Source of the DNA: Pelagomonas calceolata
Lineage: Eukaryota > Sar > Pelagophyceae > Pelagomonadales > Pelagomonadaceae
Length of the DNA: 64,000 bases
Reading direction: 5' to 3'
Assembly: GCA_918797485.1 (NCBI GenBank)
Contig: CAKKNE010000004.1
Coordinates: 3,596,001-3,660,000, forward strand
A program made the translations under genes and the position numbers. Below, in pieces: positions 1 to 64,000 of this stretch. The stretch's first letter is position 1, and each line of letters opens with the position of its first letter. Under the pieces are notes generated by a model. The model made no database searches. It was not told the DNA's origin and saw only the letters and a list, made by a program, of their open reading frames with translations.

Positions 1-669
1 CCAAAACCGCGCCAGGCGCTCCGCGGCGGACTCGTCGTGCGCGACCGCGCGGCTCCCGGGGCAGACGTGGCTCGTGCTGCGCGCGTCACGCGCGGCCCGG
101 TCCGCCGCGGCGGTGCGGCGCCGCGCGTCCTCCTGCCGCCGCAGCGCGTCCACGTAGAGCGTCGTCGCGCGCGCCGCCGCGCGCTCCGTCCGGCCCCGCG
201 CCGCACGCGCCGCCGCCGCGCGGTCGGCGTCCTTCCGTCGCGCGAGGTCCTCGGCCCGCGCGCGCGCCGCCGCGTGGAGCCGCGCGTGGACGGCGTTGTC
301 GCGCCGGAGCCGCGCCGCCTTGCGCGTGATCGCCGGCGTCGCGGTTCGCGCCGCGCGCTCGCGTTCGGCCGCGGCGCGCTTCGCGACCGCGCGCGCCGCG
401 GCGCCGTGCGCGTGGAGCCGGTCCTCGACGCGCACGGCCGCCACGACCTCCCCGCCCGCGCCCGCGCCGCCCGCCGCCCAGAGGCCCGCGTCGCGGCTCC
501 GCGCGGTCGCCGCGAGGCTTACGCTCGCGTCGCAGAGCCGCGGCGACCGCGGCTCCGCGTCAAGGGCCTCCTCCGCGGCCTGGCGCTCCGCGGCGAGCCG
601 CGCGTCCTCCTCCTGGCGGCGGCGCCGGCGGTCCGCGTCGGCGTAGAGGCGCTGGCAGGCGGTCGCCAT
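1..669 (-). CDS. Ala/Arg-rich coiled-coil protein, 3' end outside window
   Basis: An open frame of 223 codons runs from an ATG at 669 leftward off the window without a stop, so the gene is partial. The product starts MATACQRLYADADRRRR and is made of Ala, Arg, Glu and Asp in helix-forming runs, with motifs such as LYVDALRRQEDARRR that suggest a long charged coiled coil. I see no enzymatic motif and do not recognise the family. It resembles in style the basic protein at 11498-12180. The opposite strand is also open here, but only as an extremely Arg-rich, GC-driven shadow. The coiled-coil frame is preferred because it has a good ATG and regular heptad-like composition. Function unknown; a cytoskeletal or flagellar role is only a guess. 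Confidence 0.55.
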   Translation of the reverse strand, partial: MATACQRLYADADRRRRRQEEDARLAAERQAAEEALDAEPRSPRLCDASVSLAATARSRDAGLWAAGGAGAGGEVVAAVRVEDRLHAHGAAARAVAKRAAAERERAARTATPAITRKAARLRRDNAVHARLHAAARARAEDLARRKDADRAAAARAARGRTERAAARATTLYVDALRRQEDARRRTAAADRAARDARSTSHVCPGSRAVAHDESAAERLARFW

Positions 670-1020
670 CAGTACTGTGCCGGTGGAGGCGACTGTACAA
701 TGCGAGCACTGGGGCAGCGTATACGTCCCTCCGCCGCGGCTCCGAGCCCACGACTGCGTCGCGGTACCACCGCACTGATCGTGCAGACACAAAGTGGCAG
801 CCAAGCAACAGCTCGAGGCTGCCCCGCACGGCGCGCGGGCGACTTCGGGGCGGCGGGGACTGCTCGGGCGCACGCGGGGGCGCGTACGGATCGATAGCGT
901 TGTGCCCGACGAAGCCTTTCGCTCTCGCGCCTCGGCGGCGGCGACGCGAGTCACGCGACACGGCACTGCTCCGACGCCACCGACGCCATCGACGCGACAA
1001 GGACGAAAACTAGAACAATA
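670..1020. other. Intergenic, 351 bp
   Basis: Lies between the start of the leftmost gene and the 3' end of the MAPR gene. It holds a short run with the introner-like core GACGCCATCGACGCG near 973-990, outside any gene I can see. No other feature is visible. Confidence 0.4.
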
Positions 1021-1884
1021 TTACTCGTCGGCCTCCCGCAACCGCGCCACGACGGGGTACTTCCGCGCGAACAGCTTCTCCCAGTCGTCCAAGATCTTGA
1101 CCTCCTTCTCGTCGAGGTCACCTAAATCGGGCCATCCTCTATCAACGTCCTCGGGCTTGAAGGACATCTTCGCCAACGCTCTAGATGCGTCCTTGCCACA
1201 GAACAGGTGGTACGAGCAGCCCGCCCCATAGAAGCCGACGCCGCCATAGCCCACGTCGTAGACGTTGCCCCGCACGCCGATCAGGTGCTCGGCGCAGCAT
1301 CTTCCTGGAGATGGTGCGCAGGTGCCCGTGCCCCTCTCTAACAATTCGGCGCGCGAGATAACCTTGGTGGAGGGCGGTGTCGCCAGCCTTCCAAGGATCG
1401 GGTAGCCCTTCAGCTCCTTGAACTTAAAATGCCATTCGTCCAAATGCTCCCGCTCCCCGTGGTTCAACCCATCGATGGGCTGGTCCAGATCTACCTCTTC
1501 GAGGGACATCGTCGCGAGGCACTTCGACGCGTCCCGGCCAGCAAATAAAGCGTACCCACCACCCGGACCGTAGAAACTTCTCGCTTCGGAAACATCAAAC
1601 ACGTCGCCCTTGACGGCGACATACAACGGCGTGTCCTCGTCCTTGCCGTCGAATTCTCGGAGTTGCTTTGGTGTGAAGTCGCGCGGCGGCTCCTCGTCGT
1701 CTTCCTCATTAACTGGTGCGTGCGTGCCGTCTCTTTCGGGTTCGTTCGTGATGATATAGGCAGCATACGCGCCGAAGAGGACGCACAGGAGTAATGCTAC
1801 CGTCGACGTCGTCGAGCCGCCGGTGAGCCATTGTAGTAGCGACGGCGCGTCTTTTGTTATCGCTTCGGCGGCGGCGTCGGCCAT
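1021..1884 (-). CDS. Membrane-anchored protein with two cytochrome-b5-like MAPR domains
   Basis: 287 residues. After a short lumenal or cytosolic head there is one membrane segment (about residues 27-47, VALLLCVLFGAYAAYII), then an acidic linker and two copies of the cytochrome b5-like haem/steroid-binding fold of the MAPR (PGRMC/Dap1/neudesin) family. Copy 1 begins at FTPKQLREFDG and contains VAVKGDVFDVSEARSFYGPG. Copy 2 contains GVRGNVYDVGYGGVGFYGAG, then FCGKDASRALAKMSF, matching FAGRDASKCLATMSL of copy 1. MAPR proteins bind haem through tyrosines and support P450 and sterol metabolism in the ER. Each copy keeps a Tyr of the FYGPG type, although copy 2 lacks the usual (T)xxxLxxxDG start. 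Family members normally have one domain, so the tandem pair is unusual. Start: ATG at 1884. The function is family inference. Confidence 0.82.
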   Translation of the reverse strand: MADAAAEAITKDAPSLLQWLTGGSTTSTVALLLCVLFGAYAAYIITNEPERDGTHAPVNEEDDEEPPRDFTPKQLREFDGKDEDTPLYVAVKGDVFDVSEARSFYGPGGGYALFAGRDASKCLATMSLEEVDLDQPIDGLNHGEREHLDEWHFKFKELKGYPILGRLATPPSTKVISRAELLERGTGTCAPSPGRCCAEHLIGVRGNVYDVGYGGVGFYGAGCSYHLFCGKDASRALAKMSFKPEDVDRGWPDLGDLDEKEVKILDDWEKLFARKYPVVARLREADE

Positions 1885-2404
1885 GCTTATCTTATCTCTA
1901 TGCTATCTCGCGCCGCGACGATGGCCGTGTCACAGCTGCTCAATGACAGTGCACTGTGCTAGATCCGTGTGCGACCAATTATTCGTGGCGCAAGCGTTCG
2001 CAGCTATATTGGCCCAGCAATTAAAGCTTCTCGCGCGCGCGCACAAGTGAATCGCTGCTGCGCTTTGCCTACTGCACTTTGCCACTGCGCCAGGCTGTAA
2101 AATCGACTCTGTCCTCCGTTTTCGCACCTGTCGTCTAGCCGTCTCGCGCCAGAGTTCCCCGGGGCGGCTCGACCAGTAGAAGCTTTCTTGTTTTTTCTAG
2201 TGTGTTACAGTGCAGTAGACTTTTGAGAGGCAAACTCCAAAAAAGGCCACCAGAGGTCGCTGTTTGAGCCGCACGGGGCTGAACCTGTGCGTTGCATACT
2301 ACAGCTCGACGCAGCGCCGCCAACACCGCGCCGCTAGAAGAACTGCTCGGCTCCCGGCGTGAGCAGCTCCGCCAAAACCAAGTTCGCCACAGTCAAAAGG
2401 AGAG
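1885..2404. other. Divergent intergenic region with palindromic motif
   Basis: 520 bp between the starts of the MAPR gene and the MTD1-type gene, so it probably carries both promoters. It contains the recurrent palindromic element at 2196-2219. No RNA gene or TATA box stands out. Confidence 0.5.
2196..2219 (+). promoter_or_regulatory. Recurrent palindromic element (copy 1)
   Basis: Reads TCTAGTGTGTTACAG then TGCAGTAGA. It matches the consensus CTAGTGTCTTACA with one change, and the flanks TCTA/TAGA keep the inverted-repeat design. It lies 186 bp before the MTD1-type start codon, in the same orientation. Confidence 0.55.
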
Positions 2405-3594
2405 ATGCCGGTATCAGTGAACAAGATCGACACGTCGGTCGTCGCCGAGACGCTGCGCCAGCAGATTAGGGAAGACGTCGCCATCGTGCCCGGCGCGCGG
2501 CCGCGCCTCGTCGGGTTTTTGGCCAACAAGGACCCCGCGGCGCGCAAGTACGCCGAGTGGACGGGCCGCGCCTGCACGAAGGACGGCATCGACTACGTCC
2601 TCAAAGAAGTGGAAGCGTGCGACTTAGAAGGAGCGTTGAAGGAGGCGAACGAGGACGCGGGCGTGCACGGCGTCCTCCTGTGCATAATTCAAAATTTCAC
2701 GGCGCCTTCGTGCGGAATCGTCGCGTCGACCTCCACGCCATCGACGCGCCGCCTGCTCGATAGCGTGGCGGTGCACCCGACTCACTGGTTGATTTGCACA
2801 CAGGCATCCTCATCTACTACCCCGTCTTCGGCGCGGAGCCGTCTTTTTATGGAGGGTCCATGGACGACCAGTTGAGGGACAACATCGAGCCCACGAAGGA
2901 CGTGGAAGGTCTGTGCAAGAAGTACCGCGACAATCTCTATAGGAACGTGAGGCGCGTCGACAAGTGGCGTAGAAGTGTAGTCCCCTGCACGCCTTTAGCT
3001 GTGGTGAAGTGCCTCGAGCACTGCGGCCAGCACACGGGCGCCAAGGATAGCGGCATGGCCGGGAAGGTCGTCGCCGTCGTTAATAGATCGGAGGTCGTCG
3101 GCCGGCCGCTGGCAGCCATGCTCGCGAACGACGGCGCCACGGTCTACTCGATAGACATCGACTCCATCTACGTCATGGAGCGGGGCCGCATGACGCGCAC
3201 GGACGTGACGCCCGACGACGCGATCAAGGCGGCCGACGTCGTCGTCCTCGGCGTGCCGTCGCCCCAGTACAAGCTGCCCGTGGCCACGCTCAAGAAGGGT
3301 GCGGTGGTGGTGAACGTGTCGGGCTTCAAGAATCTGGGCGACGCGCAGGAGGGCGACGACGCCGACTACACGTACATCCCGCTGGTTGGAAGGGTCACGG
3401 TGGCGTGCCTCGAGCGCAACTTATTGACGCTCTACAAGCAGTACCACGTCGGCAAGATCTCCCTGCGCTACCGCCTCGCCGAAGAAGTCTCGAAGCTCGG
3501 CGACGTCCTCGGCGACGAGGCGTCCGCGACGAAGCGCCACTACGTCCTCGCCGGCCTCGGCGTCGCCCTGCTCTACGCGTTCCTGAAGCGCTAG
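2405..3594 (+). CDS. NAD-type methylenetetrahydrofolate dehydrogenase (yeast MTD1-like)
   Basis: Two exons, 2405-2669 and 2804-3594, give 351 residues. The join is GVH|GILIYYPVFG, the conserved strand of this family. The enzyme oxidises 5,10-methylene-THF to methenyl-THF in one-carbon metabolism. Family marks are GFLANKDPAARKYAEWT, the PCTPLAVVKCLE loop, and VVNRSEVVGRPLAAMLANDG of the Rossmann fold. These resemble the monofunctional yeast Mtd1 group more than FolD. Residues 333-349 (YVLAGLGVALLYAFL) look like a C-terminal tail anchor, which is not usual for the family and hints at an organelle membrane location. The 134-nt intron is an introner, starts with GC rather than GT, and splices in phase 1. 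Start: ATG at 2405, after AAAGGAG. Confidence 0.88.
2678..2803 (-). mobile_element. Introner in the MTD1-type gene
   Basis: A 126-bp element with imperfect terminal inverted repeats: left CTGTGCATAATTCAA, right (reverse complement) CTGTGTGCAAATCAA. It is flanked by GCGTCCTC (2670-2677) and GCATCCTC (2804-2811), a 7/8 target-site duplication. The intron runs 2670-2803, taking its GC donor from the left duplication and its AG from the element end. Its inner part, CCTCCACGCCATCGACGCG, is the reverse complement of that in the COPI-gene copy, so it is inserted in the opposite orientation relative to transcription. Confidence 0.85.
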
Positions 3595-4125
3595 AAAGGA
3601 GACGTGGGGGGTGTCTGTCGATACTGTTAATAGTCTGCCTATAGTTTCCAGAGGAAATAGCTATAGTCAATTCGGGTTTCGGGGGCGCGCGCCTAGGGAG
3701 GGGTGACGGGGGAGCTATCCCCCGTGGGCGTGTACGTAAGCTTGCTGCCGGTCCTAGAAGCGTGTGTCGTCGTCGCCGTGCACGGGCGCGTTGGTGAAGT
3801 CCGGGTTCCCGCCGACGAGCCGGAGGCCGTCGATCTTGATCCGGGCGAAACCGCGTCGTCTTGACGCCCCAGCGACGGTAAAGGCGGTTCTTGAGCAGGC
3901 CTATAGTTTCCAGAATGGTTCATTTTCGTGCGGGTGCGAGGAGAGAGCTTCAGCGCTAGGGCGGTCGGATCAAGCTAAGTTCAAGGAGACACCAAGGAGG
4001 ACCCCGCTGACATAGCGCACGCGCGCAAATCAGCCCAGAGACCCCGGCGAAGGCTTCAGCGGCGCCGCGCGGCCAATCTAAGCTGCGCAAGGCCCCCGTA
4101 GGCCACAACACAAAAAACACAGCAC
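3595..4125. other. Intergenic region with direct repeat and gene fragment
   Basis: 531 bp. A 16-bp direct repeat, GCCTATAGTTTCCAGA, occurs at 3637-3652 and 3899-3914. The 246 bp between the copies hold the coding-like fragment described separately. The final 200 bp lead into the RING gene. Confidence 0.6.
3754..3900 (-). pseudogene. Coding-like fragment, unknown family
   Basis: On the minus strand this stretch reads LLKNRLYRRWGVKTTRF in one frame and then ARIKIDGLRLVGGNPDF, ending HGDDDTRF and a stop, in another. The two parts join naturally if about one base is added or removed. It has no start codon and is bounded by the 16-bp direct repeat, which suggests a copied or stranded 3' exon. It could also be the last exon of a gene whose other exons I cannot see. 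Family not recognised. Confidence 0.35.
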
Positions 4126-6967
4126 ATGTTGATCAAGATGAACGACGACGACGACAACGAGGCCGACCCCGGTCCCATGCCCCTGTTAGAGGATTGCGAC
4201 TCCGCGGACGAGCGCGAGCGCCTCGAAGCCTCACAAAGGGTTTTGGCCCAGTCGAGGGCCGTGCGCAAGCAGAAGGAGCAGGCGCAGAAGATTCAACAGG
4301 CGCGGCTCGCAGAGGAGGTACGCAGGGCGCGCGACAAGGAAGAGGCGGCGATGGCCGCGACCTCAGCGCTGCTGGCGGCCCAGATCAAGCGCAAGCAGCT
4401 CCGGAGCATCGAAGCGGCGCCGGAGCCGGAGACGTCGCCGCGGAGCGTCGTGATGCCGCCCTACGCGGCGTGGCGGCTCAATGCTGCGCCCGTCACGTTG
4501 GACCTGGCTTGGCGGGGCGATGCGAAAGTCGACGATGTGCCACCGCCTCTCGTCGAGGCCGAGCCGAAGCCGAGCGACGTGGAGAGCGTCGTGGCGGCGA
4601 TGGGCGACGACGACGACAAGTCCATCGTCAAGGACGTGGCGGCGACGGACGACAACGACGTGCCAGTCGTCGTCGAGGACGTCGCTGCGGCGACGGGCGG
4701 CCATAAGGCCGCTCACGATTGCCAGGAGCAGCCCGTCGTTGAGACAGGCGGCACTGATGGCGCTGCTGGCGGCGGCGCCGAGAATGGCGGCGCCGATGCC
4801 GACGCGCATGGCGTCGACGTGCAGAGCGCCGACGTCGAGATGGAAGGCGCCGACGCCGAGGAGGGCGGCGGGGGCGACGAGGAGGAGGACCCGCTCGACA
4901 CTGACGGCGTCGAGGCGGCGACGGGCGGCACCGAGGGCGGCGTCGTCGTCGAGGAGGGTGCCGCGGAGGGCTGTGGCACGAAGGGCGTCGAGGCGACGCG
5001 CGGCGGTGCCGACGGCGAGGAGGACGACCCCGAGGCCATGGAGGAGGAGGACAACGACGACACCATCTTCTACGTCGAGACGGGCGTCGAGGCGGGTGTC
5101 GTCGAGGCGCGCGTCGTCGACGACGTCGAGGCGCGCGACGTCGACGACGTCGTGGTAGGGGCGACGGGCGGCGTCGTGGAGGGTGACGGCGACGCCGTGG
5201 CCAACGCTGCGTCTGCGTCGGCCATCGTCCGGTTCACGGCCGGCCCGCTCCACGTCTCGACCAGCGCCCTGGACGAGGTCCTTGACGTGGGCGACCCCGT
5301 CGTCGCCCATTACGGGCACGGCCTCGTTGAGGGCAAGACCGTCGTGCGCAAGGCCAAGGAGCTCTGGTCGAAGGGCGTCGTCAAGGCCGTGCATCGGGTG
5401 TCGTCGCGTCGCGTCACGTACGACATCCTCTACGACGACTGTGGTACGTGCGAGACGGGCGTTCTCGCCTCAAACGTCCGTCGCCGCAGTGCCGACGGCT
5501 GTCCTGGCCACGGTCGCCCATTAACAAGCCCCCGGGCCGGTCTCGATCTCGTCGAGCCGGTGCCGACGAATGCCCCCGGGCATTTGGTGGAATCATTCAC
5601 CACCTTTGAAGTACCAACGGCGCCGCCGCCGCCGCTCATCACAGCGCCGACGGAGGAGCTGACGGAAATATGCACGATCTGCCACCACGAGGTGTCGGTC
5701 GACTGCGACGTCGTCCTCAAGTGCTGCCACGTGTTCCACATGTCCTGCCTGGGCGAGTACAGCAAGCACTGCGGCCACGCACCGACGAGGCGCTCGTTCC
5801 AGGTGCCGTGCGCGAATTGCCGCGTCGTCGACCGCGTCGAGCTCGGTACGAATCCTCGCGGTCCACAGCGTTATAATCCGCAAGAAGAGGCGGAGCGTCC
5901 TCAGTTAGCTACGAAGAAGAGGCCCGCTGCCGCGGCGCCCAAGCTCAAGAAGAAAAAGAAGAAGAAGGCGTCGCCACATACGGCAGTCGTCGTCGACGAG
6001 AACTACAAGCCCACGCAAGTGGTCGAGCCGTTGTGGCACCCGTCGGGCTGCGACCTCTGCTCGCGGCCCCTCGTGTTGTCAGCTGGTCGAGCGGTGGTGA
6101 TCGGCTGGCTGCCGGCGGCCGAGAGTGGGGTTCCTCGACATCCACGGCAAGCCCGCAGCTCTTTACAAGGCGGCCTTCACGACCGGTCGCCGCGTCGGAG
6201 AAGAGAAAGATCTGGAAGAAGACGAGGTCCGCAAGTACCTCGCGCCCGAGGCGTTCCCTTCGGCTGACGATTGTGTTGCGCTCATGACGGTCGGGAACGG
6301 CTGCGGCGACGACCGTATCTGCTGGACGACGGAGTTCGGTGGCGAAGGCGCTGGTGCCGGTGAGAACGCCTTCGAGAACCACGTGCTGTTGCAGCCGGAG
6401 GCCGTCTCTCCGCCGATGCGCGACGCGCTCCTCGGCCGCTGGATCGAGGTCTACTGGGCGGGCGACAAGGTCTGGTACAAGGGCCGCGTCGTCGGCCAGA
6501 AGATTATCAACGGCGCCATCCAGCTCAGTGTGAAGTACGTCGACGGCGAGCAGCACGACGAGGCGCTCCAGGACGAGCCGTTCGCCGGCGACGGCGTCCC
6601 GCCGGACGATCGCAAGCCCTGGTACTGGCGCTACGCCGAGCCGCCGAAGACGGCCGCGCTACCGGACGAGTCGGCCGACGTGCCGCCGCCGCCGGAGTTC
6701 CAGCTCTGCCGCGAGCTGAGCGAGGTCTGCGAGAGCGTCGAGACTTCGTCGTCCGTCGAGGCCATGGAGATCGAGGCCATGGAGACGCATTCGCACGCCG
6801 CAACGCCGAAGCGTTCGCTGACCGTCACGTTCCGCCTGGACAACGCCAAGAAGCAGAAGACGGACGTCGACGCCGAGGCCGAGTTCGAGTGCAAAGATGA
6901 GAACCAGAACAACGCCATGGTCCTCGAGCTCCTCGCGGCCGTCGCGGCGTCGCAGCGCTGCCTCTGA
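4126..6967 (+). CDS. Acidic RING-finger protein with Tudor-like domains
   Basis: The reading frame runs 4126-6267 and continues in a second frame to a stop at 6965-6967; the switch lies around 6086-6130. The N-terminal third is a charged helix followed by a very acidic Val/Asp/Glu/Gly-rich stretch. Next comes a Tudor/Agenet-like segment (KGVVKAVHRVSSRRVTYDIL), then a RING-type zinc finger starting CTICHHEVSVDCDVVLKCCH and ending PCANCR, so a ubiquitin-ligase role is likely. A Lys-rich tract follows. The second frame contains LDIHGKPAALYKAAFTTG and another Tudor-like segment, IEVYWAGDKVWYKGRVVG. The frame change may be a 40-50 nt intron (GT at 6086 or 6075, AG at 6125 or 6123 keep phase) or a small indel in the GAGAGTGGGG run. 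Chromatin function is inferred from the domains only. Confidence 0.65.
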
Positions 6968-7153
6968 GATTGGTCGTCTTTCCCCTGTCGCTCGGAGTTG
7001 CTGAGAAGCGCGCACTGGTCGCCGCCAGGTCGGCGTACGGAGCTTCTATCCCCCACAGCCCTGTCTAACATAACTCACTCCGATTACAGTATAACAGGGG
7101 GAAACTCCCCACTCGTCGCGGCGAGTACCCCCCTGACCGAACTACTCTAGAGA

Positions 7154-8689
7154 CTACCTCATCTTCTTAACCTTCTTCTTCTTCGCGGACTTCTTCGCGC
7201 CGCCGCCACCAAGGCCCTTCGCAACCACCTTTGACTTCTTCTTCTTCTTGAGCTTGCGCACCGACGCCGGATCTAATCCAAACTCGCGGTCGCCGTCGAA
7301 GAAGAGCACGTCGATGGTCCCGTCCGGCGCGACCCTTTCCACGGTCGCATCAAACAACTCGTCGACGCCGACCATGGGCGCTTTCACTTTATCGCCCACG
7401 CTAAAAGGTGAGCTGGCAGCGATGGGCGACCCGAGGGACGCCAGGAACCCGTCCATGGCCTTTTCCAGCCGCGCGAAGTGCGGCGCCGGCCGCGTCGCGG
7501 GCGTCGCGCCCTTTGTTGTTCTAAACACAACATCCGCGTAGAGGTCCCGTATTGTCTTCGTCGTCTTTGAGGCATGTTTTACCGTTTTTTTCGACGCCTC
7601 CGCGGCATCAAAGGTAGAATCAGTAGTGACCGCCTGTAGCGCCTCCGCAATAGCACCATGCGACGAATCATCAGAGCGCCAGCCCAGACAGGGCAGGGTC
7701 TTGCGCAATCGGTTCCAGTAAATATCCGCGGGGGCGTCGTTCGTGAAACCTCTGTATTGATGATCCGCGCCGGCCGCGTCGACAACGGTCACCGCGTCCA
7801 AGCCCCAGACGTGCGTGTCCACGCCTAAAGTTAAATGTATGGACGGATCATCAGTGGCGCAGTCCAACGTATCCGTCGTGTGGGGCCAGCCCGCCGGCAC
7901 GTACAGTACATCGCCCGGTCGTAGGGTCACGTCTAAGACGGGCTCGTCATCGAATTCGTCGAATGATAATACATCAGTGCCCTTGCCGCGCGCGAGCGGG
8001 TCCGTTTCCGGCCGCTTTGATTGATCCGGCGGCCGCCACACCCTCCAATGCTTCCGCCCGAAGCACTGAAACACCAAAACGCGCTGCTTGTCCGTGTGCG
8101 GCGGCGCCGACGTCGCCGCGCCGGCGCCCGTCGCGTAGGCGTTCGTGCACACCGGCAACCCAAAAGCGTCGATGGACGCTAAACTTAATGCCGCGACCCT
8201 CGAACACGTCGCGTCCAATGAGTTCAAAACAACGGTCTGGGACGCATCTAGCACACCCTTGACGTCGTCGTACGTGATCGGTTCGTCCTTCACCCCAACT
8301 CTAGCCATCTGCCACGCGCCGCCCGCGCCTAAAACTCCTCTCCCTGCCTCGCGGACCTCTCCATTACTACACGCCGCCTCGAGCTCCTTCAAGCCGAACC
8401 ATCCATCAAAAGCGTCGATACCCTCGACGAGGACCGCGTCGTCGTCGTCCCAGGCTCGTATCAGCTCGGGTTTTAACAATTCGAGGGCGTCGCGGACTTG
8501 TGCTGCTGCCTGCAGGTCGTCGTGCGCGTCGTCTCGGGAACCATCTTTGAATTCCTCCGCCACGGCCGCGGCCCAGGCGTCGCCGACGGCGTCGCGGCGC
8601 GCGTGTCGTCGGTGGCGCGAGAGCACGGGTGCGGTGAGGGCGGCCGCGGTCGCGCAGCACGCGACGGCGGCCGCGCGCCACGGCGCCAT
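7154..8689 (-). CDS. JmjC/cupin-8-like 2-oxoglutarate oxygenase with signal sequence
   Basis: 511 residues. The N-terminus (MAPWRAAAVACCATAAAL, then APVLSRHRR) looks like a cleaved signal. The core matches the ribosomal-oxygenase/cupin-4 group of Fe(II)/2-oxoglutarate dioxygenases: the metal motif HxD appears in APPHTDKQRVLVFQCFGRKH (about residue 196), and the distal His in GDVLYVPAGWPHTTD (about residue 268). Members hydroxylate protein side chains such as ribosomal His or Arg. Towards the C-terminus a Tudor-like strand (VGDKVKAPMVGVDELFDATV) precedes a very Lys-rich tail. Substrate and compartment are not evident. The only start that keeps the signal is ATG 8689, and GTATATTTTGC lies just upstream of it. 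Confidence 0.78.
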   Translation of the reverse strand: MAPWRAAAVACCATAAALTAPVLSRHRRHARRDAVGDAWAAAVAEEFKDGSRDDAHDDLQAAAQVRDALELLKPELIRAWDDDDAVLVEGIDAFDGWFGLKELEAACSNGEVREAGRGVLGAGGAWQMARVGVKDEPITYDDVKGVLDASQTVVLNSLDATCSRVAALSLASIDAFGLPVCTNAYATGAGAATSAPPHTDKQRVLVFQCFGRKHWRVWRPPDQSKRPETDPLARGKGTDVLSFDEFDDEPVLDVTLRPGDVLYVPAGWPHTTDTLDCATDDPSIHLTLGVDTHVWGLDAVTVVDAAGADHQYRGFTNDAPADIYWNRLRKTLPCLGWRSDDSSHGAIAEALQAVTTDSTFDAAEASKKTVKHASKTTKTIRDLYADVVFRTTKGATPATRPAPHFARLEKAMDGFLASLGSPIAASSPFSVGDKVKAPMVGVDELFDATVERVAPDGTIDVLFFDGDREFGLDPASVRKLKKKKKSKVVAKGLGGGGAKKSAKKKKVKKMR

Positions 8690-9079
8690 TGTATATTTTG
8701 CTTTTCTTAGAGCTATGCCGCCTAGCTACCAGAGGACCGACGGGCCTGCTTGACGCTCTGTGCTATGTGCTGCAGATGCACTCACAGCTGCACGAGATGC
8801 TCTCCGGTTTTTTTACGGCCCAAGCAATGGTGCGCGGCAGTTAGCGCCCTTGGCAATTCAAGTAAGATCGCGCTGCGATGGCCCAGGAACGCGCAGGCGC
8901 AGCACGGCTGTGGTTGCCGTCGCACGTCGGCTGTCGCAGCTAGCTGCATAAGGACACTAGGAAAATCAACGCGTGTGTCGCAGACACGTTCCCCCCAACG
9001 CCGCCGACGGGACTCATGTTATTTTCATTTAAATATATGGGGGATGGAAACAGGGTACGTATGTGCATGTTGACCGAGG
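8690..9079. other. Intergenic, 390 bp
   Basis: Upstream of the oxygenase gene and downstream of nitrite reductase. It contains a palindromic element at 8939-8961 and an AT-rich run near 9020-9040 (ATTTTCATTTAAATATATG) that may carry the nitrite-reductase 3' end signals. No gene seen. Confidence 0.45.
8939..8961 (-). promoter_or_regulatory. Recurrent palindromic element (copy 2)
   Basis: On the minus strand it reads CCTAGTGTCCTTATG then CAGCTAGC. It is about 250 bp upstream of the oxygenase start and in that gene's orientation. Confidence 0.55.
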
Positions 9080-11206
9080 CTACCGCGACATGGCCACCTC
9101 CTTCGGGACCTCCACTCTATCGACGGCGCCGAAGTTCTCCTTCATCAGCCCGGCGATGACTCCCGCGATCTCGTCCTCGTCGTCGATGGGCACGTTCTTC
9201 ATGTGCGGATCTAAAGCTAAATGGCCGCCCTCGCCGATCGTGCCGCCGAGGAAAATATTTGCCCCTGCCACAGCCTTCATCTTGCCCTCGTCGTTCTTGC
9301 GCTTCGCCGGCGCGCCCATGAGGCCGATGTCCGCGGCCTGGACCTGGCCGCAGGAGTTCGGGCAGCCCGTCCAGTGGACGCGGACGGGCTTCGGCGCTTC
9401 GACGAGCGCGTCGACCTTCGCCATGACCCGTTCCGCGACCGTTTTCGTCTCAATAATAGCCAAGGGACAGAACTGCGCGCCGGTGCACGAAACCATGGGG
9501 CCCTTGACGTTTCCCGGGTCGACGGCTAACCGGCCCATCGTTAAAGCAGGCTCCTGCAGTAAGGCATCAATGCTGTCAGCAGGGACGTTCGGTAATATAA
9601 AATTCTGCTCGACGGTGAGTCGGACTTCACCCTCGCTATACCGATCCGCGAGATCGGCGACGTGTCTCGCTTCCTCGACACTTAATCTACCAGCGGGCAC
9701 ATGCACGCCGACCCTCCTCAAGCCCTCATCAGCTTGCGCATGCACTCCGAGCAATTCCCGCCTTTCAAAGGCGCCCGTCTCGTGGGGCTGCGCCTCCTCC
9801 AGGACGACGCCCCGCCCGTAGGACTCGACCTCGGCTTTAATGGCTTTACTGTATTCCTCGACGCCCATATCTTCCACCAACCACATCAACCGAGCCTTCT
9901 GTCTATCTTTCCGGTTGCCCTCGTCTCTGAAGATCCTCAAGATCGCCTCACACAACGCCGTCACCGAGTACGGATCCGCCGGCACCCACAGCCCCAGAGG
10001 CACAGATTCGGCGACTCTCTTAATGGACATGTAGCCTCCCACCACCACGTTAAACCCAATCCTTCCATCTTGATGAGGCACCGGGTCCAACCCGATGTCA
10101 TTTATATAGGTATGAGCAAAATCATCACGCCCCCCAGAAATGGCAATGTTGAACTTCCGCGGCAGGTTGCCCCACTGCGGGTTGCCCCGCTCGCCCGTCT
10201 CCTTGTCTAACGATATGAGGTCGTTGATCGCATTGGCAATAGGCCGCGTGTCTACCAATTCCAAATCGTCCAACCCGGCTAACGGGCTTCCGACGACATT
10301 TCTCGCGTTGTCCAACGCGCTCTGGAACGACGTCATGTTGTGGTCCGCATGTAAAGCTTTCGTGAGATCCGCGCCGTCCTCGAGCGTCAAGCCTCTGAGT
10401 TGTATATTTTGCCTCGTCGTGATGTCCATCACTCCTAATTCATCACCGTACGGCTCGATGGTATCGGCGAACAACCTAAGAGTGTCGGCTTTGACGATGC
10501 CGTTCGGGATCCTCAACCGCATCATGAAGCGCCCGGGCGTCCGCCTAAATCTCGACAAAATGCCCGTCCACTTGAGCCGCGAGTTGATGTCGAAGTCCTC
10601 GATCTCGGAATAATCTAAGGTACCGGCGCGAATCTTCGCTGCGAAGTCGTAGAGGTCCGTCCACGCGTTCGTCGGGTCTTTTTTGAGCTTGCCCTGCTCG
10701 ATCTTGTTGCCCGCCTCGGCGCGCTCGAGCGTGGAATCCTGCGCGGGGCGTTTCGTGTGACCTTCGTGCGCTTTTTACCACTCTCTCTCGCTCCGGGCGA
10801 CCGCTCGCTAGTGTGTGCGGCGACGGGCTCTCTCCAGGAGAAAAAACTCGCAGCGTGGCGCGACAGCACCCAGCGCTCACGAGGTGACCGCTCGCAGCGC
10901 GCGCGCGGCCGGCGAGGCCGGCTCGCGGATGACCCACTTTTTTCTCCGGGCAGACGACGCGACAGGCGCGGCAGATTTTGAAAGGAGTGTAGGAGCGGTG
11001 CCGGGGCACCGTTATAGCGTCGCGCTGCGCGCTTCTCTCGCGATGCGTTCGTGCGACGAATTTTGCAAATGTTTCCTTTGAGTTGCCGCTCTGCAATTTA
11101 CAGGTAAAAAACTGGTGCCAGTCCGACGGCTTTGGACAGCGGTAGGGTTGTGGTAGACCATCGCGCTCGCGCAGCTTAAACATACTGCTGCTGCGAGCCG
11201 CGCCAT
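9080..11206 (-). CDS. nirA: Ferredoxin-nitrite reductase, plastid precursor
   Basis: Two exons, 11102-11206 and 9080-10738, give 587 residues, the normal size. The enzyme reduces nitrite to ammonium with six electrons from ferredoxin, using sirohaem and a 4Fe-4S cluster in the plastid. Cluster ligands are visible in CTGAQFC (about 452-458) and TGCPNSCG (about 493-497). RFRRTPGRFMMRLRIPNG and ITTRQNIQLRG are typical of the family. Exon 1 encodes MARLAAAVCLSCASAMVYHN, a signal peptide with a CASAMVY cleavage site in the style of secondary plastids. The 363-nt intron (10739-11101) has donor GTAAAT and acceptor GCGCAG and joins TSFLP to DSTLERAEAGNKIEQGK, restoring the conserved N-terminal helix. 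The downstream open frame alone lacks any ATG, so this first exon is needed. The intron shows no introner features. Confidence 0.9.
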
Positions 11207-11497
11207 CTTCCGTGGCGCCCTTCGCAAGTCACCCGCAGGGCGTCAAATTACAAAGTCCAGCCCTGACGCGACGTGGTCACCGTTGTGAGATGGTCCGATT
11301 TTGGTCTTCCTACGACTCCTTGCAAACCTCCGGAGGGCCTGGGACGCCAGAAGACGGCTGGCGAAATCACATCGCCCGGCGCTGCGGATGTTGCGAGATC
11401 GGAGCGCATCCGCGGAGCAAAACGCGCGAGGACGCGAGAGGACGGTTCGGGCGCTCGCATCGATCGCTACCACGGCGACTGGCACATTGGGGCAGCC

Positions 11498-12180
11498 ATG
11501 AGCTACCTGGACCGCTACAAAAGCACCACGGCGGCGGACCGACCACCGCCGCCGCCGACGCCATCAACGAACGCGACGCCGCCCCCGACGCCGCAGTACG
11601 GCGACCGCCGCGTCGCGCGCGCGGCGGACGCGGCGAGAATCCGCGCCCACAACAGAATCATGAGGCGGCGACTCGCGGCGACGAAGCCGCAGATTATTCA
11701 TAGGCACTCGGAAATAGTCATCGTCGCGCGGCGCGAGGCGCGGGCCCGCCACATCGACGCGCGCGAGCGGCGACGGGCGGACCTGCGGCGGAGCGAGCGG
11801 GAATCGAGGCGGCAGCGCCGGTCCGCGTCTCCTGCAGTGCATAAATCAAATCGTCGCGGCGCGTCTCCGCCACTGCTGCATCGCCGAGACTCACTGGTTG
11901 ATTTGTGCACAGGTCGCCGGTGCGCGCCGAGCGGAGGCTCCGGCCGGGGACGGCTGCCGCACGCGTTGCGCTGGCGGCGCGGCGTGAGGAGGATCGGGCG
12001 GCGCGGAGGATCGAGCTGCGCCGGCGGAACGCCGAGCAGGCGCGCCGCCACCGCGGCGCGGCGAGTCGGTGCGACACGCGGCTGTCGACGCCCGTTGAAC
12101 AGAGGCGGCGCCATCTACGACGACCGCCGGACCCGGATCTGGTGGCGGAGCTCGCGCGGGTCCTGGCGGGCCAGCTTTGA
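11498..12180 (+). CDS. Basic coiled-coil protein, possibly CFAP97-like
   Basis: Exons 11498-11826 and 11913-12180 give 198 residues, joined as RRSASP|VRAERRLR in phase 2. After a Pro/Thr-rich head (ADRPPPPPTPSTN) the sequence ARIRAHNRIMRRRLAATKPQ resembles the short conserved block of the CFAP97/hemingway family (N-x-x-L-x-x-R...KP). That is a weak match made by eye. The rest is Arg/Ala-rich helix. It starts 291 bp from the nitrite-reductase start in a divergent arrangement. The 86-nt intron is an introner. An upstream ORF in the same frame exists, but the ATG at 11498 (CAGCCATGAG) has the best context. Confidence 0.6.
11835..11912 (-). mobile_element. Introner in the basic coiled-coil gene
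   Basis: A 78-bp element: left end CAGTGCATAAATCAA, right end (reverse complement) CTGTGCACAAATCAA. Its flanks GTCTCCTG (11827-11834) and GTCGCCGG (11913-11920) agree at 6 of 8 positions. The GT of the left flank is the donor and the element's CACAG is the acceptor. Its first 30 bases are almost identical to those of the introner at 46325-46407, so the two belong to one subfamily. Confidence 0.82.
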
Positions 12181-12382
12181 CGCCGCGCGGAGCGAAAACC
12201 CTCCTCGCGCGGCGCCAGCGTGGATGGGTGCTTTCACCCTAACGGCACGCCATCGGCGCGGCGCGGCGATTCGGCGCGGCGATGGCGTGGAGCTGCACGC
12301 AGCGGGGGGACTGTAAGATGTGCACTTTTAGTAGGAGACCCTTGGCGGCCTCGAGGGGGGAGGGGGGAAGGGCACAAATAAC

Positions 12383-13048
12383 TCAGACGCGCTTCATGGG
12401 CTCGGCGCCCTCGACGCCGTCCGCGGCCGGCGGCGCGCCGCGGCGGTCGAAGGTCGTGAGGACGGAGTTGACGGCCGTCATGTAGGCCTGGGCGTCCATG
12501 GGCTGCGGGAAGGAGAAGGTCTTGGAGCAGGGGTTGCCCGTGACGGGGCCGCAGAGGCCGCACGAGTTCATGAGGAAGTTGACCTCGTTCGGGATGCAGC
12601 AGCAGGGGAAGGGCACCTTCGGCGTGGCGACGGAGACCCACTCCTCGGAGCAGCATTTCATGCAGCAGCACATGCAGCCCGAGTCGACGATGCGGACCTC
12701 CTGGCGGCCGGCGCAGCAGTTCTCGCAGCAGCCGTCGGCGCAGCAGACGGCGTAGGGCGGGCGGTCGAAGTAGGTCACCGCGATGTGGTCCCACTCGATG
12801 CCGCACATGCCGCAGCACGGGCTGATGGCGAAGTTGCTCTCGATCGAGTTCTCGCGCACGTAGAGGTACGACCGCTCCAAATCGAAGCGCGAGCAGCAGT
12901 AGAGGCAGGCCTGGCAGTTGCCGCAGCAGTTCAGGGGCTTGACCTCGGCGTTCATGATCATCTGGATCTGGCGCGGGTCCTTGAGGCCCACGGCGCCGGA
13001 CATGTCCGTCACGCGGTCCGTGTAGCCGCCCTGGCGCACCTCGGCCAT
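12383..13048 (-). CDS. Cysteine-rich conserved protein, function unknown
   Basis: 221 residues with roughly 30 cysteines, mostly in CC pairs (NCCGNCQACLYCC, ADGCCENCC, SGCMCCCMKCC, FPCCCIPNE). No classical zinc-finger spacing fits. The central part reads YLYVRENSIESNFAISPCC then DHIAVTYFDRPPY, a pattern I associate with an uncharacterised family of cytosolic Cys-rich proteins in algae and other protists, but I cannot name it. The pairs could bind metal or be palmitoylated. There is no signal peptide or clear membrane segment. ATG at 13048. Confidence 0.7.
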   Translation of the reverse strand: MAEVRQGGYTDRVTDMSGAVGLKDPRQIQMIMNAEVKPLNCCGNCQACLYCCSRFDLERSYLYVRENSIESNFAISPCCGMCGIEWDHIAVTYFDRPPYAVCCADGCCENCCAGRQEVRIVDSGCMCCCMKCCSEEWVSVATPKVPFPCCCIPNEVNFLMNSCGLCGPVTGNPCSKTFSFPQPMDAQAYMTAVNSVLTTFDRRGAPPAADGVEGAEPMKRV

Positions 13049-13385
13049 GGTTGCGAGTGTTGTTGTGTGCGCGGGGCTGCCCCTTTAGCTACTTCGTGGG
13101 GTTTTGTGCTATCCTTCGCTGTGACGGCGATGAATAGGCTTCGATATGCCAAGGATGTAAATGGAACAGCTCGATGATGAGAAATTCCCGTTGGGGGAAA
13201 TTCCCCCCGCGCGATGCAGTCCGTGGCACGCGCGAGATACCTCGGCGGACGGTTCTGACGGCCGCGGGGTCGCGAGCTACGCGTCACGGTAGGGAGCCCA
13301 GGCGCGCGCGCGCGACCGGAGCATCTACGCGTCGACGGCGCCTCGTGGGAGCAGAAAGACAACTATAAACAAGCGCCCAAGCGAC
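13049..13385. other. Intergenic, 337 bp
   Basis: Between the Cys-rich gene start and the next minus-strand gene. It holds a short direct repeat with GAAATTCCC-like units around 13172-13205 (GAAATTCCCG, then GGGGGAAATTCCCCC). Otherwise nothing recognisable. Confidence 0.35.
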
Positions 13386-14258
13386 CTAGTCGTCCGCCGG
13401 CGCGCGCGCCTTCTTCCATAGGCACAGAAACGGCGACGCCGGCGGCGGCGGGCGCCCGTTCACACCATCGACCCAGGCTTCGATGGACGCGAAGCCCGCT
13501 TCTTGACTAAGGCGCTCCTCGTCGCCCTCGACCCAGCGCCGCCGCCGCCGGCCGCCCAGCTTCTTCTGGAGCGCGGCCGCGAGGCGCTTGTTGTAGACGA
13601 TGTCTGTCGAAGAGCACCACTCCTGGTGCGTGAGCGTCGCGACGTTGTCGTAGACGCAGACGCGGAGGACGGGCGAGAAGCGCAGGACTTTCACGCGCGG
13701 CTTTTGGGGCGGCGCCGGCCGCGCGTTCACGATCGATAACATCGCGCTCCGATATACATCCACCGCTACACTTTCCTGCTCCTCTTCGTCGGGCGCCGGC
13801 GCTATTTTCGACCCCGTTTCGATCTTTTTCCGGACCTCGCTTTCAATATCAATCGCAACCTCCGCGGCCTGCTTGCGCGGCGGCATGCGTGCAAGGCGCT
13901 CGTTCATTTCCAAAGTCTTCTCGAGCGCGTGATACAGGACTTCGGAGACGTGGAAGTGGTCGCCCCGCCCTAGGGACTTGCGGACGGCTTCCACTTCGCC
14001 CGTCTCCCTCTCCCGCTCGCCGAAGAGCAGGGCGTAGGTGCTTTTCAATTCGTTCATCGCAGTCTCGGCCTTGTGCTTCAGGCGCCTTATTAAAGGCTGG
14101 CTTCGCAGTAGAGCCTGCCGCGCGGCGTCTTCGGCGCGCCAGACGATCGACGACTCTTCCCTGACTTCGTCGTCCCGTTTGGCGCGCAGCTCGCTTGGGA
14201 TCGGGCGCGGCTTGGTCCTCAGCGCGGGCTTGGTCGGTGGCGGGGCTTGTGCGCCCAT
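13386..14258 (-). CDS. Uncharacterised 290-residue protein
   Basis: Starts MGAQAPPPTKPALRTKPRP. The N-terminal half is charged helix (RRLKHKAETAMNELKSTYAL), and the C-terminal half mixes strands (VKVLRFSPVLRVCVYDNVAT) with a basic patch (KKLGGRRRRRWVEGDEERLS) and ends KKARAPADD. MGAQ could be N-myristoylated. I do not recognise a domain and see no signal peptide or membrane segment. Codon use and composition match its neighbours, and the frame is uninterrupted, so the gene itself is credible. Confidence 0.6.
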   Translation of the reverse strand: MGAQAPPPTKPALRTKPRPIPSELRAKRDDEVREESSIVWRAEDAARQALLRSQPLIRRLKHKAETAMNELKSTYALLFGERERETGEVEAVRKSLGRGDHFHVSEVLYHALEKTLEMNERLARMPPRKQAAEVAIDIESEVRKKIETGSKIAPAPDEEEQESVAVDVYRSAMLSIVNARPAPPQKPRVKVLRFSPVLRVCVYDNVATLTHQEWCSSTDIVYNKRLAAALQKKLGGRRRRRWVEGDEERLSQEAGFASIEAWVDGVNGRPPPPASPFLCLWKKARAPADD

Positions 14259-14744
14259 TATGCCTCAGGAGGCACAGGTGCCGAGGCGCTGCCCCGCGGC
14301 GCGCTCTTTCGTGCAGTGGATATGGTGGGTAGGCTGCGGCCTTGGGGCGCGGTCGCGGTGCGCCGGCGGTGCGCCGGCGGCGTGTTACAGCGAGGTGGTC
14401 CGAAGGGGCAGCAGAGTTGTGAGGGTGCTGGTGTCGTATCGGGTCGTGTTTCCTTGAGGTGTCTCTACTCGTCGGGAGTCCTCTTTCGACGATTGCTTGC
14501 CTTGGTCACGTATATTTCGTTTTCCCTAGTGTCTTACTGCCGCTACCCACTCGATTTTTATGGTCCATGCTTTTTTTTTGGCATGCTGCTGCACATGCTG
14601 GCCCAACGGTGTTGCTAGAATCGTGAAAGCATCTGTGTGCCCAGCTCCGCAGCTTCAAATCGCGTACGAAACCCTTACTGTCAATCTCTGCAGCCCTGCC
14701 AAAAACAGCAGCATCTGTGTGCTCCTCACAGCGGTGCAAAAAAC
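14259..14744. other. Divergent intergenic region, 486 bp
   Basis: Separates the 290-residue protein gene from the Arf-like gene. It carries the palindromic element at 14525-14546 and an imperfect doubling of GGTGCGCCGGC near 14357-14379. No gene seen. Confidence 0.45.
14525..14546 (+). promoter_or_regulatory. Recurrent palindromic element (copy 3)
   Basis: Reads CCTAGTGTCTTACTGCCGC then TAC: the consensus core with a slightly decayed right arm (GCTAC for GCTAG). It is about 200 bp upstream of the Arf-like start, same orientation. Confidence 0.55.
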
Positions 14745-15269
14745 ATGGGCGCCACCCAGAGCACCCGACCAAAAGTCCTCGTCTACGGCGCGCCGCACGC
14801 CGGCACGAAGTCGCTCGTCAAAGCGCTGGGCGACGCCGAGTTCGAACTGTTCACGAGCGACGACGGCGCCGACGCCGACGCTGTTGTTTATGTGGTGGAT
14901 GCCAACCAGCCGACGCAGTGGACGGTGCCGATCGAGCTGCTCCACAGCGTGAACCTCAAGCTCGGGCGCACCGTGCCGCTTTGCGTCGTCGTGAACAAGC
15001 GCGACGTACCGGGGTCGGCGCCCGCGCAGCAAGTTCTGCCCCAGCTCGCGGCCGCCGCGTCGAAGGTCGACGCCTGCGCCGCCGTGGGCGGCAGGGTTTG
15101 GCGCGTCGTCGAGGCGAGCGCCGTCACGGGCGACATCGGCGTCGCGGCGCTGAAGCGCGTCCTGCGGCACCTCTGCGACATGTCCGACGTGAGCGCAAGC
15201 ATCCTCGCGCCGCGGTCGAGCGGGGGCGTGGCGGGCGAGGCCTGCGGCGCGAGCGCGTCGCTGCCCTAG
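14745..15269 (+). CDS. Divergent Arf-family small GTPase
   Basis: 174 residues. The start MGATQSTRP fits N-myristoylation, as in Arf/Arl proteins that act in membrane traffic. G4 is clear in VVVNKRDV (NKxD) and G5 in VEASAVTGD. VYVVDANQP fits the strand before switch II. The P-loop reads GAPHAGTKS, one residue longer than the canonical GxxxxGKS, and the usual DxxG/WDxGGQ segment of switch II is missing or strongly altered. It may therefore bind nucleotide poorly or act as a pseudo-GTPase. The C-terminal tail is Ser/Gly/Ala-rich. A longer in-frame start at 14637 exists, but it lacks the myristoylation signal and has poor context. Confidence 0.72.
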   Translation: MGATQSTRPKVLVYGAPHAGTKSLVKALGDAEFELFTSDDGADADAVVYVVDANQPTQWTVPIELLHSVNLKLGRTVPLCVVVNKRDVPGSAPAQQVLPQLAAAASKVDACAAVGGRVWRVVEASAVTGDIGVAALKRVLRHLCDMSDVSASILAPRSSGGVAGEACGASASLP

Positions 15270-15433
15270 CTTTCTGTTTGTGTGTGTGTTCGTTTGGTGC
15301 CGCGGCTGCCGCGCGGCGGTGGGGCGGATTTCAGGTCCTTGTCCAGGGACTTGTGTTCGCTTGGCGCCGGCGCGCGTCGCGACAAGGCAGACGCCGTCGC
15401 CGCGACGCACGAATTAACTATGTGTCTGTTACC

Positions 15434-17354
15434 CTAGGACATCCAGCGGTCGTCCTGGAGGCGGTAGCGGTCCCTAATATCGGCATCAAGAGCGAGCGGC
15501 TGGCCGGCCTTGACATCCAACGAAGCCAGAGAGGAGAGCACGGGCAAGGCCGCCTTCGCCAGTTCCACTAAAGACGCGGAGCCCGCCGGCTGCAGCAAAG
15601 CTTCCAGAGGAGTGTTAGGAGGCGGCGCATACGTGACCTGCAACACTTCAGCACCCGCCTCAAACAAGTCGAGCTTGACATCATCGAAGGTCCGCAACTC
15701 ATCACAAAGGTGCCTATCTAAGGCATCTTGCCCGAACCACGTCTCGCCCGTCGCGACCTTTTCAATGTCCAGAGATGGCCGTTGCCCCTTCACAAATTTT
15801 TTGAACAATGAAAAGATCTCCTTGATGTCGGCCTCGGTCTTCGCGAGGTCTTCTTTAGTCACTTTTTTCGTAGGGGTCACGGTCCGCTTGAAATCCCCAG
15901 CAGTAACCGTCTGGAACTCGATGCCCTCCTGTTTTAACCTCTCATACGCATTAGGAATGTCCGTGATGACGCCAATGCTCCCAAGCACGGCGAAGGGCGA
16001 CGCGATGATGCGATCGCCGCAGCACGCCATCATGTAGCCTCCGGAAGCTGCAACTTGTTCTACACACACCGTTAATTTGAGTCCGGCGTCCTTCAATCTC
16101 AACAGTTGGGCAGCCGCGAGGCCGTAGCCCGTCACGGTGCCACCGCCCGTCGTCAGCTTGAGGACGACCTCGTCGCCTCGCGAAGCATCAGCGGTCTTCA
16201 ACACTGCGGTCACTTCTTCCCTCAAATTTGCCGTTTGGGAGGCTGCTGGATCACCATCAAACTGTAAAACATACGCTCTTTTCGCTTCCGTGGAGTTGCG
16301 CAGGAAGGATAATGCGTCACTCAAGCTTCCTTCGAGCGTGCCGTCGCGCCCTTCACTTGCTAATTGCCCTAGTCTCCTTCTAGCTACGTCGTCCGGCAGG
16401 TGCGAAGCCACAACTCCCAAATAGTCGAGCTCGGCGACTTGTTGTTCTTTGGTCGCGTCCGCTAAGGCATTTAAAGCGTCGTCGCGGTTCGACTTCGGGG
16501 AGCCGCCGAAGGGCATGAGCTTCTTGACCTTGGCGCCGAGGCCGCTTTCTTCGATGACTGCCGTGGCGTTCTCGGCCGACGTCGCGTTCGTCGCCGCCGC
16601 GAGGCCGCGGAGCGTCGCCCGCGCGACGAGCACGTTCTTCCGGGCTTCCGTGGACTTCTTGAGGTAGTCTCTTTCAGCGTCGGCGACGGCGTCGAGGGCT
16701 GCGCGGGGCGCCGCGTCGATGGCGTATGCGTCGGGACGCCGTCGCCGCGACACGTTGAAGACAAAAAAACACTGGCCGCGGACCGTCGTCCGACAACCCC
16801 GCCAACCCGAGCTCGTCCCCAAAGGCCTTGCCTAATCTACGGTTGCGCCGCGCTTTACGCGCCGCGTACCGTCCCGCCGACGCACTCTCCAGCGAGAACT
16901 CGAAGGACTCGAGCCGTTCGTTCAATCTCTCGACCTTGAGGTACTGGGGCGCTTTGGGTCGGTTCGGCGCCCGGCGCGGCTTCTTCCGCCCGAAGGGCAG
17001 TCCTGGAGGTTGTGGTTGTTCATCTTCAAGGGCGAACTCGTCGCCGAAGGCCCCGCCCTCCAACTGTGACTTTCGGTCCTCGTCGTCTCCGCCAAAAATG
17101 GCATCTGCTAAAGGAAAGACGACCAACGCCACGACGAACGCCGGCACGCCCCACGCTATTAATGTTTTCACCGTGAACAAGGACAGGTCGCCGGCGACCT
17201 GGCCCGTGCCCGCCGGCAGCGACGGCACCCAGCCCGGCAAGCTCGGTAACGCCTGGACGGATGTTTGTCGCTGCGGTTTCGTGACGTGTAGGGGGCGCGT
17301 CGGCGGCGCGAAGGCGCTGCTCGTTTGTAGCGCTGCGAGGAGGAGGACTCTCAT
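15434..17354 (-). CDS. Plastid SppA/SohB-type signal peptide peptidase (S49)
   Basis: Exons 16784-17354 and 15434-16698 give about 611 residues. The start MRVLLLAALQTSSAFAPPTR is a signal peptide with the SAFAPP motif used for import into complex plastids. A membrane segment follows (TLIAWGVPAFVVALVVFPLA). The S49 core holds VEQVAASGGYMMACCGDR, with the nucleophile Ser of ASGG, and GSIGVITDIPNAYERL. The catalytic Lys probably lies in FKRTVTPTKKVTKEDLAK. SppA enzymes degrade cleaved signal peptides and membrane proteins in thylakoids. I place the intron at 16699-16783 (85 nt, GT-AG, phase 1). Donor 16762 would also keep the frame. The intron interior (GCATACGCCATCGACGCG) is introner-like, but no target-site duplication survives. 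Confidence 0.85.
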
Positions 17355-17643
17355 GGTCTCTGCTGACTAGGGAGAGCAACTTGTGTTGTCTGCGGTTTTT
17401 CGGTTCGTCGCTTCGAAATTCGTCGCTGTCTCGAGTGGTTCTTGCCGTGTTGTTGATGACAAGTGCAATGACAGCCTCGCGCGTGCGACACGGCAGAGCC
17501 AGCGAGGGGGTCGGCTGCCACAGGCAGAGGCCGAGGGCTCGGGCCGCGCAGCACTCTACTAGGAATCGCCACCGTGCACTACTCATGTACGTGAATTCAA
17601 TTTACACAGTCGACTTCCGGCGAAGTCCCTTGAAATCACGACC

Positions 17644-18160
17644 CTAGACCGTGATGCCGCCCTCGCGCACGCCGTCGACGAGCGCCTTCACGCGGCCGTG
17701 GAAGAGGTACTTGTGGCTGCCCGAGAAGCGGTCGAAGTAGAGTTTGTCGAGGCCCTTGGCCTTGGCGCGCTCGGCCAGGAGCGCGCCGACGCGGCCCGCC
17801 GCGGACCGGTCGTTCCCCTTGGGGTTCTCCGATTTGATGCTCTCGTCGAGCGTCGACGCCGCGCAGACGGTGTTACCCTCCTTATCGTCGATGACCTGGG
17901 CGTAGATGTGGTTGTTCGACCGGAACACGTTCAGGCGCAACCGGCCCTTGTCCTGCGGGGGAGAAGCATGTCAGCCGCAGTTTCGCGGGCAAAGAATGGT
18001 GGGCGCTGTCGCGCACCTGGTTGGCGATGCGCTTTCGTCGGATGCGGTACGCGATTTGGCTCCCGCTGGCCGCTAAAGCCGTCGCTTGTTTGGGTGCTGC
18101 TGGCGCCACGAAGCCGCTAGCCGCGACGGCTAAAATTGCGAGGGTCACTCCGCGAAGCAT
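17644..18160 (-). CDS. rpl18: Bacterial-type ribosomal protein L18, organelle precursor
   Basis: Exons 18017-18160 and 17644-17952 give 150 residues, joined as RIRRKRIANQ|DKGRLRLNVFRS. L18 binds 5S rRNA in the large ribosomal subunit. LNVFRSNNHIYAQVIDD, AGRVGALLAERAKAKG and FDRFSGSHKYLFHGRV are family signatures. The start MLRGVTLAILAVAASGFVAP has a signal peptide and an ASGFVAP cleavage motif, so plastid import is likely. The 64-nt intron (17953-18016, GTGCGC...CCGCAG) is not an introner. In red-lineage plastids rpl18 is usually plastid-encoded, so a nuclear plastid-targeted copy, or retargeting of the mitochondrial protein, is worth noting. Confidence 0.87.
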
Positions 18161-18439
18161 GATATTGCTCTAAGCCGACGGCAGTTTGCGCCGCGCGCCC
18201 TCCGCGGCCGCGTTTGTTGCCGTCGCTATGCGATTGCAGTCGACGCACTGAAGGGAGAGCACCCGCCGGACGCGTCCGATGGTACATGGGTAGAGCGCCT
18301 AGGAGTAGCAGGGGTCCCGAGTCGCCCCGGGTCCGTCCAAGCGCCGGAGTCGACCCTCGCGGCGCGCGGCCGCGCGGTACTGGTCCTGTGCGGTCCTGTA
18401 GCCGCCTTTGCCGACCGAGAGATAAAAACACATAGATAC

Positions 18440-19624
18440 TTACACCTCCCCCGCCCGCCGCAACCGCCTCTCATACTCCTCGACGACTTTCGGCGGCCGC
18501 GTCGCCGAGAGGTTCAGCATCCACTCGTACCTCACGTCCCCGGCGAGCTCCGCCGTGATGCACTTCGCGGCTTCCGGCGACGTCCGGCCCGCGAGCGACC
18601 GGTCGCGCCGCGACGTCCGCTGGTGCTTGGAGAGCGTCGGCTGGCAGCGGCACCGCGTTTCGCACCCTAGAGCCGTCGTGGTCTTCTTGATGGTGCCGCA
18701 GAGGTCCCCGGTGACAGCCTCGAACGAAAACCTCAAAAGCTTGAGCCCGTTCGCGCGCGCCGCCCGCAGGCCGCGGTCGTACAAGTCGCGCTCCGTCTCG
18801 AAGTGGCGCTTGAGCGCGCCGGGCGCGTGGCAGAAGTCCTCGGACGCCCGCTGCTTGAGCTTGGCCTCGCGCCTGCGTCGGACGGAAACGTCGCGAAACC
18901 GCCGCGGTAGACTCTCGTGCGGCCGCGTCGACGGCGTCGAGGCGGCGCCACATCGCGTCGACGTCTGCATGAAGACCACATCAGTGAAGCTCATTTCCCA
19001 CTGTCATCCTCACACCGAAGACGTCTAGGCGTCGACGCGGGCCATCCCGAAAGCCATCGACGCGACGCGGGCCCAGCTTCACGCCATCGACGCGCCGTGT
19101 CGAAGAAGAAGGAACGGACACTGAGCCACTCGCCGCCGCGCCGCCAGCGTCCCGGAGTCCTCCCGCTTCAGCCCCGCATATCTATGAATCTCAAACGAGC
19201 TCACGGCGCGCGCGAGCGCGTTGTGGCGGTAGACCGCCACGACGACCTCGAAGCCGGCGCCCCGCGCGGCCGCAAACAAGTCCTCGGGCGAGCGCACGTC
19301 TGTCCTAGAAGAATTGCGCACGTGGCTCGGTTTTATGTGGGTCAGCAGTTGCCCGTCCTTGCCGCACCGTTCGAGGCGCTTCTTTCGCAATAACACACCG
19401 GACGCGTGCTTCGTGTTGAAGCCCTCCTTCATGTGCCGACAAAAGTTCATTCGTGCCGACCGCCGCAGGGTCAGGCAGTACGTGTCCGTTGCCGATCGGC
19501 CGTGCGCCCAGAGAATAACTCCTCGTTTCACGAGCGTGTTGTGGCTGATCGTCGGGGCGCTTCCGGCGCGGTACACATGCTTGCCGGCCTCGGCCACCAC
19601 GACCAGCACGACGCTCCAACGCAT
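18440..19624 (-). CDS. Sulfotransferase-like protein
   Basis: Exons 19130-19624 and 18440-18964 give about 339 residues. ILWAHGRSATDTYC has the form of a PAPS-binding P-loop-like turn, and VVVAVYRHNALARAVSSFE matches the 3'-phosphate-binding strand and Ser of sulfotransferases (R...N...R..SS). A basic C-terminal part follows, including LKLLRFSFEAVTGDLC. The substrate could be carbohydrate but cannot be read from sequence. The start MRWSVVLVVVAEAG may be a signal anchor. The 165-nt intron (18965-19129, GTGGCT...ATGCAG, phase 0) contains three copies of a CCATCGACGCG-like core, as in introners, but no clean ends. The family call is by motif only. Confidence 0.6.
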
Positions 19625-19628
19625 CGGT

Positions 19629-19780
19629 CAGCGGGCTGCCATCACGTCGATGGCGTTTGGGCGGTGCTACCCGTTCAGGGCAGCCTTTTCAGCAGGTGTG
19701 TGCAGAGCTAGCGGGCCGCCATTACGTCGCGTCGATGATATCTGGGGGGTGCTACCCGGTTCAGTGCATTCAGGGCAAAG
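19629..19780. repeat. Diverged direct repeat of about 60 bp
   Basis: Two related segments, 19629-19684 and 19709-19780, share AGCGGGC-GCCAT-ACGTCG, a GTCGATG block, GGGTGCTACCCG-TTCAG and CAGGGCA. They lie in the divergent space between the sulfotransferase-like gene and the aspartoacylase gene. A weak palindromic motif follows at 19797-19818. Confidence 0.55.
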
Positions 19781-19796
19781 CCAAAGTCATTAATTA

Positions 19797-19818
19797 GCTA
19801 GCGTATTGACGCACTAAA
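19797..19818 (-). promoter_or_regulatory. Weak palindromic element
   Basis: Minus strand reads TTTAGTGCGTCAATAC then GCTAGC. It keeps TAGTG and GCTAGC at the right distance but has lost the TCTTACA core. It sits between two divergent start codons. Confidence 0.3.
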
Positions 19819-19960
19819 TTTTGCTAAACTCGACGTCAAAACCGCAGCAACGGGCGTTGCAGTGCACGCGGTCGTGTGATTCGGGCACAGGCGTGCAACC
19901 CTGCGCTGCCAGCAACAATTCCGAGCAGCGACTGCGCGAGGACAGCTGTGCCAAGGCTGG

Positions 19961-20920
19961 ATGCTGAGGCGGAGCCTCGCGGCGATGTTAGTGGCGAGGC
20001 GCTGCGTGAGCCTCGCTGCAAAACATAGAGTAGTCGTCGTGGGAGGCACGCACGGCAACGAGTACACGGGCGTCTGGCTCGAGAAGGCGTTGAGAGATAA
20101 AAGCGAGACGATAGTGGGCAACCCAGCTGCTGTGGAGGCGAACCGGCGGTTTTTAGATGAGGATCTGAATCGATGCTTTTTACGATCCAAACTCGACGCG
20201 CCGCCTGAAACGAGGGAGGCACTGAGAGCAAGGGAAGTCGACGCCGCCCTGGGTCCGAAGGGATCCGATGATGCCGCGGACCTAGTGATCGACCTCCACA
20301 CCACAACAGCAAACATGGGCGTGACGATGATTTGTGATGCGTGGTGCCCCTTCGCGCTGCGAGCCGCTGTGTATGTCAAGCAGCAACTCGACGACCAACT
20401 GCTGCTCGGCCAAGACGTCAAGATCATGTTTAACGACGAGAAGGACAAGGAGAACGCGCCTTATCTAGCTTCCGTCGGCAAGGCGGGCTTGCAGATCGAG
20501 GTCGGCCCGACGCCGCAGGGCGTGGTCCGGTGGGACGTCGTCGATGCGACCAAAAGAGCCTTAGATGCGGTCTTAGAATTATGGAATAAAGAGTGCCAGG
20601 GCGAGTGCGTCGACCTACCGGCTGAAATCGATGTTTATTCGGTCGCGGAGGGCTTCACGAAGCTGAGCTGGCCGGTGGACGATGATGGTTTTCCGGCCGC
20701 GGTGCCGCACGAGTCGATCCAAGATCGGGACTGGTCCACCCTAAGAAAGGGCGACCCGCTCTGGAGGGATAGGGACGGCGAAACTGTGGTTTATGACGGC
20801 TCGTTTGGAGATGAAATTGTCCCCATCTTTGTCAATGAAGGCGGCTACTACTACGCGTCGTCGGGCCGGGGCATCGGCGTCGCGCAGAAGCGGCGCGTCG
20901 CCGTGCCGCCGGCGCCGTGA
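19961..20920 (+). CDS. Aspartoacylase-family zinc hydrolase
   Basis: 319 residues, no intron. Zinc ligands are visible in GGTHGNEYTG (His, Glu) and VIDLHTTTANMG (His). EDLNRCF supplies the conserved Arg, and LQIEVGPTPQGV the catalytic Glu segment. The family releases acetate from N-acetyl-aspartate or related N-acyl amino acids; succinylglutamate desuccinylase is a sister group. The first 20 residues (MLRRSLAAMLVARRCVSLAA) look like a mitochondrial presequence. The full family length is present. It ends tail-to-tail with the DH/PDZ gene, 66 bp away. Confidence 0.88.
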   Translation: MLRRSLAAMLVARRCVSLAAKHRVVVVGGTHGNEYTGVWLEKALRDKSETIVGNPAAVEANRRFLDEDLNRCFLRSKLDAPPETREALRAREVDAALGPKGSDDAADLVIDLHTTTANMGVTMICDAWCPFALRAAVYVKQQLDDQLLLGQDVKIMFNDEKDKENAPYLASVGKAGLQIEVGPTPQGVVRWDVVDATKRALDAVLELWNKECQGECVDLPAEIDVYSVAEGFTKLSWPVDDDGFPAAVPHESIQDRDWSTLRKGDPLWRDRDGETVVYDGSFGDEIVPIFVNEGGYYYASSGRGIGVAQKRRVAVPPAP

Positions 20921-20986
20921 TCTATATGCTTGGGGCGCAACGCCTGTGAGGGCGGAGCGCGTAATTAGGAATACCACAAAACTAGT

Positions 20987-22897
20987 TTACGCGAACGGAT
21001 TGCCCGCGACGTGCGGCTGCCGACCAGAATCAAAAGGATTGCTGCCGCGCGGCGACTGCTGTTCCGCCTGGAGCCGCCGCGCGAAGGCCAGGTCCGGGTC
21101 TTCCTCGACGGGACCGCCATTATCCAAAATCCAGTTCACGACCGCGTCGACGTTGCGCCGCCCCGCGGCGACGGCTTTCATGGCGTCGTGCTCGCCGAAG
21201 CCCATGGCCACGACGTTCTGGATGAGGTCCTCGCACGACGCCGCGTCCGGCTCCTGGGATACCGGCGGCGATATCAATGGAGACCCGGGCATGAACGGGT
21301 TCGTGGAGGGCGCCGCCGACCGCCGCAGCCTCAGCGACACGGCCGCGTCCGCGCGGCGCTGGCGCAGTTTCGCGACGACGTCCTCGGTCGTTTGTACAAA
21401 TTCGTCGCCCACACTTAATAGGACGTCGCCGGGCCGAACTTGGGGAGAGCAGACCGAGTCCGGCGCGAGCGCCGCGACCTCCACCGTGCCGGCGCCGTTC
21501 CGCAATTCCAAACCTAAACCCCGCTGGAGGTCGACGGGCACCGTGACCACGAAGTCATCGTTTGTATCTGGTAATTGCAGGGGCGGGGGCCGCGGCGGCG
21601 GCGGCGGCGATGAGGGAGGCGGCAGCTCCGCCTCATAAGTTTGCGGAGCCAACCCAGGGGGCCGCGGCAGCGGCATCGTTTTTGTCTGAGCCAGGGTGTG
21701 CGACGTGTGCGAGATCTTCGGACCAAGGTCGCGCCGCGCGCCGCTCGGCCGCGCGACCAAATCGCCGGCGAGGCCCACGATATCAAAGTCCGTCGCCCGC
21801 GTCTCGGCGCCGCGCTTGACGAAAGCTTTGACGGCGCGCGGCGGCGCGTCTTTAACGGCGAGCGCGGCGCGGCGCTTTGATGCCGCGTCGCTAATCACGT
21901 CGCGCCACGCCGCGGCCGCCTCGGCGCTCTCCGCCCCCAATACAAAGCTTTTTTGCGCGGACACTATGAGTAATTCCCAGGGCGCCAGGCCGCGCGCGTC
22001 GCCGGCGCCGCCCCGCGACTCCGTCGCCGACCGGCAGCAGTAGACATTTTCCAGTTTCAGCGTGCGGTGCAGCACGTAGCGCTCCTCTTTACCAGGGGAC
22101 TCCGGCGCCGCGCCCATTTTCTGAAGGGCCCGATCCTTCATGTTCGCGTCGCCGTAGCACAACCGGTCGTCGAAGAGCGCGGCGTACGCGTCGACGGGCC
22201 CGTGCTTCGTGATGCGTAAGAGGGGCCCGTCCCGGACCGCGTTCAGCGCGCCCCAGGCCTCGGTCTCTGCACATTTCTTGAAATTCGCCGCGGCGCGCGA
22301 CGTCGAGGCGCGCCGCGCGTGCTCCCTTTCGACGTTCTCGTCGACGGCTTTCGCCACGCGCTTCGCACATTCTAACGCTCGGCACGCGTTCGTCGCATCC
22401 GCGTTTGCTTTCTCGAGGCGCTTGCCCAGCTCGCCCAACAGCAAGACGTAGCGCGGCGGCCGCTGCACGGGCATGATGGCCAGTGAAGCTAGAGTCAAGT
22501 GCCGTTGATTCGCCGGCTGCAGCTCGCACGCGCGCGCGAAGGCGTCCAGGGCGACCGAAGAAGAACGCATCGCCGCCAAATCCTGCCAGGCGCGCGCATA
22601 TCCTAATGCGTACGCTCCATAACTTCTGGCAAGCTGCGTCTCGTGGCGCTCGAAGCACTCGGCCCACGTCGCCGTCGCGCCGGCCTCGCGCAGTTCCGCC
22701 GCGAATTCGCCGCAGGATGCGCAGACCTCATCCAATGGACCGAAGAGCCGCTCGAGCGTCTGTTCCAAGCGTGGCAACTCCGCGCTGACCTGCGGCGCCC
22801 AGGCGCGCAGCGGGCCGACGAAGACGTCGCTCAGCACTTGTAAATCGCTGGCCAGGCGGTCCTCCGTGTCCGCGAGCTCCTGGGCTGCCTTGTCCAT
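20987..22897 (-). CDS. RhoGEF-like protein with DH, PDZ and UBA domains
   Basis: 636 residues. Residues 10-200 form a Dbl-homology (DH) domain, with the conserved IMPVQRPPRYVLLLGELGKR helix. The next 150 residues (RITKHGPVDAYAALF..., VLHRTLKLENVYCC) fit the PH domain that normally follows. A Pro-rich linker leads to a PDZ domain (VPVDLQRGLGLELRNGAG...RPGDVLLSVGDEFV) and then a UBA domain (LIQNVVAMGFGEHDAMKAV...VVNWILDNGG). The tail ends in NPF-type motifs (STNPFMPGS, GSNPFDSG, GNPFA), which bind EH domains in endocytosis. It probably activates a Rho-type GTPase at membranes. The DH-PH-PDZ-UBA-NPF order is one I have not met before. No intron. Confidence 0.8.
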   Translation of the reverse strand: MDKAAQELADTEDRLASDLQVLSDVFVGPLRAWAPQVSAELPRLEQTLERLFGPLDEVCASCGEFAAELREAGATATWAECFERHETQLARSYGAYALGYARAWQDLAAMRSSSVALDAFARACELQPANQRHLTLASLAIMPVQRPPRYVLLLGELGKRLEKANADATNACRALECAKRVAKAVDENVEREHARRASTSRAAANFKKCAETEAWGALNAVRDGPLLRITKHGPVDAYAALFDDRLCYGDANMKDRALQKMGAAPESPGKEERYVLHRTLKLENVYCCRSATESRGGAGDARGLAPWELLIVSAQKSFVLGAESAEAAAAWRDVISDAASKRRAALAVKDAPPRAVKAFVKRGAETRATDFDIVGLAGDLVARPSGARRDLGPKISHTSHTLAQTKTMPLPRPPGLAPQTYEAELPPPSSPPPPPRPPPLQLPDTNDDFVVTVPVDLQRGLGLELRNGAGTVEVAALAPDSVCSPQVRPGDVLLSVGDEFVQTTEDVVAKLRQRRADAAVSLRLRRSAAPSTNPFMPGSPLISPPVSQEPDAASCEDLIQNVVAMGFGEHDAMKAVAAGRRNVDAVVNWILDNGGPVEEDPDLAFARRLQAEQQSPRGSNPFDSGRQPHVAGNPFA

Positions 22898-22960
22898 CCT
22901 GGCAGCACGTGTACGGCTCGAAATCGCTGCGGTCTGGAGGCTGGAGCTCGAGCATTGCTT

Positions 22961-22981
22961 GCTAGTGTCTTACAAGCTAGC
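22961..22981 (+). promoter_or_regulatory. Recurrent palindromic element (copy 4)
   Basis: Cleanest copy: GCTAG-TGTCTTACAAG-CTAGC, a perfect 5-bp inverted repeat around the core. It is 64 bp upstream of the DH/PDZ start but in the opposite orientation. Confidence 0.6.
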
Positions 22982-23099
22982 TAAAGCGAAATTTTTAGCC
23001 CGAGCATTGGATCCGCCTAGTTATTAATAATATAAACAAGCCCCCAAATTCACAATTCATCATAGTCGTTCGCCGAGACCAAATATTTCAGAGTAGCGG

Positions 23100-23870
23100 C
23101 CCGGGAACATACCCTAACTGCTCCCGGAAGACACCGCCCCACCGCGACATTCGCGGATGAATCTTACGGATCGCCAAAATACACCAGCGATTGACGCCGC
23201 CTTCTAGCGTCCAAATGGTACATTATATCAACTCCAGCCCAGTTTTCATACATATCAGACGGAACCGGAGCCGACGGCCCGCACTCGGAGGGCGGGAAAA
23301 GAATTCTACTAGACAACTCCCGAGTTTATGTTCGTTTCCTTCCGTTTGTTAGTGGTAGAGTCCATCTAACCCGCATCAGCGCCCACTGAGCTATTTTAGA
23401 TATTCCGTTAGAGCCTCGCGATTCGTCATCTTCACGACCCCGCGTCGATGGCGTAAACGGGCTCAATCCTAAATCCGCGACTATCAGCGACGACACCATC
23501 CAGATGGACCATAACGCCGTTGTTCTATTCACGATCGACCGACTTGCCCATTCTCCGCGGACGACGGTGCGTAGACGGAGGGCGGGAAAGGCCCCAGACC
23601 GGTAGTTTATAAAATAAATTTGCGTTTCAGGCGCTTTAGTAGTGGGACGGGCCAGATAACCGGCCTGAGCGGCTACTACATTGCTTGAGACCCCACGATG
23701 CTCCGCGCGGCTCGGCTCGGCCGCGAGCCCACTATCTAGCTAATTCGGGCAAAGTACTTAAACCTGGGACCATCAGCCCGTGTACCATCACCATGGACCA
23801 TGACGCGATCATTTATTCCATGATCGACCGACTTGCGCGCGGTCCAGATGCAGATGTTCACGTCCCGAGC
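23100..23870 (+). repeat. Decayed tandem repeat, unit about 290 bp, coding-like
   Basis: Three diverged units repeat at about 290-bp steps. ATGGACCAT-ACGC appears near 23507 and 23797, with a weaker counterpart near 23217. CGGAGGGCGGGAAA appears at 23285 and 23578. The plus strand of units 2 and 3 reads TIQMDHNAVVLFTIDRLA and TITMDHDAIIYSMIDRLA. Changes that conserve amino-acid type suggest it once coded for protein. No unit has an intact frame of useful length. Family not recognised. Confidence 0.55.
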
Positions 23871-24445
23871 GTGGGCTGCCCGAGGTACCCTTCTTATAAT
23901 GTAGATGTCATATACTTGTAATTGACTATCGCTGGGGTAGTATGGGGTCCGACGAGACCACTACGGCGACTACTGGGGGGCCTCGGGTAATTGACGTTTT
24001 TGACGGGAACGGGGCGCCATCGGGCCCAAATTGCACACTTTTTTCGGATGCAGATCGGCTCCTGGACTCCCTCCGGGATAGGTCTGGGGTCGGGTAGTCG
24101 CCTACGCCGCATGCGCCAGCGTTTGGGGCTCTCCAGAGAGCTCTGGATCGAAATCTTTGGCAAATCATGGTCCAGAGCTCTGGAGCGCAAAGGACCATGG
24201 AGATGTACCTTACTCTAGAAGCGGCGGCGTAGGCGGCGTAGGCGATTGCACGCGACCACTAACGACCAAAAAGCGACCCCAGGGAGACCTCAGGACCACG
24301 AATCGACAGGATTCCATCGACGCGGCCGCCATGGCGGCGTCGTCAATTTCGCGAGTAAAAAAAAGTATTTTTTTCGCCCCCCAGTAAGTGTCGTATCGAT
24401 CTCTTTGGACCATTAGCGAACCGAATGATGCCCAAACGACTGCTT

Positions 24446-24468
24446 GCTAGTGTCTTACAACTGCTAGC
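24446..24468 (+). promoter_or_regulatory. Recurrent palindromic element (copy 5)
   Basis: GCTAG-TGTCTTACAACT-GCTAGC, about 170 bp upstream of the GST start, same orientation. Confidence 0.6.
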
Positions 24469-24637
24469 TGTCAAAAATGCAGCTTTGCCCACCTCGCTGT
24501 GCAGTGTATGCGACATTGCACGCGGTGTAGAGCAGCAGCAGCTTCACGCCGGCGACGCGTGAGCCTTTTGTACGCCTTCGACGCTGCACTGTGCATCACT
24601 GCCATCACTAATGCGTTACCTAGCATTGCTGCACACG

Positions 24638-25243
24638 ATGAGCAGCGCCATCACGCTCTACACGAACCGCATGTGCCCCTACGCCCAACGAGTGGCCATC
24701 GCGCTGGAGCACTCGGGGTTGCAACATGACAAAGTCGAGGTCGACCTCTACGGCAGCAAGGGCTTCACGAAGAAGGACCTGAAAGCCGTCGAGGCAGCCG
24801 CGGGCTTGGCGCCGAAGGGCTACATTCCCGTGCTCTCGATCGACGACGAGACGCTCCGCGAGTCGACGAAGTGCGTGGAGCGCGTCGGCGCCCTCGCGCC
24901 GGAGAAACTCGCGCCGGGCGACGCCGCGGCGGCCGCGTGGGCCGTGGCGCACTGCGACGGCCCGATCACGCGCTCTGGCAAAGACGCCGTCTTTTCGGGC
25001 AAGGCCTCGACGCCCGAGTTGGAGCGCGCGCTGCGCGACCTCGATGCGCGGCTTACTCGCGATTTTGTCGCCGGCGACGCGTTTTCGACCGCCGACTGCG
25101 TGCTGCTCCCGTTTCTCTTTCGCATCCGCAAGGAACTCGACATCCCCGCCGACGCGTCGCGGCTCCGAGGCTACCTCGACCGCGCGTTCGCGCACCCGGC
25201 CTTCCGGCGGACGGTGGCGGAGCCGTATTGGTGGTGGTGGTAA
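24638..25243 (+). CDS. Glutathione S-transferase, omega/lambda-like
   Basis: 201 residues from the second ATG (MSSAITLYTNRMCPYAQR). An in-frame ATG at 24611 would add nine residues. The N-terminal thioredoxin fold carries the CPYAQR active site with a Cys nucleophile, typical of omega/lambda GSTs and of dehydroascorbate reductases. GYIPVLSIDDETLRES is the cis-Pro loop that binds glutathione. The helical C-terminal domain contains FVAGDAFSTADCVLLPFLFR, the N-capping box region. It probably performs thiol transfer or deglutathionylation in the cytosol. No targeting signal, no intron. The C-terminus ends in a run of Trp (EPYWWWW). Confidence 0.88.
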   Translation: MSSAITLYTNRMCPYAQRVAIALEHSGLQHDKVEVDLYGSKGFTKKDLKAVEAAAGLAPKGYIPVLSIDDETLRESTKCVERVGALAPEKLAPGDAAAAAWAVAHCDGPITRSGKDAVFSGKASTPELERALRDLDARLTRDFVAGDAFSTADCVLLPFLFRIRKELDIPADASRLRGYLDRAFAHPAFRRTVAEPYWWWW

Positions 25244-25687
25244 ACATGTTGTTCTCTAACCCCTGGGAAGAGCCCGGACTGGCGGACGCGCGGGCGGCGC
25301 GGCGCTGCGAAGAGTGAGCCCAGGGTGTCACTAGCCCCGGTGCTTCTTTTGAAACTCTCGCTCTAGCATGTTGCGTGACCCCGGACGGCTGGCGGGGCTT
25401 CGCACACTTCCAAAATTCAAACTCAAACAAAACGGGTTTCGCCAGGGAGTGTCGACGCGCGTACGCCGCGTTTTGCCCGTGCTGGAGCCTGCATAGGAGC
25501 GAAAGGCAGTACTCCAAGTCCTTCTCAAGCTCTCCTCGCGTTGCCGAAACCGGTGAGCCGCCAGCGCCCGAGTACACCACCTGCAGCTGCACGAGGGTCA
25601 CGCCGCGCCGGCGACGCGACGGGCGCAGAACCACCGCATCGGTCACGCCGTCGACGCGCGACTCCCACCGCAGGTCAACAAGCAGCC
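25244..25687. other. Intergenic, 444 bp
   Basis: 5' leader region of the DCN1 gene. Just before its ATG, GTCACGCCGTCGACGCG...CACCGCAG followed by GTCAACAA would fit a short 5'-UTR intron with introner-like character. This is speculative. Otherwise nothing seen. Confidence 0.3.
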
Positions 25688-26401
25688 ATGGCGCCCAAGA
25701 AGCGCAAGTCCGCGGCCAAGACCAAGACCGCGACGAAGAAGAAGGCCGCGTCTCCGAAACAACCCAAAAAAGCCGCCTCCCCGAAGAAGAAGAAGGGCGG
25801 CGCCTTGGACTTCGACGTCTACGCCGACGCCGACGAGGGCGTCGTGACCTTCGAGGGCCTCGCGCAGCTCGCCGACGACCTCGGGATCGACCCCTCGTCG
25901 GACACGAAGCTCCTGGCGATGTGCTGGCGCCTCGGCGCCGAGAAGCCCGGGTGCCTGTCCAAGGAGGAGTGGGCCCGGTTCGCGGAGAACCGCCACCTCC
26001 CGACCTACGGCAAGGCGCAAACGGTGAGCGTGCTCAAGGCGGGATGGAATTCTCTAGATCCGAACTTCTTGGACAATTCGGAGTTCAAGCCCTTCTTCCG
26101 CTTCTGCTTCGAGTTCAATCGCGAGGGGACGAAGCGCTTTTTGGAGCGGGACACGGCGCTAGCTTTATTACCTTTATGTGTGGAAGATAGATCGCGGCAC
26201 ACGCAGCTCTTCCTCGAGTTCCTCGGCACCAAACCCGAGGACTTCAAGCTCAACCGGGACCAGTGGTGCTCCTTCCTCGACTTTAGCTTGGCCGTCGGCG
26301 AGGCGCCCGAATTCTCAGGCTGGGACGCGGAGGAGTCGTCCTGGCCGATCCTGCTCGACGAGTTCGTGGAATTCTGCCAGGCGAAGCTCAAGGAGTCGTA
26401 G
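25688..26401 (+). CDS. DCN1-like cullin neddylation factor
   Basis: 237 residues. A Lys-rich head (MAPKKRKSAAKTK) precedes the PONY/cullin-binding domain of the DCN1 (DCUN1D) family, which acts with the E2 Ubc12 to attach NEDD8 to cullins. Signatures are FEGLAQLADDLGIDP, MCWRLGAEKPGCLSKEEW, FFRFCFEFNREGTKRFLE and the C-terminal WPILLDEFVEFCQ. The cullin-contacting Asp/Glu-rich end (SGWDAEESSWP) is present. There is no UBA domain. The basic head may be a nuclear signal. I chose ATG 25688 (CAGCCATGG), since upstream codons are low-complexity. No intron in the coding part. Confidence 0.9.
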   Translation: MAPKKRKSAAKTKTATKKKAASPKQPKKAASPKKKKGGALDFDVYADADEGVVTFEGLAQLADDLGIDPSSDTKLLAMCWRLGAEKPGCLSKEEWARFAENRHLPTYGKAQTVSVLKAGWNSLDPNFLDNSEFKPFFRFCFEFNREGTKRFLERDTALALLPLCVEDRSRHTQLFLEFLGTKPEDFKLNRDQWCSFLDFSLAVGEAPEFSGWDAEESSWPILLDEFVEFCQAKLKES

Positions 26402-26433
26402 GCGTGTAATCGCGTGTGTTGCTACTAGTGTAC

Positions 26434-27255
26434 TTACGCGGCCTCGCGCCAATACGCCAGGACATTCCAGCACGCGCCGTTGGGCAGCCGGAGGATGCGG
26501 TCGACGCGGGCGTCCGTCGTCTCTGCGTAGCCGCGAACCAGATAACTCCTCAGGCGAAGGAGCCGCTTGTGCTCGACGCGGCAGTAGGCCTTCCACGACC
26601 CCTCGCGCCGGACGCCGGCGACGATGGCCTTCATCGCGACCCAGTCTGCATCGGCCGCCAAAGCCAACGCGACATGCGAATGAAGTTCGGCACGCTGAAT
26701 GCACCACTCGGCATCCTTGGGCGCGGGTCCGTGAATCACAGACCCAGCCTTGCAATTATCTAGCGACGAGCCTGCTCGCAGCAACATCTTCAGCACCTCG
26801 AGGTGGTTCTTGAACGGGCGGGGCCCCGTGATCAGCACTCTGGCGGGATCGTCGAGTAGCAACCCTACAAAAGAAGTCGTAATTCCACTCCGTTCGTAGC
26901 CCATCACTCTAACGTCAGATCCCGATGCTAATAGGAGCTTAACCAACCGTGGCGTGCCATTGACTTCGCAACGAGACATGGGATAACCAAGCGGCACATA
27001 ACCCCATCCATTTCGGCGGTTCGGATCAGCGCCATGAGTTAACAGCAGTTTTATAACTCTGATTTTGCCCTCGTCGTCCCCAATGCCAGGAGAGTCAGGG
27101 GCGAGCGCAATGCTGAGAAGTTGAACGGGCATCGTCCTACCCGGCACAGTTTCGCAATCATCGTCGACGTCGCGCGGCTCCGACGCGAAATAAGCTTCCA
27201 AGACGGCGAGATCGCCATCGCGCGCGGCCTGGACCACATCAGCCGGCACGACCAT
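26434..27255 (-). CDS. Ankyrin-repeat protein
   Basis: 273 residues from ATG 27255 (MVVPADVVQAARDGDLAVLE). Ankyrin units are visible as VIKLLLTHGADPNRRNGWGY, LVKLLLASGSDVRVMGYERS and VLKMLLRAGSSLDNCKAGS, with partial units before and after. Ankyrin stacks bind proteins and give no enzymatic clue. The C-terminal 90 residues (EHKRLLRLRSYLVRGYAE...) are helical and unassigned. The start codon lies only five bases after the stop of the small membrane-protein gene on the same strand. Confidence 0.75.
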   Translation of the reverse strand: MVVPADVVQAARDGDLAVLEAYFASEPRDVDDDCETVPGRTMPVQLLSIALAPDSPGIGDDEGKIRVIKLLLTHGADPNRRNGWGYVPLGYPMSRCEVNGTPRLVKLLLASGSDVRVMGYERSGITTSFVGLLLDDPARVLITGPRPFKNHLEVLKMLLRAGSSLDNCKAGSVIHGPAPKDAEWCIQRAELHSHVALALAADADWVAMKAIVAGVRREGSWKAYCRVEHKRLLRLRSYLVRGYAETTDARVDRILRLPNGACWNVLAYWREAA

Positions 27256-27260
27256 CTCGG

Positions 27261-27506
27261 CTAATAATCGTCCATATGATGCCCTTCGTAACTGTCGTTG
27301 CCCTCGGTGCAGGCCCACGCAATTAGGACGGCGGCCGACGCGAGCAACGCGCAGCCCGCGAACGACACGAGCGCGAGCGCGAGGACGGGCCGGCGCTCGA
27401 GCTCCTTCGGTTTCGGCGCGTCGGGCGGCGGGCTCTCGTCGGCCTTCGACTCCTCGCGCTGTTCTTTCTCCTTCTGCGACCTAGTGAGCTCGACGCCGGT
27501 TCTCAT
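27261..27506 (-). CDS. Small single-pass membrane protein
   Basis: 81 residues from ATG 27506 (MRTGVELTRSQKEKEQREES). A charged, Pro-rich head is followed by one membrane helix (VLALALVSFAGCALLASAAV) and a short acidic tail, GNDSYEGHHMDDY. No family recognised. The gene ends five bases before the ankyrin gene begins. Either the two are separate genes in extreme proximity, or they are exons of one transcript joined in a way I cannot see. Confidence 0.5.
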   Translation of the reverse strand: MRTGVELTRSQKEKEQREESKADESPPPDAPKPKELERRPVLALALVSFAGCALLASAAVLIAWACTEGNDSYEGHHMDDY

Positions 27507-27904
27507 GTCCCGTCGCGTCAGGACCGCCTCGCTTTTGGTCACCAAAGGACTTGGGCTGATTGAGCCGCCGGAGAGTCACGCGCGTGACGTAAAACGTGAC
27601 GCGGTAATCTCGACCGAGGGCCACGGGAGCTCAGGTGCTGCGACCTTGTCCAATGCCAAAAATAACTAGTGCTAGCGGCGTGTAAGACACTAGCAATGCA
27701 AACAGCTTTTCAGCCGCGACATGCATTGCGCGCGCGCGCGGTCATAGATCGTTGGTGACGGACGCAGCGAAGCGCTGAGGCTGCGGCGCACTGCTGCGGC
27801 TTTTTTCCGCGCGTCGCGCCGCAGGAAAAGGCCTAAAATCAAAGCCTTGCCGCCACACACGTTGACGAGCGTCGCACCACAGAGAAAGGCCTAAAAACAC
27901 AAAG
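27507..27904. other. Divergent intergenic region, 398 bp
   Basis: Contains the palindromic element at 27671-27694, a (GC)n-like run GCGCGCGCGCG near 27729, and a repeated pair of phrases, AAGGCCTAAAA-CA-AAG, at about 27828 and 27886. No gene seen. Confidence 0.45.
27671..27694 (-). promoter_or_regulatory. Recurrent palindromic element (copy 6)
   Basis: Minus strand GCTAG-TGTCTTACACGCC-GCTAGC, perfect arms. It sits between divergent starts, 165 bp from the small membrane-protein ATG and 210 bp from the EXO1-type ATG. Confidence 0.6.
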
Positions 27905-29548
27905 ATGGGCATCCAAGGCCTCCTCCCCATGTTCCGGGGCTCCACACGGGACGTCCACGTCTCGGCCTACGCCCACAAGACGCTGGCCGTCGACGGCTAC
28001 GCGTGGCTGCACCGCGGCGTGCACGCCTGCGCGACGGAGCTCGGCCGGGGCCTCCCGTGCACGCAGCACATCGAGTTCTGCCTCTCGCGGGTTCAGATGC
28101 TGCTGCACTACCGGGTGCGGCCCCTGCTCGTCTTTGACGGGGGCGCGCTGCCGGCCAAAAAAGCGACGGAGGTCCAACGACGGGCGAAGCGCGACGCGGC
28201 GCGGCGCAAGGCGCACCAATTACTAAGAGAGGACTCGCACGAGGCCGCGCGCCAGGCCTTCTGCGCCGCGGTCGACGTGACGCCGGCGATGGCGGCGCAG
28301 CTCTGCGACGCGGCGAAGGCGCGCTGGGGCGACCGCGTCGACTTCCTCGTGGCGCCCTACGAGGCCGACGCGCAGCTCGCGCAGCTCGCGCGGAGCGGCC
28401 AGTGCGACGGCGTGATCAGCGAGGATTCCGACAATTTGCCGTACGGCGTGCCGCGGACGCTCTTCAAGCTCGACGCGACGGGCCAGGCCAAGGAGATTGC
28501 GCTCCAGGACTTGTATGATGCGCCGGAGGGCGTCAACGCGATTTCTATAAGGGGCTGGACGCACGACATGTTCGTGCTCATGTGCTGCATGTCCGGCTGC
28601 GACTACGCGGAATCGGTGGATGGCGTCGGCGTGAAGAAGGCCCACGCGCTCGTGGGCCGATACCGAGATTTTGATAGGGTGCTGCGGGCGCTGCGGTTCG
28701 AGCACACCGTGCCGCGCGACTACGCGCAGAAGCTCGAGCGCGCGGTCCTGACCTTCGGCCACCAGACGGTCTTCGACCGGTCGTTGAACGCGGCGTGCTA
28801 CCTGACGCCGCTCGCGCGCGGCGTCTCCGACAAAATCGGGTCGCTCGCCTTCCTGGGGGCGCCGCTGCCCCAGCGCGTCGCGGCGGGCGTCGCCGCGGCG
28901 CGCCTCGACCCGGAGACGCATCTGACATTGGAGCGGAGCACGGGCACGTACCGGCTCGCGTCGACGGCCGAGCTGCCCCAGACGACGACCCTGGACGCCT
29001 TCGTGCGGTCGCGGCCGCGCGCGCCGCCGCCGCGGCCGCCACCACCAAAGCCGCGGCCTCCCCCAAAACCGCCGTCGCCGCCGCCGGTCCGGACGGGCGC
29101 GCGGTCGGCGCACTTCTCGGCGAGCCCGCCGCCGCGCGCGCGCGTCTTCCGGCCCTTTGTCCCGCCGGCGCGCGTCGACGGCGCGGCGCTTCCTACAAAC
29201 CGGTCGCCGCCGCCCGCGCGCCCCCGGAGCCGGTCGCCGCCGCGGCCCATGCTGCCGTCGACCAAGCTCCGCCTCGGCGCGCCGTCGCAGCGCCGCGCGC
29301 CGCCGCCGTCGCCCGACAAGGAAAACCCGCCGCGGAAGCGGCCGGCGCCCGTGGACCTGTCCGCCTTCGCCTTCGACCGCACGCGGCGGCCGCGCGCTGC
29401 AGAAGCGAGCCCGCCGCCGCGGCGGCCCTTCCAGCAGTTCGAGCGCGGGATGCCGCCCGCGAGCCCGGTCGCGCGGCGGCGGCAGCAGCCCTTCTCGCGG
29501 TTCCGCTATTCCCTGGGCGAGGAGGACTCGCAGTCGCCGGGGACGTGA
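27905..29548 (+). CDS. EXO1: Exonuclease 1-type 5' flap/exonuclease
   Basis: 547 residues, single exon. Starts MGIQGLLPMFRGSTRDVHVS, the EXO1 form of the XPG/FEN1 N-terminus. Metal-binding acids lie in LAVDGYAWLHRG, LLVFDGGALPAKK, VAPYEADAQLAQL and VISEDSDNLPYG; MSGCDYAESVDGVG begins the helix-two-turn-helix. EXO1 resects 5' ends in mismatch repair and recombination in the nucleus. From about residue 360 the protein is a Pro/Arg-rich disordered tail. Near the end there are possible PCNA-binding motifs such as RRPFQQFERG and RRRQQPFSRFRYS. The active-site acids are all present, so it should be functional. Confidence 0.9.
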   Translation: MGIQGLLPMFRGSTRDVHVSAYAHKTLAVDGYAWLHRGVHACATELGRGLPCTQHIEFCLSRVQMLLHYRVRPLLVFDGGALPAKKATEVQRRAKRDAARRKAHQLLREDSHEAARQAFCAAVDVTPAMAAQLCDAAKARWGDRVDFLVAPYEADAQLAQLARSGQCDGVISEDSDNLPYGVPRTLFKLDATGQAKEIALQDLYDAPEGVNAISIRGWTHDMFVLMCCMSGCDYAESVDGVGVKKAHALVGRYRDFDRVLRALRFEHTVPRDYAQKLERAVLTFGHQTVFDRSLNAACYLTPLARGVSDKIGSLAFLGAPLPQRVAAGVAAARLDPETHLTLERSTGTYRLASTAELPQTTTLDAFVRSRPRAPPPRPPPPKPRPPPKPPSPPPVRTGARSAHFSASPPPRARVFRPFVPPARVDGAALPTNRSPPPARPRSRSPPRPMLPSTKLRLGAPSQRRAPPPSPDKENPPRKRPAPVDLSAFAFDRTRRPRAAEASPPPRRPFQQFERGMPPASPVARRRQQPFSRFRYSLGEEDSQSPGT

Positions 29549-29955
29549 TTCCCGGCCCATCACCAAGTACTAAGACATGTAAGTGTGATCGTCCGGGGGC
29601 GCCGCGGTGTCTCCGATGTGCGCTCGGCGTATCGCGGTCGTCACCGAGAGTCAACGCCGTGAGAGGGAGGCCTCGCCGTGGACTGTGCTTCCCCGCATCG
29701 CCAAAAGGCCGCCCGTGCTAGACCCAAGACCCACTAGCCAGACAAAGCCAACGCCAGTTTGGGACAGAGCCTGGGCAGCCGCGCGCGCGCCACAGCTCGC
29801 AGCACGCATTCGAACGACGCCGCGGCGACGTCTGGTTACTGCCGAAGCATTGAGGCAGCACGCACGCGCGAGTAAGGTGCTGCTGTGCAAAGGGCAGTGG
29901 GGCAGCACAGTAGCACAGCCAGCAAAAAACCGGGACAGCCAGCCAAAAACAAGCA
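29549..29955. other. Intergenic, 407 bp
   Basis: Separates the EXO1-type and NYN-KH genes, which run in the same direction. It holds a weak palindromic element at 29717-29738. No gene seen. Confidence 0.4.
29717..29738 (-). promoter_or_regulatory. Weak palindromic element
   Basis: Minus strand GCTAG-TGGGTCTTGGGT-CTAGC. The arms are perfect, but the core shares only TCTT. 218 bp before the NYN-KH start. Confidence 0.35.
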
Positions 29956-31038
29956 ATGGGCGCCGGCGCCTCGTCGCAGTACCGCGCGGGCGACGCGAAC
30001 CACCGGCCGCCGTCCTTCGCCGAGGCGGTGGCGACGAAGCGTCGAACGACCCCGAACATCAACGTGGTCGTCGACGGCATGAACGTGGCCCTGGCGAACG
30101 TTCCCGACTACGAGAAGGATCCTGCAACGAGGCGCCAGTGCGCCCTCGAAGGCTTGCGGCTCTGCGTCGAGTTCTTGATCGAGGCCGACGTCGCCTTCAA
30201 GATCTTCGCGCCGCGGGGCTGGGTCGACGACCACCCCGAGACGGAGCCCCTGCAGCGCTCTAAATTGCTGTTCGCCACACCGGGCGGCGCGGACGACCGG
30301 TTTCTGTTGAGGCACGCGGAAGCGCACGGCTCCTTCGTCGTCTCGAACGATAGATTTATGGACCACGCGCGAGATAGAGGCTACGCGCAGCGGTGGTTGG
30401 ACTATAGACGGGTGCCGTTCATGTTCGACCCGTCCTTCGCGCCGGACCCGGACGCCGTCGCGCGCATCCGAATCGCGGCCGACGGCCGCGCGCCGGCCTG
30501 GGCGGCGGGGCCCGGCTGCGAGGACATGGTCGACTCGTCGCCGGAGGTCGAGCGGCATCGACCTCGCAGCCGGCCGCACTCGCCGGAGCGGTCGCCGCCG
30601 TCGCCCGTCTTTTCGCCGCACTCGCCGGACGCGTTCAGCCCGAATCGCCGGTCCGAAGCCTTGGAACGCCTCGCCGCGATCAACGACGCGACGGCGGCGC
30701 GCGTCGAGGCCGCCGCAGACATCGTCTTGGGACCGGCGGGCCCGGCGAAGCTGGATGACACTACCGAATGCCTCGCGGTGCCGCGGGCCGCCGTCGGGCG
30801 CGTCATCGGCAAGCGCGGCGCCACGATCAAGGGCATCGAGCGGGACTCGGGATGTAGGGTGAGGGTGGTCGACGGCGACGACGACGGCGACGACGCCGAG
30901 GTGCGCGTGTCGCACCCGGACGAGGCGCGGCGCGCGGCGGCCCTGGACGCCGTGCTGGCCATCGTCGAGCGCGACCAGTACCGGCCGCCGCCGTCGCGCG
31001 GGAACACGGCCGACCGGGGCCGGCGGGACGAGTTTTAG
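29956..31038 (+). CDS. NYN/Zc3h12a-like ribonuclease with KH domain
   Basis: 360 residues. The start MGAGASSQYRAGD fits N-myristoylation. A NYN/PIN-like nuclease domain follows, with its acids in INVVVDGMNVALANV, GGADDRFLLRHAEAHGSFVV and SNDRFMDHARDRG. It resembles the RNase domain of Zc3h12a/KHNYN proteins, which cut mRNA. A Ser/Pro-rich linker leads to one KH domain (VPRAAVGRVIGKRGATIKGI), whose GKRG loop should bind single-stranded RNA. The domain pair recalls animal KHNYN and N4BP1, but with NYN first. A role in mRNA decay is inferred. Single exon, good ATG (AGCAATGGG). Confidence 0.8.
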   Translation: MGAGASSQYRAGDANHRPPSFAEAVATKRRTTPNINVVVDGMNVALANVPDYEKDPATRRQCALEGLRLCVEFLIEADVAFKIFAPRGWVDDHPETEPLQRSKLLFATPGGADDRFLLRHAEAHGSFVVSNDRFMDHARDRGYAQRWLDYRRVPFMFDPSFAPDPDAVARIRIAADGRAPAWAAGPGCEDMVDSSPEVERHRPRSRPHSPERSPPSPVFSPHSPDAFSPNRRSEALERLAAINDATAARVEAAADIVLGPAGPAKLDDTTECLAVPRAAVGRVIGKRGATIKGIERDSGCRVRVVDGDDDGDDAEVRVSHPDEARRAAALDAVLAIVERDQYRPPPSRGNTADRGRRDEF

Positions 31039-31089
31039 TTGAGTCCTATAAAGATATCAGATTAGCACAAAGACGCTTAGAGTACACAA

Positions 31090-31692
31090 CTAGCGGCGGC
31101 CCCGCTTCGCGTCGCCTCCTGGAGTCCCGCCCTCGCGCGCGCGCTTCTCCCGCTGCTTCCGCCTTTCTTCTAGCTCGCGCTTCTTGCGCTTGCTATCAGC
31201 CTTCATTAACTGCTTGTAGGCCTCCGGCGTCATCTCGTCGCGCAGTAGATGGAAGAAGACGCCGCCGGGCGTGCGCTTGCGCGAGCCGTCCGCCGTGGCC
31301 AGCCCGCCGTCGCGCTGCGTCTCGACGACGCGCTTGAGCAGGCGCTTGGCGGCCTTGGCGCCGATGGCGATGATCGCCTCTCTTAGTAAACGGATGTTTT
31401 GCTCGTCGAGCGCGCGTCGCGCCGATTTGGCGACGCCCTCCTCCCGCTTCGTGCTGCCGCGCTTGGCGCCGAGCGCGCCGCCCATCTTCTTCGACGTGTC
31501 CATCCTCACTCCCCGCGGCGCCGCCGCGGTCTCCCGCTCTTCCATCTCCATGCGGCCGATGGAATCGATGATGGCCTCGATGTCCTCCTCGGTGGCCGGC
31601 GGCGCGACGGCGATGTCCTCCGAGAGGCCGGTGCAGCTGAGCTGCTGCGGCGTCGGCTCCAGGCCATCGATGCCGAGGTCTAGATGCGCCAT
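31090..31692 (-). CDS. PHAX-type snRNA export adapter
   Basis: 200 residues. The conserved PHAX RNA-binding domain is clear at about residues 95-155: IRLLREAIIAIGAKAAKRLL and then GLATADGSRKRTPGGVFFHL, the family's most diagnostic stretch. PHAX bridges snRNA, cap-binding complex and CRM1 for nuclear export. The N-terminus is acidic (TEEDIEAIIDSIGRMEMEER), possibly a nuclear export signal. The C-terminus is a basic, Arg/Lys-rich nuclear-signal-like tail. It is shorter than the animal protein and comparable to protist homologues. It shares a divergent intergenic region with the kynurenine-pathway gene. Confidence 0.88.
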   Translation of the reverse strand: MAHLDLGIDGLEPTPQQLSCTGLSEDIAVAPPATEEDIEAIIDSIGRMEMEERETAAAPRGVRMDTSKKMGGALGAKRGSTKREEGVAKSARRALDEQNIRLLREAIIAIGAKAAKRLLKRVVETQRDGGLATADGSRKRTPGGVFFHLLRDEMTPEAYKQLMKADSKRKKRELEERRKQREKRAREGGTPGGDAKRGRR

Positions 31693-31823
31693 CGTGCAGC
31701 TACGTAGGGCTGATCTGCAGCGCGCAGAGCGGCAGCGGTGCGAATGGGAGCACTGCGCAGCGACAGAGCTTGCTTGCGAGATCTCTGGACGCTCCGCAGC
31801 TGAAAAAAAGGCGGGACGCCCAA

Positions 31824-31847
31824 GCTAGCGTCATGTAAGGCACTAGC
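31824..31847 (-). promoter_or_regulatory. Recurrent palindromic element (copy 7)
   Basis: Minus strand GCTAG-TGCCTTACATGAC-GCTAGC: perfect arms, one core change. It lies midway between the PHAX and dioxygenase start codons. Confidence 0.6.
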
Positions 31848-31989
31848 AATGCCAAGCCAAGCTGCAGCCGCGTAACTCGGAGCGTGCAGTGCAGTTCGAC
31901 AGTGCTTCTGCACACGTATCGCATCACTGTGCACTGCTGTCCGTTGTGAGGACAACAAACGCTGCAACCAAACGCCGTCACGCTCCACC

Positions 31990-32968
31990 ATGCTCGTTGC
32001 AGCAGCCCGGCATGCGCGCCCACTGCTGCAGCCAGCAAGACGACGGCTCGCCGTGCAAGCCGTGAACCTCGACGCGTGGCTCAAGGAGCACGGCCCGACC
32101 CTCAAGCCGCCCGTCGCGAACAAGCTGCTGTTTGGCGGGGATCTCAAGGTCATGGTCGTCGGCGGGCCGAATCAAAGAAGGGACTACCACCTGCAGGAGG
32201 GCGAGGAGTTCTTCGCGCAGCTCGAGGGCACGCTGACGCTCAAGACCATCGAAAGGGGGTCGTTCAAAGACGTCCGCGTCACCGGAGGCGACTGCTTCCT
32301 GCTCCCTTCCCGCGTGCCGCACTCGCCGCAACGAGAAGCGGCCTCGCTCGGGCTGGTCTTCGAGCGGTCCCATATCGAGGGGGAGATGGACGGCATGCTC
32401 TGGTTCGACGCGGATCGGGACTTGAGTGGACGGTGCGACCTCGACGAAATCGCGTACGAGGCGTACTTCTTTTGTTCAGATCTGGGCAAAGATTTAAAAC
32501 CGGTCATCGAGGACTATGGGCGGTGGAAGGATTCGGGCGAGCCGCCGCGCCGCGTCGCCGCGCCTCCCTTGGTTCCCGACGACGTCGTGCCGCTGGACGT
32601 CCCGCAGCCGCTCCAGCCGCGCCTCGATGGGTTAGAGCCGTCGTCGACCATGTTGCTTCATAGGGGCGAGGAGGTCATCGTCGAGGCGCGCGTCGGCGTC
32701 CGATGCTTTCGCGCGGCCGGCATCGCCATCGCCTTCCGACACTCATACGCCATCGCCGCAGGCGCACGCGGGCCCGAAGAAGCTCGCGACGGGCGGCAGC
32801 CCCTTCGAGGTCTTCGTGTGGCAGCGCTCCGGCGCGTCGCGCGGCGTCGTCGACGGCGAGGAGCTGACCCTGGCGGCGGGCGACTGCTGCCTCCTGCCGA
32901 AGGCGACGCAGTACGCGTGGGACCTCGAGGACGGCGTCATGTTGAGTGTTGCGAACGCGTTTACGTAA
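31990..32968 (+). CDS. HAAO: 3-hydroxyanthranilate 3,4-dioxygenase
   Basis: Exons 31990-32691 and 32762-32968 give about 302 residues. The enzyme opens the ring of 3-hydroxyanthranilate in the kynurenine route to NAD. Cupin metal ligands lie in GGPNQRRDYHLQEGEEFF (His, Glu) and LLPSRVPHSPQR (His). The second half is the degenerate cupin typical of long eukaryotic forms, ending LPKATQYAWDLEDG. The head (MLVAAARHARPLLQPARR) looks mitochondrial. The 70-nt intron is 32692-32761 if GT is used; a GC donor at 32686 also keeps phase and would leave GCGCGCGT/GCGCACGC flanks resembling a decayed introner duplication. The stop codon touches that of the next gene. Confidence 0.88.
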
Positions 32969-33322
32969 TTACTCGGACCTTAGATTCCAGTCCACGAGGA
33001 GCGCCTTCTGCGCGGAGGAGAGCCTCGGCAGCGCGCCCCTTACAACCATCTCGTCGACCTCGGCGAGCAGCTCGGTGCGGAAGTCCTCCATGGCGCGGTC
33101 GTGCGCCGTGCGCGCTCTCTCCAACGCCTCGGCCGAGACCGGCGGCTTTGGTGTTTCCGCGAGCACCTCGGGCTCGAGCGGGGGCTTCGTGAACGACCGG
33201 CTCGTCGGCGGCGCGCGGCGCCACGAGTCGTTGCCGGCCCAGACGACCTGGCTTTTGGAGCGCGAGAGAGGCGCGGGCTTGGCGCGGCGCAGGACTCGCG
33301 CGGCGCAGCGTGCGGAGAGCAT
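32969..33322 (-). CDS. Small, probably mitochondrial protein
   Basis: 117 residues. The start MLSARCAARVLRRAKPAPLS is a typical mitochondrial presequence (basic, no acids). The rest has a Pro-rich part (FTKPPLEPEVLAETPKPP) and one amphipathic helix (ALERARTAHDRAMEDFRTE). Function unknown. Its stop codon is directly adjacent to the dioxygenase stop, with no base between them, so the 3' untranslated regions must overlap the neighbouring coding sequence. Confidence 0.55.
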   Translation of the reverse strand: MLSARCAARVLRRAKPAPLSRSKSQVVWAGNDSWRRAPPTSRSFTKPPLEPEVLAETPKPPVSAEALERARTAHDRAMEDFRTELLAEVDEMVVRGALPRLSSAQKALLVDWNLRSE

Positions 33323-33862
33323 GGTCTGGAGTGGTTACTGCAGAACTGCGTCTTCTCCGGTACGCTTAGATGTGCTTTGCTGCAGTCGGAGGGCTTGTAC
33401 TCTCCAGCGAGGACGAATCTAGGACTCGCGATGCTGTGGCTTCGAAAAAACGGCCGTCGACTTTACGCAGACGACTCCTACGAGATGCTGCGACTCGGAG
33501 CGCTGTGATTTGCGGCTCGGTGCGCAGCGGCCAGTTGCAAAAAGCGCAAAATAGAGCTTCGCGCAAGACATATATTGCGAACAAAGAAGAGCTTTAGGAG
33601 GGCATCCAAAAACGCAGACGTCCTTGGAGAGGTCGGGTCTGTAAAAATCGAAGCAAAACGGGTATTTTTTAAGCTCCGCGGCCGAGTTTGAGCGCATACC
33701 TGCCCGCGCGGCAAGTGCGATAGGCGCAAAAGCAGCTCTACAGCCCTCAAATTGCGACACGCAACCGCTGCCGCTGCGAAAACGCCCGCCGCGGCGCCAG
33801 AGTTTAAAAGAGTTTAAATCTAGCATTGCGGACCGCGCGGCCGCACGCCAGCAAAAGCAACG
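33323..33862. other. Divergent intergenic region, 540 bp
   Basis: Leader space for the small mitochondrial protein and CAF-1 p60 genes. It is lower in GC than its flanks and contains AGAGTTTAAA-AGAGTTTAAAT doubled at about 33799-33818, close to the CAF-1 start. Short open frames here look random. No palindromic element. Confidence 0.4.
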
Positions 33863-35341
33863 ATGAAGGTCCACAACCCCATGATCAGCTACCACTCATT
33901 GGAAGGAGGCAAGTCCGACCGCGTGATGGGCGTCGACGCGCACCCCGACGTTTGTCAAGGAGTTGTCGTCTTCGCGACGGTGGGAGGAGGCGGAAGCGGC
34001 GAGGTCCGGATTTGGAGCATTGCGCCGGGCGACGAGCAACCGAAATTTAGGTCAGCTTTGGCGAAGGGCCACGACGGCTCCGTGAATTGTGCCAGGTGGG
34101 CGCCCGACGGGTGTCGCCTCGCGAGCGCGGGCGACCGCGGGACGGTCTGTTTGTGGCGCGGTGGGAGCGACGCGGCCTGGTGGTGCGAGTTGGACGAGAA
34201 GAACGAAAGAGCGAGGTGCGACCATTTGAACCACGCGGACGACGTCTACGATGTCGCGTGGAGCCCGTGCGGCAAGTGGTTATTAACAGGAGCGATCGAT
34301 GGCGCGGCGACGGTCTGGGACACGTGCACGCGAAGGCCCGTCAAGGTATTGCGGGACCACGCCCACTACATCCAAGGCGTGTGCTGGGACCCTCTTGGTA
34401 GTTACTTGGCGACGGCGTCGTCGGACCGGTCGCTCAAGGTTTATGAATTACCCCCAAAATGGCACGCCTCGAAGAAGAACCTCAAGACGACGACCGTGCG
34501 GTGGTGGACGGACCCTCACGAAATTCCCCAGAAGAAGGGCAAGAAGACGGCTGAGGAACCCAAAGCGAAACCGAGGAGCGCCCTCTTCGCGTCGGAGACG
34601 GCGCACGCGTCGTTCTTTCGGAGGCTCTGTGCTTCGGCTGATGGGTCGCTCATCATAACGCCGGGCGCGGCCTCGAAAGATAACGCCAAGGGCAGCGTCA
34701 CTTTGTCTAGAACGCAGCTCGATCGGGGGCCGGTCTCATTCTTACCCTCGCCGGACGGCTCGGCGACGGCCTGTAGAGCGTGCCCCGCCCTCATTGAAGG
34801 TGGATCGAGTTCGCTCGTGGCGGTCTGCGCCCACGACGCGGTGGCGGTGTACGACGTCTCTTCCAATAGTCCACGCGCGCTCGCGTCGGGCCTGCACTAC
34901 GCCGCGCTCACGGACGCGGCCTGGGCCGCCGACGCGTCGCTCCTCATCGTCGCGTCGGCCGACGGCTACCTGTCCTTTTTACGGTTTGAGCCCGGGGATT
35001 TGGGGGCCAAGTGCGCCGCGCCGCCGCGCGTGCCGCTCCCGGCGGGGCTCGACGACCTGCCGCGCGCGCCGCCCGCTCCGCAAAAGGATGATGATGTCGT
35101 CCTCGTCGGCGTGACGCCGGCGCCACCCCAAGCGCCGTCGACGCCCGGCGGCGCGCCGGCGTCGCCCGCGGGGAGCGCCAAGAAGAAGAAGCGCATCGCG
35201 CCTACTTTATTAGCGCCGCCGACGCCCGTCAAGAGCCCGGCGAAGAGCCCGGCGAAGGAGCCCGCGCCCGAAGCTGATGCTGCGCCGCCGGCCAAAAAGA
35301 AGAAGCGGATCGCGCCGACGCTGCTGTCGGCGGTGCCGTAG
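33863..35341 (+). CDS. Chromatin assembly factor 1 p60 subunit (WD40)
   Basis: 492 residues with about seven WD40 blades, for example GHDGSVNCARWAPDGCRLAS, DVYDVAWSPCGKWLLTGAID and HYIQGVCWDPLGSYLATASS, matching CAF-1B/Cac2/FAS2, the p60 subunit that with p150 and p48 loads H3-H4 behind the replication fork. The C-terminus carries two copies of KKKKRIAPTLL (about residues 442 and 480), which resemble the B-domain motif by which p60 and HIRA bind Asf1. They are separated by an AK/SP-rich spacer (VKSPAKSPAKEPAP). HIRA is excluded because its C-terminal domain is missing. Single exon. Confidence 0.85.
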   Translation: MKVHNPMISYHSLEGGKSDRVMGVDAHPDVCQGVVVFATVGGGGSGEVRIWSIAPGDEQPKFRSALAKGHDGSVNCARWAPDGCRLASAGDRGTVCLWRGGSDAAWWCELDEKNERARCDHLNHADDVYDVAWSPCGKWLLTGAIDGAATVWDTCTRRPVKVLRDHAHYIQGVCWDPLGSYLATASSDRSLKVYELPPKWHASKKNLKTTTVRWWTDPHEIPQKKGKKTAEEPKAKPRSALFASETAHASFFRRLCASADGSLIITPGAASKDNAKGSVTLSRTQLDRGPVSFLPSPDGSATACRACPALIEGGSSSLVAVCAHDAVAVYDVSSNSPRALASGLHYAALTDAAWAADASLLIVASADGYLSFLRFEPGDLGAKCAAPPRVPLPAGLDDLPRAPPAPQKDDDVVLVGVTPAPPQAPSTPGGAPASPAGSAKKKKRIAPTLLAPPTPVKSPAKSPAKEPAPEADAAPPAKKKKRIAPTLLSAVP

Positions 35342-35960
35342 AGAGCCTGGGGTGTAACTTCCAAGTAAATGCAGTGGCTCAGGCTGGCTGCTCAGGCTAA
35401 TTACGTCCCACTACCCCTCCACGAGCGACGGATTGAGACATCAAAACGGGTTTTCCAGGGCGTTTTTGCGGCTTGCGGCGTAAGTCGGTACGCGACGGTT
35501 GTGATCGACTACGCGAGAGCTTACAATGGACCGAACTCTAGCCATCACAACGGTGTGCAATGTGTAGTAGAGAACTCTGACCAAGGCCACAACAGTGACA
35601 ACACTGGCAAATAAAAATAAGTTGAGTGATGCTGTGGCGGCTCCTCGGCCTCCTCGCCGGAGCGGTTTCACAACACATCAATAACGCAACTAAATCGTCC
35701 GGCACCGGCCGCGGTGGCGGGCGCGCCGCCGTCGCGCTCGTCGGCGGATTCAGCGATGCCCGTTCTGCGGCGGGGACCCGTCGCCGGTGGACTGCTCGAA
35801 CGACGCGCGATCGCCGTCGCCGGTGGACTGCTCGAACGACGCTCGATCGCCGTCGCCGGTGGACTGCTCGAACGACGCGGCGATCGCCCTCGCGCTGTCG
35901 AGGAGTTGGGCGTAAGAACAATAGTAAATTAAAAACGGGTCGTCCGGCCGGCGGCGGCGC
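35342..35960. other. Intergenic, 619 bp, with 36-bp tandem repeat
   Basis: Lies between two convergent 3' ends. Several frames are open across the tandem repeat and none has a convincing start, so I call no gene. Confidence 0.4.
35779..35886. repeat. 36-bp tandem repeat, three copies
   Basis: Units begin CGTCGCCGGTGGACTGCTCG at 35779, 35815 and 35851, nearly identical. Since 36 is divisible by three, all frames stay open; one frame reads SPVDCSNDARSP per unit. The high identity points to recent slippage. Confidence 0.8.
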
Positions 35961-36246
35961 CTACTTGTGCGAGTCCTTCTCCTCGCCGTAGTCGACGGTC
36001 CGGCGCGGGCCCGGCGCGGGCCGCGAGAACTGCGCGCCCTTGAACTTGATGGCCTCGAGCTCGAGCTGGCGGCGCTCCTCGGCCTCGGCCATCTTGTTGT
36101 CGAGGTCCTTGGCCGTCAGCGGCTTCTTGGCCTTGCGCTCGCGCTCGCGGGCCAGCAGCCGCGCCTCGATGGGGTTCCGCGCGACGACGTCGTCGTCCTT
36201 GGACTCCTCGCGCGGCGGCCTGCGCGGCGGGTACGCGTCGCAATCG
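35961..36246 (-). CDS. 3' exon of a charged helical protein
   Basis: Reading leftward to a TAG at 35961-35963, the frame gives RNPIEARLLARERERKAKK, then LTAKDLDNKMAEAEERRQLE and ends TVDYGEEKDSHK. It is regular, charged and helix-forming with no stop, and more protein-like than the Gly/Arg-rich alternative frame. No suitable ATG lies at its start. I suppose an upstream exon, with an acceptor such as CCGCCGTAG before 36246, but could not find it. Family not recognised; AEAEERRQLELEA is faintly stathmin-like. Confidence 0.45.
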
Positions 36247-36831
36247 CTACGGCGGGGTCGGCACCGCCGCCGCGGCGCGTGTGTGTTGTGGTGGTGATGG
36301 CGCGGCGGTGGCGCGGCGGCACGGGGCTGCCCAGTGGTCGGGCAGCCCCAACCGGTATGCGCCGAGGCAGCCCCCGAAACCGTGCGTGGCGCGTCGACGG
36401 CGGCGACGCGATGTGCGTGTATCGTTTATACGCTGCCTCATGCATTTTTGTCGTTGCTTCGGTGCGGCCGGCGCTGCGCTTTGCGCTGTTGTCAACGGGC
36501 CTCTTGCCCGGACACGAGCGGGCGACCTCGGCGAGGCTTGAGGGGTGGCTTGAGGAATGGCATCAGTGACTTATGATATCCGGACGCGTAGAATTTCGCT
36601 AGTGTCTTTACAGGACGCTAGCCTTGGTTGCGGTGCTTTGGCGTCGCTCTCCCGGGCTGCGGAATCGGCCCTTGCTCGTTTTTTGGGCATCGCACGACGG
36701 AGCCGTACCAGCGATCACGACTCCAAGAGAAGGAAGCGCCAAGCCCACGAGCTCCCTGCCCGCAAGAGCTGCTGCCACAGCTCCACGCGGACCCCAGGGA
36801 CCACCGCGCCGCGCGCGGAGCAGGACCCAAG
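36247..36831. other. Intergenic, 585 bp
   Basis: Likely holds the 5' part of the charged helical protein gene and the promoter of the UDP-sugar pyrophosphorylase gene. The palindromic element lies at 36598-36622. Confidence 0.4.
36598..36622 (+). promoter_or_regulatory. Recurrent palindromic element (copy 8)
   Basis: GCTAG-TGTCTTTACAGGAC-GCTAGC: perfect arms, one extra T in the core. It is 210 bp before the pyrophosphorylase start, same orientation. Confidence 0.6.
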
Positions 36832-38853
36832 ATGGCCAAGCTCGTCATCATCTTGGTAGCGTCCGTCTCGACCTACACGCTGAGTCGGAGCTCCGTGCTG
36901 CCGAACCCGCCGCCGCAGCGGTCCTGCGCGGCCCTTAAAGCGACGGGCGGCGCCTCCGCGGAAGCGACGGCCGCGACACTTGTCGGGGAGGCCAACGCGA
37001 AACTCTTCGATGCCGCCACGCTCAAGGTCCTGGACTCGCTCGCGGCACTCGGCCAGGGCCACCTCTTCGACGGCTGGCCGGACGCGGGAAAGGACGACGC
37101 GGGCAAAAAAAAATTAGGAGAAGCTTTGCGGCGGACGGACGCGGCCTACGCCGGTGGGTTGCCTGCTTATGTGACCAAGGCACGGGCACTGCTCGAGGCG
37201 TCGCAACGTGGCGACAACCCGTTCGACGGGTTTTCTCCGTCCATACCTGATGGCGAGACGCTCACATTTGGAGGCCAGAAGATGGCGGCCATGGAGGAGG
37301 AGGGGTTGGTGGCTGCTCGGAAGACGGGCTTTGTGCTCGTGGCGGGAGGCCTGGGCGAGCGCCTCGGCTACGAAGGCATTAAATTAGAGTTACCGGTGGA
37401 GTTGGCCACGGGCAAGTCCTTTCTAGAGTTGTACGTCGACTACGTGCTGGCCGTGCAGGACCGAGCGCGGACGGATTCTGGGGATAATTCGTTGGTGATA
37501 CCTCTAGCTATCATGACTTCGGACGACACGGACGCGAAAACGAGAGAGCTGCTCAAGGAGAAGGGCGACTTCGGCGCGGCTCCGGGCCAGATCACGATCA
37601 TCAAGCAGGACAAGGTCGCGGCACTCCAAGACGCGACGGCTGCTTTAGCCCTCGATCCCAGTGATAGGTGGGAATTACTCACGAAGCCCCACGGCCACGG
37701 CGACGTCCACGCCCTCATGAAGACGTCGGGCACGGCCGACGAGTGGCTCCAGAAGGGCATCGAGCACGTCTTCTTCTTCCAGGACACGAATCCGCTTGTG
37801 TTGCATACCGTGTTACCGGCACTAGGTGTGTCTCGCTCAAGGAACTTCGCGATGAACTCCGTGTGCGTCCCTAGGAGAGGGGGCGAGGCCGCCGGAGCGA
37901 TTACGAAGTTGGCGTCTACTGATGGCGATTCATCAAAAGATTTAGTTATAAATGTGGAGTACAACCAGCTCGAGCCGTTGCTACTCGCAGCCACGGGCAA
38001 GGGCGACGTCAACGACGACTCCGGCTTCTCGCCCTACCCGGGCAATGCTAATGTGTTAGTACTCGGCCTGAAGGAGTACGTCCAGACCATCAACGGCAAG
38101 GATTCCGGAGTGGTGGATGAATTTGTGAACCCCAAGTATAAAGACGCCGCGAAGTGCGAGTTCAAGAAGCCCACTCGTCTAGAATGCATGATGCAGGACT
38201 ATCCTAAATTATTAAGGAGGGAGGTATCGTCCGCGAAGGTCGGCTTCACGACGTTCGAGCGCTTCGTGGCGTTTTCTCCGGCCAAAAATGATCTCGAGGC
38301 GGCGCGGTCCGCGTCGAAGCAGGGCGAGCCGCCGGGCGCCGCGGGCTCGTGTGAATATGAAGTGTATGCGGCGCACGCGTCGCGGTTGGGTCTGGCCGAG
38401 AAGGGCGTGTACAAGAAGACGCGGGACGTGTCCGGGTTGACGGGTTTATATGGAGGGCCGCGTATTGTATTATTACCGTCCTTCGCGCTGACGCAGGCCG
38501 ACGTCTCCAGTAAAGTCTCGGCTAACAGCCTGAAGCTCGCGGACGACGCGACCTTGGTGCTCGAGGGGCCGCACATTAGGATCGAGTCGCTTTCCCTGAA
38601 CGGGGGCCTCACGATCGTGAATGCGCGCGACGACGCGACGCTCGTCGTGCGCGACGCCGACGTGGCCAACGCCGGCATGGCTTTCACAGACATCGCCGAC
38701 GCGGACCTGCCCTCGTCAAAACCCTTCGAGAAGATCCGCGGCTACAAAGCTATCGACGAAGGGAGCCTCCGCGTAGAGGTGCCCGGGCCGGGGCACTGGG
38801 TGCTGACGGGCGCCGGGGAGCTGGAGAAGGTCGGGGACAAGGCGGAGCTATAG
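36832..38853 (+). CDS. UDP-sugar pyrophosphorylase
   Basis: 673 residues from ATG 36832 (MAKLVIILVASVSTYTLSRS). The frame is open upstream, but this ATG begins a signal-like segment. The enzyme makes UDP-sugars from sugar-1-phosphates and UTP. The nucleotide loop is VLVAGGLGERLGYEGIKLEL (about residues 165-185), where L-G-E-R-L-G matches the L/M-x-x-R-x-G loop. Other marks are KPHGHGDVHALM, FFFQDTNPLVLHTVLPALG, NVEYNQLEPLL and FVNPKYKD, as in the plant USP rather than the shorter UGP. The ~60-residue head may direct it to a membrane compartment. Products feed cell-wall and storage polysaccharide synthesis. Single exon. Confidence 0.88.
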   Translation: MAKLVIILVASVSTYTLSRSSVLPNPPPQRSCAALKATGGASAEATAATLVGEANAKLFDAATLKVLDSLAALGQGHLFDGWPDAGKDDAGKKKLGEALRRTDAAYAGGLPAYVTKARALLEASQRGDNPFDGFSPSIPDGETLTFGGQKMAAMEEEGLVAARKTGFVLVAGGLGERLGYEGIKLELPVELATGKSFLELYVDYVLAVQDRARTDSGDNSLVIPLAIMTSDDTDAKTRELLKEKGDFGAAPGQITIIKQDKVAALQDATAALALDPSDRWELLTKPHGHGDVHALMKTSGTADEWLQKGIEHVFFFQDTNPLVLHTVLPALGVSRSRNFAMNSVCVPRRGGEAAGAITKLASTDGDSSKDLVINVEYNQLEPLLLAATGKGDVNDDSGFSPYPGNANVLVLGLKEYVQTINGKDSGVVDEFVNPKYKDAAKCEFKKPTRLECMMQDYPKLLRREVSSAKVGFTTFERFVAFSPAKNDLEAARSASKQGEPPGAAGSCEYEVYAAHASRLGLAEKGVYKKTRDVSGLTGLYGGPRIVLLPSFALTQADVSSKVSANSLKLADDATLVLEGPHIRIESLSLNGGLTIVNARDDATLVVRDADVANAGMAFTDIADADLPSSKPFEKIRGYKAIDEGSLRVEVPGPGHWVLTGAGELEKVGDKAEL

Positions 38854-39102
38854 TTGGGGGCTAGTTTTAACGATCTTGACACGAAATAGATGCGCCGTCG
38901 CGGCCTTTGGATTTCGGCATTCGGCCTGCTCCCCCCTCGCAGTCGTCGCCTCCGTGCTAACACTCGGGGCGATGGCGTATGGGGGGCGGGGGCGGGGCGT
39001 TCGTTTAGCAGGCCCCACGGCGGCTTCGCGGCTAGGTGGCCTAGCTCTAAGCAAAGCAGAGACACGAAATATATACGTTATACCACGGGTACACAGGGGA
39101 AG

Positions 39103-42100
39103 TCACGACGGCGGCATCGTGAAGGGCGCCGGGCCGTCGCCGTTCTCCGGTTCCGAGCGGCCGAAGCCCGGGCCGATGCTGGCCGGCGGCGTCGCCGACA
39201 CGGCCGGCGCCCGGCCGTTCGAACGGTAGGGTTGATCTAACGCTGACGGCGGCAGGGCGAAGCCATTCGTAGAAGAACGGCCGAAGCCCGGCCCGACGGT
39301 GAAGACGTGGCCGTTCGCCGGGAAGACGTGGCCGTGCGGCGGCGGCGCCAGCGAACTCGAGACGGGCGCCGTGCGCCGCGCGAGCGTCGGCACCGGTTGA
39401 CTGTTGGCCCGCGGGATGTTCGGCTGGGCCCGGCCTCGATACGCGTACGCCGGGTTCCGCGGATCGAACACCGCGTCGTCCCTAGCTTTCGCGGCCGCCT
39501 CCAGATCGTCGAAGAAGCCCACGCTAATACCTTGTAAATCCTGCGCGCGCCACTGCTGGGCCCCGCGGTCCCAGTGCACACCTCTATAATTGCCGTGGAT
39601 ACCCTTGGCGTCCTTGCGGTCGACCCACTCTGTCAGAGGGTAGCGCTCCGCGTAGGCGGGCCGCGCGTAGCGCGTCCCGAGCTTCTGGGTGGACGCCGTT
39701 ACCAATGAATTGGCAGCGACGAGCTCCAGTAAGGCCTGGTCCTGGGCCCGCTTGTCGCCCTTGTGGCCGAAGAGGTCCGTGGTTTGGGCCCAGCCCGCGC
39801 CGTCGACCCTTTCCAGGGCCCTGCCCTTGCGCTCCTCGACGAGCGACCGCCGCGCGTCGCGCCTTTCCTCGAGTGCCTTCGCGACGGCCGCCGTCCGAGC
39901 CGCTCGGAGTCCCTTCACCTCCTGCCAGCGTAAGGCGACAGATGGGCCCGGGATCAAGGCATTCTGGTCATCCAGCACTTCGATCGTCCCGTCGCCCGCT
40001 AAACAGCCCAGTACATCCCGGATAAGTTCCCGCTCGGATCTCGTCGGGAACAAGTAGCAGACGTGGCCCTGCGTCCTAGGTCTTCCTCTACAATCGTAGC
40101 CCAGCCGGCACATGCGGCCCGGCTCGAAGCGGTTCCGCGGCACGACGGGGCAGGCCGTGTCGTCGATGGCGTAGCCCGACGCCGGGTCGTGCAGCAGGGC
40201 TTGCACGATACCCGATGAAGCCTTCGCCGCCAGTGACAACGCCGCCGCGTTCCGCGCCTGGACGCGCGTCGTCCTAAGTTGTTTCACTGCATCTAGTAAC
40301 GACCCAGCATCATAGCGCGCGTCGTGCTTATCTTCAGAAGTGTATGAGGTCCCTCCCGGCGCTAGTACTAATTCGCCGTCCTCTATCAACGCCTCCAGTG
40401 CCGCCGCGACGGCGCGCGGCCGGTGGATCACGCCGTCTAGGATACGCTTGGCCACGCCCCTAAACCCGCCCGTCTCGCCCGAGGGCGCCGCGTGCCGCGA
40501 CCCGTGGAACTGGAGGCGGATCCTGAAGCGCGGCGCGCCCTCCGTCCCAAACTCGTCGCCAGAACCGCAATCTAACAGTTCTTGTACTAAAATAGACCGT
40601 ACCGATTTAAGGATCTCCTTCCGCTTATTGTCGTCAATGTCCTCGCCACCGTCGCCGGCGCCGACCTTCGCCGAGCACTCCTCGAAGAGCGTCTTGTTGC
40701 GCGCGTCCACTTCACTCAAATCCAAGGGCTCGAACGTCTGGATCGGTGGCGGCTGCAGGGCGTCCTCGGCGCCCAAGCGGTCGGTACAAGCTTTCGAGCA
40801 CCGGATATAACACGCCATGGCTTGACTCGGCGCGCCGAGCGCGAGGTACCGCCGCGACTCCCCTACGACGACGACATCGCTAGGCAAGCAGTCCTCGCAG
40901 AAGGCCTTGACGCACCCTTCGCATCGAAATAACATGCCGCCCGCGGCGGAGGTAGATTTAGCACATACCGAGCACGCGTGCTGCGGGCACTGCCACGTCG
41001 CATTGTGAGCTTCCTTGCCGGACGCGCCGTTGACCGCGCATTTCGAGTGTAAGGCAACGGGGCACAAGCGACACTTTTTGACCTTATCATTACAGGCGCC
41101 GTGGCAGGCCAAGCACCGGTCGTCGTGCTTGTAGTCGCGACCGGCCACAATCATCCTCCGATGTTGCACGGCGAACCGGCCCTTGTCCTGGCCCTTCAAT
41201 TCCCTCGCAAAGACCGACGCCTCGCCGTTCTCGAGGTCGTACGCGTTCTCGCCGAGCACCGGCACGAGCCCGATCTCGGACTCGACGAGCTGCACCCTTT
41301 GTTTGCGTTCTCGCTTGTCCGGCATCCTAGCGAGCGCTTCCGTCCAGGCGGACGCCACGTCGGCCATCGATTGTGGAGCCGCGTCGACCCTTAACCCAAA
41401 TAAATTCCGCGTGTCGATCGCCTCCGTGGTCGCGTCGAAGTCCGACGCGTTGTGCGTTTGCTCGCCCTTGAGGTTTCCTACTGACGTCGTCTCCGTCCTG
41501 GAACGGTCGACAATCGCATCTAAGTCCGCGTCGGACGGCTCCGCTTGATTCTTAGAATCAAATATAGCAGCAGCACCGAACTTGACCATAGACAAAACTT
41601 CTGAAGCCGTCATGGACTCCTGCTGCTGGTTCTGGTCGTCGCCCCTATTGACGACTTCGCTCAGGTACAGCTTCTTCTGGGACCTCTGCAAGACGCGCTC
41701 CTCGGCCGTGCCGGCCGCACACAACCGATAGACATGCACGGTCTTCGTCTGGCCCAATCGATGGACCCGCGCCATGGCCTGCAAGTCGGCCTGCGGGTTC
41801 CAGTCCGAATCGTACAAGACACACGTGTCCGCCGACTGGAGATTGATGCCTAACCCGCCCGCTCGCGTCGTCATCAAAAATAAGAATAACGGAGAACACT
41901 CCTCATTAAAGGCCTTGACGTTGATGGTGCGTCTCACCCGATTCGTCGCGCCCGTCAACCGACAGAACGGCCAGCCCCTTAACCGACAGTAATCATCTAG
42001 GACGTCGACCATGGCGGCGAACTGACTGAAGACCACCACCCGATGCTTCGCTTTGTGCAACTTCACCAGGAGTCGATCCAACACCCGCAACTTGCCCGAC

Positions 42101-43515
42101 GCGGCCACGAGTTCCTCCAGCGTCGTCTCATCTGGATTTCCCTCCGCGTCAGCAAATAAAAAAGGATGGCAGCACGTCTTTCTCAGCTGCATGAGTAGAT
42201 TTAATAGAGACTTGTAGGCGCCGCCCGAGCCTTTCGCTTGGTCATCCTTTTCTACTCTAGCTAAAGCCCCGTGGTCCTTGAGCAGTAAAGCTCGGTACCA
42301 AAATAATTGTTGCGTCGCGAGGGGGCAGCTCACGACCGTTTCGAGCTTCGGCGGTAGGCCTCGCTCGACGTCCGTCTTCAATCTTCTTAACATTAACTTT
42401 GCCAATAGTTTTTGTGCGGCTTGGAGCATGGACTTGTCCACAACACCCTTGCCTAAGTCATACGCCTTGTCGAAGGGCGTTCGGTCCGGCAACGCCTCGG
42501 GATGCAGGAAATTCAGCAACGCCCACAGCTCGCTGAGGTTGTTCTGCAGCGGCGTCCCCGTCAGCAGCAACACGGAACAGAAGTGCATCTTGCGCACCGT
42601 CTGTGCGATCTCGGTGTCGATGTTTTTTATCACATGACCCTCATCCAACACCAAAACTCTCCACACGACCTTCTGGACGAGGGCCGTTCGTAATGAGGCG
42701 TTCTTGGCCATCTCGTACGTCGTGACGACGACGTTGTACTCGCCGCAGTTTTCGAGGACTTCCTTCCTCAATCGATCTCGCTCGCCGACGTCCGACGAGT
42801 GCAAGCGTAAGACTCGTAACTCGGGACACCACCGCTTCAGTTCATTGGTCCAGGTCGAGAGCACCGACAAAGGACACAGCACGAGCGACGCGCCCTCGAG
42901 CTTCTTCTCGAAGCGCAGCCACGCCAAATACGCAATAGTTTGTAATGTTTTTCCTAAACCCATCTCGTCGCCCAATATAGAAGGGACGAAGCCGCAGCGC
43001 TCGTGGCGGTCGGCGAGCCAGTCGAGCGACTGGAGCTGGTAGTCCCTTAATTCAGCTTTGATGGCCTCGGGCTGGACGAGGACGCGCGCGACTCTATCAG
43101 GTAGTGGCTGGGCCTTTTTCGTCAGAGCGTCGAGGTCTTTGCTTGACGTGAAGGGCTCTAAACAACTCCGGTGCGCGGCGTAGAAGGCCGCGCGCGGCGC
43201 TTTTGCGGCCGCGAGCTCCTTGCGCAGCTGCGCGTTGAGGCGTTGGCGCGCGGCCTCGCCTCCACTCGGAGTGGTCTTCCGTTTTTTAGGAGCTGCACCT
43301 TTGGGAGAAGCTCTACGCTTCGGAGGCGGCGGCGCGTCGACCCTCGGCTTCTTGCGGCGCTGGCCGCGGCCCGCGCCCGTCGAAGGGCGGGGGGCCTCGC
43401 AGGCGGCGCACGCCGTCGCCGCGGGCTGGTTAAATAAAGTGCAGGCGGCGCAGGCCCACTGGTCGCCGGGCGGCCGCAGCGTCGTCAGGATGGTGGGCTT
43501 GGCGGCGGGGTCCAT
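39103..43515 (-). CDS. SNF2-family helicase with RanBP2 finger, PHD and AP2-like domains
   Basis: 1470 residues from ATG 43515 (MDPAAKPTILTTLRPPGDQW). Order: RanBP2-type zinc finger (WACAACTLFNQPAATACAAC, residues 20-40); basic linker; SNF2 ATPase (about 150-480) with GDEMGLGKTLQTIAYL, LVLDEGHVIKN (DEGH box) and LLLTGTPLQNN; helicase C (to about 625) with VFSQFAAMVDVL and YDSDWNPQADLQAMARVHRL; PHD-type zinc cluster (about 800-890; CLACHGACNDKVKKCRLC, CSVCAKS...CEGCVKAFCEDC); and an AP2/ERF-like strand set near 1305-1362 (YRGVHWDRGAQQWRAQDLQG). The motor is closest to the ISWI/CHD/SMARCA group. It probably remodels nucleosomes. The combination with an AP2-like module is unusual. Single exon, longest intact frame in the window. 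Confidence 0.87.
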   Translation of the reverse strand: MDPAAKPTILTTLRPPGDQWACAACTLFNQPAATACAACEAPRPSTGAGRGQRRKKPRVDAPPPPKRRASPKGAAPKKRKTTPSGGEAARQRLNAQLRKELAAAKAPRAAFYAAHRSCLEPFTSSKDLDALTKKAQPLPDRVARVLVQPEAIKAELRDYQLQSLDWLADRHERCGFVPSILGDEMGLGKTLQTIAYLAWLRFEKKLEGASLVLCPLSVLSTWTNELKRWCPELRVLRLHSSDVGERDRLRKEVLENCGEYNVVVTTYEMAKNASLRTALVQKVVWRVLVLDEGHVIKNIDTEIAQTVRKMHFCSVLLLTGTPLQNNLSELWALLNFLHPEALPDRTPFDKAYDLGKGVVDKSMLQAAQKLLAKLMLRRLKTDVERGLPPKLETVVSCPLATQQLFWYRALLLKDHGALARVEKDDQAKGSGGAYKSLLNLLMQLRKTCCHPFLFADAEGNPDETTLEELVAASGKLRVLDRLLVKLHKAKHRVVVFSQFAAMVDVLDDYCRLRGWPFCRLTGATNRVRRTINVKAFNEECSPLFLFLMTTRAGGLGINLQSADTCVLYDSDWNPQADLQAMARVHRLGQTKTVHVYRLCAAGTAEERVLQRSQKKLYLSEVVNRGDDQNQQQESMTASEVLSMVKFGAAAIFDSKNQAEPSDADLDAIVDRSRTETTSVGNLKGEQTHNASDFDATTEAIDTRNLFGLRVDAAPQSMADVASAWTEALARMPDKRERKQRVQLVESEIGLVPVLGENAYDLENGEASVFARELKGQDKGRFAVQHRRMIVAGRDYKHDDRCLACHGACNDKVKKCRLCPVALHSKCAVNGASGKEAHNATWQCPQHACSVCAKSTSAAGGMLFRCEGCVKAFCEDCLPSDVVVVGESRRYLALGAPSQAMACYIRCSKACTDRLGAEDALQPPPIQTFEPLDLSEVDARNKTLFEECSAKVGAGDGGEDIDDNKRKEILKSVRSILVQELLDCGSGDEFGTEGAPRFRIRLQFHGSRHAAPSGETGGFRGVAKRILDGVIHRPRAVAAALEALIEDGELVLAPGGTSYTSEDKHDARYDAGSLLDAVKQLRTTRVQARNAAALSLAAKASSGIVQALLHDPASGYAIDDTACPVVPRNRFEPGRMCRLGYDCRGRPRTQGHVCYLFPTRSERELIRDVLGCLAGDGTIEVLDDQNALIPGPSVALRWQEVKGLRAARTAAVAKALEERRDARRSLVEERKGRALERVDGAGWAQTTDLFGHKGDKRAQDQALLELVAANSLVTASTQKLGTRYARPAYAERYPLTEWVDRKDAKGIHGNYRGVHWDRGAQQWRAQDLQGISVGFFDDLEAAAKARDDAVFDPRNPAYAYRGRAQPNIPRANSQPVPTLARRTAPVSSSLAPPPHGHVFPANGHVFTVGPGFGRSSTNGFALPPSALDQPYRSNGRAPAVSATPPASIGPGFGRSEPENGDGPAPFTMPPS

Positions 43516-43973
43516 CTGTTCCTCTGCCTCGGCGCTGCAAATGACAGGCGAATAAGGCACCAATGCCTGTCTCTAGGCGCTGCAAGCGCGGCCGAATAAG
43601 GCACCAATAGGTTTGGCCTCTCTGGGCCGAATCAGTGCCGCGGGGCGCAAATAACTGCAACAGACCAACTCTCCGGGCTGCGAAAGTACGGAACGCTTCG
43701 AAACAAGTTATTTGGCTCACGCTCGTCGCGGATGCGAAGAGCGCAAACTCGCGTCGCGGAGATGCTGCTCTGCGAACCCGAACTTTTGGTTTTGTGCGCC
43801 GGACCGTTTCAGGCCTCCAACCCTCTCATTGGACGCCCGAGAGGCATGCTGGGCTCCACTCGAGCAGCGGAGGACTGGCATGTCGACATGCTGCAGCAGC
43901 ACAATCAGCTTTAATGATGTGTCCGCACACCAGGCCAACGACGGCCTACCAATGCTGAAATGACTCACGAAAG
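43516..43973. other. Divergent intergenic region, 458 bp
   Basis: Promoter space for the SNF2 helicase and mTERF genes. A direct repeat of about 34 bp with 44-bp spacing occurs at 43531-43564 and 43575-43608, sharing GGCGCTGCAA and GAATAAGGCACCAAT. No palindromic element. Confidence 0.5.
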
Positions 43974-45578
43974 ATGAGAAGACTAGCTTTGGCGGCTTGG
44001 CTTGCGACGCTGGCAGCACCGCTCCTGCCAGCGACAAATAGGCCAGCCCTCCGGAGGCCGCGCGCCGCGCCGGTCGACGCGGGAGATACTTCGGGTGACG
44101 AGGGCATCGATGACGCCGGCGGCGCCTCCCTCGCCGAATTACTGAAGCGGGCTGGCGCGACGCGGACCGAAATCGCCGCCGCGAAAAAGATCAGTACGGA
44201 GAACGCCGAGGTGATCGAGTATTTGTTAGATGATGCGGGCTTCACGACGCAGGACGTGAGCGAGATGCTCTCGCTGAAGCCCGCCCTTGCGAAAACCGCA
44301 TCGGTGGCGCCGGCGCGCGAGACCGTCGAGTTCCTCAACGCGACTTTTAACCTAAGAAAGTGCGACCTGCGCAAGATCTTCCGCGAGCAGCCCGGGCTGT
44401 TGTTGCCGTCTCCCACGAATAACGTCATCCGGGACACGGGCGCGTGCCCCGCGGTCCTGGCGACGGCGTCGGGCGGGCCGGCCGCGGGCCCGCGCCAAGA
44501 AACGTCGACGAACGTGTATGACGTCGTCTACCTGCTCTCCTCAGTAGGAGTAAAACCAAAGAACATCAAGGAGATGGTCGTCAGGTGGCCCCAATTACTT
44601 ACTTTACCAGTAGCACAAATGCTGGCGGTGACAGATTACCTCGGGTCGTTGCAGTTCGAGGGCACGGTCGGGTCTTTATACAGGCAGCACCCCTGGGTTT
44701 TAGCTGCGCCGGTGGGTACGGTGCGACGGGCCGTCGAGGTTTTAGTGGATGAGATTGGCGTGCGGAGGCTCGAAAATGTGGTAAGAGCGTACCCGCGGGC
44801 CCTGGTGAAAGGGAGGGACGACCTGCTGGAGCCGGCGCGACTACTGCAGGACGTCGGACTCGAAAGGGAGGACGTGGTCTTGGTTATTGAGGCGTTTCCC
44901 CTATTATTTGGCTTGGAGCCTTTGGCGACAAGAGGTGTCCTCGCGTTCTGGCGCGACGAGCTAGGATTGAAAAAAAATGACGTGCCGCGCGTCTGCCGCG
45001 CGTTCCCTTCGTTGCTGGGCGTGGACGTGCAGAAACAACGGAAAGTCGTGGCCTTCCTGCGGGAGATCGGGGTGGTCAACGTCGCGCGGTTCGCGACGCG
45101 GCTGCCGCCCGTCTTGGCCTATGACGTGGACGCGGATTTGCGACCGAAGATGGCGCACCTCGCGGCGTCGGCCCTGTCGGTCTACGACGTCGTGCGCTTT
45201 CCCGCCTACTTCTCCTACCCCTTAGACACGGTCATCCGCCCGCGCACGGCCTTCCTCGAGTCCTATGGCCTGCCGCTGACGCGCTTCGAGCTCAAGACGC
45301 TCTTCACGCCCGGCGACGCCCAGTTCGCGAAGCGCGTCGTCGGCGCGGCGCCGGCCGAGTACGCTTCCTTTAAAGCCGCGTTCATGAAGGAGCTCGCGAA
45401 CCCGACGCCCAAGCCGCGCGGCGGCCTCCTCGCGGCCTTCGTCAAGCCCGAGATCACGTCGGCGACGGGCAAGGCCTTCCCGACGCTCTCGCCCGGCGCG
45501 CCCGACGTCGCCGGCGGCGGCGACAAGCGCAAGCGGCGGCGGCGGCGCGGTAGCGGCGGGCCGCGGACGGCGCCGTAA
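43974..45578 (+). CDS. mTERF-domain protein, organelle-targeted
   Basis: 534 residues. mTERF repeats of about 35 residues run from residue 60 to 440, e.g. VYDVVYLLSSVGVKPKNIKE, MVVRWPQLLTLPVAQMLAV, VVRAYPRALVKGRDDLLEPA and VCRAFPSLLGVDVQKQRKVV, each with the conserved Pro after a helix. mTERF proteins bind nucleic acid and control transcription or RNA processing in mitochondria and plastids. The start MRRLALAAWLATLAAPLLPA looks like a signal peptide, favouring the plastid, but there is no Phe at the cleavage site. The C-terminus ends in a basic tail (GDKRKRRRRRGSGG). Single exon. Confidence 0.87.
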   Translation: MRRLALAAWLATLAAPLLPATNRPALRRPRAAPVDAGDTSGDEGIDDAGGASLAELLKRAGATRTEIAAAKKISTENAEVIEYLLDDAGFTTQDVSEMLSLKPALAKTASVAPARETVEFLNATFNLRKCDLRKIFREQPGLLLPSPTNNVIRDTGACPAVLATASGGPAAGPRQETSTNVYDVVYLLSSVGVKPKNIKEMVVRWPQLLTLPVAQMLAVTDYLGSLQFEGTVGSLYRQHPWVLAAPVGTVRRAVEVLVDEIGVRRLENVVRAYPRALVKGRDDLLEPARLLQDVGLEREDVVLVIEAFPLLFGLEPLATRGVLAFWRDELGLKKNDVPRVCRAFPSLLGVDVQKQRKVVAFLREIGVVNVARFATRLPPVLAYDVDADLRPKMAHLAASALSVYDVVRFPAYFSYPLDTVIRPRTAFLESYGLPLTRFELKTLFTPGDAQFAKRVVGAAPAEYASFKAAFMKELANPTPKPRGGLLAAFVKPEITSATGKAFPTLSPGAPDVAGGGDKRKRRRRRGSGGPRTAP

Positions 45579-45646
45579 TTTATTAACTTAGTCCTTGGGA
45601 CCTGCTACTTGCCGCACTTCGCCGCGACGGCGTCGCGCCTCCCTTC

Positions 45647-46655
45647 CTAGGCGTTGTCGGCCGCGTCGAGCGCCTTCTCCGCGGCGGACGCGCGGCGCTC
45701 TTTCGATTCGAGCGCGCCCTTGAGGTACCTGTGTAGAAAATCCGGTGCACTCATTTCTCGGCGACGGCGCGGCCGTGGAATGTCGATTTCCGCACGGTCA
45801 GGACGGCATCTCCGCCTCGAGCTTCTTTAGCTTGGCCTCGGCTTTGGTCGCGCGCGCCTCCGCGGCGTCGAGGGCGCCCTCGGCCTTCTCGGCGCCTGTG
45901 CGGAATTTCCTTTGTGCTGAATCTTCGCGTCGACCTCCACGCCATCGACGCGACGCCTACCCACGGGTGGTTGATTCCCACACGGCTCGGCGCGGTCGCG
46001 GCAGTCCGTGAGCTCCGTGTCGCGCGCCGGTCCCGTGAGGAAGCCCTCGCGTTCCGAGCGGCTGTCGCAGAGGAACGTGAGGCCGAGGCGGTAGTAGTCC
46101 GGGATGACGCAGGGCACGACGAGGAGGATGAACAGCGCCAGCAAAAAGATGCACGCGCCCGCCACTTGGTAGAACCAGCCCGTGCCCACGGAGCGCGTCG
46201 CTGCGACGAGCAATGCCCAAAAAAGGTACCAGCCGCCGCGGCCCCAAAACGTGTAGAGGAACGGCACCCAGCGCTCGACGAATGGCCAGTCTTTCATTTC
46301 GACGGAAATGGTGATCGCGCCGGCCTGTGCAAAAACCGACGAGCATCAAGAGGGTGCGCCATCGAGCAGACGTCGTCACGCGCCGCGACAATTTGATTTA
46401 TGCACTGGCGCCGGCGAGGATGAAATAGATTGCGACGAGGAAGGCCTGGTAGGTGCTTAGCTTAAATTTGCCTCGGAACCTGGGAGGACATACGTAGGGC
46501 AATCGGCGCCCACGTTTGATTTTCCGCGCCGCGCGCAACGCGAGCGAGCCCGCGATGATCAACACGACACCAGTGCAGACGCCGGCTATATTTTGGATCT
46601 TGCCCACCAGTAGACCGCAGGGGTTAGGGCGCTTTGTTTCAACGGCTCTGGCCAT
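45647..46655 (-). CDS. COPI-associated membrane protein; all three introns are introners
   Basis: Exons 46416-46655, 45994-46324, 45805-45895 and 45647-45728 give 247 residues. There are four membrane helices: IAGVCTGVVLIIAGSLAL, YQAFLVAIYFILAGAITI, LYTFWGRGGWYLFWALLVAA and ACIFLLALFILLVVPCV. A charged coiled coil ends the protein (RAEKAEGALDAAEARATKAE...). Topology and the YTFWGRGGWYLF segment fit the COPI-associated protein family (a small Golgi membrane protein). The joins ILAGA|ITISVEM, CRD|RAEKAEG and EAEMP|YLKGAL each keep frame and remove an introner. Without the joins the pieces look like two unrelated short genes. Start: ATG 46655 (MARAVETKRPNPC). Confidence 0.8.
45729..45797 (-). 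mobile_element. Introner, third intron of the COPI-associated gene
   Basis: Element ends CCGTGCGGAAATCGA and (reverse complement of right) CTGTGTAGAAAATCC. The intron is 45729-45804 with a GT donor. Flanks GTCCTGA and GTACCTCA are similar only if a 1-bp gap is allowed, so this copy looks older. Confidence 0.7.
45896..45985 (-). mobile_element. Introner, second intron of the COPI-associated gene
   Basis: A 90-bp element with ends CCGTGTGGGAATCAA and (reverse complement) CTGTGCGGAATTTCC. It has an exact 8-bp duplication, GCGCCGAG, at 45986-45993 and 45888-45895. The intron uses the GC that begins the left duplication. Interior GTCGCGTCGATGGCGTGGAG marks the forward orientation. Confidence 0.9.
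46325..46407 (-). mobile_element. Introner, first intron of the COPI-associated gene
   Basis: An 83-bp element with ends CAGTGCATAAATCAA and (reverse complement) CTGTGCAAAAACC. It has an exact 8-bp duplication, GCCGGCGC, at 46408-46415 and 46317-46324. GC donor, AG acceptor. Same subfamily as the introner at 11835-11912. Confidence 0.9.
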
Positions 46656-46890
46656 GCTCGGGTTCTGGTTTCTTACGTCGCCTAGGCGCCCGCTGACCAC
46701 AGGTTTACTGGCCAGGCCAACACAGTATACTGTCCGGGGGCAGGTAGCGCGTCAGCTGACCTGCCTGTATCAGCCGCAAAATAAATAACTAATGAGCAAT
46801 TAATGGATGACGGAGGTCACGCAATTCACACAGCACACCTTGCGTTCCATGCAAAAACCCGTGTACAGTACCACATCTGTAGAATACTTA

Positions 46891-47626
46891 CTAAACGTAC
46901 TTCTCCCAGTCCGCGAGCGGCGCGTCCGCGTCGGCCAACGCGACGAGCAGCTTCGCGGGACGTAAATACGGGACGTCGGGCCGTTCCGCGGCGAGCCGTT
47001 CCAGCGTCGCGCGGCACTCGCGCAGGCCCCGCTCCTCGGCCCACTGCATCGGGCCCCCCTTGTGCCGCGGGAAGCCGTAGCCCGAGGTCCACACGACGTC
47101 GAGGTCCGACGGCCGCAAGGCGAGGCCCTCCTCTAGAACTCTAAACCCTTCATTCACGAGCGCCAGGAGCGCGCGGTCGAGGATATCCTCGGCACCGACG
47201 CTCGGGGACCCGTCCTTGAACTGCGAAACGAGAGCGTCGACGGCCGGGTCGGGCGACGGCACGCGCGGCTGCTCATACAAATACCAGCCCTTGCCCGCCT
47301 TCTGGCCCAGCCGACCGGCCTCGACTAAGGCATCCGCCACGTCTGCCGAGTACTCTACCGCGGGGTCGCGCGTCGCCGCGTCCGTGAGGCCCAGCGAAGT
47401 CCGGACGGCGTAGCCGATGTCATTCCCCGCGAGGTCGGACATCGCGAAGAAGCCTGCGCGGACGAAAATGTCGCATCGTCGCGACGCGGTCGTGGGCGCA
47501 CGCCGCCGCGGAAGATTAGGACTCGGCAAACGCGCCCATGGCCATGCCAAAGTCCCGCAGCGCCGCGTCGACGTTTGAAACACCGACGTCGCGGTGCCGC
47601 AGGAGCGCCAGGCACTCGCGGCCGTA

Positions 47627-47657
<31 letters not shown>

Positions 47658-49178
47658 AACGCGTCGCCGGCCAGCACGGTAGTCTTCCGGAGCCGCTTCC
47701 CCAGCGCCATCGCCGCCGCGACGGCGCCGTCGCCCGTCCGCGCGCCGCGCACGTTCTCGAGGAGCTTCATGACGTTCGCGGGCGAAAAAAAGTGCGTGCC
47801 GACCTGTGTGGAAATCAAATTTTACGGCGCGTTCGTGCTGAATCGTCGCGCCGAGAAATGAGTTAGTGAAGAATTGTCGGGTGCACCCGACACACTGGTT
47901 GAAATCCACACAGGTGCCGACGACGCGCGTCGGGTCCGCGACGGCGTCCGCGATCGCGTCGATGGAAAGCGTCGACGTGTTCGACGCGAGGACCGCGGTC
48001 GGCTTGCACGCGCCGTCGAGCCGCGCGAAGACGGCCCGCTTCGCGTCGAGGTCCTCGTAGATCGCCTCGACGACGAGGTCGGCGTCGGCCAGCGCGGCCA
48101 CGTCGCTCGCGACGGCGAGCTTCTCGAGCTTCGCCGCCAGCACCGCCTCGGTGAGCCGCCCCTTCTTGAAGGCCGAGGACCGCCGGTACGTCGCGTCGAT
48201 GCCCGCCGCCGCCGCCGCCGCCGCGGTGTCATCGACGTCGACGAGCGTGACCGGCAGCCCCGCGTCGAGGAAGCACATGGCGATGCCGCGGCCCATCGTG
48301 CCGCCGCCGACGACGCCCACCGCGTCGAGCGGCGCCGCGCCCTTGGCGTCGACGCCGGGCACCTTCGCGCAGGCGCGCTCGGCGAAGAAGAGGTGCTGGA
48401 GCGCGCGCGCCTCGGGCGTCGCCTTGAGCGCCTGGAACTCGCGGCCCTCGACCTCCAGGCCCGCCGCGAGCTCCGAGCCCACGGCGGCGTCGACGCAGCG
48501 CAGGATCGCCCGCGGCGCCGGCAGCGCCGCCCGCGCCTCGAGCGCCGCGCGCTTCGCGGCGTCGCGGAAGCCGTCGACGACGACCGCGTGCGCACGCCGG
48601 GCCGCGCGCGTCGTCACGAGCTCGACGGCCGCGGCCTCGAGGCCGGCCTCGGGAACGACGACGTCGACGGCGCCGAGGGCGAGCGCCCGCTCCGCGCCGA
48701 TCGGCGCGCCCGTCAGCATCATCTCCAGGGCCGCGTCGGCGCCGACGAGCCGCGGCAGCCGCTGCGTGCCGCCCGCGCCCGGGAGGAGCCCTAGATGGAC
48801 CTCGGGCAGGCCGACGCGCGCCCGCTCGCCCATCGCGCGGTAGTGACAGGCCATAGCGAGCTCAAAGCCGCCGCCGAGCGCTGTCCCATGGATTGCCGCC
48901 GCGGTGGGGAACGGCGCGTCCTCGAAGGCGGCCATGACCTCGGCGAAGGAGGGCGGCAAGTGCGGCTTCGAGAACTCCGTGATGTCGGCGCCGGCCGGGA
49001 ACGTGGACCCGCCGCCCGCGACGACGAGGCCCGTCGCCGACGCGCCGATCGCGTGCTCGACGCCGGCGACGAGGCCCGCGCGCACGGCCGCGCCGAGCGC
49101 GTTCACCGGCGGCGAGCTGATCTGCAGCACGGCGACGCCGTTCTTCAGGGCGCACTTGACGGCGCTGCTGGTGGCCAT
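46891..49178 (-). CDS. Multifunctional beta-oxidation enzyme (enoyl-CoA hydratase / 3-hydroxyacyl-CoA dehydrogenase)
   Basis: Exons 47922-49178, 47536-47803 and 46891-47453 give 695 residues. The crotonase domain (about 10-190) has FPAGADITEF, IHGTALGGGFELAMACHYR and LPEVHLGLLPGAGGTQRLPR, with the catalytic Glu residues. The dehydrogenase starts at VGVVGGGTMGRGIAM (about 286) and continues through ASNTSTLSIDAIADA, GTHFFSPANVMKLLENVRG and FGFIGNRMLEPY. The C-terminal repeat contains GMAMGFFAMSDLAGNDIGY and GYGFPRHKGGPMQWAE. This is the peroxisomal MFE1/FadB layout. The end WEKYV is not a standard peroxisomal signal. Intron 1 (118 nt) is a clear introner. Intron 2 (47454-47535, GC-AG, 82 nt) joins AMG|FFAMSD and is probably a decayed one. 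Confidence 0.92.
47804..47913 (-). mobile_element. Introner, first intron of the beta-oxidation gene
   Basis: A 110-bp element with the best inverted repeats in the window: left CTGTGTGGATTTCAA, right (reverse complement) CTGTGTGGAAATCAA. It has an exact 8-bp duplication, GTCGGCAC, at 47914-47921 and 47796-47803. The GT of the left copy is the donor. Splicing restores RVVGTHFFSP exactly. Confidence 0.93.
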
Positions 49179-49583
49179 TGCTGCTGCTGCAGTGCTAATC
49201 TCGCTGCAGCTCCTCTGGCTTTAATGGCTTTTTGCTGCAATGCTACTCGCAGCAGGCCACAGCTTTATCCTCTCTAAACTCTGCCCTTTGTTCAGAGGGC
49301 AAGAGGCTTTGGAATGCCTAGTGTCTTACAGGCCGCTAGCCGCACCAACGAGGCGTTGCGACGCGAGAAGACTCTCAAGGGTTCGCCCACAAGTCCGCGG
49401 AAGTGTGAACTCCGGCGGCTAGTGAGAGCACAGTCTCCAGAGAGGAGGCGCGTTGTTGCTCCCACTTGTGGGCATCCCAGTCCCGTGGAGCATGGAACAG
49501 CGCCAAGCACTCTGAAAGCATAGTATTCTGCTTGGCGGGCTGCCCCCTCTGTACTCTCGGCAGCCTTCGAGTTGTGCACCTGT
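49179..49583. other. Divergent intergenic region, 405 bp
   Basis: Between the beta-oxidation gene and the Ala-rich protein gene. Contains the palindromic element at 49317-49340. No gene seen. Confidence 0.45.
49317..49340 (+). promoter_or_regulatory. Recurrent palindromic element (copy 9)
   Basis: CCTAG-TGTCTTACAGGCC-GCTAGC: exact core. It lies between divergent start codons, about 140 bp from one and 245 bp from the other. Confidence 0.6.
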
Positions 49584-50552
49584 ATGGCCGACCCATCCAT
49601 CGGCGGCGGCCGTGATGTGTGGGCCAGCACCGCGATGCTCGAGGCGACGCGGGCCGAGCGCGCGCGCCACGCGGCGTCGTGCCGCGACGCCGCGGGGGCC
49701 ATCGCGGCGGCCGCGGCGAGACGGGGCCTCGCGCCCATGGCGCCGCTCGGCCGCGTCGCAGCGCTGCGCGCGGCCCTGACGCGGCTGGGCCTCGACGACG
49801 GGGAACTCGCGTCGGAGGAGACGCTCGCGGCGGCGCTGGGGGACTGGGCTCTGCAGCACGCCGACCGGAACGTCGCCGACGACGGCCCGCACATCGGCGC
49901 CGGCGACGCGGACGACCAGGACCTGCTCGCCGCCGCGGCTATCTTCGACGTGCGCGTCGTCGTGGTCTCCGCCGCTTGCGAGACGCCGCTCGTCTACGAT
50001 TTAGGCAACGAGGACGACGAGGCGGTCGTGGTCCTCGGCCACGGCGGCGGCGCCGCCTACTGCGAGCTCGCCCCGAAGCACGTCCCGAAGTCTCACGCGC
50101 GGCGGCTCCACGCCGCGGCCTACGCGGCGCTCGTGGCGCAGCAGCACGCGCCCGCCGCGGCCCTGCGCTGCGTCCTGTGCGGCGCGGTGCGGCCGCGCGC
50201 GGGGCCGCCGTCGACGAAGCCGCCGCCGCTCGACGAGGCGACGCCGGCGGACCCGGACGCGCTCGCGAAGCTTCGAGCCGCCATCGACGCGCGCGCCGCC
50301 GACGTCGAGTCCTGCGAAGCCGCGCTCCGGGAGAGCGAAAATGACGCGTTCGCGGCGACGTTCGGCGGCTCCGGCGGCGACCCGGCGCTCGCCTCGGCCG
50401 CGGCGGTCGCGCGGCGGTACGCGCTCCGGGCCGCGCGCGCCGAGCTCGAGGCCTCGAAGGCCGCCGCGGCGGTCACAGAACTACGGCGCGACCTCGCCGA
50501 GGCGCTCGCGCGCGAGGCGGCATTACGAGCGGCGCATGCTGGGGCATCATAA
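49584..50552 (+). CDS. Ala-rich protein, possibly a degenerate OTU-like domain
   Basis: 322 residues from ATG 49584 (MADPSIGGGRDVWASTAML). The middle part, DGPHIGAGDADDQDLLAAAA then IFDVRVVVVSAACETPLVYD, resembles the second half of an OTU deubiquitinase (…W/H-x-x-x-x-D…L-A-x-x-F-x-x-x-I-x-V), with GGAAYCELAPK where the catalytic His strand would be. I do not see the usual DG(D/N)C nucleophile motif, so activity is doubtful. The C-terminal third is Ala-rich coiled coil (RRYALRAARAELEASKAAAA). The domain call is tentative. Confidence 0.5.
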   Translation: MADPSIGGGRDVWASTAMLEATRAERARHAASCRDAAGAIAAAAARRGLAPMAPLGRVAALRAALTRLGLDDGELASEETLAAALGDWALQHADRNVADDGPHIGAGDADDQDLLAAAAIFDVRVVVVSAACETPLVYDLGNEDDEAVVVLGHGGGAAYCELAPKHVPKSHARRLHAAAYAALVAQQHAPAAALRCVLCGAVRPRAGPPSTKPPPLDEATPADPDALAKLRAAIDARAADVESCEAALRESENDAFAATFGGSGGDPALASAAAVARRYALRAARAELEASKAAAAVTELRRDLAEALAREAALRAAHAGAS

Positions 50553-51021
50553 TGTGATCTAACCCGAGCGTGGCCGCTTACTACTCCCTCAAAGCGAGCG
50601 AGGAATGGGGCGGCGCGCGTTTTTTGGGGGACGCTGTTTTTTTTTCGATAGGTTTGATTCGACAGGTGCGAAGAGGTTTCCCCCACACATGCGGGGCGGT
50701 GCCGAGTGCTGGGCATGCGTCTGGTAGTTGGCATTTTGGTGTGGGCGCGGCTTGCTCTCCCTGACTCCTGCCCAGTGCCGGTGCAAAAGGAGCTGGGAGC
50801 GAGCGAAAGCAGCCCCCCGCAGTGCATAAAGAAGGACCCAGAGAGCACGCAGAGCACGCAGAGCCGGCTGCCCCAAGCGCGCAGCCCGGCTCCGCCCCGA
50901 GAGCCCGACGCACCTCGGGAGCGCCAGCAAGCCGGACAGAGGGAAAGGCAAAGCAAGGAAGCCCAGCACCAGCCCAAGCAAGGAGCTAGCAAGCGCGCCG
51001 GCCCCGTCGGGAGAGACGACG
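50553..51021. other. Intergenic, 469 bp
   Basis: Leader region of the giant secreted protein gene. It contains two T-rich runs (CGTTTTTTGGG, TGTTTTTTTTTCG) and the short doublet AGAGCACGCAGAGC-ACGCAGAGCC. No palindromic element and no gene seen. Confidence 0.4.
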
Positions 51022-54000
51022 ATGCCTCGGGCGGCGCGCCTGCTCCTTTTGCTGCACGTCGCCGCCGCCGCCCTGCCTCCACCGGCGCCGTCGCCGCAGC
51101 CCGGCAACCCAACGCCGTCGCAGAACGCGGATCGCGGCGTGCTGAGGAGGCAGGACGCCGCGGTGCCGCCGTGGCTTTTACGCGGCGCGGACCCCGAGAC
51201 GGTGCGCGCGCTGCCCCTGGACCCCGGCGCCGCGCGTCGGGGCCTGCAATCCTCCTCCGACGCGTGCGACTACGTCTCCGTGTCGGGCTCCACCTATCAA
51301 AGCGGCAGGCACGGCCTGTACGAAGCGACCGGAACCTGCAGTTCCGCGCCCTCGTACGAGTGCCTCGACTGCAGCAGTTCGGGTCAGAAAATTTGGTTAA
51401 ACGATGCCTGGGTTATTGGCTCTGCTGGCTGCGGAAGTGGATCTGGTGGAATATTTTCCCCCTCCGACCCGGACGGAGACCTCGCGGCCATATCCAGCAC
51501 GTGGGAGGAGTGGACCGGGAGTGCAATTGTTTCCAACTCGGACATCGCGGTCACGTGCTACTCGTATTGTAAGAAGATTCCCGGCACGACTGCAAAATAT
51601 AGGTGCTTCGACTGCGCCGACGCGAGCGCCCAGGCGAGCGTCGGTGACGGCCAGTGCGACGTCGCGAACAACGTCGATCCGTGCTACGACGGCGGCGATT
51701 GTTGCGAGACGACCTGCATCGACGGCGACACGCACACGTGCGGCTCCTACGACTGCAAAGACCCCGACGCGCCCCCGGTGCCGGACCCGTACTACCCCGA
51801 CGCCGCGTGGTACCTCAAAGCGATCAGCGTCCCGGAGGCGTGGGCCGCGGGCTACACCGGCGCTGGCGTCCAGATCCTCATCAACGACGACGGCGTCGAC
51901 AACACGCATCCGGACCTGGCGAAGCTCGACCTGGCCAACTCGTGCGGCGTGTATGCCCCATGCGCGGGAAGTGACGGCGTCTTTGACTCGCACGGAACAA
52001 GGTGTGCGGCAATCGCGGCCGCCGACTCGAACTCGGCTTGCGGAGTCGGCGCCGCGCCGGGCGCTGGTATCGCGTCGTGCGTCCAAAGCTTTAGCAATTG
52101 CGACCCCGCCGCGAGTGAGGACTCCCTCACGCACAACTACAATGTGAACGACATCTCGTCGAACAGCTATAGCAGCGACGACTGCGAGCGCTACGCCACT
52201 TCGGCGACAGACTGCCCGTTCGAGTGTCCCTCGGTGAGCTCGGACGACTGCCCGTGCGACGCGTGCGATGGCGACGACTGGGCGTCGGGGCAGCTCTCGT
52301 CGACCTGCGAGGATGCTGTCGTGGATTACTGCACCAGCTATTTCAACGACGACGTGACGCCCTGTTTGGAGCTGGACCACTACTTCATCCGGTGCGGCTA
52401 CGGCCAGATCTCGAGCTACGCGCACAATCAGCTCCTTGAGGGCACGACAAATGGTCGAGGCGGCCTGGGCACTGTGTACGTCTTCTCGGCTGGCAACGAA
52501 TACGACCTCGGCATAGACGTCAACTACAAGAACTACGCGAAGACCCGCTTCACGATGTGCGTCGGCGCCGTTCACGCCGATCTTACGCACTCCGACTACT
52601 CGACGAGTGGCGCCCCCGTATTCATCACCGCGCCCGGCGGCGACGGGGGCAACATGGCCGTGGCGCGTCCGCTCGCAAATGGTTACACGGACGACTGCGC
52701 CGACGCCGGCCAGGGCACCTCGTTCTCGACCCCTTTGGTCTCCGGAGTCGTTGCTCTAGTTTTGGAGGCAAACCCCAATTTGACGTGGCGCGACGTCCAG
52801 GGGTTGCTCGCCGCGACCGCGCGGACCGACTTCAATGACGAGAATGACGAGACCGGCCAGTGGACCACGAATCAGGCCGGCGTCAAACACAGCTACAAGT
52901 ACGGGTTCGGGCTCGTCGACGCGCACGCTGCTGTTATTGCGGCGCAATCATGGGCGACCCTGGGCTCCGAAATAACGCTCGTGACGGCGACGACGAGCGG
53001 CGCGGCCCTGCTCGACTTCGACGGCACCGAGCACTGGGTCGAGTCGGAAGCGGCGGAGTTCGGTTCGTCGGACTTTATTATCGAGAGCGTCGCGATCTAC
53101 GTAACTATAGAACACCCGCGCCGTGGCGATCTAAGGATCGAGCTCGAGCGGAACGGCGTGACCTCGCTCCTGACGGACGATAAGCTCGAGCTCGGTAAGC
53201 GCTACACGAATTGGAAGTACACCACATTGAGACATTGGGGCGAGACCGCCGCCGACGGGGCGTTCACGCTAAGGGTAGCGGACCGCAGAGAGGGCTCGGG
53301 CGACGACGACGACCACGATGCGTTGACGACCAACGACGACGCCGACGACGACGGGGACGACGACGGCGTCCTGGTGAAGTGGACGCTGCAGCTCTACGGT
53401 CACGATGGCGACACGTCGACGGCTTGGACGCCGCAGCCGACACCTCGGGGAGGTTGTGATTCCGTCGCCGTGTCGGGCTCCACCTCTCAAACCAGCAGCC
53501 ACGGAACGTACTTATTTAGCGGTAGATGCGAGGATAAGGTCTACTACAAATGCTCCGACTGCAGCTTCACGCGATACCTCTGGTTTAACGATGGTGGCTA
53601 CTGGGTCATCGGCCAAGACCCAGACGGCTGCGATTCGCTCAATGGGTACATATATATCATCTCAAACGATGACCTCGCAGACGTCTCCGGAAATTGGATA
53701 GAGTCTACCAGCTCCGGGTGGACGCCCAACTCGGACATCGTTGTTCAATGCAATTCTGACCCGACGCCGCGGCCATCGCCAGCCTTGTCGCCCGCGCCCG
53801 CGCCCGCGCCGACGCCAGCGCCTCTTCCGGCGCCGACGCCGCGCCCGACCCTGTCGCTCGCGCCCGCGCCGACGCAAGCGCCTCTTTTTGCGCCGACGCC
53901 GCGCCCGACCCTGTCGCCCGCGCCCGCGCCGACGCCAGCGCCTCTCACGTGCTCCGCCTGCTGGGACCACCCCGTGGCGGCGCTGGACTGCGCGGCGCAC

Positions 54001-57000
54001 GGCGGCCCGCTCCGCTTCGCCGGCGGCGCGATCGTGGCGAACGGAATCACGGCGGCGGACGTGTCCTACTTCCAGAATGCGAACCCGGGCGGGTTGGCTT
54101 TGTATGAGTCGCAGGACGGCGCCTACCCCCTGCTGGCGGCGGGCGACATGCTCTGCCGCGTCGCCGCGACGGCGGACACGTCGCAAGCGACGGCGCGGTG
54201 CTTCACGACCGGGCGGCTCGAGGTCGACGCGCCGCCCGCGGCGGCCGTCCTAGGCACGACCTACTTTTACGGCGACGCCGGGGTGCTCTACGCGGTCCAC
54301 AACGTCCACACGGACGCCGCCGTCTTCGAGGCCGCGGGCTTCGACTTCGGCGAGCCGGCGGTCCGCGACGTGGCGCCTGTCGACACGTACTTGGTCGGAG
54401 TCGCCGACGGCGCCGCGGCGCTGGTCGTCGTCAAGGCCGACTTCACGGGCTACGTGGCGCTCGCCGTCGAGAGCGCGTTGCCGGGCGTTGTCTTCGACGC
54501 CGCGTTCGCGTTCGACGAGGGCGTCTACGTGGCCGGGAGCGACGGCACGTTATATAAAGTAGACGTTGATTTAGGGACGATCGATGACAATTGCTGGGCC
54601 GATTCCGGGGAGGCTGCGCCGGCCTGCGCGGCGACGGCGACACTCAGTGCCGCGGGGCCGGCGCCGGCGGGAACTGGCTCCGGCACGAACTGCGCCGGCG
54701 CGCTCGAGTTGGGCACGGCGGCGCCGTCGTCGGAACCGGCGCCCACGACGCCGGGACCGTCTTCACGCCCGACCTCCGCGCGGCCGACGGCCCCTACGAC
54801 CGCGACGTACAGGCCGACGCAGTCTCCCGTCCACATCTGCAATGGTGTGATGCAGACGGCTCCGTGCGGCCCGACGTATGTTCCTACTCCTTCGCTGCCG
54901 ACGATCAAGCCCGTCCCGGCGCCGACGCGCGGATCCTGCGTCCACAATAGCGATCTCCGATAGATGGAAACGTCTGTGTTCTGCAGGTATGCGCCGAGCT
55001 TGCTGGCTCCGACATTCGAGCCCGTGCCAACTGAGGCCGCCACGACCGCGAACGCGCTGGCCTACGCGCCATCGAACGTACCGTCATACGAGCCGACGAA
55101 TGCGCTGGCCTACGAGCCATCAAGCGTACCGTCCGAGAGTCCAACCGCCGCGCCGACAGAATGTCGCGATGCATTGACGGCGGCCGTTTGCGCTGGCTAC
55201 CTGTCTATCGACGCGTCGGCGTGCGACTCGCTCTTCTGCGCGGGGATCGCCTGTCCGTACTCCCGCATGTGCGACGCGACGTGCGGTCTGTGCTACACGG
55301 CGGCAGAGCCCGTGCCGGCGCCGACGGCGGCGCCAACGCGGGCGTCTGGCGCGCCCTCGGCGCTGCCGAGCCCCACCCCGTCGCACCCGACGGGTTCGCC
55401 AACGTTCGGACGCACGGGCGTCGTCCAGGTCGTCCTCGCGCCGCACGACCGCGACGCGTCAGTGATTCGCGTCTACGTCGAGCTCAGCGCAGACCTGGGC
55501 CGCTTCGTCTCGATCATGCTCACGTTGGGCGACGGTGCGCCGCTCGTCGCGGTGCGCGCGGTGGACGACGAAGGCGACACGTGGTTCAAGCTGGACGGGC
55601 CGGTGCGGGCGGGCTGGCTCGGCGAAAAACCGCGCGCGCCGGGCCACTGGGCGGACCTCGTCTTTGACGCCGACGAATTCGACTTTGCGGCCCTCGACGT
55701 CGCAGCCGTCGATATAAGCACGGAGACGCTCGAGTCGGTTGGCGACAGAGCCCGCGTATTCTACGAACGGCCTGGCGGCCCGGGCGAGGCGCTCATCGTC
55801 GCTCGCCTCCTAGCCGGCTCGTCCACCGCGCTGGAGGTTTCCGTCGTGGCCGAGGCGACGGTCTGCGCCATTGGGCTGCGCTGGCAAGCAAATGTCGAGG
55901 CGGTGGCGTTCGACCAAGGCTTCGCCGGCGCGACCGCGGCCGACAACCTCCCAGGATCAGCGATCGGGCTGTTTGCGACGGAGAACTGCCTCGCCGGCGG
56001 CAAGTCCCAACCCGTTGTGACGCTCCACTTCGCCGACGGGTTCGACGTCGAGAGCTTTGGCTTCCTCGAGATGACAGTTGCCGACGACGCCGGTGCGGCG
56101 CTCGCAGCTTCTTCTCTTTCGCACCTCACGACGGAGGCGGTGTCCGACGCTCCGACGCTGTTGCCTACCGCGTCGCACCCGCCGACGCGCGTGCCGACTA
56201 TGGCACCAACAAAGTTTGAACAGTATTGCGGCCCGGATCCGGGCGACGTGGACGGAGTAAACGGCGTTGATGTTACGGACGCCCTTCTTGTCGCGAAGTA
56301 CACGCAGGGCCAGGACCTGCCGACAGCGGCATGCGACACGCGCATCGCGTTTGGCTGCGCCGACGTCAACGCGGACGACGCGACGGACGTGCTGGATGCG
56401 CTGCTGATCGCGCGGGCCTACGTCGGGCTCGTCGATCTGAACTGGCCGGGACCTCCGTCAGCGGCGCCGACGACCGCCTTGCCGACGACCGAGGCCCCTA
56501 CCTTTGCGACGGAGCCGCCAACGGAACGGCCCACCTACTCTCCCTCTGAGCGGCCGACAAGCCCACCGTCGACCGGCATTCCTTCCTACGAGCCGTCGGC
56601 GCAGCCCACGACGCTCTGGGACCCATCTCCGGCACCTACGGCGCCGTCGTACGCACCAACGGCAGCGGACACGTACGAACCAACGCTCGGCCCTTCGGCC
56701 CAACCAAGCTATCCGCCTTCTGCCCAGCCAAGCTACGAGCCTACGACCTCCGCGCCTACTGAACCTCCGTCGCGCTGGCCCTATTCCCCGACGCTCGACC
56801 CTTCAGCTGCTCCGAGTTCCGCGACGCCGCTACCAAGTACGGCAACGCCGACGACGCAAAGCCCGTCGATCGCGCCGACGTATGCGACGAATCCGCCGTC
56901 CTTCTCGCAGCAGCCATCGTACCATCCGACGCGGGCACCGATCCCATTCCCGACCGCCCGGCCCGTGCCACAGCCGTCTTATAGGCCCACGCCGGCGCCG

Positions 57001-60000
57001 CTGCCGGCCCCGACCATGAGCCGGCCGTCTTACGGGCCGACGTCGGCGCCATTGCGCCGCGCTCCCTCGTACTGGCCCACGAGATCGCCGATCCCGGAGC
57101 CCACCGTAAGGCCGACCCCTGCGCCGTCATACAGGCCGACACCACTGCCGACACTGACGGCGAGACCGACATTGCCAACGGGTACGCCCTTGGACGACAC
57201 CACCATCCGCACGGCAGTAACGGCGTGGTTCGCGGACCAGAGCGCTGCGGAGGCGACGTACGGCCACATCTCGACGTGGGCGACTGGCGGGGTGACGGAC
57301 ATGTCGGAGTTGTTTTGCGCATCAGATTATAACTGCGGCTACTTCAACTCGGACGCGGCGTCCTTTAATGAGGACATCGGAGCGTGGGACACCTCAGGCG
57401 TAACGAGTATGTCCTACATGTTCCAGCTCGCCTCGGCCTTCAATCAAGACCTCAGTGATTGGGCGGTCCACCGAGTTACGAGCATGGAAGAGATGTTCAG
57501 TCTCGCCGCATCGTTTAATCAAGACCTCAGTGATTGGGCGGTTGATAGTGTCACGAGTATCGCGTCCATGTTCATCTCCGCCTCTGCCTTCGACCAGGAC
57601 CTCGGCTGGTGCTTGGACGACGACGTGGAGATGGAGGGTTTTGCGGGCGGCGCGTTCGACAACACCCCGTGCGAGTCGACGTATTGTGGCGTGATGTGGG
57701 AGACCAATACTGGCGACTGCGACGTATCGCGCACGGGCAACGTCATGGTCAACTGGAAAATTAGATGGGCAGTTACCGCGTGGCTGGCGGACGCGACGGC
57801 CGCCGAGGCGACGTACGGGCACATTTCGACTTGGGAGACCGGCGGGGTGACGGACATGTCGTATTTGTTTTGCGAAAACAATAGTTGGGGGTCGGTTTGC
57901 TACAACACGGGCGCATCATCCTTTAACGAGGACATCGGCGCGTACGATGTCCTCCATGTTCTACTTCGCCTCGGCCTTTAACCAGGACATCGGCGCGTGG
58001 GACACCTCCGGCGTCACTACGATGTCCTCCATGTTCATGTACGCCACGTCCTTCGACCAGGACATCGGCGCGTGGGACACCTCCGGCGTCACAACGATGC
58101 AGTACATGTTCTACTCCGCCTCGGCCTTCGACCAGGACCTCGGCTGGTGCTTGGACGATGGCGTTGACTTTGATCCCGAGGGGCATGGCTACACCATTCA
58201 AGACGCGTTCTCCGGCACGGCGTGCGCGTCGACGTCGTGCGGCGTCACGCAAGTGGACGACGTCGCAAATTGCCCGACGCCTGCGCCGACGATCCTGACG
58301 TATTATCCGACGCCTGCGCCGACGTTTCTGACGCCATTGCCGACGGCGGCGCCCACGAAATCACGGATCCCGTCATATATGCCTACGATAGGAGAAGTGC
58401 CCTTGGACGACACGACGATCCGCACGGCAGTAACGGCGTGGCTGGCGGACGCGACGGCCGCCGAGGCGACGTACGGCCACATCTCGACGTGGGAGACTGG
58501 AGAGGTGACGGACATGTCGTATTTGCTTTGCGCGAATGAGTACTTGACTTCCTACGGTTGCAACACGGCCGCGGCGTCCTTTAACGAGGACATCGGCGCG
58601 TGGGACACCTCCGGCGTTACAACGATGTACTTAATGTTCTACTCCGCCTCGGCCTTCGACCAGGACCTCGGCTGGTGCGTGGACGACGGCGTGGACCTGG
58701 ACTACGCGTTCGGCGGCACCCCGTGCGAGGCGACATCGTGCGGCGTCATGGCAAAAGAGAACCCTGGCGATTGTGATGTCGCGAGCACAGGAAACGTCAT
58801 GGTCAACTATAAAATCAGAACGGCCGTCGACGCGTGGCTCGCGGACGCGACGGCCGCCGAGGCGACGTACGGCCACATCTCGACGTGGGCGACTGGGGGG
58901 GTGACGGACATGGAGGAGCTGTTCGAAGATGCTTCGTCCTTCAACGAGGACATCGGCGCGTGGGACACCTCGGGCGTCACGTCGATGTACAAGATGTTCT
59001 ACGGCGCCTCGAACTTCGACCAGGACATCGGCGCGTGGGACACCTCCGGCGTCACGACGATGTTGGGGATGTTCTACTCCGCCTCGGCCTTCGACCAGGA
59101 CATCGGCGCGTGGGACACCTCCGGCGTCACAACGATGTGGAAGATGTTCTACCGCGCCTCGACCTTCGACCAGGACATCGGCGCGTGGGACACCTCCGGC
59201 GTCACAAGTTTGGACTACATGTTCTACGAAGCCGAGGCCTTTAACCAGGACATCGGCGCATGGGACACCTCCGGCGTCACAAGTTTGAACTACATGTTCA
59301 AAAGCGCCTCGGCCTTCGACCAGGACATCGGCGCGTGGGACACCTCCGGCGTCACGTCGATGGAGAGGATGTTCGCCCTCGCCTCGGCGTTCAACCAGGC
59401 CATCGGCGCGTGGGACACCTCGGGCGTCACGACGATGTACGACATGTTCTACTACGCCTCTGCCTTCAATCAGGACATCGGCGCGTGGGATACCTCCGGC
59501 GTCACAACGATGTACTACATGTTCTACCAAGCCTCGGCCTTCGACCAGGACATCGGCGCGTGGGACACCTCCGGCGTCAAAAAGATGCACGGGATGTTCC
59601 GCTACGCCTCGGCCTTCGACCAGGACATCGGCGCGTGGGACACCTCCGGCGTCACGTCGATGGAGTACATGTTCTTCTTCGCCTCGGCCTTCGACCAGGA
59701 CCTCGGCTGGTGCGTGGACGACAGCGTGAACCTGGACTACGCGTTCGACAACACCCCGTGCGCGTCGACGTCGTGCGGCGTCACGCAAGGCAGCTGCCCA
59801 ACACGCCGCCTCACCGCCGTCGTCGCGCCCAAGACGCCGGCGCAGCTCGTCGTCGAGGCGTCCGGCGCGGGCTTTGTCGTGGCGGTCGAGATGGGCGGCG
59901 GAGTCGCCTACGGCGCGTTGCAAGTCGTTTTCTCCGCGCCGCTCGCCCGCTACCACGCGTGGCACGCGTCGACGGGAGACTATGTCCAGGGTGCGCGGGG

Positions 60001-60555
60001 CGTGTCGTGGTTCTCCGCTGTGGAGCCGCTCGAGTCCGGGGATTTCGCAACCTTCTGGGCGCCGGCCAAGCTGCGCCCGAGACGACGACAAGAGTCTCAC
60101 CGCGCGTGGTGCCTGCCGGACGGTCTCTGCGCCGCGAGAACAGTTCCCGCGGCGCGCCGCGCCGAGAAGCGCCCGAGTTCTCACCCTCGGCCGACCCGGG
60201 CTCGCTCCTGCGCGCTTCCTCACTCCGCCGCGAGCGCTCGACGCGTCAACTCGCGCCCGAGACGCCGACAAGGGTCTCTCCAAGGGTCTCTCCAAGAGTC
60301 TTGCCTCTGGGCGCCGGCCAAGCCGCGCCCGAGACGACGACAAGGGTCTCTCCAAGGGTCGCGCCGGCCGGACGGTCACTGCGGCGCGAGAACAGTTCCC
60401 GCGGCCCGCCGCGCCGGGTAGCGCCGGAGTTCGCGGCCGACCCGGAGCCGCCCGGACAGGCCGCCGCGACCGAAGCTGAGGCCCCCGAAACCGCGGCGGC
60501 GCCCCTGCGGCGCGCGACTTCCCTGCGACGCGAACGGAGCTCGCGCAAGCTCTAG
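51022..60555 (+). CDS. Giant secreted protein: subtilisin/kexin-like protease, P domain, dockerin-like domain, BspA repeats
   Basis: Exon 1 is 51022-54875; exon 2 starts at 54987. A 111-nt intron (GTATGTTCC...TTCTGCAG, phase 2) removes an in-frame TAG and joins [12 protein letters not shown]. Order: signal peptide ([20 protein letters not shown]); ~95-residue Cys domain ([15 protein letters not shown]); Notch-type LNR ([17 protein letters not shown]); S8 protease with Asp in [13 protein letters not shown], His in DSHGTRCAA, Asn in FSAGNEYD, Ser in [12 protein letters not shown] domain; second copy of the Cys domain; PT-rich linkers; dockerin-like pair ([39 protein letters not shown]); then four BspA/DUF285 modules. 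Near 57945 about 20 bp are missing against sister repeats, shifting the frame. The frame holding the repeats ends at 60421; the tail to 60555 is better in another frame. Likely surface or extracellular. Confidence 0.75.
57350..59715 (+). repeat. 75-bp tandem repeats coding BspA-type units
   Basis: Units of 25 residues, [20 protein letters not shown] plus five, repeat at exactly 75-bp steps. They form four modules, each opened by a header ([20 protein letters not shown]) at about 57210, 57765, 58430 and 58815, and closed by [10 protein letters not shown]. Unit numbers before the closing unit are about 3, 3, 1 and 10. The last block (58936-59700) is nearly identical at DNA level. Confidence 0.9.
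60053..60420 (+). repeat. Direct repeat of about 110 bp in the 3' tail
   Basis: 60053-60160 and 60308-60415 match closely (GGGCGCCGGCCAAGC, CGAGACGACGACAAG, GCGAGAACAGTTCCCGCGG). They are 255 bp apart, a multiple of three. Differences fall mostly at third positions of the frame that reads [17 protein letters not shown] and [10 protein letters not shown], which supports that frame as the coding one. Confidence 0.75.
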
Positions 60556-60720
60556 TGGTCTGACCGCCCCCCCTTCCTACCCTTGGACCTCCCCCAGAAT
60601 GGTCTGATTGCGGACGAGTGTAAGCAGATTATATAGAGGAGCCTCTACTCGGAGCCGCGATCCGGCGCGACGACGCACAATGCAGCCAATTCTCTACAAG
60701 ACCAACTTACACTAAACACC

Positions 60721-62310
60721 TCACAGCGCCATGAGCTTGCCCACCTCGCGGGGCGAGTGGGAGAGTTCCGGGACCCCGATGGGCCGCCAGGCCCTCGCCC
60801 CGCCGCGCCGCGCGGCCCACGCCTTCACGTTCGCCAAGACCTTCGACAACGGCAAATACTTCCGGCGCAACACGTCTCTTTTTTTGAGCTGGGCTGCGCT
60901 GTAGAAGCACTTCTCGTAGTCGGCCAGGTCCTTACGAATGGCCTCGGTGTAGGCGGCGCCCTTGTCCAAGTTCGCCCGCCAGATCAAATACTGCAGGTTC
61001 TCGATGCGGTTGATAAGCCGCAAAGCGTCGTTTGGCGTCTTGTCGTGGTTCCAGCCAGGCTTCTGGCCCAGCTCACTGAGCCACTGCGCGACCTGTGGAA
61101 CGTGGACCGTGAGTGTCGCGTCGAGCAGACACGCGGCGTACAGCGTCGCGTCGCGTCGATGGCGTACCCGTAATGATGGACGCAGGATCTAACCGCCTTG
61201 ATGTGGTCCTTGTGGATCACGCACGACGGATACGGCAATCCACGCTGCACGCACTTCTTCTCCAGTAGTTCTTCGATGTTCACGTCATCAGGGATGGCTG
61301 CTTGCAGGATTTGCTGGACCTCACCCGCAGGGAAGCCCGTGAGAAGTCTGCAATTTTCATCCGTGAGCTCGCCGCCCAGACCGTCGGTTAATGCGAGACG
61401 GAGGGTCTGCCGGACAAGTTGAGCTAGCTGCCTTTTTCCAGTACCCTTTCCACCGCAATTGCAAGCGGACACCTTGCAAGCCCTGCCACAGAAGCAGCAA
61501 TACGGTTCGTACTTCGCTTTCTGCTCTTTTATTTGCTCTGCATGATCTTTCTGGTATTGCTGATTGTACATCGTAGTTGGATGATGGAGGTAGCCCTGCT
61601 CGTCGTCCCTCTTTCTGGGGGCTAAGGAACCCGAGGCGATTCCGGCTTCTCGATTCCTTTTCGAAAACATCATTTTACGGAAAACCCAGGAGAAGACGTA
61701 GTCCGGGTGCTCTTTGGTTGGCTGCTTCGATCTTCCATAATACTCCGGATTGTCGGGGAAGAAACGAGGACGTTGTCGCACACTCTTGAAGTCGACCGCC
61801 ATTTCTTCCGAGTCGTCCGTGGCGCCCTCCTTGTTGACGACGTACACCTGGTCAGCAGCGTTTGACTCGACGATTTCCCACTTCGGAGCCCGGTATCTCA
61901 CGTCATACCCGCGCACGTCGACGAGCGTTCCCTCATCCAGATGTACAAAACGGGGCGTGAGCAAGCCGGGGTCGTAGTGCGAGACAGACCCGTCCTCGAA
62001 GCGCACCCTAATATAGCCGTCGGGCGTGCTGCAACCTTCTGGCAGCGCGGTGACCTCCCAGTACTCGGCGCTATCTTTGAGGTCCGCGGCATCGTAGGCG
62101 TTGAAGTATATCACGCGCTTGCCTTCGGAGTCCTTGTATTTGCTAGCAACGAACGCATTTGACGGCGGCGCCTTCTTCTTCTTGCCTTTGGTGGCGGTGG
62201 TCTTGGTGGTGGTCTTCTGTGTTTGCTTTTTAGCGGCCCTTGGTTTTTTGCCGCGCTTTCCTTTCTTGGCCGTCCGGCCAGCGCGCTGACTCCGAAAAGC
62301 GGCGCGCCAT
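60721..62310 (-). CDS. Tudor-like protein with Cys cluster, 5' end uncertain
   Basis: Exon 61182-62290 (approximate left side of the 5' part) and exon 60721-61092, joined as KAVRSC|VAQWLSELGQKPG. The sequence opens with a Lys/Thr-rich head (TAKKGKRGKKPRAAKKQTQK), then a Tudor-like segment (DGYIRVRFEDGSVSHYDPGL), a Cys cluster (YEPYCCFCGRACKVSACNCG) and helices with LTGFPAGEVQQILQAAIPDD. Family unknown; chromatin or RNA binding is a guess. The 89-nt intron (61093-61181) has GTCCATCA/GTCGCGCA flanks and ACGCCATCGACGCGACGCG inside, so it is probably a decayed introner. The long frame has no ATG before its upstream stop. An ATG at 62310 lies in another frame, so a short 5' intron or an indel must be assumed. 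Confidence 0.6.
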
Positions 62311-62648
62311 CAAGGCCGCGCGCAGCGTCTAGCGTTACCCACAGCGCTTTGCGCGGCGCCGAGGCTAATCTAGCGGTCTGTAAGACACTAGCAATTCAAA
62401 CTTGAGCCCGGACGGCGGGACCAATCGACCGGGCTAGGCCAGTGCAGATCTCTCCGGTTCGACATCCGGAGGCACGACCCGCACCGGAGGCATCACCCGC
62501 TGAAACGAACAGTGGGCTGCCCCCACCCGCGCCACTGCGCGTTGCGGAGCCACGCGGCTGCCTCGCAGCTCTTGACTCACCATTCGGACTGCTGCAGAAC
62601 TGCGCGTCGCGGAGGCACGCCTTGTCTTGCTGCTGCTGCTGCTCAACT
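62311..62648. other. Divergent intergenic region, 338 bp
   Basis: Promoter space shared by the Tudor-like and EF-hand genes, with the palindromic element at 62369-62392. CTGCTGCTGCTGCT just before the EF-hand ATG is a short trinucleotide run. Confidence 0.45.
62369..62392 (-). promoter_or_regulatory. Recurrent palindromic element (copy 10)
   Basis: Minus strand GCTAG-TGTCTTACAGACC-GCTAGA: exact core, right arm one base off. Lies about 60 bp from one putative start codon and 255 bp from the other. Confidence 0.6.
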
Positions 62649-63944
62649 ATGAATCCGGATGGGACATTTGTTGATGAGGACGGGGAGACTGAGGATTACC
62701 ACGTGACGGACGTCTCCGAGAACGATAGGAAGCGCCTGCACTACCTGAAGAAGCAGCAGCGCAAGAAGGACCACGGCAAGAAGCACCGGCCCCGCCACCG
62801 CGGGCCGGCGCCGGCGCCGGGCGAGCGCCGCGAGCGCCGCGAGCCGCGCGACCCGCGCGTGCTGAAGCACAACGAGCGCAGCGGCCGCGGCATGGCGACC
62901 AAGCACCGCGACGCGCCCGGCAAGGTGAACCGGTTCCAGGAGCACCTGCACGCGCGCGAGGAGGACCAGGAGCGCCAGCGCCGGGAGCGCCGGAAGAAGC
63001 GGGCCGAGGCGAAGGCGCAGAAGGCGCACGCGCTGCGGCAGACGGTCGTCGAGGACGACGACATGGGCGAGGTCCAGGACATCAGCGGCTGGGACCACAA
63101 GGACGAGCAGGAGGCCCGGGGCCGCGAGATGGCCCGGCTCGACACGCGGTGCCGCGCGCGCGAGTTCGTCCTGACGCTGCCCGGCGGCGGCTGCTGCGGC
63201 ATCTACGGCAAGGTCCGCGCGGACGTGCGCGTCGACCCCGGCCTGCCCGCGCTGGCCCTGCACCTCCTCGACCTTACCGATAGGGACCTGTCGCGCCACT
63301 GGGTGCTCTTCGACGAGGCGGCCGGCGACGACAACGAGATCTCGCACGACGAGTTCTTCGACCTCATCGACGTCGACCCGACGACGTTCCTCAAGTGCCT
63401 CGTCGACGCCATCGTCTTCGACTGGGCGGACCTCGACAAGGACCGCACGCTGTCCTTCAGCGAGTTCCTGCTGGCGTCGTGCGTCATGTGCACGCTCACG
63501 CAGCGCCAGCTCGCGTTCTTCGTCTTCGCCTACTTCGACGAGAACGACGACGGCCACCTCGACTACCACGAGCTCCAGCAGATCAGCCACGCCATGGAGG
63601 GCTCGCGCTTCGGCGGCGACATGGCCAAGTTCCTCGACGTCTGCAACATGATCCAGATCGAGCACCACACGCACAAGGTCGTCGAGGCCCGGAAGATGGG
63701 CTTCGGCGGCTTCCAGGAGGCGTGCAACCGGTGCCCCCTCGTCGTCCACCCGATCATGCGGCTCCAGGAGGCCATGCAGATGCGCACGCTCGGCGCGGAC
63801 CGCTGGAAACGGCTCCGGGACGACTACGGCGGCGACTTCCACCACGAGATGACCGAGGCCGGCCTCTTGATGCTCGGGGAGAAGAAGGAGCTCGCCTACG
63901 AGAAGAATGATTCTTCACTATCATTCAGGGAGACGGCGGCGTAG
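62649..63944 (+). CDS. EF-hand calcium-binding protein with basic head
   Basis: 431 residues from ATG 62649 (MNPDGTFVDEDGETEDYHVT). Residues 30-160 are extremely basic and helical (KKQQRKKDHGKKHRPRHRG, ERQRRERRKKRAEAKAQ). Two to three EF-hand loops follow: DEAAGDDNEISHDEFFDLID, DWADLDKDRTLSFSEFLLAS and YFDENDDGHLDYHELQQISH, the last two with complete Ca-binding side chains. The C-terminal 110 residues (VVEARKMGFGGFQEACNRCP...) are unassigned. It is probably a Ca-responsive regulator. The open frame extends upstream only by a GTG-started, Ala/Pro-rich leader that I reject. Single exon. Confidence 0.82.
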   Translation: MNPDGTFVDEDGETEDYHVTDVSENDRKRLHYLKKQQRKKDHGKKHRPRHRGPAPAPGERRERREPRDPRVLKHNERSGRGMATKHRDAPGKVNRFQEHLHAREEDQERQRRERRKKRAEAKAQKAHALRQTVVEDDDMGEVQDISGWDHKDEQEARGREMARLDTRCRAREFVLTLPGGGCCGIYGKVRADVRVDPGLPALALHLLDLTDRDLSRHWVLFDEAAGDDNEISHDEFFDLIDVDPTTFLKCLVDAIVFDWADLDKDRTLSFSEFLLASCVMCTLTQRQLAFFVFAYFDENDDGHLDYHELQQISHAMEGSRFGGDMAKFLDVCNMIQIEHHTHKVVEARKMGFGGFQEACNRCPLVVHPIMRLQEAMQMRTLGADRWKRLRDDYGGDFHHEMTEAGLLMLGEKKELAYEKNDSSLSFRETAA

Positions 63945-64000
63945 CCGCCACTATGCTCATTCAGGGCGTAATTCACAGATCACGTTTACTACGAAGTACT

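Follow-up and report, generated by a model that had tools for sequence, protein, structure and literature searches.

Pelagophytes are abundant ocean algae. In yeast, Abf1, Reb1 and Rap1 act as general regulatory factors that keep promoters open by occupying gaps, and their sites are long, information-rich and located in promoters of unrelated genes. For pelagophytes, no nuclear promoter element is described in the open-access literature, among the matches listed. The terms 'motif' and 'palindrom' are absent from the text of PMC9481584, as are 'motif', 'promoter', 'cis-regulatory' and 'transcription factor' from that of PMC13284251. As far as the accessible portions of the sources go, the introners of Aureococcus and Pelagomonas are short repeated DNA, some families having inverted ends, that serve as introns inside genes and, in P. 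calceolata, have lengths peaking near 210 bp (PMC9860276, PMC9481584). The accessible part of a further paper gives the early promoter motif of an Aureococcus giant virus as AAAAATGA, which is AT-rich (PMC5917014).

The window analysed here is a stretch of 64,000 nucleotides from Pelagomonas calceolata in which a preliminary description had claimed ten strong copies of a spaced palindrome, and all ten (10/10) were recovered in place. The motif is best written TTG-CTAG-TGTCTTACA-(0-5 nt)-GCTAGCT, and its halves are unequal, the left one being long and asymmetric and the right one short; the full site is also written TTGCTAGTGTCTTACA-(0-5 nt)-GCTAGCT. Across copies the CTAG-to-CTAG spacing is 14-19, and the spacing between the halves drifts by up to 5 bp, or about half a helical turn. 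Copy 1 (2196..2219, plus strand; TCTAG-TGTGTTACA, with a degenerate right half) lies in the divergent gap between genes at 1884 (minus) and 2405 (plus), copy 3 (14525..14547, plus; CCTAG-TGTCTTACT-GCC-GCTACC) in that between 14258 (minus) and 14745 (plus), copy 9 (49317..49340, plus; CCTAG-TGTCTTACA-GGCC-GCTAGC) in that between 49178 (minus) and 49584 (plus), and copy 10 (62369..62392, minus; GCTAG-TGTCTTACA-GACC-GCTAGA) in that between about 62279 (minus) and 62649 (plus). Copies 4 (22961..22981, plus; GCTAG-TGTCTTACA-A-GCTAGC) and 5 (24446..24468, plus; GCTAG-TGTCTTACA-ACT-GCTAGC) share one divergent gap of 1.7 kb, the former about 64 bp from the start of a minus-strand RhoGEF/UBA gene (22897) and the latter about 143 bp from a plus-strand GST gene (24611). 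Divergent gaps also hold copy 6 (27671..27694, minus; GCTAG-TGTCTTACA-CGCC-GCTAGC) before an XPG/FEN1-like gene (27905, plus), copy 7 (31824..31847, minus; GCTAG-TGCCTTACA-TGAC-GCTAGC) before a 3-hydroxyanthranilate dioxygenase gene (31990, plus), and copy 8 (36598..36622, plus; GCTAG-TGTCTTTACA-GGAC-GCTAGC) before a UDPGP-family gene (model start 36832, plus). Copy 2 (8939..8961, minus; CCTAG-TGTCCTTATGCA-GCTAGC) is the sole tandem copy in the window and lies between two minus-strand genes. By eye, the genes beside the copies share no common pathway, and scanning the window for Rfam families and tRNAs gave no match.

Recurrence of the motif is a confirmed observation. With up to three mismatches, GCTAGTGTCTTACA has 11 matches in the window against 1.79 expected, a count reached in 0/100 shuffles; nine of them are sites of the preliminary description and two are others (16663 and 30752), while copy 8939 is not recovered. 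The form CTAGTGTCTTACA-N0-8-GCTAG has five exact matches in the window against 0.00 expected. A two-block profile was trained on 13 copies outside the window, copies that had themselves been found via the window consensus so that the test is only partly independent, and its top ten window sites are exactly the ten strong copies. Nine of these score 23.7-40.8 and copy 2196/2197 scores 18.0, followed by a next-best site at 13.6. Over 40 shuffles the best score of the same profile had a mean of 15.3 and a maximum of 21.8, so only copy 2196/2197 falls within the range of chance; its leave-one-out score of 11.8 bits combines a left half of +21.4 with a degenerate right half of -9.7. The sharp score gap between strong copies and background comes from a profile trained on those same sites; under a window-trained profile, other MAG contigs score up to 18.3 bits, against 24.5 for the weakest of the strong copies. 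The discreteness of the strong copies would also fit recent dispersal. Two weak copies that had been proposed as members, at 19797 and 29717, belong to the background by profile: 19797/19798 scores 9.0, and 29717 is not among sites scoring at least 8, although it retains a CTAG pair at spacing 16. The counts of flanks, folding, covariation, target sites and codon models given below are based on 23 copies, with four weaker CTAG pairs left out (L019 462, L053 8487, L081 496 and window 29718). Recurrence above chance with a defined consensus is what would be expected of a transcription-factor site.

Placement relative to genes was assessed with codon-usage models, not transcripts, in four runs. 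All ten window copies are non-coding in 4/4 runs, which bears out the earlier claim that none lies in coding sequence. Three of them (14525, 31824 and 49317) overlap mechanical ORFs of at least 120 aa that were not taken as genes. Over all copies, 20/23 are non-coding in all four runs; those labelled coding are L018 9065 in 4/4 runs, L021 586 in three and L022 2147 in one, and a separate gene-model pass calls these three non-coding only by dropping segments scoring 15 or less. The six copies first counted between divergent genes are too few by the gene models, which place 9/10 copies in eight divergent gaps and leave only 8939 as tandem.

For a wider comparison, 45 non-coding regions (18 divergent, 17 tandem, 6 convergent and 4 at contig ends; 19,564 of 137,002 bases) were drawn by hand once the motif positions were known, with window 10775-12385 and the minor gaps within dense runs excluded. 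The motif occupies 11/18 divergent, 8/17 tandem and 0/6 convergent gaps, where L019 7636 counts as tandem through an unmodelled ORF and L021 2686 through a neighbour that different analyses place on different strands. Gaps with a gene start thus carry it in 19/35 cases versus 0/6 for convergent gaps (Fisher p 0.023), a comparison that includes contigs L018-L021, which were picked for carrying the motif; without them the figures are 12/24 versus 0/6 (p 0.057), and on the four unchosen contigs alone 3/7 versus 0/1. Within the window, 9/17 gene-start gaps are occupied but only 1/7 tandem gaps. By the same hand-drawn list, 20/21 eukaryotic copies lie in gaps with a gene start and one at a contig end. 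The word CTAGTGTC, which leads among non-coding words, was counted 14 times within these non-coding regions and never beyond them, and all sites of at least 20 bits (21/21) are inside. Such a concentration in 5' non-coding DNA is, again, as expected of a transcription-factor site.

Proximity to gene starts, together with one orientation common to 6/8 tandem copies, might suggest a core promoter element, read in one direction and determining where transcription starts. We consider this quite unlikely, since the distance from copy to start codon varies from about 64 to 390 bp, 2/8 tandem copies are reversed and the motif is absent from 16/35 gene-start gaps. Moreover, in the 150-bp flanks of the 23 copies only the columns touching the motif (-3, +1 and +2) exceed the 95th percentile of the maxima obtained by shuffling, and no companion signal at a fixed distance was found there. 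Across the eight tandem gaps the motif is antisense in six and sense in two, a bias that is not significant (binomial p 0.289). A strict orientation rule, suggested by L019 and L021, was rejected as it is contradicted by L081 and by window copy 8939.

A chromosome-architecture or replication site, confined to promoter gaps only since those are open, would account for a density in the window of about one copy per 6.4 kb, usually one per gap, at unrelated genes and without significant orientation bias. One copy per 6.4 kb is a high density for replication origins, however, and the empty convergent gaps, though few in number, hint at a tie to gene starts; on balance this explanation seems improbable.

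The palindromic arms had been described as covarying, which would point to an RNA hairpin in 5' leaders with the CTAG arms as its stem. Standard pairs do fill 90.6% of cells, and folding of the TGTCTTACA strand gives a mean z of -1.19, which is weak, although individual copies reach -3.2. Shuffles pair equally well (90.3%), however, and the claimed covariation comes down to one doubly changed cell in 160, reached by 138/500 shuffles, with the outermost pair broken in 8/23 copies. The opposite strand, which is the gene's sense strand in 6/8 tandem gaps, has a mean z of -0.62 and would place an A-C mismatch in the stem. The hairpin was rejected on the missing covariation, compensatory changes being what such a stem should display, and is regarded as very improbable.

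The motif could instead be a trace, whether remnant or footprint, of a tiny mobile palindrome with promoter regions as its insertion targets. The strong copies are well separated from background, GCTAG forms a direct repeat at both motif ends, the upstream letters GGRATGC are common to 3/5 CCTAG copies, and in L019 a 137-bp duplicated gap has a motif copy beside each duplicate. However, the check for flanking duplications at eight target-site lengths revealed no consistent target-site duplication: there is an excess at k=3 only (p 0.01, uncorrected, one of eight lengths), and the remaining seven lengths give p 0.11-0.61. In addition, no flank column beyond -3 and +2 is significant, the element would measure only about 24 bp, and none of the window copies falls within modelled coding sequence. 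Mobility is an unlikely origin.

Among the four readings offered in the preliminary description, the DNA-binding factor site has the best support, while the core promoter element is not favoured, the RNA hairpin is not supported and the transposon remnant is without clear support. We find it somewhat probable that the motif is a bipartite site that a sequence-specific nuclear protein recognises in promoter-proximal DNA, at many genes unrelated to one another. In favour of this reading, the duplicated gap in L019 has retained its outer CTAG halves where the flanking sequence has diverged. That protein may possibly be a general regulatory factor. A dimeric factor had been proposed, but the length and asymmetry of the left half and a spacing that shifts by as much as 5 bp make strict dimer binding to equal half-sites unlikely. 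Rather, the protein would make strong contact with the long left half and reach the CTAG right half by a flexible second contact. By filling the gap it could hold the promoter open, in many cases for a pair of divergent genes, as general regulatory factors do. More speculatively, and less probably than not, pelagophyte-like algae may possess a lineage-specific general regulatory factor that reads this site, with its two asymmetric parts and elastic spacing, and that would organise roughly half of the gene-start gaps (9/17 in the window), above all shared divergent promoters.

The motif is also present in eukaryote-like contigs inside bacterial MAGs. A prokaryotic genome collection yielded three matches, one on clearly eukaryotic DNA and two on chimeric-looking contigs, one of them less clearly so. 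A true prokaryotic occurrence was rejected for L001, whose match is on eukaryotic DNA, and for L003, which shifts in composition and has the motif in the transition bin (5251-6000). In the less clear case, L022, no Pfam match was obtained for the gene starting at 2295, whose leader looks plastid-type by eye. A scan of IMG/VR with the 19-base form of the motif gave no match. A looser 17-base form hit 12 contigs, all with AAAA or GAAA as the spacer and without GCTAGC, and falling into two groups by their flanks; in two of them, whose ORFs were inspected, the contig is phage-like and the match lies inside an ORF. These viral matches were set aside as chance. Turning to the literature, CTAGTGTCTTACA is absent from open-access papers, among the matches listed, and a search of open-access text found no occurrence of TGTAAGACACTAG. 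TAGTGTCTTACA is found in two rolling-circle-amplification papers, where, from the accessible parts of their text, it is taken to represent oligonucleotides.

A strong, recognisable site in many promoters would offer a handle on pelagophyte gene regulation. It would mark promoters in unannotated contigs, serve as bait for isolating its factor and perhaps flag algal DNA misbinned into bacterial MAGs.

Like introners, as far as the accessible parts of their sources describe them, the motif is a short DNA repeat in genomes of this kind; unlike them, it is about 24 bp long, lies between genes and is without clear target-site duplication. With the giant-virus motif AAAAATGA, as given in the accessible part of its source, it shares the character of a short word conserved ahead of genes in a pelagophyte system, although the viral motif is AT-rich and unrelated in sequence (PMC5917014). 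From the sites of yeast Abf1, Reb1 and Rap1 it differs in sequence, in its non-fungal lineage and in a spacing between halves that varies by up to 5 bp. Nevertheless, it resembles the sites of yeast general regulatory factors as a long, information-rich promoter site at unrelated genes, here with no significant orientation bias and frequent at the divergent promoters of the window.

All ten strong copies of the motif named in the preliminary description were found at their coordinates in the window. A search for GCTAGTGTCTTACA with up to three mismatches returned 11 matches there against 1.79 expected, nine of them at sites already named and two elsewhere, with copy 8939 not recovered. The exact two-part form, a long asymmetric left half followed by a short spacer and a right half with GCTAG, occurred five times against 0.00 expected. 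A profile trained on 13 copies from elsewhere also gives the window's ten copies the highest scores in the window, 18.0-40.8 bits against 13.6 for the next site. The test is partly independent, since the window's consensus had been used to find those training copies. In 40 shuffles, the best score from the outside-trained profile averaged 15.3 and the largest was 21.8; among the window's ten, chance could reach copy 2197 only. The weak copies proposed at 19797 and 29717 did not separate from background by profile.

CTAGT and the final T of TGTCTT never vary among the 23 copies, and TGTCTTACA is strongly conserved. Favoured flank letters are T at -3 (19/23) and G at -1 (16/23), and the right side reads GCTAGC, followed by T in 15/23. 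The CTAG-to-CTAG spacing is 18 in ten copies, 17 in five, 16 in four, 19 in two, and 15 and 14 in one each. Across nine eukaryotic sequences, raw counts of CTAG pairs are highest at distances of 14-18, with 30 pairs including the motif copies, against 0-3 at each other distance up to 60. The term palindrome, applied earlier to the motif, suits its CTAG ends and not the remainder. Five copies have C instead of G before CTAG; three of these (window 49317 and, on MAG contigs, L018 9065 and L019 2199) share a GGNC spacer and, upstream, the letters GGRATGC, and are a possible subtype. L019 contains a duplicated intergenic stretch (299-435 and 2050-2172; 137 bp, 78%), and about 27 bp past each duplicate lies a motif copy; the one at 462 has kept both CTAG ends and lost the TGTCTTACA centre. 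Second-rank non-coding words in the window and the contigs of the MAG G001, AGCAGCAGC with 11 occurrences in non-coding DNA against 3 elsewhere and GGGCAGCCC with 8 against 3, are possible further promoter words.

The both-halves pattern had no exact match in IMG/VR and three matches in the prokaryotic genome collection, all in MAGs. Contigs of G001, titled Spirochaeta, carry importin-like, DHHC, photolyase, CNNM and PAP/fibrillin genes, to which inspection by eye adds an acetyl-CoA-carboxylase-like gene and proteins bearing plastid-type leaders; because of these features the eukaryote-like contigs, flagged by CpG ratio and CTAG frequency, are read as algal contamination. Strong copies lie on six of the eight (L018, L019, L020, L021, L053 and L081, the last with no Pfam match for the one ORF scanned) and are absent from L051 and L073, which were classed eukaryotic on composition alone. 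A CpG comparison covered 87 sequences (the window, 85 of 183 G001 contigs and one stretch of the MAG G002), and the 76 with CpG observed/expected of at most 1.14 held no two-part match in 811,965 bases. In contig L003, the first 5 kb have GC 0.47-0.57 and a CpG ratio of 0.61-0.97, the part near its end 0.67-0.68 and 1.32-1.41, and the motif falls in the transition bin (GC 0.54, CpG ratio 1.09); by its composition L003 therefore looks chimeric. L022 probably is too, on weaker evidence than L003. The MAGs G001, G002 and G003, titled Spirochaeta and Desulfobacteraceae, appear to carry algal nuclear or chimeric contigs.

Short repeats are common to the window (2674-2754, 45909-45958, 47801-47854) and the MAG contigs (L053 6251-6302, 6857-6889 and 7299-7335; L021 2329-2398). 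Those in common with L053 include 54 bp at 85% and 34 bp at 97%, some near breaks in coding frame. They are probably introner ends, and if so the window and the MAG contigs would come from one species or from two close ones. In PMC9481584, Pelagomonas calceolata has 63% GC, genes average 0.45 introns, and intron lengths peak near 210 bp, a value the paper calls typical of introners. The window agrees with this description and is probably from a pelagophyte. Because codon usage differs (GC3 0.79 in the window vs 0.63 in the G001 contigs, correlation 0.83), the two may be different species. A second repeat family (about 47-120 bp, 72-88% identity) occurs among other eukaryote-like G001 contigs (L018 4824-4922; L051 1989-2110; L073 2942-3027; L081 1506-1619 and 10115-10234) and may represent a further introner family or a second alga.

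The window is 64 kb of eukaryotic DNA at 64.5% GC whose long ORFs match eukaryotic families (XPG/FEN1, CAF1B/HIR1, SNF2 with RanBP zinc finger, mTERF, RhoGEF with UBA, 3-HAO); scans of it gave no Rfam families or tRNAs. At 54964-60421 are two DUF285-domain ORFs, one with 75-bp tandem units, adjoined by a subtilase with P-domain; in PMC5917014, viral DUF285 genes are mentioned as having a conserved motif upstream.

Codon models with either the window or G001 genes as training set were run at two settings each, and 20/23 copies were non-coding in all four runs, including 10/10 in the window, which bears out the earlier placement of none in coding sequence. The exceptions are L018 9065 (coding in four runs), L021 586 (three) and L022 2147 (one); when segments scoring 15 or less are ignored, 20/20 examined copies lie outside coding. 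By a hand-drawn gap list, 21/21 sites of at least 20 bits are non-coding. A profile trained on these same sites leaves an empty score range between 12.5 and 22.1 bits, and on 77 other G001 contigs (823,965 bases) it finds no site of at least 20 bits, one of at least 16 and seven of at least 12. When the profile is trained on the window instead, the scores are 24.5 for the weakest of the strong copies on G001 contigs, 16.5 for L019 462 and 18.3 for the top site on other contigs. Gap counts, resting on the hand-drawn list, place copies in 11/18 divergent, 8/17 tandem and 0/6 convergent gaps and at 1/4 contig ends overall; in 8/10, 1/7 and 0/5 gaps, respectively, in the window; in 2/4 divergent and 5/7 tandem gaps on contigs fetched for the motif; and in 1/4, 2/3 and 0/1 on unchosen contigs. 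The gene-start bias has p 0.023 overall, 0.057 minus contigs chosen for the motif and 0.054 in the window alone, and the divergent-gap preference of the window was not repeated outside it.

In tandem gaps the motif points both ways with respect to the gene (6 vs 2, p 0.289), motif-to-gene distances vary, and no flank column of the copies is significant away from the motif edge. The arms had been said to covary, and no covariation was found; mean folding z was -1.19 and -0.62 on the two strands. Target-site duplications, suggested earlier as a sign of mobility, showed no excess at seven of eight lengths and, uncorrected, an excess at one. A putative DNA-binding protein accounts best for this combination, weak folding and mostly absent duplications included, ahead of the core-promoter, RNA-hairpin and transposon-remnant readings. 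Since the CTAG-to-CTAG spacing varies, a second contact of such a protein would be flexible. The motif-bearing genes have no common pathway by eye, so that a pathway regulator would be less likely than a general regulatory factor.

Among the matches listed in open-access literature, CTAGTGTCTTACA was not found, and topic searches there listed no such element. Within that literature the sequence and lineage of the motif appear undescribed; in kind, it is predicted to be an ordinary promoter-proximal site.
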